From Myxococcales bacterium (GTDB lineage Bacteria > Myxococcota_A > Polyangia > Polyangiales > Polyangiaceae): a stretch of 32,209 bases of DNA. Location of the stretch: assembly GCA_016794325.1 (NCBI GenBank), contig JAEUKG010000259.1, positions 1 to 32,209 of the forward strand, read 5' to 3'. The notes under the pieces are model-generated. The model saw only the letters and a program-made list of their open reading frames with translations, did no database searches and had not been told where the DNA came from. Positions 1-32,209 of this stretch are shown one piece after another; within the stretch, counting starts at the first letter, position 1, and the number at the start of each line of letters is the position of its first letter. Made by a program: the position numbers and the translations under genes.

Positions 1-867
1 CCGAAAGGCCCCCATCATCACCCGCTCCTCCAAGGGAGCGTGGGTCGCCGCGACGACCCGCACGTCTGCGACCTTCCCGCTGCCCTGATCGCCCACCGAC
101 CTCACCTCGTACCCGTCGAGCGCGCGCAGGAGCTTGGGCTGGGCGTCGACCGGGAGCTCGCCGATCTCGTCGAGGAAGAGCGAGCCTCCCTCGGCGCTCG
201 CGAACGCGCCCCGGTGCCGCGCCACCGCGCCGGTGAAGGCGCCACGCTCGTGGCCGAAGAGCTCGCTCTCGACGAGCTCGCGCGGCAGGGCCGCGACGTT
301 GACGACCACGAACGGCCGCCCGCGGCGCGGCCCCTCGGCGTGGAGCGCCCGCGCCACGAGCTCCTTGCCGCACCCCGTCTCGCCCGAGACGAGCACGGGC
401 GCGGAGTGACGCGCGAGCCGCCGCACTTGCCCCGCCACCCGCCGCATCTCGCGCGAGCCGCCGGCGATCCCCGGCAGCGGCGGAGCGTCGTCGTCCTCGA
501 CGCGCGGCCCCTCCGACGACGCGAACGTGACCGTGGTGTGGCCGATCGTCACCGTCGTCCCCGCCCCGCCCCAGGCCTCCGTCACCCGCGCCCCTCCGGC
601 GTAGGTGCCGTTCTTCGAGCCGCGGTCGCGCACGACGAGGCCGGCCCCGAGGCGGTGGATCTCGCAGTGAGTCCCGCTCACGGTGGGATCGGCGACCCGC
701 AGGCAGGCGGTGCGCGACGCGCCGACGACCAAGCCGGAGGGCGGCACCGGCATCGAGCGCACGCCGTCGCGGTCTTGCACCTCGACGACCCAAGACTCAC
801 CGCGCACCGGCGCGGCGACCTCCATCGTGATCTGCGAGACGCTCTCGTGGTTCCTTCGCTCGACCAT
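1..867 (-). CDS. FHA domain sigma-54-dependent transcriptional regulator (5' part, runs off window)
   Basis: This is the first 289 codons of an enhancer-binding protein that would activate sigma-54 RNA polymerase. An FHA domain comes first (about residues 30-115), with the phospho-threonine-binding signature VSGTH near 63-67 and SKNGTY at 84-89. A sigma-54-interaction AAA+ domain follows: Walker A GETGCGKE (162-169), the sigma-54 contact loop GAFTGA (209-214), Walker B LFLDEIGEL (230-238) and VVAATH (271-276). The rest of the AAA+ domain and any helix-turn-helix lie beyond position 1. The ATG at 867 was chosen because CGGAGGG sits a few bases upstream. FHA-type regulators of this kind are abundant in myxobacteria and are thought to read Ser/Thr kinase signals instead of two-component phosphorylation. 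Targets cannot be read from the sequence. It is co-directional with the upstream giant TPR gene, 134 bp away. Domain identity is secure; regulon unknown. Confidence 0.95.
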   Translation of the reverse strand, partial: MVERRNHESVSQITMEVAAPVRGESWVVEVQDRDGVRSMPVPPSGLVVGASRTACLRVADPTVSGTHCEIHRLGAGLVVRDRGSKNGTYAGGARVTEAWGGAGTTVTIGHTTVTFASSEGPRVEDDDAPPLPGIAGGSREMRRVAGQVRRLARHSAPVLVSGETGCGKELVARALHAEGPRRGRPFVVVNVAALPRELVESELFGHERGAFTGAVARHRGAFASAEGGSLFLDEIGELPVDAQPKLLRALDGYEVRSVGDQGSGKVADVRVVAATHAPLEERVMMGAFR

Positions 868-1001
868 GTGCCCTCCGTGGGTGGTGGAGGTCGGATGACC
901 TCTCACCGCCCTATCGGCGGGCACACGCCTTCGTTGCGAATTTTTTCGACGGAGACGCGCGACGGCGCGGGTGTTCAGTCCGCGCGCCGACGCGGGTCCG
1001 C
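868..1001 (-). other. Short gap between the giant TPR gene and the FHA regulator
   Basis: 134 bp. Two weak hairpins are visible: GCGCGG/CCGCGC (965-970 with 980-985, 9-nt loop), just past the stop codon of the giant gene, and CCGCC/GGCGG (906-910 with 916-920). Neither is followed by a T tract on the minus strand, so a terminator is possible but not convincing. No good promoter hexamer pair is seen for the regulator. Confidence 0.3.
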
Positions 1002-4000
1002 TCAGCCGACCGCGATGCCGAGCGTGCGGCGGAGCGCGAGGTATTGATCGCTCACCGAGAAGACGAGGAGCTCCTTCATCTTCTCCGCGGGCGGGAGATC
1101 GCCGGGGAGCTGGGGCTCGGCGCCGATGATCTTCTTCGCGATCTCGAGGTCGGCGCAGAGGAGGAGGCCGGCGCGGGCCGCCGTGATCTCCGTCGCCTGC
1201 ATCCAGCGCTTGAGATCCGCCTTCGCGCCCTCCTCGACGAACTTCTGGACGACCAGGCGGAGCGAGTCGCGCTCGACCGGCTGGATGAAGCGCGCGATCT
1301 GCTGCGCCGTCTGGTTCACCGCCTGGCCCATCTCCGGCGGGACCTGGAAGTCCGCCATGATGAGCTTGATCGCGGAGAACAAGACGATCTTGAGCTCGCC
1401 GAGCGTCGGGAAGATGTTCTTGATGTAGTGCTCGCCGCGGTAGCCCGAGAGGTGCTTGCCGACGATGAAGGTGAGCTCTTGGGGCGTGAACCCCGTGAGC
1501 ACCGTCTGCCCGGCGACGCTGGACGGCGGCCTCGACGGCACCGCCACGAGCGCGCCCGGCACGTCGTTTCGGACGTACAGATCCGGGAGCTGGATGCCGA
1601 GGACCTGCGCCGCCCAGCCGAACGTCTTGGCGAACGTCACGGTGCTCGTCGCCGGGTCCTGCTTGAAGCGGCGGTCGAGCACGGGGAGCTGCTTGGCCGC
1701 CTGGAGCGCCTGCAGCTTCGCGAGGACCGCCGACGGCGTGACCATCTCGAAGATCTTGCCGATGAAGATGTTCTCGTCCTTGTGGAAGAGGTTCTTCACC
1801 CACTGCTCGTTGTCGAGGCGGCTCTTCACCTGGATCATGCCGCGGGGGCGGTAGTCCTCGAAGAAGCGCTTCTCCTCCTCGTCCGCGCGCTGGAGGAACG
1901 CGAGCGCGGCGCACATGCACCACGCGCGGTCGTAGTCGTGCATCTTGAGCGCGAGGCGGTAGAGGCTCCGGTACGGATCCACCCGCAGCGGGTCCTTGTG
2001 GAGCACGAGGGAGTGCTCCCCGATCGCCGCCTCGAGCTGCTCGGTGAGCTCGTAGAGCTCGGCGAGGATCTGGCGCTCCACCGGCTCGTCCGGCTTGTAG
2101 CGCGTGGCCATCTTGAAGGCCTCGATCGCGCTGTTCGTGTCGCTCAGGCGATCGCGGTAGATGATGCCGAGCTGGTGCCAGAGGTTGAACTCGAGCTCGG
2201 TGTTGCCGACGTTCGCCGCCGACAGACGCCGCAGCATCTTGCGGTAGGCGCGCTCGAGGTTCTTCCAGTCCTTCTGGCCGGTGAGGATCTTGTTGATGCG
2301 CTCGAAGGCCTCGAGGTAGTTCGGGTTGAGGTCGAGCGCCTCGTTGAAGAGGTCGACCGCGCGGTTCTGGTCGTTCTCCTTGTCGCGGAAGAGCTGCGCC
2401 ATCGTGAAGACGAACTTGCTCTTGCGGACCGGGTCCTTCTCCATGTCCGCGAGGGTCTGGATGGTGTCGACCATCCGCGCCCAGTTGGACGTGGCCTCGT
2501 ACATCGTCAGCATCTTGTGGAGGAGCGGACGGTTGTCGGGCTGGAGATCACGGGCCTCTTCGAGGGCCTCGATGGCCTTGCCCGGGTTCTTGTCGAAGTC
2601 GTTCCAGATGTCGCCGATCTCCGACAGGAGCTTGAAGCGCTCCTCGCCGTCCATCACGTTGTCGAGGATCTGGCGCTTGTAGGCGACGACCTGCTTCCAG
2701 TCCTTGAGGTCGGTGTAGACGCCGACCATCGCCTCGAGGGTCGGCCGGTGCGCGGCGTCGACGCCGAGGGCCTTCTCGTAGTTGTTGATGGCCTGCTTGA
2801 CCTGCTGCTGCTCGCGCTTGATGCAGCCGAGCTTGTAGTAGACGTCGGCGCGCGCCTCGACCTCGTCCTCCCCCAGCGAGGTGAGGACCTTCTGGAAGTT
2901 GGTGAGGGCGCCGCCCCAGTCCTTGAGCTTGAAGCACACCTCGGCGAGGCCGCGGATGGTCTCCTGGTCGGTGAGGTCGAGCTGGTGCGCGGCGCTGTAG
3001 GCCTTGTACGCCTTGTCGTCCTTGCCGAGCATGGCGCAGACGCGACCGAGCTTCTTGTTGAGGTCGTGCTGCTCGTGGCGCTCGCGCTTGCCCGCCTTGC
3101 GGACGAGCAAGTCGAGGAGCGGCTCCGCCTTCTCCCAGCTCTCGCGGTTGATGTATTCGTCCGCGAGCGGAAGGGCCGCCTCTTCGTTCTCGGGGTCCGC
3201 CTCGTGGCCGGCCTCCCACGCGAGCACCGCGCTCTCGTGGTCGCCGAGCATCTCCTGGCGGATCTTGCCGAGCTCGACGAGGAGCCGGGCGCGCTGCCGC
3301 GGGGCCGCGGTGTAGCTCTGCTCTTGATCGAGGTAGCGGGCCGCCTTGTCGTAGTCGGCGTTGTCGAGGGCGATCTGCCGCAGCGAGGCCAGCGACGGGA
3401 TGTGCGAGGGATCGAGATCCAACGCCATCTCGTAGCGGTCCTGCGCCGAGACGCGGTCGCCGAGCTTCTCGTCGAGCGCCTTGCCGATCTTGAAGAAGGC
3501 CTCGACCCGCTGCTTCGTGTCCTGGGTCAGCTCGGCGACGCGCGACATGTAGTCGATCGCCGACTGGGCGTCGTTCTGCTTGTCGTAGAGCTTCGCGAGC
3601 GACTCGAGCGCCGGCAGGTTCTGCTCGTCGAGGTCGACGATGTTCTTGTAGGCGTCGATCGCGCGATCGGCGTCGTCGATCTCGTCGGCGTAGACCTGGG
3701 CGATCGCGCCGTAGAGATCGATCTTGGTCTTGCGGTCGAGGGTCGCGGCGATGTGGCGCTCGTAGGTGTTGATGAGCTCGTGCCACTGCCGCATCTTGCG
3801 GTAGTTCCGCTCGAGGGCGACGTACGCCTCCTCCTGGTTGGGATCGATCTCGATCACCTGCTCGAGGCGCTGGGCTGCGATCTCGGGCTTGAGGAAGTGC
3901 TCCTCTTGCAGGCTCGCGAGCTGCATGAGGATGTCGATGCGCTCGCGCTCGGTGGACACCACGTCGAGCTCCGCCTCGAGCACCTTGACGAGCTCCGGCC

Positions 4001-7000
4001 ACTGCTGGAGGAGCTCGTACGCTCGGGCGAGGCCGCGGAGGCCCTGGAGGTTCTGCGGATCGGCCTCGACCACCTCGCGGTAGGTCTGCGCCGCGCGCGG
4101 GGCGTCGCTCATCTGCTCGTACAGGGAGCCGATGCGGAGCTTCGTGGTCGCGACCTCGGCGGAGTCGCCGAGCGCCGGGACCTTCTTGAGGAGCACGTCG
4201 ACGAGCTCGCGGTTCTGGCCGCGGGACGCGAAGATGCGCTCGAGGTTCTCGATCGCGGCGATGAAGCTCCCGTCGACCTCGAGGGCGCGCTGGAAGTACG
4301 TGATCGCCTGATCCGTCTGCCCCATCTGGGAGTCGAGGAGCTCACCGAGCTCGGTGAGGATCTCCTTGCGGTCGACGTCGGCGACCGCGACCTCGAGCGC
4401 GCGGGTGAGCGTCGCGCCGAGCTGCTGCCAGTTCGCGTTCTTGCGATAGAGCTGGCCCATCTGCCGCAGCGCGCCCACGTTGTTCGGGTCGAGCTGGACG
4501 ATCTGCGCGTAGTAGGGCTGCGCGTATTCGGGGTGACCGAGGTCGTCGCCGTACCACTTGGCGAGGTGGAGGCAGAGGCGGATCTTGTGGTGCGACTCCG
4601 TCTGCTGCTGCAGCCAGTTGTTCGCCGTCTGGATCACCTCGCCCCAGCGCCCGGTGGCCTGCGCCATGCGCTCGAGGTACTTCGCGGTGTCGCGATCGTG
4701 GAAGTCCTCGCCGAGCGCGTTGATGAGCGCGTCGAGGGCCTGGTTCTTGTCCTCGAGCTTCTCCTCGAAGACCTTGGCGATCTTGCGGAGGAGCTCGGTC
4801 TTGTCGCTCGTCTCCTCGCGCGTCTCGAGGCGGGCGAGGTAGAGCTCGATGAGCGGCTCCCAGCGCCCGGCGGCGGTGTGGAGCTTCTCGAGCTCACGGA
4901 AGGCCTCGTCGTGGGCCGGATCGACCTCGAGGACCTTCTGCCAGGCCGGCGTCGCCTTGTCGGGATCCGCCGCCTCGTTGTTCCACATCGCGGCGACGGA
5001 GCGGAGCTCCTCGATCTTCTGCGCCGGATCCTCGAGGGCCGCGGCGCGCTGCATCTTCACGTCGATGACGTCGGTCCAGCGCTCCTCGGCGCGGTAGATC
5101 GCGTCGAGCCGGTCGATGGCCTCGAAGTCGGCGCCGACCTCGAGCAGCTTGCGCCACGCGTCGGCGGCGTCGAACGGCTGCTGGAGGTGATCGCCGTAGG
5201 TGCGGCCGAGCTCGCGGAAGATCTCCTTGAGCTCGTCGCCGTCGAGCATCGCCGCCGCCCGGTCCACGATCTGGTGGAGAGCGTTCACGAGCTCGGTCGG
5301 GTCCTGCTGACGCCGGCGGATGCCGGCGGTGGCGCGGAGCGCGGCCAGGTTCGCGTAGTCGATGTCGAGCACGCGCTGCCAGCTCTCGAGCGCGAGGTCG
5401 TCGCGCTGCATGCGATCGGAGAACACCCGCGCGCGGCGCGTGAGGATGTTGACGCGATCGTCGTCGGCCGACGCGATGTCGAACTGCCGCTCGAGGACGT
5501 CGACGAGCTCGCGCCACGCCTGCTGACCCTCGTAGAGGTTCGCGAGCGCGCCGAGCGCCTCCGGGTCCTCTCCGCGGAGATCGAGGACGACCTTCCACGT
5601 GTCGACCGCGCGCTGCGGGTCGCCGAGGCGATCCGCGGCGAGGTGCGCGATCTTGGCGCGGATCTCGGCCTCCTGGACGTCGCCCGACGCGTTCTCGAGC
5701 TCGCGCTCGTAGACCTCGTTCAGGCGGTTCCAGTCGCCCTGCCCCTCGTAGATGCGGGCGAGCGCTTGGATGGCGCCCTCGTGCGCCCGGTCGAGCCCGT
5801 CGAAGATGCGGCGGAAGGACGCGGTGGCGTTGGGGATGTCGGTGAGGCGGGCCTCGTACACCTCACCGAGGCGCGCGTAGAGCTCCACGAGCTCCACCTC
5901 GTCGGCCGGCGCGCGGACGCGCATCTCGAGGATCTGCGCGAGGTTCTGCCACGACTCCATCGAGACGTAGATGCGGTCGAGGTTCGACAGCGCCTCGGTG
6001 TCTTGCGGGTCGACGCCGAGGACGTATTTGTACGTCTCCTCGGCCTTGTCGATGTCGCCCAGCTCGTCCTCGAACGTCTTGGCGAGCCGCTTGCCGATGC
6101 TCTTCTGAACGGCAGGATCGGTGTGCGCGCCGACGATGTCGGCGTAGGCGTTGGCCAAGGTCTCCCACCCTTGGTCGATCGCGCCCGCGAGGCGCGGAGC
6201 CTCTTCGCTCGCCTTGTCGTCGAGCGGGTACTCCTTGAGCGCGCGGATGTACGTCGCGAGCGTCTGCACCGGGTCGATGAGCTTGTCTTCGAAGAGCTCG
6301 GCGATGCGGTAGTAGGCCGCGAGACGATCCTCCTGGCCGCCGGGGCCCTCGGAGTCCGGGGCCCGCTGCGCGGGCGTGTGGGCGAGCTGCGCCTCGTAGA
6401 CGCGCGACAGCTTCTCCCACTCGTTGGCCTGACGGTAGAGCGGCTCGAGGATCTCGCCGATCTCCATCTGCTTCACGCCGCTCGCGAACAGCGCCTCGAG
6501 CGCGGCCATGGTGGCCTCGTGCTCGGGGGCCGCGTTCAGGACGTCGCGGTAGGCCGCGATCGCCTGATCGAGATCGCCGAGCCGCTTCTCGAAGACCCCG
6601 CCCAAGCGGTGCTTGAACTCGAGGATCTCGTCCGGCGTCTGGCCGATCTCGGCCTCCTTCGCGAGGATCTGGGCGAGCTCCGCCCACTGCTCGGTCTGGG
6701 TGTACAGCCGGTCGAGCGACCGGACCGCGTTCTGGTTCTCGGGGTCGTTCTCGAGAACGCGCCGGTAGCGCTCGATCGCGTGGCGGACGTCCTCGAGCTG
6801 GACCTCGTAGATCTGCGCGACGCGGAGGGCGAGCTCCACCAGCCGCTCGGGCGTCTCGACGAGGCGATCGAGCTCGGCGTCGTAGAGGGTCGCGACGTCG
6901 GGCCAGCGGTTGACCACCATCGCGAGCCGCTCGAGGTTCTGAAGCGTCGCCTCGTTGGCGTTGTCGAGCGGGAGCGCGCGAGCGTACGTCTCGAACGCGG

Positions 7001-10000
7001 CGACGTGGTTGTCGAGCGCGTCCTCGTAGAGGCGCGAGATGCGGTGGAGGAGATCCACCTTCTGGAACGGGTCGGTCGAGTGCGCGACCTGCACCTCGTG
7101 CACGCTGATGAGCTTCGTCCAGTCGCTCGCGGCCTCGTAGACGGGCTCGAGCACCGCGGCCGCGCCGAGCGGGTCGCGGTCGCCGGCCTTCAGGCCCTCG
7201 AGCGCGGCGAGCGTCGGGGCGTGATCGGGCTGGCGACCGAGGATCTCCCGGTACAGCTCGATCGCGCGCGCGACGTCGTCGAGGCGCTTCTCGTACAGAT
7301 CGGCGATGCGGTACTGGAAGCTGATCGCCTCCTGCGGATCGCCCGTCATCTCGCTCTCGCGCGTGAGCACGGAGAGGAGCTCGGTCCAGTTCTGGGCGTG
7401 CTCGTAGAGCACGTCGAGCCGCGACAGCGCCTGGAGATCGTCGGGGTCGAGCTCGAGGATCTTCTGGTAGGTGTCGATCGACTGCGGGACGTCGGAGAGC
7501 TCGCGCTCGTAGACGGCGCCGACCTGGTAGTAGATGCGCTTCTTCTCGTCGGGATCGGCGACGAGGTCGGCCTTCTTCGCGTACACCGCGAGGAGCTCCG
7601 TCCACTTCGACAGCCCGAGGTAGCGACGGATGAGCGAGTCGAGGGCGCGGATGTCGTCCTCGTCGATGCCGAGGACGCGCTTGTAGACCTCGATCGCCGC
7701 CTCCGGCCGCTCGAGGACGTCCTCCTCGATCTGGGCGGCCTGGAAGAGCGCCTCCTTCTTGTCCTGCGGCTCGTCGAGGATCTCGCTCTTCTGCTGGAGG
7801 ATGAGCGAGAGGTCGGCGTAGCGCTCGGTCTGCCGGAACAAGCGCTCGAGGGACTCGGCCGCGGTGAGGTGCGCGGGCTCGATCTCGAGGACCTTGCGGT
7901 AGTGGCCGATGGCCGTGTCGACGTCGCCGATCTCGGTCTCGTAGATGCGAGCGCTGATCATGAGCAGCGAGCTCGCGAGGCCGACGTCGTCGGGCGACCG
8001 GGTCTGCGCCGCGAGCTCGTCGTAGACGCCGCACATGGCGCGGAACTGCCCCGACGCGCGCGCGAGGCGCTCGAAGGTCTGCTGGGTGAGCTCGCTCGCC
8101 GGATCCTCCCGGAGCGCGCGCGCCATGGTGGCGAACGCCGACGAGAGATCGCCCGCGGCGTCCTCGTAGAGCTGCGCGATCTGGTGGAGCAGCTCGACCT
8201 TGCGACCGACGTCGTCGCTGCGGCGCACCTGCACCTCGTGGGCGCCGATGAGCTTCTGGTAGTCGCCGAGGTGACGGTAGAGCGGCTCGAGGAGATCGGC
8301 GATCGCGAGCTCGTACCGCTCGTCTTGGCCGAGGCGCTCGAGCGCGGCGAAGGCCGCGGGGTTCGCCGAGTCGCGCTCGAGGACCGCGCGGTAGGTCTCG
8401 ATCGCGACGTCGACCTGGCCCATCTCCCCCTCGCGGAGGGCCGCGAGGCGGAGCATGAGCCCGATCTGCTCGTCGTCGGTGGTCGCGAGGTTGAGCTGCG
8501 ACTCGAGGTTGTCGGCGAGCTCGCTCCACAGCTTCTGGCGGACGAAGAGCGCGTCGAGCGACTGCAGCGCGCGCGTGCTCGCGGGGTCGAGCTCGAGCAC
8601 CTTCTTGTAGGCCACGACCGCGTCGCCGGGGCGCCCGAGGCGCTCGTCGTGGATCTGGGCCATCTGGACGAAGAGCGCCTCGCGCTGCGACGGGTCGACG
8701 GCCTGGTCGACGCGCCGCTCGATGACGCCGATGAGATCGGTCCACCGCTCGGTGCGCACGAAGAGCTGCTCGAGGGCCGCGAGGGCCTCGGGGTCCGAAG
8801 GCTCGAGCGACAGGACCTGCGAATACGCCCGCGCCGAGTCGTCGACCGACTGCAGCTTGGCGTCGTACACGCCGGCCACCCGCATCCAGTAGTCCCGCGC
8901 CAGCGTCGCGTCGGTGAGCCCCTGGGCGATCTCCTCGTAGAGGACCGTGAGCGGACGCCACGTCCCCGCGACCTCCGCCACCCGCTCGATCTCGGTGCGG
9001 GTGTCGGTCGACTGCGAGTCCTCGCGGAGCGCGCGCGACAGGGCGTCGAACGCGCGGCTCCAGTCGGAGAGCGCCTCGGAGCTGATGCGCGCGATCTTGC
9101 GGAGGATCTGGACCCGCTTGTCGGTCTCGCCCTCCGACTCGGCGAGGATGCCGAGGGCGGAGATGAGCTTCTCCCAGTCGCCGCGCTCCTCGTAGATGGA
9201 CTCGAGGATGCGGGCCGACTCGGCTCGAAGCTCCGGATGAGCGAGCAGCGCCTCGAGCGCGGCGCGCGCGCCCTCGTGCTGCGTGTCGAGGAAGAGGATC
9301 TCGCGGTAGTTCTCGAGCGCACCCGCCGCGTCGGAGAGGTGCTGCTCGAGCGTCCGCCCGAGGCGGTACTTGAGATCGATGAGGGCGGCCTCGGTGTTGT
9401 CGAGCTCGATGCGGCGACGGAGGACGTCGACGTAGGGCTCCCAGCGCGAGAGCTGGCCGTAGAGGCGGTCGAGCGCGGTGAGCGCCTCGACGTCGGTCGG
9501 ATCCTCTTCGAGCACCGCGTTGTAGGTGTCGATCGCGCGATCGACGTCCGCGAGCTGCGTCTCGTAGAGCTGCGCGACGGCGTACGAGATGGCGCGCTTG
9601 GTCTCGGGCTCGGGCGCGAGCTCACGCTTGCGCTCGTAAATTCCAAGCAATTCCGAAAACTTGCCAGTGTCCCGGTACAGCCGCTCGAGGGCCGCGAGCG
9701 CCTCCTCGTTTTCGCCGTCGGCCTCGTACACGGCGCGGTACGCCTCGAGGGCCTCGTCGACGCGCTTGACCTCGTCCACGAGGACGCGGCCCATGCGCAG
9801 GCGCAAGGTCACGGTGACCGCGGGGTCGACCGACGCCTCGATGGCCTGCTTGTAGGACGCGATGAGCTGATCCCACGCGCCGGTCACCTTCGCCGCGCGC
9901 TCGACGTCGATCGTGCTCTGCTCGTCGTGCGGGACGAGGGTGAACGCGACGAGGTAGCGATCGAACGCCTTCTGCGGGTCCTTGACCTTCCCCTCGTAGA

Positions 10001-12551
10001 GGGCGGCGACCTCGCGGAGGAGGTGGACCTTGTTGAAGTCGTCCTCCTCGTGACCGAGCTTGACCTCGATCGCGTTGGCGAGCGCCTTGGAGTTGCCCGA
10101 CTGGGTGTAGATCGGGATGAGCGCCTCGGCCGCCCGGAGGTTCTGCGCGTCGAGCTCGAGGACCTTCTCGTAGGCCTTGGCGGCGCGGTCGGACTTCTGC
10201 TTCTTGTCCGCCCACAGCTCCGCGATCTTGAAGAGCAGGCCGATCTTGGCCTCGGCGTTCTGCTCCTTGGCCTCTTGCTGCTCGAGGACGCGGATGAACT
10301 CGTCCCACTTGCCGGTCTCGGCGTAGAAGACCTCGAGGTCGTCCCAGCGGCCGAGCGCGAGGTACTTCTTCTTGAGGGCCTCTTGGGCCTTGCGGTCGTT
10401 CGGATCGAGCGTGAGGAGCGAGCGCCACGCGGTGACCGCGCCCTCGTCGTTGTTGAGGCGGTCGCCGTAGATCGTGCCGAGCTTGGTGAGGATCTGGATC
10501 TTCTGCGCCGGCTCGTACGTGACCTCGGCCTGCTTCTCGAGGACGTCGACGAGCTTGTCGAACTCCTTCGAACGCTCGTAGAGCAGCGAGAGGGCGCCGA
10601 GCGCCTCGGCGTTGCTGTCGTCGTTGGCGAGGACCTCGTTCCAGAGCTCGATGCAGACGTCGGGCTTCTTGACGCGCTCGGTCGCGAGCTTCGCGATCTC
10701 GAGGAACTTCGCCGCGCGGGCCGAGCCCGCGTCCATGCGCTCGGCTTCGCGACGCTCCAGCCCGAGGAGCTTCTCCCAGTCGCGACGCTTCTCGTACATT
10801 TGACGCAGGTATTCGATCGCCTGCGCGTTGTCGGGATCGAGGGCGACGACCTGCTCGTACGCCTTCACCGCCTCCGCCTGGTTCGCGAACTTGCCGACGT
10901 ACAGCTCCGCGGCCTTGGAGTAGAGCTCCACCTTCTCGGCGACGTCGGGCACGGCCGCCGCGAGCTGCAGCAGCACCTTCACGTATTCGTTGTAGCGCTT
11001 CGCCGCTTCCTGCTTCTCGGCGAGGGCGCGCAGCTCCGCGATCTTCGCCTCGTCGGCGGGACCTGCCGCCTGGGCGGCGGGCGCGGGCGCGGGCGCGGCG
11101 GCGGCCGGCGCGGGCGTCGGCTCGGGCGCCGCGGCGTGCACCTCCTCCGGCGCTGCCGGCTCGTCGGCGGGCGCCGTCGCCTCGACCTCGACCTCGACCT
11201 CGACGGCGGGGGCAGCCACCACCTCGACCGCGGCCGGCTCGGCCTGACGCGCGGCCATCTCGCCGCGCAGGGCCGCCTCGATCTGATCGCGGCTGACGAG
11301 CTGCGTGGCGACGTCGTCCATCATCCCCGTCGGCGGGGGCGCGGTCGGCTTCACGTCGTGCGCGGGCGCGGCGGCCGGGTCGTACTCCTGCGGAGGAGGC
11401 GACGTGTCGGCCTTGGTCGCGCCCTTCTTGCTCGAGATCGGCTCGCCGATCTGGAGCTCGAAGGCGCGGAGCTCGGGGTGATCGGGCGCGACGTCGAAGA
11501 GGCGCTCGAACACGGTGCGCGCGCGGATCAGGTTCCCGACCTGCTTCCACGCGATGGTGCCGGCCTGCGCGAGCAGGAACGCGGCGCGGCCGTTCTCGCC
11601 GGCGCCGGTGACGGCCTCCTCGGCGAGGTTCAGCACGCGATCCCAGTCGCCGCCCTTGCGGCCGAAGGTGTCGCGGATGAAGTGGAACGCGCCCTCGTCC
11701 TCGGGGTCGAGCTTGACCGCTTGCTCGAGGAAGCGCGCGCCGATGTCGACGTTCTGGTGGCGCGACACCCAGCGCGTGCCGAACACGTGCGAGAGCTTCG
11801 CCTTCACGTCGCGCGTGGGGGCGCCTTGGGCGAGGCGGGTCTGCAGCGAGTCGAGGTCGTCGCCGCGACCGGCTTCCATCACCATGCCCTCGTAGAGCGC
11901 CGCCGCCTGCTTCGAGGTCGGATCCGCCGCGTAGGCGCGCTGGAGCATGTCCTCGAACTCGGCCGGCGCGAACCGACGGACGATGCGCGCCGCGCGAAGG
12001 AGCATGCGCCCCTTCGCCTCGGCGGCGTCGGCCTCGCCCGAGGCGCGCACGAGGCGCGCGACGTGATCTTGCCACGTCGCGCTGTCGGCCTGGACGTCCT
12101 CGAGGCAGCCGCTCGCCTCGGTGTTCTGACCGCCGCTCGCCGAGAGCGCGCGGGCGTAGGTCGCGGTCGCGCGGTCGTAGTCGCCGAGGTCGCAGAGCAC
12201 GTCGCCGAGCTCGACGAGCAGCGCGCTCGCGATGCTGCCGTCCTTCACGCTCTTGAGCTCGAGCTCGATGAGCTTCTGGACCATGTTCAGCTTGCCGAGG
12301 TCCCAGTAGATCGCGCGCGCCGACTCGAGGCTCTCCGCGAGCGCCGGGTTCAGCTTGTAGGCGTCCTGGAAGTGCTTGAGCGCCTTGACCCCCGACAGGA
12401 ACTTCGACTCGAGAACGCGTCCGAGGCGCAGGTGATACGACGCACGGACCTCGTTGGCACCGCCGGAGGCGATCCCTTTCTCGAGCTCTTCGACGAGCCC
12501 CTGCCAGTCATGAATGGTCTCGAGATGCGCTAGTCGCTCCTGAAGTTCCAT
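1002..12551 (-). CDS. Giant tetratricopeptide-repeat protein, 3849 aa (GltI/AgmK-like)
   Basis: Almost the whole protein is TPR helices, recognisable by repeated A..Y..VL..DP and W..L...YE patterns with a unit of roughly 75 aa (two TPRs). Residues about 1-370 are one TPR block. Residues about 375-505 are an Ala/Pro/Glu-rich linker with a VEVEVE run. TPRs then continue to about 3480, and the last 370 residues are a different, non-TPR domain. There is no signal peptide or membrane segment, so a cytoplasmic location is likely. In Myxococcus xanthus, a TPR protein of comparable giant size, AgmK (GltI), is encoded near gltG and belongs to the gliding motility complex; size and position fit here, but no alignment was possible. 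The ATG at 12551 has GAGG about 10 nt upstream. Super-repeats of the LEPLY type occur near residues 1113, 1418, 1797 and 2033. TPR content is certain; the GltI equivalence is an inference. Confidence 0.9.
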   Translation of the reverse strand: MELQERLAHLETIHDWQGLVEELEKGIASGGANEVRASYHLRLGRVLESKFLSGVKALKHFQDAYKLNPALAESLESARAIYWDLGKLNMVQKLIELELKSVKDGSIASALLVELGDVLCDLGDYDRATATYARALSASGGQNTEASGCLEDVQADSATWQDHVARLVRASGEADAAEAKGRMLLRAARIVRRFAPAEFEDMLQRAYAADPTSKQAAALYEGMVMEAGRGDDLDSLQTRLAQGAPTRDVKAKLSHVFGTRWVSRHQNVDIGARFLEQAVKLDPEDEGAFHFIRDTFGRKGGDWDRVLNLAEEAVTGAGENGRAAFLLAQAGTIAWKQVGNLIRARTVFERLFDVAPDHPELRAFELQIGEPISSKKGATKADTSPPPQEYDPAAAPAHDVKPTAPPPTGMMDDVATQLVSRDQIEAALRGEMAARQAEPAAVEVVAAPAVEVEVEVEATAPADEPAAPEEVHAAAPEPTPAPAAAAPAPAPAAQAAGPADEAKIAELRALAEKQEAAKRYNEYVKVLLQLAAAVPDVAEKVELYSKAAELYVGKFANQAEAVKAYEQVVALDPDNAQAIEYLRQMYEKRRDWEKLLGLERREAERMDAGSARAAKFLEIAKLATERVKKPDVCIELWNEVLANDDSNAEALGALSLLYERSKEFDKLVDVLEKQAEVTYEPAQKIQILTKLGTIYGDRLNNDEGAVTAWRSLLTLDPNDRKAQEALKKKYLALGRWDDLEVFYAETGKWDEFIRVLEQQEAKEQNAEAKIGLLFKIAELWADKKQKSDRAAKAYEKVLELDAQNLRAAEALIPIYTQSGNSKALANAIEVKLGHEEDDFNKVHLLREVAALYEGKVKDPQKAFDRYLVAFTLVPHDEQSTIDVERAAKVTGAWDQLIASYKQAIEASVDPAVTVTLRLRMGRVLVDEVKRVDEALEAYRAVYEADGENEEALAALERLYRDTGKFSELLGIYERKRELAPEPETKRAISYAVAQLYETQLADVDRAIDTYNAVLEEDPTDVEALTALDRLYGQLSRWEPYVDVLRRRIELDNTEAALIDLKYRLGRTLEQHLSDAAGALENYREILFLDTQHEGARAALEALLAHPELRAESARILESIYEERGDWEKLISALGILAESEGETDKRVQILRKIARISSEALSDWSRAFDALSRALREDSQSTDTRTEIERVAEVAGTWRPLTVLYEEIAQGLTDATLARDYWMRVAGVYDAKLQSVDDSARAYSQVLSLEPSDPEALAALEQLFVRTERWTDLIGVIERRVDQAVDPSQREALFVQMAQIHDERLGRPGDAVVAYKKVLELDPASTRALQSLDALFVRQKLWSELADNLESQLNLATTDDEQIGLMLRLAALREGEMGQVDVAIETYRAVLERDSANPAAFAALERLGQDERYELAIADLLEPLYRHLGDYQKLIGAHEVQVRRSDDVGRKVELLHQIAQLYEDAAGDLSSAFATMARALREDPASELTQQTFERLARASGQFRAMCGVYDELAAQTRSPDDVGLASSLLMISARIYETEIGDVDTAIGHYRKVLEIEPAHLTAAESLERLFRQTERYADLSLILQQKSEILDEPQDKKEALFQAAQIEEDVLERPEAAIEVYKRVLGIDEDDIRALDSLIRRYLGLSKWTELLAVYAKKADLVADPDEKKRIYYQVGAVYERELSDVPQSIDTYQKILELDPDDLQALSRLDVLYEHAQNWTELLSVLTRESEMTGDPQEAISFQYRIADLYEKRLDDVARAIELYREILGRQPDHAPTLAALEGLKAGDRDPLGAAAVLEPVYEAASDWTKLISVHEVQVAHSTDPFQKVDLLHRISRLYEDALDNHVAAFETYARALPLDNANEATLQNLERLAMVVNRWPDVATLYDAELDRLVETPERLVELALRVAQIYEVQLEDVRHAIERYRRVLENDPENQNAVRSLDRLYTQTEQWAELAQILAKEAEIGQTPDEILEFKHRLGGVFEKRLGDLDQAIAAYRDVLNAAPEHEATMAALEALFASGVKQMEIGEILEPLYRQANEWEKLSRVYEAQLAHTPAQRAPDSEGPGGQEDRLAAYYRIAELFEDKLIDPVQTLATYIRALKEYPLDDKASEEAPRLAGAIDQGWETLANAYADIVGAHTDPAVQKSIGKRLAKTFEDELGDIDKAEETYKYVLGVDPQDTEALSNLDRIYVSMESWQNLAQILEMRVRAPADEVELVELYARLGEVYEARLTDIPNATASFRRIFDGLDRAHEGAIQALARIYEGQGDWNRLNEVYERELENASGDVQEAEIRAKIAHLAADRLGDPQRAVDTWKVVLDLRGEDPEALGALANLYEGQQAWRELVDVLERQFDIASADDDRVNILTRRARVFSDRMQRDDLALESWQRVLDIDYANLAALRATAGIRRRQQDPTELVNALHQIVDRAAAMLDGDELKEIFRELGRTYGDHLQQPFDAADAWRKLLEVGADFEAIDRLDAIYRAEERWTDVIDVKMQRAAALEDPAQKIEELRSVAAMWNNEAADPDKATPAWQKVLEVDPAHDEAFRELEKLHTAAGRWEPLIELYLARLETREETSDKTELLRKIAKVFEEKLEDKNQALDALINALGEDFHDRDTAKYLERMAQATGRWGEVIQTANNWLQQQTESHHKIRLCLHLAKWYGDDLGHPEYAQPYYAQIVQLDPNNVGALRQMGQLYRKNANWQQLGATLTRALEVAVADVDRKEILTELGELLDSQMGQTDQAITYFQRALEVDGSFIAAIENLERIFASRGQNRELVDVLLKKVPALGDSAEVATTKLRIGSLYEQMSDAPRAAQTYREVVEADPQNLQGLRGLARAYELLQQWPELVKVLEAELDVVSTERERIDILMQLASLQEEHFLKPEIAAQRLEQVIEIDPNQEEAYVALERNYRKMRQWHELINTYERHIAATLDRKTKIDLYGAIAQVYADEIDDADRAIDAYKNIVDLDEQNLPALESLAKLYDKQNDAQSAIDYMSRVAELTQDTKQRVEAFFKIGKALDEKLGDRVSAQDRYEMALDLDPSHIPSLASLRQIALDNADYDKAARYLDQEQSYTAAPRQRARLLVELGKIRQEMLGDHESAVLAWEAGHEADPENEEAALPLADEYINRESWEKAEPLLDLLVRKAGKRERHEQHDLNKKLGRVCAMLGKDDKAYKAYSAAHQLDLTDQETIRGLAEVCFKLKDWGGALTNFQKVLTSLGEDEVEARADVYYKLGCIKREQQQVKQAINNYEKALGVDAAHRPTLEAMVGVYTDLKDWKQVVAYKRQILDNVMDGEERFKLLSEIGDIWNDFDKNPGKAIEALEEARDLQPDNRPLLHKMLTMYEATSNWARMVDTIQTLADMEKDPVRKSKFVFTMAQLFRDKENDQNRAVDLFNEALDLNPNYLEAFERINKILTGQKDWKNLERAYRKMLRRLSAANVGNTELEFNLWHQLGIIYRDRLSDTNSAIEAFKMATRYKPDEPVERQILAELYELTEQLEAAIGEHSLVLHKDPLRVDPYRSLYRLALKMHDYDRAWCMCAALAFLQRADEEEKRFFEDYRPRGMIQVKSRLDNEQWVKNLFHKDENIFIGKIFEMVTPSAVLAKLQALQAAKQLPVLDRRFKQDPATSTVTFAKTFGWAAQVLGIQLPDLYVRNDVPGALVAVPSRPPSSVAGQTVLTGFTPQELTFIVGKHLSGYRGEHYIKNIFPTLGELKIVLFSAIKLIMADFQVPPEMGQAVNQTAQQIARFIQPVERDSLRLVVQKFVEEGAKADLKRWMQATEITAARAGLLLCADLEIAKKIIGAEPQLPGDLPPAEKMKELLVFSVSDQYLALRRTLGIAVG
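11181..11204 (-). repeat. Hexanucleotide tandem repeat in the linker of the giant TPR gene
   Basis: Four perfect copies of CTCGAC (plus-strand reading) encode a Val-Glu run in the acidic Ala/Pro linker. It is a likely slippage site; six-base units keep the frame. Confidence 0.8.
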
Positions 12552-12680
12552 TGACCTGGTTCCTCGAAATCTCCGGCGGGACCTTGCGACGCATCACACA
12601 CGACGGCGACGCGCGAGCCTCCGCGCGCCTCGTGAGGACCCAAGGTGTTCCCGCACCTTTTTCCGTATCCAACGCTATCA

Positions 12681-12710
12681 GAGCTAGGCGGACATTTGGG
12701 CAACGTTCAA
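12681..12710 (-). promoter_or_regulatory. Candidate promoter for the giant TPR gene
   Basis: On the minus strand TTGAAC (12705-12710) is followed after 18 nt by TAGCTC (12681-12686). The -35 is good and the -10 is weak; TGATAG a few bases downstream is an alternative -10. The 5' leader would be about 125 nt. This is inspection only. Confidence 0.25.
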
Positions 12711-12777
12711 CACAGCCCCGTCCAGGTAAGTCCACCGTTTCGGACGCACGATTTTCTTGACAATGGCACCCGGCCAG

Positions 12778-12809
12778 CGCGCGCGCCCGAGGGCGAGGAG
12801 GCGCGCGCG
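12778..12809 (-). terminator. Strong GC hairpin downstream of the TPR lipoprotein gene
   Basis: A perfect 10-bp stem (12778-12787 with 12800-12809, alternating GC) closes a 12-nt loop. It lies about 140 nt past the stop of the TPR lipoprotein and before the promoter region of the giant gene. No T tract follows, so it may be a processing or stability hairpin rather than a true terminator. Confidence 0.35.
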
Positions 12810-12948
12810 ATCCCCCGGCGCGCGGCCGGCGCGGGGGCGGGGCGTGGTCGGAGCGGCGACCAGGGCAGGCCCCAGGCGCGCGGCGCGGCGGCGACGCTCC
12901 CGCCGTACGCCGGGGTCGACTTCGGGCGGGATCGGCGGCGCGGGACGC

Positions 12949-13893
12949 TTACTGAAGCGTGCCGCCCATCTTGCTCGCGAGCTGCTGCGCCTGCGAGCAC
13001 TGATCGGCGTAGCGAGCGGCGGCCGCCCCCTTGCAGATCATCTTCTGGAACGCCTGCAGGTTCTGCATCGCCTGGCTGGTCTGCGGCGGGCTGACCTGCG
13101 CGTACGCGGCGCCGAGGTTGAAGAACGCGATCTGCTGCCCGGGCTCGGTGCACTGACCGCAGGCGCGCTTCGCGAGCTCGTACTCCTTGAGCGCGTCGTC
13201 GAGCTTCGGGGGCTGGCGGGACTCGTAGACCTGGCCGAGGAGGCTGTGCAGGCCGAAGAGGAACTTGTCGCCCTCCTTGCCGAACGACAGACCCTCGCGC
13301 ACGACCTTCTCGCCCTCGTCGATGTAGCCGAGGCGGAGGTAGAGGTCGGCGAGCGGAATGTAGAACGCGAGCTCGTCGGGCTTGGCCTCGATCGCCTTCT
13401 GGTACTCGCGGAGCGCGCCCTGCTCGTCGTCGAGGTGAAGGAGCACCTCGGCGAGCTCGAAGTGCGCGTCCCAGAGGCCGGGATCCTTCTGGATCGCCTC
13501 CTCGAGCGGGCCCTTCGCGTCGTTCCAGTTGCCGCCGCCCTGCGCCTTCGCGGCCTGGCGAGCGAGCGCCATGCCCTGCTGGAAGTAGTAGTTCGCGAAC
13601 GTCGGCGCGACCTTCTGCGCCTTGAGGCACGTGGAGGCGACCTTGTCCCACTGCTCCTTCTTCGTGTACGCGAGCGCGAGCTTCCACATGATCCGGTGGT
13701 TCGTCGGATCGAGCGTCGTCGCTTGCTCGTACTTCGAGATCGCCTCGTCGACGTTGGTCGACTTCACCTTGTCGGCCTCGATGGCGAGGTTCACCGCCTC
13801 GATGTTGTTGCGGCTGCACCCGCCGGTGGCGAGCGCGCCGAGGGCGACGACGGAGACGAGGGCGAACGACGCGAACCTTCCGGCGGTCTTCAT
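12949..13893 (-). CDS. TPR lipoprotein, 314 aa
   Basis: A hydrophobic N-terminal signal (about residues 5-22) ends in LATGGC with Cys26, a slightly atypical lipobox, so the mature protein is probably lipid-anchored. The rest is TPR: A..KYEQATTLDPTNH near residues 50-65, then repeats about every 35-45 residues, for example A.REYQKAIEAKPDE and AYAQV near the C terminus. No catalytic motif is present; a protein-protein scaffold role is the fair reading. It lies between the esterase-like lipoprotein and the giant TPR gene, on the same strand, within the Glt/Nfs-like block. It has no obvious Shine-Dalgarno, but TAGACT ends 9 nt before the ATG, suggesting its own near-leaderless promoter. No specific Myxococcus counterpart is recognised. 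Confidence 0.85.
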   Translation of the reverse strand: MKTAGRFASFALVSVVALGALATGGCSRNNIEAVNLAIEADKVKSTNVDEAISKYEQATTLDPTNHRIMWKLALAYTKKEQWDKVASTCLKAQKVAPTFANYYFQQGMALARQAAKAQGGGNWNDAKGPLEEAIQKDPGLWDAHFELAEVLLHLDDEQGALREYQKAIEAKPDELAFYIPLADLYLRLGYIDEGEKVVREGLSFGKEGDKFLFGLHSLLGQVYESRQPPKLDDALKEYELAKRACGQCTEPGQQIAFFNLGAAYAQVSPPQTSQAMQNLQAFQKMICKGAAAARYADQCSQAQQLASKMGGTLQ

Positions 13894-13902
13894 GGCGGGC
13901 GC

Positions 13903-13908
13903 AGTCTA
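13903..13908 (-). promoter_or_regulatory. TAGACT -10-like hexamer 9 nt before the TPR lipoprotein start
   Basis: TAGACT on the minus strand is separated from the ATG at 13893 by exactly 9 nt. No convincing -35 is seen 17-18 nt upstream. The same arrangement precedes three other genes here. Confidence 0.45.
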
Positions 13909-13970
13909 ATCTCAGCCCGGGGGCCGAGGGAACGGTTTTCGAGGCACCCGGGGCGAGAAAAGCGAGCCGG

Positions 13971-13990
13971 AAACGCCGGGCCCCGCGGCG
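13971..13990 (-). terminator. Possible terminator after the esterase-like gene
   Basis: A CGCCG/CGGCG stem (13974-13978 with 13986-13990) with a 7-nt loop is followed on the minus strand by TTT (13971-13973). It is short and weak, but correctly placed 13 nt past the stop codon. Confidence 0.3.
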
Positions 13991-14003
13991 CCGGACGCAG
14001 GCG

Positions 14004-14927
14004 TCAGGGGGCCTTCCAGGGGGCGGCCTTCGGCAGCAGGTGGATGCGCCAATCGTCGGCCGAACCGTTGTGATCCCCGGGCTTTTCGATGGTCTCGACG
14101 GTGAAGCCGGCGTCCTTCAGCTTCTGCCAATCCTGCCGAACTTTGGTGATGTTGAACGAGCCGTCGCCGGTGGCGGCGAAGTGGACGATCGGGAACTTCC
14201 ACGCGGCGCCCGCGATGAGCGCGTCGGCGCCGCCGGGCAGGCCGGTCTTGTAGGCCAGGAGGCCGTCGAAGCGCGACGCGTTCTTGAGGGCAACGGTGTA
14301 GGCGGTGACGCCGCCCGACGAGTAGCCCCCGAGCGTCACCTTCTTGCGGTGCACCCAGAAGCACTCCGCCACGTCGTCGATCGCGGCGAGGACGCGGGGC
14401 TCGTCGGCCGCCGCCCAGCAGTTCTTGGCGGCGTTCTCGATCGCGATCGCGATATACGTATGGGTATTGTGGACCTCGGGAGGGACCGCGCCCCACTCGA
14501 GGAAGTTCTGGGCGTTGTCGCCGCAGCCGTGGAGCACGGCGACGAGCGGGGTCGGCGCGGGCGCCTTGGGATCGTAGCCGTTCGGCAAGCGCGCCCAATA
14601 TTCGCCCGCGGGCGACTGGAGCTTGAAGTAGCCCGACGCGTTCTTGTTGATCGCGCACGTGCGCGTGGGCGCGGGCCCTGGGTCGTTGGGGTCGACGCCG
14701 CCCGACGAAGAGCCGCCCGACGACGAGCCGCCCGACGACGAGCCGCCCGACGACGAGCCGCCCGACGACGAGCCGCCCGACGACGAGCCGCCCGACGACG
14801 AGCTCCCCGACGCGCCGCTCGACGACGACCCGTCGTCCGCGGGCGTGTCCCCTTCGGAGGAGCAAGCCGCCGCGAAGGAGAGGAGCGCGAGAGCACCGAA
14901 GCCGAGAGCGAGGGAGACAAAACGCAT
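14004..14927 (-). CDS. Serine-esterase-like lipoprotein (PHB depolymerase / LpqC-type alpha/beta hydrolase), 307 aa
   Basis: The signal peptide ends in SFAAAC with lipid Cys22. A flexible Ser/Gly stem (residues about 33-77, mostly SSSGG units) then holds the enzyme away from the membrane. The alpha/beta-hydrolase domain (about 95-307) shows an oxyanion-type HGCGDNAQNF (133-142), a nucleophile elbow GYSSG with Ser203, a probable acid in ATGDGS (Asp255) and a probable His in GDHNG (His286), in the order Ser-Asp-His. This matches the polyhydroxybutyrate depolymerase / feruloyl-esterase-like family; the substrate cannot be told, and the domain is compact for the family. It sits between the GltG-like gene and a TPR lipoprotein, with its own TAGACT element 9 nt before the ATG, so it may be an independent insertion into the motility block. 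Hydrolase fold is confident, substrate unknown. Confidence 0.85.
   Translation of the reverse strand: MRFVSLALGFGALALLSFAAACSSEGDTPADDGSSSSGASGSSSSGGSSSGGSSSGGSSSGGSSSGGSSSGGSSSGGVDPNDPGPAPTRTCAINKNASGYFKLQSPAGEYWARLPNGYDPKAPAPTPLVAVLHGCGDNAQNFLEWGAVPPEVHNTHTYIAIAIENAAKNCWAAADEPRVLAAIDDVAECFWVHRKKVTLGGYSSGGVTAYTVALKNASRFDGLLAYKTGLPGGADALIAGAAWKFPIVHFAATGDGSFNITKVRQDWQKLKDAGFTVETIEKPGDHNGSADDWRIHLLPKAAPWKAP
14701..14805 (-). repeat. 15-bp tandem repeat encoding SSSGG units
   Basis: Seven consecutive 15-bp units lie inside the esterase-like gene. Units 2-6 are identical; unit 1 (14701-14715) has one synonymous change and unit 7 differs in its last bases. Near-identity at the DNA level, including third positions, points to recent slippage expansion rather than selection on protein sequence alone. 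Confidence 0.9.
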
Positions 14928-14935
14928 CGCGGCGA

Positions 14936-14950
14936 TAGTCTAGCAGACTA
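14936..14950 (-). promoter_or_regulatory. Inverted repeat and -10-like hexamer before the esterase-like gene
   Basis: TAGTCT and AGACTA (14936-14941 and 14945-14950) form a perfect 6-bp inverted repeat with a 3-nt centre. The minus-strand TAGACT (14937-14942) within it lies 9 nt before the ATG at 14927. It could be a -10 element, an operator overlapping it, or both. Confidence 0.4.
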
Positions 14951-14982
14951 CCGCCGCGTGCCACTCCGCAGGAACCGCGCTC

Positions 14983-15004
14983 GCGCTGGCGATCCCGCCA
15001 GCGC
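14983..15004 (-). terminator. Perfect 9-bp hairpin after the GltG-like gene
   Basis: GCGCTGGCG (14983-14991) pairs perfectly with 14996-15004 around a 4-nt loop, 17 nt past the stop codon at 15022. No T tract follows on the minus strand, so it is either a GC-type terminator or an mRNA 3'-end stabiliser. Confidence 0.5.
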
Positions 15005-15021
15005 TGCGCGACCCGGCGTGC

Positions 15022-17196
15022 TCAGTCGCCCGGGTTGAAGATGATCGGGTAGACGACGGTGACGATGCCGCCCTCGGGCTGCGGGAACGAGAGGTTGCCG
15101 AAGCCGCGGACGACGCAGGACACCACGCCTTGATCCGGGAGATCCGAGCCGCCGTCCGAGGCCGTGGAGACGGCGCCGTTGCGGTCGATGATGAACTTCA
15201 CCGCCACGCGGCCGGCGAGGTTCGGGTTGGTGCGCAGGCCGTTCTCGTAGCAGAGCTTGAAGCGGCCGAAGTTCTGGCGAACGATGCGCTGGATGACCTC
15301 CGGCGGGAGGCGGCCGTTGACCTGGGTGACGCCCTGGCGAACGCTGGGCGACTTGGTCTGGTGCGCGCCGCCGAGGCGGCCGTGGCCGCTGCCGAAGCCC
15401 TGGCCCTGGCCGGTGCCGGCGCCGTGACCGATCGTGCCGATGTTGCCGAGGCCGATGCCTTCGCCGCGACCGCCGCCGCCCTCGCCGACGCCGGAGAGGC
15501 CGAGGCCGCCCGCGCCGAACGAGTCGCCGATCGAGTCGCCCCACATGTTGCCGCGGGCGCTCATCGGGTCGTTGCCGAGCGACTCCTCGCGACCCCAGGG
15601 GGCCGTCGGAGCGTTCGGATCGCCGCCGGCGCCGACGTTGAGGAGACCGATCATGCCGAACTCCGCGGCCTCCTTGAGGGCGGCCTGGCGCGCGATGTGC
15701 GGATCGGGATTGTCCTGCGGACCCTGGACGCCGAAGCGCTTGCCGGTGTCCTTGGTGTTCGGGTTACCCATCGAGCCCTCTTCGCCCTTGGCGCGAGTGC
15801 CCGTGCCACCCTCCTTGTTGTCGGCGGTGTTCTCCGCGACCTGCTCGGTGGGCTTCTCCTCTTGCTCACGCTCGGCGGCGGCGTTGAGCATCTTCTGCAT
15901 GAGGAGGATCTGGTCGCGGTCGATCGCCTCGGCGTCGTCGCCGTTCATCTTCGGCATGAAGAAGGCGAGCGAAGCGACCACGCCCATGTGGAGGAGGAAC
16001 GAGAGGCCGACGAACAGCGGCGCGGCCGGCTCGAAGCTCGAGAACACGCCGGTCGGCGGCGCCTTGCCCGCGTTGACGGCGGCGACCTGGAAGCCGAGGC
16101 CGCTCTCGAGGAACATCTGCGCCTTCGCGCCGCCCGGCATGTCGAACTCGTAGGCGCCGCCCATCTCGCTGGACGGCCGCGCGCGACCGCCGGAGATGAG
16201 ATCCGCGAGCTGAACGCGACCCTGGCCGGGGATGTCGACGTGGCCGCTGGTGCGCGGGAGGATGCAGAGGGAGATCATGCCGCCGCGAACGAGGACGACC
16301 GGCGCGCGGGTCGTGCCGAGGGTCTCGCTCGGGACGAAGTACTGGCAGCCGACCGTCTCCTCACCGACGTAGAACGACGTCGGCGGGTCGAGGTGCTTCA
16401 CGTGCAGCGTGTTCGAGTCCCACAGGACCGAGACCTCCACCGCCGCGCGGTGCGACTCGACCTCGTCCGGGTGGACGTCGGGGCCGGTCTTGATCATCGA
16501 GAACGTGTAGGGCTGGTTCGGATCGAAGTCGCTGCCGCCCGGCGCGTTCACCGCGAGGCCGCCCTGATCCGCGGCCTGGGCCACGAAGGGGTTCGCCGGC
16601 GCGAAGGGGTTCGCCGCGGCGAAGGGGTTCGCCGCGGGAGCGGCGGCCGCCGCGAAGGGGTTCGCGGCCGCGGGGGCCGACGGCGCGGGTGCGAACGGGT
16701 TCGCAGCCGGGGCGGGCGGGGGCGGCGGCGCAGCCTCGGCCGCGGGGATGCCAGGCACGGGCATCGCAGCGGTCGGGGTGTTGATGCGGCCGACGCCGGC
16801 GACCGTGGCCGCGGTGGCGAGCTCCTCGCGCGGCGGCGGCGGGGCGGCGACCGGCGGCGGCGCGACCGAAGAAGCTGCCTCCTGGATGGCCTCGAGCTGG
16901 ATCATCGTCGAGCCGACCTGAATCTGGTCGCCCGGGCGGATCTTGCACTTGTTGACCCGCTGACCGTTGACCATCGTCCCCGGCTCGTTGCCGAGGTCGA
17001 TGAGAGTCACGTCGTCCGCGTTCTGGAGCGAGACCTCGATGACGGCGTGCATGCGCGCCGCGAGATCGTCGTCCACGCGGAGGTGGCTCTTCTGGTCCTT
17101 TCCGACCTTGATGATGTTCTCGGTGATCGAGCGCCGATCGACGAGAGCGTCGCCTTGGTAGATCGCGAAGGTCAGGGTGAAACGTGCCTTTTCCAT
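15022..17196 (-). CDS. FHA / transmembrane / AgmX-PglI C-terminal domain protein (GltG/NfsG-like), 724 aa
   Basis: The N-terminal FHA domain (about 1-103) has VGK at 31-33 and NGQ at 78-80. A Pro/Ala linker with five NPF motifs (166, 179, 190, 196, 202) follows, then a beta-rich module (about 250-375), one membrane helix (about 393-413), a Gly-rich periplasmic stretch (about 465-610) and an AgmX/PglI TonB-like C-terminal domain (625-724) with the family pattern RQNFGRFKLCYE and the paired Cys649 and Cys694. This layout matches GltG of Myxococcus, an inner-membrane TonB-like protein that links the AglRQS motor to the outer envelope; the sporulation paralogue NfsG is the alternative. The ATG at 17196 has GGAAGG 7 nt upstream. 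It follows the GltF-like gene by 79 nt. Oddity: the FHA serine of SxxH appears as Ala (A47-R-M-H50). Architecture is confident; Glt versus Nfs role open. Confidence 0.92.
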   Translation of the reverse strand: MEKARFTLTFAIYQGDALVDRRSITENIIKVGKDQKSHLRVDDDLAARMHAVIEVSLQNADDVTLIDLGNEPGTMVNGQRVNKCKIRPGDQIQVGSTMIQLEAIQEAASSVAPPPVAAPPPPREELATAATVAGVGRINTPTAAMPVPGIPAAEAAPPPPPAPAANPFAPAPSAPAAANPFAAAAAPAANPFAAANPFAPANPFVAQAADQGGLAVNAPGGSDFDPNQPYTFSMIKTGPDVHPDEVESHRAAVEVSVLWDSNTLHVKHLDPPTSFYVGEETVGCQYFVPSETLGTTRAPVVLVRGGMISLCILPRTSGHVDIPGQGRVQLADLISGGRARPSSEMGGAYEFDMPGGAKAQMFLESGLGFQVAAVNAGKAPPTGVFSSFEPAAPLFVGLSFLLHMGVVASLAFFMPKMNGDDAEAIDRDQILLMQKMLNAAAEREQEEKPTEQVAENTADNKEGGTGTRAKGEEGSMGNPNTKDTGKRFGVQGPQDNPDPHIARQAALKEAAEFGMIGLLNVGAGGDPNAPTAPWGREESLGNDPMSARGNMWGDSIGDSFGAGGLGLSGVGEGGGGRGEGIGLGNIGTIGHGAGTGQGQGFGSGHGRLGGAHQTKSPSVRQGVTQVNGRLPPEVIQRIVRQNFGRFKLCYENGLRTNPNLAGRVAVKFIIDRNGAVSTASDGGSDLPDQGVVSCVVRGFGNLSFPQPEGGIVTVVYPIIFNPGD

Positions 17197-17275
17197 CGTC
17201 AGCCTTCCGCCGCGGTTTCGCGGCCTCGCCTCTCGTGGAGGCGAACGATTTCACGCGATTTGCGTGAAGAACTTC

Positions 17276-17560
17276 CTACAGATTCTCGACGGACTTGAGC
17301 ATCTCGGGCACGAACGACGTTCGGGGCCGGATGAGGGTCGTGCGCACCGGCCCGGGGCGAACGCGAATGGTCGCGTCGTTGGGACCGAAGCCACCGGCGG
17401 CGAGCGGATCGTCCGCGAACTCGTAGCCGTAGCCACCGTTCGAGTCGCTCGTCTTCGCGCCGGCGGCGCCACCACCAGCTGCCGGTGCTCCTTGAGCGAG
17501 AGCCGACGCGCTGGCGAACAGAATCCCCGCACTGACCAGGACCGTGAGGAAACGCTTCAT
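17276..17560 (-). CDS. Small secreted protein, 94 aa (GltF-like by position)
   Basis: A signal peptide (residues 1-22, cleavage after ALA) is followed by a Gly/Ala-rich segment and a compact C-terminal half, GYEFADDPLAAGG then IRVRPGPVRTTLIRPRTSF (65-83) and PEMLKSVENL. No known enzyme or binding motif is present. An in-frame start 17 codons upstream exists, but the ATG at 17560 is preferred: AAGGAG lies 7 nt upstream and the signal peptide begins here. It lies between the GltE-like and GltG-like genes, exactly where gltF lies in the Myxococcus gliding cluster, so a periplasmic accessory of that complex is likely. The assignment is by gene order and size only. It is probably co-transcribed with the GltG-like gene from the promoter at 17674-17703. 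Confidence 0.8.
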   Translation of the reverse strand: MKRFLTVLVSAGILFASASALAQGAPAAGGGAAGAKTSDSNGGYGYEFADDPLAAGGFGPNDATIRVRPGPVRTTLIRPRTSFVPEMLKSVENL

Positions 17561-17654
17561 GGGTGGGCTCCTTGCTCGACCTGCCGAGCTCGACCCCGAA
17601 GCCTTTAGCACTTCGCGGGCCGTGAGTAACCTGTTGCAATCTCTCGAGAAAATT

Positions 17655-17664
17655 ACGACGTCGT
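17655..17664. promoter_or_regulatory. Perfect 10-bp palindrome near the predicted start site of the gltF-G-like transcript
   Basis: ACGACGTCGT equals its own reverse complement and lies a few bases downstream of the predicted transcription start (about 17667). An operator or an initially transcribed regulatory site is possible. Confidence 0.35.
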
Positions 17665-17673
17665 TACAGTATT

Positions 17674-17703
17674 AGTGTATCGCCGAGGTGCAGGTCTCGT
17701 CAA
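17674..17703 (-). promoter_or_regulatory. Sigma-70-type promoter for the GltF/GltG-like genes
   Basis: On the minus strand TTGACG (17698-17703) is followed after 18 nt by TACACT (17674-17679). Both hexamers match the consensus well. Start is predicted near 17667, giving a leader of about 107 nt to the ATG at 17560. Confidence 0.55.
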
Positions 17704-17837
17704 ACCGTAGCGCGGGGTTGTGCGCACTTGGAGACTCAGACAAGACGGCCTCGGAAAGGTTCCCTGAGTTCGTTCACCTTCGTCCAGGGAGTACACCAAA
17801 GGCGCGACACCCCTTGGATGTGCGCGCCTCGGCAGCG

Positions 17838-17854
17838 AAAACGCTAGGCGTTTT
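17838..17854 (-). terminator. Hairpin terminator after the GltE-like gene
   Basis: On the minus strand AAAACGC-CTA-GCGTTTT forms a perfect 7-bp stem with a 3-nt loop, 10 nt past the TAA at 17865. The 3' arm ends in TTTT, giving an A/T-flanked intrinsic-terminator shape that could also act bidirectionally. A 3-nt loop is tight. Confidence 0.5.
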
Positions 17855-17864
17855 GAGCGGTTGG

Positions 17865-19322
17865 TTACGGCTTGGGCGCTTCCTTCGGCGGCTCCTTCGG
17901 AGCGTCCTTCGGGTCGGCCTTCACTTCCATGCTCAAGAACTGGATGGTGTCGTCGATGTCGCCGATGCGGCCGCGGTCCTTGTCGGTCCCATTGCCGCGC
18001 GCGCTCTTGACGGCGCCGTCGTATTCGGGCTTCCCCGCCGCCTTCTCGATGAACTGCTGGTAGATGCCCTTCGCGGCCGTGAGGGCCGCGATGGTCTTGT
18101 CTTTCCCGCCGCCGGCCTTGGCCTTGTACTCCTGGGTGAGGATGCCCTCGTTGAAGTACGCGTCGGGGCGGTTGCCGTCGAGCTTCTTGCAGGTGTCGAG
18201 CTCGGCCTGGACGGCCGCGACCTGCGCGTCGTAGTTCGAGTCGTTGATGAGGCCGCGGAGCGCGAGCGCCAGGCCGAGGTGCGCGTCGTAGTCGTTCGGG
18301 CGCATCTCGAGCGCCTTCTTGTACGCGCCGGCCGCTTGCTCGAAGCCGCGGAACGAGAGGTTGACGGCCGCGTAGTTCATCTGCGCTTCGAAGAACTTCG
18401 GGTCGAGCTTGGCCGCGCTCGCGAACTCGGCGACGGCGCTGTTCACCTGGCCGAGCTCGTTCTGGATGAGGCCCGCGGTGTTGTGGATCGGCGCGTAGCT
18501 CGGGTTCTTGCGGATGGCCTGCGAGCAGACCAGCGCCGCGAGCTCGAGCTGCTGGTGGTCGGCGCGCTTGGCCATCGCCGCGTTGGTGGCGATCTGCCGC
18601 CCACGCGAGCCCTTCTGCGAGCTCTTGATGGCGCCCGCGCGCGTCTTCGCCTGCTGGAAGTAGTAGAGCGCGAGCTGGTTGAACGCCGGCATGTAGGAGT
18701 CGTCGATCGCGAGCGCGCGCTGCAGGTTCTGCTTCGCGCACTCCATGTCGTCCTTGCAGCCCTGGCCGCCCTGGGCGGCGTCGCGCTGCATCTGGAACAT
18801 GGCGAGGTTGACGAGCGCGGGGACGTTCTGGAACTTCGCGTCGAGAACCGCCTGCTGCAGCTCGCTGATGACGCCGTCCTCGTTCTGGTCGGCCTTGTAC
18901 TTGTAGAGCGCGAGCTGCGCGCGCGCGTGGTGGAAGTTGCCGTCGTCGGCGAGGGTCTTCTCGAACTTCGCCTTCGCTTCCTTGTCCATGCCGCAGCGCT
19001 GGTACGCGAGGCCCGCGTTGAAGCTCGCCTCCGGGAACTTGCCGCCCTTCTGCTCCGAGGCCGCGGCCTCGAAGCGCTTGGCGACGTCCTGACACACGGC
19101 GTTGTCCCAGTCGTTGGCCTTGTCGTGACCGAGGAAGGCGTCGATGGCGGCGTTGAACTTGTTCTCTGCCTCCTTCGACACCTGCTCCGGCGGCGTGCCG
19201 CCCGAGCTCGTCTTGCTGCCGCCCGTGTTGGGCGGCGGCTTGTCGCCGCCGCCGCCGCACGCGGCGAGGATCGAGAGGCCGAGGAGGCCGACGGTCGCGA
19301 GAAGTTTGGCTTGCGTCTTCAT
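17865..19322 (-). CDS. TPR lipoprotein, 485 aa (GltE/AglT-like)
   Basis: The lipoprotein signal peptide ends in SILAAC with lipid Cys22, followed by a Gly/Pro-rich anchor. TPR units run from about residue 45 to 430, for example FNAGLAYQRCGMDKEAKAKF and the pattern A..Y.KALEMRPNDYDAH, ending in a Lys/Pro/Ala tail. No catalytic motif is seen. The reading frame extends 40 codons further upstream, but the ATG at 19322 is preferred: GGAGGAGG lies just before it and the signal peptide begins there. It lies 16 nt after the GltD-like gene, so they share an mRNA. In Myxococcus the TPR protein GltE (AglT) follows GltD in the same order and takes part in the periplasmic/outer-membrane part of the gliding complex. 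TPR lipoprotein is certain; GltE equivalence is inferred from order and architecture. Confidence 0.88.
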   Translation of the reverse strand: MKTQAKLLATVGLLGLSILAACGGGGDKPPPNTGGSKTSSGGTPPEQVSKEAENKFNAAIDAFLGHDKANDWDNAVCQDVAKRFEAAASEQKGGKFPEASFNAGLAYQRCGMDKEAKAKFEKTLADDGNFHHARAQLALYKYKADQNEDGVISELQQAVLDAKFQNVPALVNLAMFQMQRDAAQGGQGCKDDMECAKQNLQRALAIDDSYMPAFNQLALYYFQQAKTRAGAIKSSQKGSRGRQIATNAAMAKRADHQQLELAALVCSQAIRKNPSYAPIHNTAGLIQNELGQVNSAVAEFASAAKLDPKFFEAQMNYAAVNLSFRGFEQAAGAYKKALEMRPNDYDAHLGLALALRGLINDSNYDAQVAAVQAELDTCKKLDGNRPDAYFNEGILTQEYKAKAGGGKDKTIAALTAAKGIYQQFIEKAAGKPEYDGAVKSARGNGTDKDRGRIGDIDDTIQFLSMEVKADPKDAPKEPPKEAPKP

Positions 19323-19338
19323 GGTGCTCCTCCTCCCC

Positions 19339-22300
19339 TCACTTCTTTCCACCGGGCAGCGGACGACCGCCGCCCTTGCCTGCGCCGCCCTTCGGAGCCG
19401 CGCCGCCCGCGGCCGGAGCCGCGCCGCCCTTGGACGCCTCACCCTTGTCGTCCTTGGGCTGCTCGGCCTGCGCGGACTTGTCGGGCGCCGCGACCGGCGG
19501 GTGCCAGAACTGGCCGCCCACGAGCACCGGGGGCGACTTCTCGTCGAGGCCGCTGTTGGAGAGCGTGGGCGCTCCGCGGAGCTCGTCGACGACGTGGTAC
19601 TCGGCCTTGTAGTTCTTCGCGAGCCAGACCTCGCAGTTACGCGAGAACTCGTCGAAGTACTGGTAGGTGACCGAGAGCTTGAGGCACTTCTCGAGCGCCG
19701 GCTTCGCGTTCTTGACCTTGTAGGGCTCGGAGGCCTGGTCGAGCGCGTTGTAGTAGGTGTTGCGGAGCTCGTCGTCCGTCTTCCAGGCGGCCGGGATCGG
19801 CGCGCGGCGGAAGTCGTCGACGAAGTCGCCCCACATCAGACCGGAGCGCGAGCCGGCGGCGATGACCCACCGCGGCGGGGGAACGGGCTTGAGCTCGAGG
19901 ATCTTCACGTACTCGGGCTCGACCTGCTCGATGGCCGCCTTCTTCTTCTCGTACCAGTCCTTGACCTTGGTCCCGATGTGCTTGAGGACCTCGTCCTTGC
20001 TCCCCTGCCCCTTGTACTCGGGGAACTTGAGGGGATCGACCTTCGCCTTGCGGGCGTCCTCGGCGGCCATGAAGTAGGCCTCGCCGACGGCGTTGAGGGC
20101 GCGCGCCATTCGCTTGTCCTTCTGCGCGTCGTCCTCGGTCGTGTACGCGGCGCGGATCTTCGCCTCCGCGTCCTGCGGGTTCTGCCAGAGGCCGCGGACC
20201 TTGGCGTATTCGCCGCGGGCCTCGCCGTCCTTCTTCAGCTTCGCGAGCGCCCGCGCGTACGTCGCGTGCGCCTGCACCTGGATGTCGGGAGCGGCCTTGT
20301 CGATCACGCCCATCGAGCCGGCGAACGCCGCGCGGGCCTTCTCCCACTCTTCCTTCTCCGCGTAGTGGGCGCCGATCGCGAACTGGATCGAGGCCGTCTG
20401 CGCGGGCTTGGCGCCGCCGTAGTTCTTGGTGAACAGGCGGGCGTCTTCGATGGCCTCGTTCTCCTGGCCGAGGCCGAGGCGGAGGAGGACCGCGTCGGAG
20501 AGCGCCGCGTCGGCCTTCTCCGCCTTGGGGTCGGTCTTCGCGTACTTCTCGAACCACTCGGCGGCGAGCTCGTAGACGGCGATCGCCTGGTAGTTGCCGC
20601 CGATCTCGTAGACCGCCTTCTTCGCCCACGGAGAGTTCATCTTCGTGCGGGCGTCGAACTCGAGGAGCGCCTTGCGCGCGGTGATCGCCTTGGCGACGAG
20701 GCGGGCGGCCTGGAAGGCCTTCGCCGCGTTGTAGACGATTTCGTCGCAGCGCTCGGCCTGGGGCTGCTGGTTGGCAGCGACCGGGTCCTGGCAGTACTTG
20801 CGGAACATCTCGAAGTACGAGTTGCCCGCGTCCTCGAAGGAGGACAGCGCCGCCGCGCCTTGCTCGGTGTTGGCCTTGGCGATCTTGCCCTCGGCCTTGA
20901 GGCGGAGGAGGTCGACCTGGACCTTGTTGAGGTTCGTGCAGTTCTCGGCGTTCTTCGCGGCCTTCTCACCGGAGCAGTAGAGCTCGATGAACTTCGGCAC
21001 GTCCTGCGCCATGTCGTCGGCGCAGCCGAAGCGCTTCGGCTGGCCGTGCTCGCGGAGCACGTTGATCGACTCGAGATAGAGCTGCGACGCGTAGACGGCC
21101 GAGTCGTGATCCGCGTGGCTGAGCGCCACGTCGCGGAACGCGTAGCCGGCCTCGTCCCAGTGCTGCGCCTCGAAGTAGGTGCGGGCGCGGGCGTACTTGA
21201 CCTCGACGAGCTGGTTCTGCCCCTCTTTGTCGTTCGCGCCGGGCTTGATGTAGCAGATGTAGCGGTTGAACGCCGCGATCATGCCCTTCTGCGCCTCGGT
21301 GAACTCCTTCGGGCGGAGCTTCGCCTCCTCGTCCTCCTTGGAGGCCTTCTTGTCGTCCTTCTTGGTGCCGGGGAGCTGGCCGACGCCCTTCTTCCCCTCG
21401 CCCTTGGCGTGCTGCTGATCGTAGATCTTCTGGAAGCAGAGCACCGCGGCGTACGCGGCCTCGGCGGCCTCGGGCGCGTTCGGGTTCTCGGCGACGACGG
21501 AGTCGAACGCCGGGCCGCACGCGGCCCAGTTCTCCTGGAAGTACAGGAGGTCGGCCATCGCGTACTTGATCTTGTAGATCGTCGGCCAGTCCTCCTTGAC
21601 GATGCGCGGGAACTCGAACTTCGCGAAGTCCTGCGCCGTCCAGGTCTCGGTGACGCGCTTGTAGAGGTACGCCGCCAGCGTCATCGTCTTCTGGTCGCCG
21701 GTGCCGCGCTGGCCCTGCGAGCCGACGGCCTCGAGGTGCCAGGCCATCGCGGTCTCGCTCATGAGCTGCGCCGTCTTGTTGGCGCACTCCTGCTTCGCCT
21801 CGGCGCTCTGCCCGCCGTTCTTGAAGTCGGTGTAGACCTTGAGCTGGTTGTCGAGCTCGCCCTTGATCGGGTCCTTGTTGCCGCCCTTCATCGCCATCGT
21901 GGCTTCGGTGATGTGGGCCTGGTACAGGCAGAACTTGGCGCCGCTCTTGTCGCGGTTGATGAGGTCGCGGTAGAGGATGATCGCTTCCGGATAGTGGCCG
22001 GTGTCCAGGTAGTTCATACCCAGGTCGTCCATCATCTTGAACGTCTTCTCGCTCCCCTGCTGGTCGCCGCTGATGCCCTTGAAGAAGTTGTGGGCCTGGG
22101 CCGGATCGCCCTTGAGCGCGTAGACGGGGATGATGTCGCGACGGGCCGAGTCGCCGAGCTTGCTCGCGCCCGGGAGCTGCGCGTAGGCGACGCTGAAGTC
22201 GATGACCTTCTTGAAGGCGTTGAGCGCCTTGTCGAGCTCACCGGTGTTCCAGTACACGTACGCGAGCTTGTAGAACGCGTAGCCGTACACCTTGTTGTTC

Positions 22301-23142
22301 GGCGGCGGGTACTTGATGACCTCGATGTACGCCTTCGCGGAGAGGTCCCACTTGCTCGGGTCGCCCTGGGCCTCGTTGAAGAAGAGCTCGCCGAACGCGA
22401 GGTAGGCGTTCGGGATGTACTTCGAGTTCGGGCTCTTGTTGATGAGCTCGTAGTAGACCGAGCGCGCCGTCTTGTAGTCGCTCGCCTGCTCGTATTCGTA
22501 GGCGAGGTAGTAGAGGACCTCGTCGAGCTGGGCGTAGTTCGGGTACTCGTTCTTGATGAGCGAGTAGTACTGGATCGCCTTGCCGCGCGCGGCCTTGAGG
22601 ACCGCGTCGGCCTGGTTGGCCTGGGTCTGCTTCTGGCCTGCTTGCTGCTGGTTCGTCTTCTTGAGGTTGTCGCGCTCGATCTCCGCGTTCGTCTTGTCGC
22701 GGAACGCCGCGCTCTCGAGCTCGACGTAGTCCTCGGCGAGTCGGCGAGCGAGGGTCGGACGGTCGGTCGCGTTCTTCGCGGTGGTGTCGAAGAGGCGCTC
22801 GAGGCCCTGGATCTCGGTGACGAGGAGCGCGCGCTGGCGCGCCTGGAGGCGCGACTTGCGCTCGTCGCGCGGGATCTCGTTCATCGACGGCTGGTTCGGC
22901 TTCGTCTGCTGGTCGCGCTTCTTCAGATCCGCCGGGGGCGGCGCCGAGTGGAAGTTGACCTGCGGCTGCTTGCCGTGCGCGCCGACGTTGAACTCCTTCG
23001 GCCCCGCGCCGCCGCACGCCGAGAGTGCCTCTTTGGCCTTGGTTTCGATGCAGACGTTCGCGTCGGCGGATGCGGTGCCGGCGAGCGTGACCGCGCCCGC
23101 GACCGCGAACGCCCCGACCATCCAAGTGAAGACCCGATTCAT
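19339..23142 (-). CDS. Secreted TPR protein, 1267 aa (GltD/AgmU-like)
   Basis: The signal peptide MNRVFTWMVGAFAVAGA... is cleaved after ASA (about residue 26), giving a periplasmic protein. TPR-like helical repeats fill most of the length, with AYEYEQASDYKTARSVYYEL near 235-255 and repeated Y-rich helix pairs. A Lys-rich charged loop lies near residues 575-600, and the C terminus (about 1215-1267) is a Gly/Ala/Lys-rich low-complexity tail. A start 6 codons upstream exists, but the ATG at 23142 has GGGAGGT 8 nt before it and begins the signal peptide. The gap to the upstream gene is 5 nt and its Shine-Dalgarno overlaps that gene's end, implying translational coupling. Size and order fit AgmU (GltD, about 1200 aa, TPR) of the Myxococcus gliding complex, or the spore-coat paralogue NfsD. 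No alignment was run. Confidence 0.9.
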   Translation of the reverse strand: MNRVFTWMVGAFAVAGAVTLAGTASADANVCIETKAKEALSACGGAGPKEFNVGAHGKQPQVNFHSAPPPADLKKRDQQTKPNQPSMNEIPRDERKSRLQARQRALLVTEIQGLERLFDTTAKNATDRPTLARRLAEDYVELESAAFRDKTNAEIERDNLKKTNQQQAGQKQTQANQADAVLKAARGKAIQYYSLIKNEYPNYAQLDEVLYYLAYEYEQASDYKTARSVYYELINKSPNSKYIPNAYLAFGELFFNEAQGDPSKWDLSAKAYIEVIKYPPPNNKVYGYAFYKLAYVYWNTGELDKALNAFKKVIDFSVAYAQLPGASKLGDSARRDIIPVYALKGDPAQAHNFFKGISGDQQGSEKTFKMMDDLGMNYLDTGHYPEAIILYRDLINRDKSGAKFCLYQAHITEATMAMKGGNKDPIKGELDNQLKVYTDFKNGGQSAEAKQECANKTAQLMSETAMAWHLEAVGSQGQRGTGDQKTMTLAAYLYKRVTETWTAQDFAKFEFPRIVKEDWPTIYKIKYAMADLLYFQENWAACGPAFDSVVAENPNAPEAAEAAYAAVLCFQKIYDQQHAKGEGKKGVGQLPGTKKDDKKASKEDEEAKLRPKEFTEAQKGMIAAFNRYICYIKPGANDKEGQNQLVEVKYARARTYFEAQHWDEAGYAFRDVALSHADHDSAVYASQLYLESINVLREHGQPKRFGCADDMAQDVPKFIELYCSGEKAAKNAENCTNLNKVQVDLLRLKAEGKIAKANTEQGAAALSSFEDAGNSYFEMFRKYCQDPVAANQQPQAERCDEIVYNAAKAFQAARLVAKAITARKALLEFDARTKMNSPWAKKAVYEIGGNYQAIAVYELAAEWFEKYAKTDPKAEKADAALSDAVLLRLGLGQENEAIEDARLFTKNYGGAKPAQTASIQFAIGAHYAEKEEWEKARAAFAGSMGVIDKAAPDIQVQAHATYARALAKLKKDGEARGEYAKVRGLWQNPQDAEAKIRAAYTTEDDAQKDKRMARALNAVGEAYFMAAEDARKAKVDPLKFPEYKGQGSKDEVLKHIGTKVKDWYEKKKAAIEQVEPEYVKILELKPVPPPRWVIAAGSRSGLMWGDFVDDFRRAPIPAAWKTDDELRNTYYNALDQASEPYKVKNAKPALEKCLKLSVTYQYFDEFSRNCEVWLAKNYKAEYHVVDELRGAPTLSNSGLDEKSPPVLVGGQFWHPPVAAPDKSAQAEQPKDDKGEASKGGAAPAAGGAAPKGGAGKGGGRPLPGGKK

Positions 23143-23147
23143 TCCAA

Positions 23148-24932
23148 CTACCTCCCACACTTCGAGGTGATCGTCTGCCTGTAGAACCCGAGCTCGTCAC
23201 GCCAGTACTCGCCGTCGAACGGCCAGATGACGTGCTCCTCGTCGGGCTTCACGATGTTGCGCTGCGACTCCTGCACGCTGACCTGCGTGCCGGCGATCGC
23301 CGCGTCGAGCTGGTTGCGCTGCGCGGCGGTGATGTCGATGAGGATCTTCGCGCTGTCGCGGAGGTGCTCGTTCAGCTCGGCGAGGTTGCGCTCGTAGCGC
23401 TCGCGGGCGAGCTGGCCCGCGTTGCGGACGGCGATGTCGCGGGCGAGCTGGAGCGCGTCCTTGACGTCGTTGCCGAGCGCCGACTCCTTGAACGCGCCAG
23501 ACGCCTTCTGGAAGCGCTTGCCCTCGTCGTCCAGCACCTGGACGTACTGGAGGTGACGGAGGAGCTGGCGATCGGAGAGCGCGTTCTTGACGACGATCTT
23601 GATGCGCGGCGGCACGTCGGCCTTGTCGTCGCGGACGTCCTTCAGGAACTTGTAGAACGCCTCTTCCTGGTTCTCGCCGGTGTACTTCTTGAGGACCTTG
23701 GCGAGGTCGTCGTAGATCGGCTGGTACTTCTGCTGGAACTTGGCGACGATCGTGGTCGCGTCGTCGTACTGGCAGTTCGCGAAGTAGATGACCGCCTTCA
23801 GAATCTCCGCTTCGGGATAGTACGAAGCCGGGAAATACGGCGCCTGGATCGTGTGGATGTTGCCGAGCGCGTGCGCGTAGTCGCCGGCCATGAAGTAGGC
23901 CCAGGACTCCTCGAAGAGCCCGTCGAGCCAGTACTCGCTGCCGACGTCGACCTTGTTCCAGTACTTGACCGCGGCCGAGAGCTTGGTCGAGTCGATGGTC
24001 GGCTGGCCGTTCTCGTCGAGGCGAATCGAGGCCGAGTAGTACGTGCGCGCCATCGAGAGGAAGGCGAGGTCGCGCATGCGCGACTCGTCCTCGACGCCCT
24101 CGGCGCCCTCTTCGATCGCGCCGACGACGCGCTGGAACGACTGCACCGCCGGGATCGACTTGCGCAGCTGGACGTAGCTGATGCCCTGGAAGAACTGGCC
24201 CTTGATGTAATACTTGCTCTCGCGCGCGACCTTGCCGAAGAGGCGGATGGCGTCTTCGTACTGGCGGTTGCGGTACTTGTACCGACCGAGCAGGTAGTTG
24301 AGCTGCCAGAAGAGCTCGCGCTGGTTCGAGTTGTCGAACTTCTTGATCTGGTCGTCGGAGTACTTGCCCACGCGCTCGACGATGTCGGCCGGCTCCGGGA
24401 GGTCGGTCGCGAGCTTCGCGAGCCAGAGCAGCGTCTCGTTGAACTTGAGGTGGTTCGGCTTGTCGGCGATCTCGGAGAAGATGCCGTACGCGGCCTGGTA
24501 GTACTTCAGGCGGTAGAGCGCGATCGCGAGGTGGTACTGCGCGAGCTGCTTGTTGCCCTCGTCGTCGCCCGTCTCGCCCTTGGCGACGCGGTTGAGCGCG
24601 AGCGCGGCGTCGGACCACTTCTCGCCGTCGAAGAGGCGCTTCGCTTGCGCCGCCTGCTCCGTCATCTGGCCGGCCTGCGGGGGCGGGCCGAGGTCCTTCT
24701 GACCGCCGCCGGCGGCCGGCGTCGTCGGCTCGTCGAGCTCGATCTCCGTGCCTCCGCCCTTCGGCGCGGTGCCGCCCTTCGGCGCGGTGCCGCCCTTCGG
24801 CGGCGTCGGAGCGCCACCCTTGGGCGCGGGAGGCTTCGGCTTCGGCTGCGCGTACACGCTGCCCGATGCGAGCGTGAGCGACAGGAGAGAGACCTTCGCG
24901 AGGAGCAGCGTTCGAGCGAGAGTCTTACGCAT
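23148..24932 (-). CDS. Secreted TPR protein, 594 aa (GltC/NfsC-like)
   Basis: The signal peptide is cleaved after VYA (about residue 28), so the protein should be periplasmic. A Pro/Lys/Gly linker (about 29-75) with repeated PKGGTA units comes next. TPR-like repeats follow from about 90 to 430, including AQYHLAIALYRLKYYQAAYG and LGRYKYRNRQYEDAIRLFGK. The C-terminal 150 residues are Arg/Glu-rich helices ending in a short segment with WPFDGEYWRDELGFY. No enzyme motif is seen. It is the first gene of the C-D-E-like set, with a sigma-70-type promoter near 25132-25161. In the Myxococcus nfs operon the C gene directly precedes D, and GltC is a periplasmic TPR protein, so this is the likely equivalent. 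The ATG at 24932 begins the signal peptide; its Shine-Dalgarno is weak. Confidence 0.87.
   Translation of the reverse strand: MRKTLARTLLLAKVSLLSLTLASGSVYAQPKPKPPAPKGGAPTPPKGGTAPKGGTAPKGGGTEIELDEPTTPAAGGGQKDLGPPPQAGQMTEQAAQAKRLFDGEKWSDAALALNRVAKGETGDDEGNKQLAQYHLAIALYRLKYYQAAYGIFSEIADKPNHLKFNETLLWLAKLATDLPEPADIVERVGKYSDDQIKKFDNSNQRELFWQLNYLLGRYKYRNRQYEDAIRLFGKVARESKYYIKGQFFQGISYVQLRKSIPAVQSFQRVVGAIEEGAEGVEDESRMRDLAFLSMARTYYSASIRLDENGQPTIDSTKLSAAVKYWNKVDVGSEYWLDGLFEESWAYFMAGDYAHALGNIHTIQAPYFPASYYPEAEILKAVIYFANCQYDDATTIVAKFQQKYQPIYDDLAKVLKKYTGENQEEAFYKFLKDVRDDKADVPPRIKIVVKNALSDRQLLRHLQYVQVLDDEGKRFQKASGAFKESALGNDVKDALQLARDIAVRNAGQLARERYERNLAELNEHLRDSAKILIDITAAQRNQLDAAIAGTQVSVQESQRNIVKPDEEHVIWPFDGEYWRDELGFYRQTITSKCGR
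24755..24808 (-). repeat. 18-bp repeat in the Pro/Lys/Gly linker of the GltC-like gene
   Basis: An 18-bp unit encoding the six residues of the PKGGTA repeat occurs twice perfectly (24755-24772 and 24773-24790) and a third time in diverged form. It looks like a local slippage duplication. Confidence 0.75.
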
Positions 24933-25131
24933 CGTTCGTCCCCAAGGCCGTGCGACGGCGCGCGGCTGGCTGGTGTGTGTTGCGACGGAAATGGGCTCGG
25001 CGCGGGGGGCGCCGAAGGCCGCGAGAGAGCGGCGAGCGGGCGTGAAGTAGGGCGGCGGGGGGATGCGGCTTACGGTAGCGCCACCGAAAAGTTCAACGAT
25101 GTTGCAAAGATACTTCTTTCGCGGGCGACGA

Positions 25132-25161
25132 ATGGTACGGACGGGGTTCTCGCGTTGTCAA
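25132..25161 (-). promoter_or_regulatory. Sigma-70-type promoter for the GltC-D-E-like operon
   Basis: On the minus strand a perfect TTGACA (25156-25161) is followed after 18 nt by TACCAT (25132-25137). Start near 25125 would give a leader of about 190 nt before the ATG at 24932, long enough for leader-based control. Confidence 0.55.
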
Positions 25162-25421
25162 GGCGATTCGCCGCCCACGAGCGGCGGCGACGAGGAATTG
25201 CGCCCGCGGAGGTGACCGATGGGTCGGGCGTAGGGGCCGGCACTGGGAATGGACCCACGGCGCCATGGCCCCTTGGGTGAGGCACGGGTGTCGATGGGGA
25301 GTGGATGGCCTCTCGTCACGCACTTCGGCAGGCGATGGACGTCCCAACTCCGTCCCAATCGGCGAACGGACGAGGGGCGGCGCTTCCGGCGCCAGAACCG
25401 CCCGGCTCCGGCCATAAAGCC

Positions 25422-25450
25422 TTGACGCGTTTCGGCTCCCAGGTTTAGCG
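25422..25450 (+). promoter_or_regulatory. Candidate promoter for the Cys-rich lipoprotein gene
   Basis: TTGACG (25422-25427) and TTAGCG (25445-25450) are separated by 17 nt. The -35 is good, the -10 is poor. The leader to the ATG at 25572 would be about 115 nt. Confidence 0.35.
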
Positions 25451-25571
25451 TCTCGCCGCCCGAAGCTACTCTTCGCGGCTCGGTTCGCCGCTCCTGGACG
25501 GCGAAAAGCACTCTGAGTCTCCCCCCAGCACCCGCCCCTGGCGGGTGACACCCGCGGCAGGCAGGCCCCCG

Positions 25572-26183
25572 ATGACTCGATCTTTCCTCGCACTCACCGC
25601 CCTCGGCACGTTCATCGTCGCTGCGACGCTCCCGGGTTGCCCGGACACGGGCGTCGGCGACCCGTGCACTCCGGAGCAGGAGTACAACTCGGCGTTCCTC
25701 GGCTTCGACGTCAAAGAGGTCAGCGTCGAGTCGAAGAGCTTCCAGTGCCAGACGCGCCTCTGCCTCGTGAATCACTTCCAGGGCCGCGTGTCGTGCGCCT
25801 ACGGCCAGGACGCCGACGGCAACGCGCCCTCGAAGGCGGACCCGTGCAAGGTCCCCGGCTCGACCCAGGTGATCGACGGCAAGTCGAACGGCCAGGTCGT
25901 CGACCCGAAGAAGAAGGCGACCGTCCCCCCGCAGTGCACCGACCGCAAGGCGGCCAACACGGTCTACTGCTCCTGCCGCTGCTCCAACATCAACGGCGCC
26001 ACCGACGACGGCGCGGTGTACTGCAAGTGCCCCGAGGGCTTCGAGTGCAAGCAGCTCGTCACCTCGATCGGTCAGGGCAACGAAGGCCTGACCGGCGGCT
26101 ACTGCATCAAGAACGGCACCAACTACGACTCGAACAACGCGTGCGGCAACACGTGTGACCCGACCACGCAGAAGTGCGACTGA
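25572..26183 (+). CDS. Cys-rich lipoprotein, 203 aa
   Basis: The signal peptide (residues 1-22) ends in TLPGC with lipid Cys23. The mature part is Cys-rich with two clusters: CTPE...FQCQTRLCL (32-64) and VYCSCRCSN...YCKCPEGFEC (132-159), then CGNTCDPTTQKCD at the end. Disulfide-stabilised, outer-envelope location is likely. No function is recognised; the closest impression is the large class of Cys-rich myxobacterial lipoproteins of unknown role. The ATG at 25572 was chosen over one 9 codons upstream because it starts the signal peptide; there is no strong Shine-Dalgarno. Its last 29 nt overlap the start of the YraN-family gene, so the two are coupled. Confidence 0.85.
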   Translation: MTRSFLALTALGTFIVAATLPGCPDTGVGDPCTPEQEYNSAFLGFDVKEVSVESKSFQCQTRLCLVNHFQGRVSCAYGQDADGNAPSKADPCKVPGSTQVIDGKSNGQVVDPKKKATVPPQCTDRKAANTVYCSCRCSNINGATDDGAVYCKCPEGFECKQLVTSIGQGNEGLTGGYCIKNGTNYDSNNACGNTCDPTTQKCD

Positions 26184-26544
26184 GGTAGGGCGCGCCGCGG
26201 AGGACGCGGCGGTCGCGTGGCTGGAGGGCGAAGGCTTCGCGGTGCTCGACCGCAACCTCCGCCTCGGCCCGCTCGAGATCGACATCGTGGCGCGGCGCGG
26301 TGACCTCGTCGTCGCGTGCGAGGTGCGCACGCGCGGGCGTGGATCGTTCTCGACCGCGCTCGGCAGCGTGGACGCCAAGAAGCGCAAGACGTTGGCGCGG
26401 GCCGCGGAGCGGCTGTGGAACGAGCGGCTCGCGAAGCTCGACCCGCCGGTGCGCCTGCGCATCGACGTCGCGGCCGTCACCGCAGGGCCGGGGGGCATGA
26501 CGGTCGAATACGTCCCCGGCGCGATCACCCTCGACGAGGTCTGA
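26155..26544 (+). CDS. yraN: YraN family (UPF0102) nuclease-like protein, 129 aa
   Basis: The pattern of the family is clear: an N-terminal helix GRAAEDAAVAWLEGEGFAVL (12-31), then LDRNLR, LGPLEIDIVARRGDLVV (37-53) and the core EVRTR (56-60), followed by KKRKTLARAAERLW. The Glu-x-Asp...Glu-x-Arg arrangement matches the restriction-endonuclease-like fold assigned to YraN; biochemical role in the cell is still poorly defined. Length is typical. The start is a GTG at 26155, 29 nt inside the upstream lipoprotein gene in another frame; no later ATG, GTG or TTG in frame would keep the conserved N-terminal helix. It is translated by coupling or from the lipoprotein mRNA. Confidence 0.9.
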   Translation: MTRPRRSATEVGRAAEDAAVAWLEGEGFAVLDRNLRLGPLEIDIVARRGDLVVACEVRTRGRGSFSTALGSVDAKKRKTLARAAERLWNERLAKLDPPVRLRIDVAAVTAGPGGMTVEYVPGAITLDEV

Positions 26545-26620
26545 CCCGCCTCGACTCTGGCCCACGAGCCCCGCGCGACCGAGCGTGATTTCCGGGCGAG
26601 GGCTCGGCGCCGCGCGGAGG

Positions 26621-26626
26621 TAGACT
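26621..26626 (+). promoter_or_regulatory. TAGACT hexamer 6 nt before a small secreted-protein gene
   Basis: TAGACT is followed by 6 nt and the ATG at 26633. This is the spacing expected if transcription begins at the start codon itself. A GGAGG partly overlaps it upstream, so a conventional ribosome site is an alternative. Confidence 0.4.
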
Positions 26627-26632
26627 CGACGC

Positions 26633-26983
26633 ATGTCGAAGCGCTCCCTCGGGCCGATCCTCGCCGCGATGTTCCTCGCCGCTCCGCTCGCGGTCGCGCG
26701 CGCCGACGAGGCGCCGAGCCCCGACTCGCCGAACGCGCACTGCAGCGTCGAGGAGCAGTGCCCCCACGGCGTCCTGTGCGCCTACTCGTTCAAGCCCGGC
26801 GCGCCCGACACTCCCGAGTCGCAGATCCAGAAGGCGAAGGAGCTCGACTGCGTCGACGCGGCGAAGAAGAAGGGCATGGAGCTCCGCTGCCGCCACGGCG
26901 GGAACTACGCCGGGCAGCACCTCTATTGCCCGAAGGGCGAGAGCGGCTCCTGGGGTGGGAGCAAGAAGGGCTGCGGCAAGTAG
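26633..26983 (+). CDS. Small Cys-rich secreted protein, 116 aa
   Basis: The signal peptide (1-24, cleavage after ARA) precedes a 92-residue mature protein with seven Cys (37, 43, 49, 73, 86, 99, 114), several in CxxxxxC spacing, and a Gly/Ser/Lys tail. An odd Cys count leaves one free thiol unless it pairs between chains. No family is recognised. GGAGG at 26616-26620 is about 12 nt from the ATG, a long spacing. It lies 88 nt after the YraN-family gene and convergent with the Cys-rich/FGE-like lipoprotein gene. Function unknown. Confidence 0.75.
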   Translation: MSKRSLGPILAAMFLAAPLAVARADEAPSPDSPNAHCSVEEQCPHGVLCAYSFKPGAPDTPESQIQKAKELDCVDAAKKKGMELRCRHGGNYAGQHLYCPKGESGSWGGSKKGCGK

Positions 26984-27020
26984 CGGCGCGCCCGGACCAT
27001 CTCTCTCGAGATAGTCGCCG
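26984..27020. terminator. Possible shared terminator between convergent genes
   Basis: The 37-bp gap holds nested inverted repeats: CGGCG (26984-26988) with CGCCG (27016-27020) and inner ATCTC/GAGAT with a 4-nt loop. Both stop codons abut it. Stems are only 5 bp each, so confidence is low. Confidence 0.3.
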
Positions 27021-29072
27021 TCACTCCGTCGGGCGCACGCAGCGGCCGCCGAACTTGCCGTACTGGAAGGTGACGGGGAACCCGCCCGCCGATCCGCGCC
27101 CGTAGTTGTGGCCCTCCCACGAGCGGCCGATGATCCCCGAGCGGGGGATGTTCGTGTAGTACGTGCCGATCTCGCCCGGGCGGCCGCTGCGGGTGCACGT
27201 GGTCGCGCCGCCCGCGGGGGCCGCCGAGAAGTCGCAGAAGTCGTTGCCGGAGGCCGCGAGATCGCCGGTGTATTCGGCGAGATCGCCGTAGAAGTCCATC
27301 CAGCTCTCGCCGCCGACCTTCACCTCGGTGGCGTCCATGGGGAACCGGCCGGGCGCGGCGATCCACATGGAGACGTCGAGTGAGGGGTTGATGCCCTTCG
27401 GGTACTCGTAGAAGACCCCGTTGTCGCCGAGCGACGTGTCCTGGCAGCCCCAGCCGCCGGTGCCCGGCGGGCCGTTGCACCAGAGGTAGTTCGGACGACC
27501 GATGTCGTTCGCTCCCCACGGATAGGCCGACGGCCAGGCGTCCCAGTAGTCGGCGAGCGTCGCCAGCTCTCCGCCGTCCCAGGCGCAGAACGCGACGAGC
27601 ATCATCGGCATGAGGCACGTCACCGGCTTGGTGTCGAGCTCGCCGCGCGGGATCGCGCGGGGTGGAATGCCGTAGGCGGCGATGTCGGCGTCGGGCTGCC
27701 AGTAGGTGGCGTGGCCGTAGTTGCCCGCGCCGTTGTAGCAGCCGCGGATGCCGTTGTAGTTGTCGAGGTCGATCGCGCCGAGGTGGGCGACCAGGTTGAG
27801 GGGCCCCGTCTTCGCGGCGGGGAAGAGGTTCCCGACGACGCCGTTGAGCCCCACCATCGTCGCGAGCTGGCTCGCGGGGTTCGCGGCGACGTAGTTCGCC
27901 ACCCAGGCGCGCACGTTGGGCCCGACGGCGCTGATGAACGAGCGGTAGCGGCCCGCCGTCACCTCGTATTTGTCGAGGCGCTTGCCGCGCGTGGGCAGGG
28001 GCAACGATCGGCAGCAGCTCTCGTGCTTGGCGGCGAACTGCCCGACCTCGCCCGTCCCGCACGTCTTGATGCCCGCGGACTCTCCCGTGTCGCACGACCT
28101 CGCGACGCACTTGCCGGCCGGCGAGCAGGCGCCGGTCGCGCAGTCGGCGTCGACGCTGCACGCCTTGTCGGTGACGCACCGGGGCGCGGTGTAGCTCACG
28201 CCGCCGAAGCTCACCCCGGAGCCGCCGCAGTCGACGTCGCTCTCGCCGCCGTTCTGGACTCCGTCGCTCGAGGTCGGGACGACGCACTTCTTGGTGGCGC
28301 CGCTGCAGGCGAGCAGGCCGCAGTCCTGATCGCTCGCGCACGCCTTGCCCGTCGCGCACTTGGGCGCGGAGGCGCCGCCGCAGTCGATGTCGGTCTCGCC
28401 CCCGTTCTTCTTCCCGTCGGTCGCGCTGGCCGCGTCGCACGTCCCCGACTTGCAGACGCCCTCGCAGTCGTCGCTCGTCTTGCAGCCCTCGCCGCCGGGG
28501 CACGGCTTGTCCTTGGCCACGGCGCCGCCGCAGTCTTTCCCGGTCTCGCCGGCGTTGCGCCGACCGTCGGAGTGGGCGTCGGCGGGCGGAGCCTCGCAGA
28601 CGTCGCGCGCGCCGCAGTAGTCGGACTGGCAGTCGGCGTCGGCCTTGCAACCCTCGCCCTCGGGGCAGAGCGACGGCAGGCCGACGCCGCAGATCTTCGT
28701 CCCCTTGGGGGCGCATCGGCCCGAGAGGCAGACCTTGCTCGCGCACTCGACGCTCTTCGCGCAAGTGTCGCCGTCGCACTTGTCGCAGGAGCCTCCGCAG
28801 TCGACCGCGGTCTCGGTGCCGTCGAGGACGCCGTTCTTGCACGACGGCTCGGCGCACGCGCCCGCGACGCAGGTGGACGTGACGCAGTCGGCGTTGCCGG
28901 CGCACGCCTCGCCCGCGTTGCACTTGCGGGCCCCGCTCGCGCCGCAGGCGCCCGGAGCTCCGGACGTCGAGCCCGGCGTGTCGCCGGGATCGGACGTGCA
29001 CGCGCCGAGGAGCGCGAAGCCCGCGGCCATGACGAAACCGAGAGCCGATCGCCCGAGCACCGACACCTTCAT
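27021..29072 (-). CDS. Lipoprotein with DCGG Cys-rich repeats and FGE/SUMF1-like domain, 683 aa
   Basis: The lipobox LLGAC gives lipid Cys25. Residues about 45-330 are Cys-rich repeats built around DGxxNGGETDxDCGG, with DCGG at 91, 180, 230 and 281. The C-terminal part (about 365-683) resembles the formylglycine-generating-enzyme/sulfatase-modifying family: LDKYEVTAGRYRSF (366-379), YPWGANDIG, GRFPMDATEV, DFYGDLAEYTGD and GRSWEGHNYGR, ending GGRCVRPTE. The catalytic Cys-His-x-x-Tyr-Cys motif of true FGE is replaced by EGHNYG, so a binding or structural role is more likely than sulfatase maturation. The ATG at 29072 was chosen for AAGGAGG upstream and the signal peptide. It is 10 nt after the HAMP protein gene; the two form an operon. 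Surface location likely, function unknown. Confidence 0.85.
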   Translation of the reverse strand: MKVSVLGRSALGFVMAAGFALLGACTSDPGDTPGSTSGAPGACGASGARKCNAGEACAGNADCVTSTCVAGACAEPSCKNGVLDGTETAVDCGGSCDKCDGDTCAKSVECASKVCLSGRCAPKGTKICGVGLPSLCPEGEGCKADADCQSDYCGARDVCEAPPADAHSDGRRNAGETGKDCGGAVAKDKPCPGGEGCKTSDDCEGVCKSGTCDAASATDGKKNGGETDIDCGGASAPKCATGKACASDQDCGLLACSGATKKCVVPTSSDGVQNGGESDVDCGGSGVSFGGVSYTAPRCVTDKACSVDADCATGACSPAGKCVARSCDTGESAGIKTCGTGEVGQFAAKHESCCRSLPLPTRGKRLDKYEVTAGRYRSFISAVGPNVRAWVANYVAANPASQLATMVGLNGVVGNLFPAAKTGPLNLVAHLGAIDLDNYNGIRGCYNGAGNYGHATYWQPDADIAAYGIPPRAIPRGELDTKPVTCLMPMMLVAFCAWDGGELATLADYWDAWPSAYPWGANDIGRPNYLWCNGPPGTGGWGCQDTSLGDNGVFYEYPKGINPSLDVSMWIAAPGRFPMDATEVKVGGESWMDFYGDLAEYTGDLAASGNDFCDFSAAPAGGATTCTRSGRPGEIGTYYTNIPRSGIIGRSWEGHNYGRGSAGGFPVTFQYGKFGGRCVRPTE

Positions 29073-29082
29073 CCGGCCTCCT

Positions 29083-29799
29083 TCACACGTCGAGGGCACG
29101 CTTCATCGCGTCACGAACGCCGACGATCTTGGCGACGGCCTCTTCGCTCGCGCCCGACTCCTTCGCCGCGTCGATCGCGGCCTCCAGCTCCTCGACCTCG
29201 GTCTTCTGCCGCGCCTTGAGCTTGTCGACCATCTGCTGGAACGTCTCGAAGAAGTCCTGCAGCTCGTCGCCCTTGCGGAGCTTGCCCTGGAAGTTGAGCT
29301 TCCCGTCGCCGACCTGCCGCAGGAGGAGCTTCATCTTGTAGATGGGCCCGACCACCTTGTGGGTGAAGTAGATGCCGAGCAGGCCGATGAGGAGGACCAT
29401 GGCGGTGAGGCCGCCGACGATCGCCATCATCATCTTGCGCTGCCCTTGGACGAGCTGCTCCTGCTGGCGGACGATCTCCTGGTCCGACGCGCCCGAGGCG
29501 GCGGAGAAGGCCTTCGCGAGCTCGGGGTCGGCGCCGTAGATCGGGTCGTCCTTGATCGACATCTTGACGACGTCGGAGACCTTCTTGCTCTCCTGGACGA
29601 TCGCCTCGCTCTGCTTCACGACGGCGCTGCTCGTGCGGAGGAGGAAGCCCCCCATGAACGCGCTGATCGCGAGCGCGACCACGATGATCATCCCCGTGTA
29701 CTTGAGCTGGAAGCGAGTATCGAGGAGGTAGTTCTTGATGCTCCGCTTGTAACGCGGGGGTGCGCCAGCGGGGCTCTGCGCGGTCGCGGAGGTGCTCAT
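29083..29799 (-). CDS. HAMP-domain membrane protein, 238 aa
   Basis: The membrane helices are at about 36-54 and 124-146, with a 70-residue periplasmic segment between them. A HAMP domain follows (about 147-197; VVGPIYKMKLLLRQVGDGKL) and then a Glu/Ala/Lys coiled coil (198-238). It has the layout of the sensor half of a chemoreceptor or histidine kinase but stops before any output domain, so it must signal to, or oligomerise with, another protein. The short N-terminal part RSIKNYLLDTRFQLKYT is characteristic of a deltaproteobacterial group of such proteins. The ATG at 29799 is preferred over one 14 codons upstream; TACTAT lies 9 nt before it. It is followed 10 nt later by the FGE-like lipoprotein gene. 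Confidence 0.85.
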   Translation of the reverse strand: MSTSATAQSPAGAPPRYKRSIKNYLLDTRFQLKYTGMIIVVALAISAFMGGFLLRTSSAVVKQSEAIVQESKKVSDVVKMSIKDDPIYGADPELAKAFSAASGASDQEIVRQQEQLVQGQRKMMMAIVGGLTAMVLLIGLLGIYFTHKVVGPIYKMKLLLRQVGDGKLNFQGKLRKGDELQDFFETFQQMVDKLKARQKTEVEELEAAIDAAKESGASEEAVAKIVGVRDAMKRALDV

Positions 29800-29808
29800 C
29801 GTCTCACC

Positions 29809-29814
29809 ATAGTA
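29809..29814 (-). promoter_or_regulatory. TACTAT -10-like hexamer 9 nt before the HAMP protein gene
   Basis: On the minus strand TACTAT, a good -10 match, is separated from the ATG at 29799 by exactly 9 nt. The -35 region is poor (TTGCGC is 21 nt away). GGTGAG also lies in the intervening bases and could act as a ribosome site. Confidence 0.45.
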
Positions 29815-29927
29815 GCGTGGGTTTCGCCGCCGCTCGCGCAAAACGGCCCGTCCGAGCGGTGGGCTCGTGGAACGAATACGACCGGAGGGTGGCGGCGGTT
29901 ATCGAAGTCCCGGCGTGATGCGCGGCG

Positions 29928-30779
29928 TCAGGGGAACTGCGACGCGCTCTGGGCGAACTGGTCGAACGCGAGGCTCGAGGCCATCGCGATCAGCCGATCT
30001 TCCGCGGCCTTGTCGCGCTTGCCCACGTTCTGCGACAGTCCCTTGTCGAAGCTGCCGCGGAGGTCTTTGCCCGGGTACGTGAAGACTGCAACCTTCACCT
30101 TCACCTTGAGCGACATCCCCCCACCCTCCTCTACATAGGTCGGCGGATCGACGGCGACGGCGAGGTAGAAGCCCTTGAGCTTGCGCTTGGACAGGACCGA
30201 GCGCGCGGCGTCGGGTGTCTCTTTGGCGGGGGCGATCTGGATCGTGCCCGCGGCGTCGAACTTCGAGCGCATGGGGTTCACCACGAGGGTCTCGGCCTCA
30301 CCGGCGCTCCGGCCGCTGTTGTTCGTGATCGAATAGGCGACGTAGAACTTCGCGTTGGGGTTGGCCTTGGGCTCGGGAGGCGACGCGGGCTCGGCGGAGG
30401 TGCCGTTGGCCTCGATCGCCTCGATGGCGCGGGTGAGCTGGAGCTTCACCGTCTCGTTGCCCTCTTGGCCGTGGCGCGCGCGCAGACAGCCGAGCGCCGC
30501 CGGCCGCGACAGGCGCTTGAGCGCCACCGCCACCGCTTGCCGCACGACCTCGCTCGGATCGTTGATCGCGTCGCAGAGCGGCTGCACCGCGCGCGGCGCG
30601 TCGTCTTGAGGGACGGCGCCGAGCGCGAGCGCCGCGTTCGTGCGCACCTTGAAGTCGTCGGCCTTCAAGCGGCTCGCGATGAAGTCGACGTCCGGGCGCG
30701 ACTGAGCCTCGGCCACGCCCGCGGGCAAGAGCCCGAGCGCGGCTGCGAGGACGACGAGAGCGAAGCGAGAGCTACGCAT
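29928..30779 (-). CDS. Secreted HEAT-repeat protein, 283 aa
   Basis: The signal peptide (about 1-26, cleavage after AEA) is followed by HEAT/PBS-lyase-type helical repeats (about 30-122; patterns DFKVRTNAALALGAV and SEVVRQAVAVALKRL). A Ser/Pro/Lys linker leads to a C-terminal domain (about 140-283) with FYVAYSITNNSG, KLKGFYLAVAVDP and a long amphipathic end; I do not recognise it. HEAT repeats usually bind proteins. The reading frame begins at a GTG at 30800, but the ATG at 30779 begins the signal peptide; TACGCT lies 11 nt upstream and there is no clear Shine-Dalgarno. It is divergent from the exported protein at 30962 and 128 nt upstream of the HAMP gene. Confidence 0.8.
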   Translation of the reverse strand: MRSSRFALVVLAAALGLLPAGVAEAQSRPDVDFIASRLKADDFKVRTNAALALGAVPQDDAPRAVQPLCDAINDPSEVVRQAVAVALKRLSRPAALGCLRARHGQEGNETVKLQLTRAIEAIEANGTSAEPASPPEPKANPNAKFYVAYSITNNSGRSAGEAETLVVNPMRSKFDAAGTIQIAPAKETPDAARSVLSKRKLKGFYLAVAVDPPTYVEEGGGMSLKVKVKVAVFTYPGKDLRGSFDKGLSQNVGKRDKAAEDRLIAMASSLAFDQFAQSASQFP

Positions 30780-30923
30780 ACTCGACGACCAGCGTAACAC
30801 GGCGGGGGAACATTCGGGCTAGCCAGGTAGACGAAGGTCGGGGGAGGCCTGTTCAGCGTGTCACGCGTTCGCGCGACGCGGCGCCTTCCCTAGCCCCGCC
30901 CGCCGCGACGTGGATCTCTCGCA

Positions 30924-30952
30924 TTGGAATACATCCGACCTAATCGTACGAT
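30924..30952 (+). promoter_or_regulatory. Sigma-70-type promoter with very short leader
   Basis: TTGGAA (30924-30929), 17-nt spacer, TACGAT (30947-30952), then 9 nt to the ATG at 30962. This is the clearest case in the window of a promoter placed so that the mRNA would start at or within about 3 nt of the start codon. A perfect palindrome ATCGTACGAT (30943-30952) covers the -10 and could be an operator. Confidence 0.55.
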
Positions 30953-30961
30953 GTTGGGCTC

Positions 30962-32209
30962 ATGAGACGCACAGGCTCGGCTGCGCGCGGGGCTCGCCCG
31001 CCTGCCTTGCCCGCGGTCGCGGGGCTCCTTCGCCTTTGGGTGGCGCTCGGCCTCGCGATGTCGGTCTTCGCGACCGCGGCCTCGGCCCACGCCGCCGGCC
31101 CCACCAAGATCCAAGTGCGGGGGACGACGAAGCTCGACGTGCACGCGACGCGCGAGAACGGGCAGGCGGTCCTCTACGGCACCCTCTCGGACGACGCCGG
31201 GCAGGCGATCGCCCAGGAGGTGCTGCGGGTGGCGGTCTCGCGCGTGACCGACCCCGCCGACGCTCAGGTCGCCGAGGCGGTTCGCGCCGCGACGCCTTGC
31301 GCGCCCGCGAACGCCCCGGGGCGCCCGCCGGCCGAGGACGCGGCGTTCGTGCGGACCGACGAGGGCGGACGGTTCTGCCTCCGCATGTCCCTGCCCCAGG
31401 ACCGCTACACCGCGTTCGTCTCTTACACCGGGCAGAAGCTGGTGGAGGGCGCCAAGATCGAGCTGCCCTTCGACCTCTCGCGGCGCGCGCTCCTCTTGCG
31501 CTTCGACCCCGAGCCGCGGGTGGTGCTCCTCGCCGGCAAGGACCTCGTCTTCGAGATCGCGGCGGCGGTGCAAGACAACGGCGACGAGCGCGCCGCGCCG
31601 GGGCTCCGCATCACCCTCACGAACGAGAAGGGCAAGCAGCTCGCGACGTCGGTGACGAACGCCTCGGGTCGCGCGAGCTTCCGGGTGACGTCGGCGGAGC
31701 TCGGCGAGCCGGGCAAGGGCGAGCTGCGCGCCGCGTTCGGCGGCGACGCCGACACCTCGTTCGCCCAGGCGCGGGTGGAGATCGAGCGCCGCGCGCAGGT
31801 GGAGCTCCGCGCGAGCGCGCCGCAGGACGCGCACGTGCCCGAAGACGGGATCCCGCTCCTCATCGAGGTCTCCACCCGGCGCGGGCCGACGACGGTGGAG
31901 CTGCTCTCGCAGGGGAGCGTCGAGGTCCGCTACGAGGGCACGCTCGTCGGCGCGGCCCCGGTGGAGGCGGGGCGCGCGCGCCCGGTCGTGACGTTCGCCG
32001 CGCCCGGCGGCGACACCGCGGACCTGCACGTCCGCTACGTGCCCCAGGCGCCCTGGTACGACGCGCGGAACGAGATCGTGGTGCGCGCGCCCATCCGCGG
32101 GCCGAGCCCGCTGCGCAAGCTGCCCCTCGTGCTCCTCGCGCTCGCGGTGGTCGGCTGGCTGGCCCTCGGGCGGCGCAACAAGCGCGCGGCGCCGGTCGAC
32201 CGGCCCGTG
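30962..32209 (+). CDS. Exported/membrane-anchored protein, 5' part of 416 codons (runs off window)
   Basis: The frame is open from the ATG at 30962 to the last base. A basic N terminus and hydrophobic segment (about 22-42, ending ASAHA) form a signal peptide or anchor. The following 340 residues look beta-rich, with Ig-like or carboxypeptidase-regulatory-like patterns: VLYGTLSDDAGQAI (62-75), LRITLTNEKGKQLAT and VTNASGRASFRVT, where a residue pair ASGRASF is typical of such folds. A second membrane segment (about 384-398, LPLVLLALAVVGWLA) is followed by a basic stretch RRNKRA, so the beta domains are outside and a cytoplasmic part probably continues past position 32209. There is no Shine-Dalgarno; see the promoter at 30924-30952. 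Family not recognised. Confidence 0.85.
   Translation, partial: MRRTGSAARGARPPALPAVAGLLRLWVALGLAMSVFATAASAHAAGPTKIQVRGTTKLDVHATRENGQAVLYGTLSDDAGQAIAQEVLRVAVSRVTDPADAQVAEAVRAATPCAPANAPGRPPAEDAAFVRTDEGGRFCLRMSLPQDRYTAFVSYTGQKLVEGAKIELPFDLSRRALLLRFDPEPRVVLLAGKDLVFEIAAAVQDNGDERAAPGLRITLTNEKGKQLATSVTNASGRASFRVTSAELGEPGKGELRAAFGGDADTSFAQARVEIERRAQVELRASAPQDAHVPEDGIPLLIEVSTRRGPTTVELLSQGSVEVRYEGTLVGAAPVEAGRARPVVTFAAPGGDTADLHVRYVPQAPWYDARNEIVVRAPIRGPSPLRKLPLVLLALAVVGWLALGRRNKRAAPVDRPV

Follow-up and report, generated by a model that had tools for sequence, protein, structure and literature searches.

Gene content of the cluster

The window, which is the whole stretch of 32,209 nucleotides analysed here from a Myxococcales bacterium of the Polyangiaceae, is the entire contig C324 of a genome of 8.7 Mb (88% complete, 1300 contigs). 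It carries C, D, E, F, and G genes of the Glt/Nfs family on one strand, two lipoprotein genes, and a giant gene, with promoter-like sites as follows:

25132-25161, minus strand: promoter-like site upstream of gltC, TTGACA-18-TACCAT (consensus match only)
23148-24932, minus strand: gltC homologue, 594 aa, secreted periplasmic TPR protein
19339-23142, minus strand: gltD homologue, 1267 aa, secreted TPR protein
17865-19322, minus strand: gltE homologue, 485 aa, TPR lipoprotein (lipobox LAAC)
17674-17703, minus strand: promoter-like site upstream of gltF, TTGACG-18-TACACT (consensus match only)
17276-17560, minus strand: gltF homologue, 94 aa, secreted protein
15022-17196, minus strand: gltG homologue, 724 aa
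14004-14927, minus strand: esterase/PHB-depolymerase-like lipoprotein (NF050058, E=1.2e-9)
12949-13893, minus strand: TPR lipoprotein, 314 aa, in the gltH position (lipobox TGGC)
1002-12551, minus strand: giant TPR protein of GltI (AgmK) type, 3849 aa

The genes named in an earlier sequence-only reading are correct, but its list omitted two genes that separate gltG from the giant gene, those of the esterase-like lipoprotein and the TPR lipoprotein. The codon-position G+C of all genes in the block is that of real genes, and gltC, gltD, and gltE are tightly spaced, with gaps of 5 and 16 bp. Two promoter-like sites were found in the region, where 0.5 would be expected; lying before gltC and gltF, they suggest two putative transcription units, C-D-E and F-G-onward. 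Long open reading frames on the plus strand (e.g. 1044-12533) were rejected as genes, being antisense shadows of GC-rich genes. The esterase-like gene is a probable passenger gene, seen among the relatives compared only in G005.

Family identity of the encoded proteins

Curated NCBIfam models strongly confirm the identity of C and G, and weakly that of E and F; these matches, and the recurrence of the order in the phylum, go far past what chance would give. The GltC homologue, the sole full-length GltC in its own genome, matches NF033756 (E=4.5e-93, 313 bits) over positions 95-619 of the 622 in the model, and the GltG homologue matches NF033760 (E=1.4e-84, 285 bits). The GltE homologue matches NF033758 (E=1.9e-18, 67 bits), and the gltE family is kept in the same position across loci. 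For the GltF homologue, the CglF model NF033764 gave E=0.003 and 17.5 bits over residues 10-94; gltF homologues in the equivalent position of relatives score up to 129 bits. None of the four proteins reaches its NCBI equivalog cut-off (C 313 of 450, E 67 of 225, F 17.5 of 90, and G 285 of 650 bits). Therefore, by the NCBI standard, they are relatives of the Glt proteins but not Glt equivalogs.

The GltD homologue had no match to any curated Glt model. GltGs that score near or above the NCBI cut-off, from loci L165, L172, L220, and L227, were used here as proxies for Myxococcus xanthus, and a profile built from the GltD family of the window finds the D proteins beside GltGs of cut-off grade with 604 and 560 bits. 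The identity of D is supported by profiles and position. The family comparison proposed in the sequence-only reading bears out its assignment of all five proteins, four by Glt models and D by this profile.

The domain layout agrees with that tabulated for M. xanthus (PMC3169522): GltD has a TPR near residue 290, GltF has 89-94 aa, and GltG has an FHA domain, a transmembrane (TM) helix, and a TonB-like tail. In the window, TPR_2 of GltD lies at residues 288-315, as compared with 280-306 in the published protein (PMC3169522). The GltG homologue has an FHA domain at residues 30-95 (PF00498, E=5.1e-12), one TM helix near residues 394-412 (a hydrophobic segment) followed by a Gly-rich periplasmic arm, and an AgmX/PglI (TonB-like) tail at residues 632-721 (NF033768, E=9.5e-24). 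Matches in the PDB were limited to FHA, TonB, and generic TPR.

The giant protein lacks a signal peptide and should therefore be cytoplasmic, rather than among the exported parts. Its C-terminal domain of about 300 aa is not TPR and can be aligned throughout the phylum. In G040, GltJ is the first recognised gene to follow the giant gene, which places the giant gene in the GltI position; therefore, the protein is taken as GltI-type, as the sequence-only reading had held. A degenerate M48 peptidase, suspected by eye from a motif in the C-terminal domain, was dropped since Pfam gave no match. A single-sequence structure model of this domain was uninformative (mean pLDDT 34.5).

Gene order, phylogeny, and parts outside the window

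The unsplit C-D-E-F-G order, which the sequence-only reading considered special, is true of the window but not special to it. Of the 106 GltG-bearing loci examined (a few genomes are counted twice), 80 have C-D-(E)-F-G without a break, including those of Labilithrix, Sandaracinaceae-type, and Lujinxingia genomes. Therefore, the unsplit block is the usual and probably the ancestral state, and the split gene order is most simply a derived one. The cluster is ordinary, and had been read as rarer than it is. GltC is present in 152 of 191 genomes of the phylum, and in 38 of 39 in the search of relatives; no relative of the block was found on viral contigs. L161, L172, and L207 are also unsplit; in these loci, barrels immediately precede C, and GltH follows G. 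A Sorangium locus (L218) reads D-E-F-G-lipoprotein-giant and is cut before C, and L227 ('Cystobacterineae') reads D-E-F-G-H-giant with no C nearby, as in M. xanthus. Grouping in Anaeromyxobacter and the contiguous nfsA-H were previously reported by Luciano et al. (PMC3169522; also PMC3858216), and gltC was unlinked in most Deltaproteobacteria of the 2011 set (PMC3169522).

The slot between gltG and the giant gene holds the TPR lipoprotein in 73 loci and the GltH barrel in nine, and never both. No profile match to GltH was found in the locus contexts and those contigs of this genome that were searched. The TPR lipoprotein is conserved and apparently undescribed, as no description of it was found in the literature consulted. 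Most simply, the lipoprotein would be old, and GltH would have taken its slot in the Myxococcus lineage.

The nearest relatives of the window are Labilithrix metagenome-assembled genomes (MAGs) and G001, with identities to one Labilithrix MAG of 76% over GltD and GltG and 79% for GltG. In both the GltG tree and the GltD+GltG tree, the window stands beside Labilithrix in a clade (support 100) of lipoprotein-bearing clusters. In the latter, this Polyangia clade also holds Sorangium, and the GltH-type clusters, including the GltGs of cut-off grade, form a separate clade (96). G040, which has both the lipoprotein and GltJ, diverges basally on the GltH side (85). The AU test (17 rows, LG+G4) rejected a grouping of the window with L165, L172, and L227 (p = 2.4e-5). 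A GltG tree had been suggested in the sequence-only reading as a check on membership of the Glt/Nfs clade; the GltD+GltG tree places the window outside the clade of cut-off-grade GltGs. Since the M. xanthus Glt and Nfs proteins are absent from the trees, the placement relative to Glt/Nfs rests on these proxies and on the published view that Glt and Nfs are recent duplicates (PMC3858216). By that proxy, the sequences place the window in a co-orthologous lineage and not between Glt and Nfs. The window shares gene order, TPR lipoprotein, and giant gene with the clusters of Sorangium, Labilithrix, Sandaracinaceae, and Lujinxingia, and differs from them in the inserted esterase-like gene.

No barrel, GltJ, or motor had been seen in the window by the sequence-only reading; a search of the rest of the genome found barrels and a motor, but no GltJ. 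An AglRQS-type motor is encoded on contig C694 by one ExbB-like gene and two ExbD-like genes that follow the aglR-Q-S order, and a second AglQ-like gene is on contig C985. A motor unlinked to the cluster is normal, since millions of bases separate the AglQ genes from the cluster in G021, a complete genome. Contig C81 has a tandem pair of GltA/B-type barrels beside ftsY, the first of which matches a GltA/B profile with E=1e-38. In G020, G021, G022, and G036, about 7 kb separates gltC from barrels and a gene in the ftsY position on its upstream side, and the conserved block between gltC and the barrels in these four relatives is also found at the right end of the window. Therefore, C81 is probably the next contig; the ends of C324 and C81 do not overlap.

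GltJ was found at E<=1e-20 neither in this genome nor in 12 other Polyangiaceae (13 genomes in all). Most of the Polyangiaceae genomes searched have at least one unlinked GltG paralogue, many of which are without the FHA domain. In M. xanthus, GltJ is essential for gliding. It is an MglA effector in Myxococcus (PMC12288465).

A putative gliding machine and its alternatives

The cluster is a real one for a motor-driven envelope-spanning machine of the myxobacterial gliding kind: its genes, their families, order, and conservation, and the presence of motor and barrel genes are observed. We infer that the products assemble into one complex, couple to the motor encoded on C694, and function in gliding. 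The block is thus read as the proton-driven force transducer of an Agl-Glt-type machine for gliding, with a probability of about 0.65. Counted in favour of this reading were the matches of C, E, F, G, and the GltG tail to family models, the phylum-wide order, the motor, and the barrels; counted against it were the scores below the cut-offs, the lack of a GltJ match in the Polyangiaceae genomes searched and of a GltH match in the stretches searched, and the motor unlinked to the cluster. The presence of these genes is not proof of gliding.

The machine may potentially be described as follows. The proton-driven AglR-Q-S motor in the inner membrane would pull on the TM region of GltG. The FHA domain of GltG would face the cytoplasm, in which the giant GltI-type protein may form a scaffold towards the cytoskeleton. 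The Gly-rich arm and TonB-like tail of GltG would reach periplasmic GltC, D, E, and F, which in turn may couple to the tandem pair of GltA/B-type outer-membrane barrels. As the complex moves in cycles, it would then displace surface adhesins or slime, resulting in gliding. In the lineage of the window, the TPR lipoprotein would fill the GltH slot and GltJ would be lacking. For M. xanthus, a contact between AglR and GltG has been published, as has a link between motor and MreB in the cytoplasm through GltI and GltG (PMC3169522, PMC13104615).

The block resembles the M. xanthus Agl-Glt system (gltA-K, aglRQS) in having GltC, D, E, F, G, and I-type proteins with the same domain plan of GltG, and in a genome with GltA/B-type barrels and an AglRQS-type motor, here on other contigs. 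It differs in that C is not split from D-G, the TPR lipoprotein replaces GltH, GltJ was not found in the Polyangiaceae searched, and the scores are below the NCBI equivalog cut-offs.

It is unlikely, though worth some weight, that the block represents a machine from before the Glt/Nfs duplication with dual use in gliding and surface-polymer transport. Since only one GltC of full length was found in this genome, there is no sign of a separate Nfs-type set, and the position outside the clade of cut-off-grade GltGs also fits; however, diverged paralogous sets on contigs C263, C478, and C403 could hold the second function, and the genome is 88% complete.

An Nfs-like machine, in which the complex is driven around the cell and wraps a surface polymer (spore coat or capsule) without gliding, appears improbable. 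C-D-E-F-G is contiguous and in the same order as in the spore-coat cluster nfsA-H of M. xanthus, Nfs also has no GltJ, and NfsG runs on the same AglRQS motor (PMC3858216). Unlike Nfs, however, the block has a GltI-type giant gene and is without A, B, and H, and barrels lie about 7 kb away in the relatives of the window, as compared with directly upstream in Nfs. Furthermore, Nfs has been published as a recent duplicate in one terminal branch, whereas the window branches outside the clade of cut-off-grade GltGs, and no capsule genes adjoin the block within the window.

A non-motile envelope system of TonB/Tol type, serving import or envelope maintenance on an ancestral core complex, is very unlikely. 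Core genes are present in non-gliding Gammaproteobacteria (PMC3169522), and proteins with AgmX tails are plentiful in this genome (29 matches). In Gammaproteobacteria and Geobacter, the core complex (gltC, D, E, G, and aglRQS) has, like the window, contiguous core glt genes; however, the motor genes are unlinked in the present genome, and the GltI-type scaffold, GltF, and GltA/B-type barrels, which are present here, belong to the expanded set. An evolutionary intermediate between Glt and Nfs with a kept or rebuilt unsplit order, as the sequence-only reading had proposed from that order and its GltI-type gene, is hardly credible, since the arrangement is phylum-wide and the Polyangia clade and AU test exclude the window, by proxy, from the clade of cut-off-grade GltGs.

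Under the Agl-Glt-type reading, there may be two machine architectures in Myxococcota, a tentative scheme to which somewhat less than an even chance is given. In the ancestral one, seen in the window, the lipoprotein would lie between gltG and gltI, and Polyangiaceae would do without GltJ, with an unlinked FHA-less GltG paralogue supplying, as a guess, the second TonB-like arm; in the Myxococcus one, GltH would have replaced the lipoprotein. If this is true, gliding machines would have in the lipoprotein a structural component that is as yet undescribed. The gene arrangement itself is of little weight, except that it points to the split order of the model organism as derived. What is noteworthy is the exchange of lipoprotein and GltH together with the apparent absence of GltJ across Polyangiaceae. 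Since relatives of Sorangium and Labilithrix apparently do without GltJ, it becomes testable how general the Myxococcus machine is.

Genes around and within the glt block

The conserved block upstream of gltC consists of HEAT, membrane protein and UPF0102 genes. Three features of the window lie within or beside the conserved gene order:

1-867, minus strand: truncated gene for an FHA-domain sigma-54 activator
14004-14927, minus strand: esterase-like lipoprotein gene
27021-29099, minus strand: gene for a Cys-rich lipoprotein-like protein of 692 aa

The Cys-rich protein gene interrupts the upstream block, and its product had no Pfam match. The esterase-like gene is an insertion separating gltG from the TPR lipoprotein gene; among the relatives compared, it was found outside the window only in genome G005. 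In some other Myxococcota (loci L140 and L188), additional AgmX-tail proteins separate the same two genes.

The 3' end of the giant gene

The C-terminal domain of the giant protein (1002-2000, minus strand) is kept phylum-wide, and Pfam and PDB sequence searches with it returned no meaningful match. The activator gene lies directly downstream on the same strand, and a giant gene followed by a sigma-54 activator-like gene also occurs in some relatives.

Paralogous sets and unlinked GltG copies

Diverged paralogous sets and further GltG-like genes are located elsewhere, the first four on other contigs of the same genome:

C263 (locus L030): diverged set, barrel-B'-C'-D'-E'-F'
C478 (L046): diverged set, D-E-F-x-G
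C403 (L045): another GltG-like gene
C1048 (L032, 8728-10527): unlinked GltG paralogue without the FHA domain
L185 (9791-12022) and L306 (3731-5956): second, FHA-containing GltG, unlinked

A polysaccharide-export gene is close to the C478 set. The second FHA-containing GltG, from Polyangium sp. 15x6 and genome G015, adjoins a short-chain dehydrogenase gene, and unlinked copies resembling the FHA-less paralogue are present in most Polyangiaceae searched.
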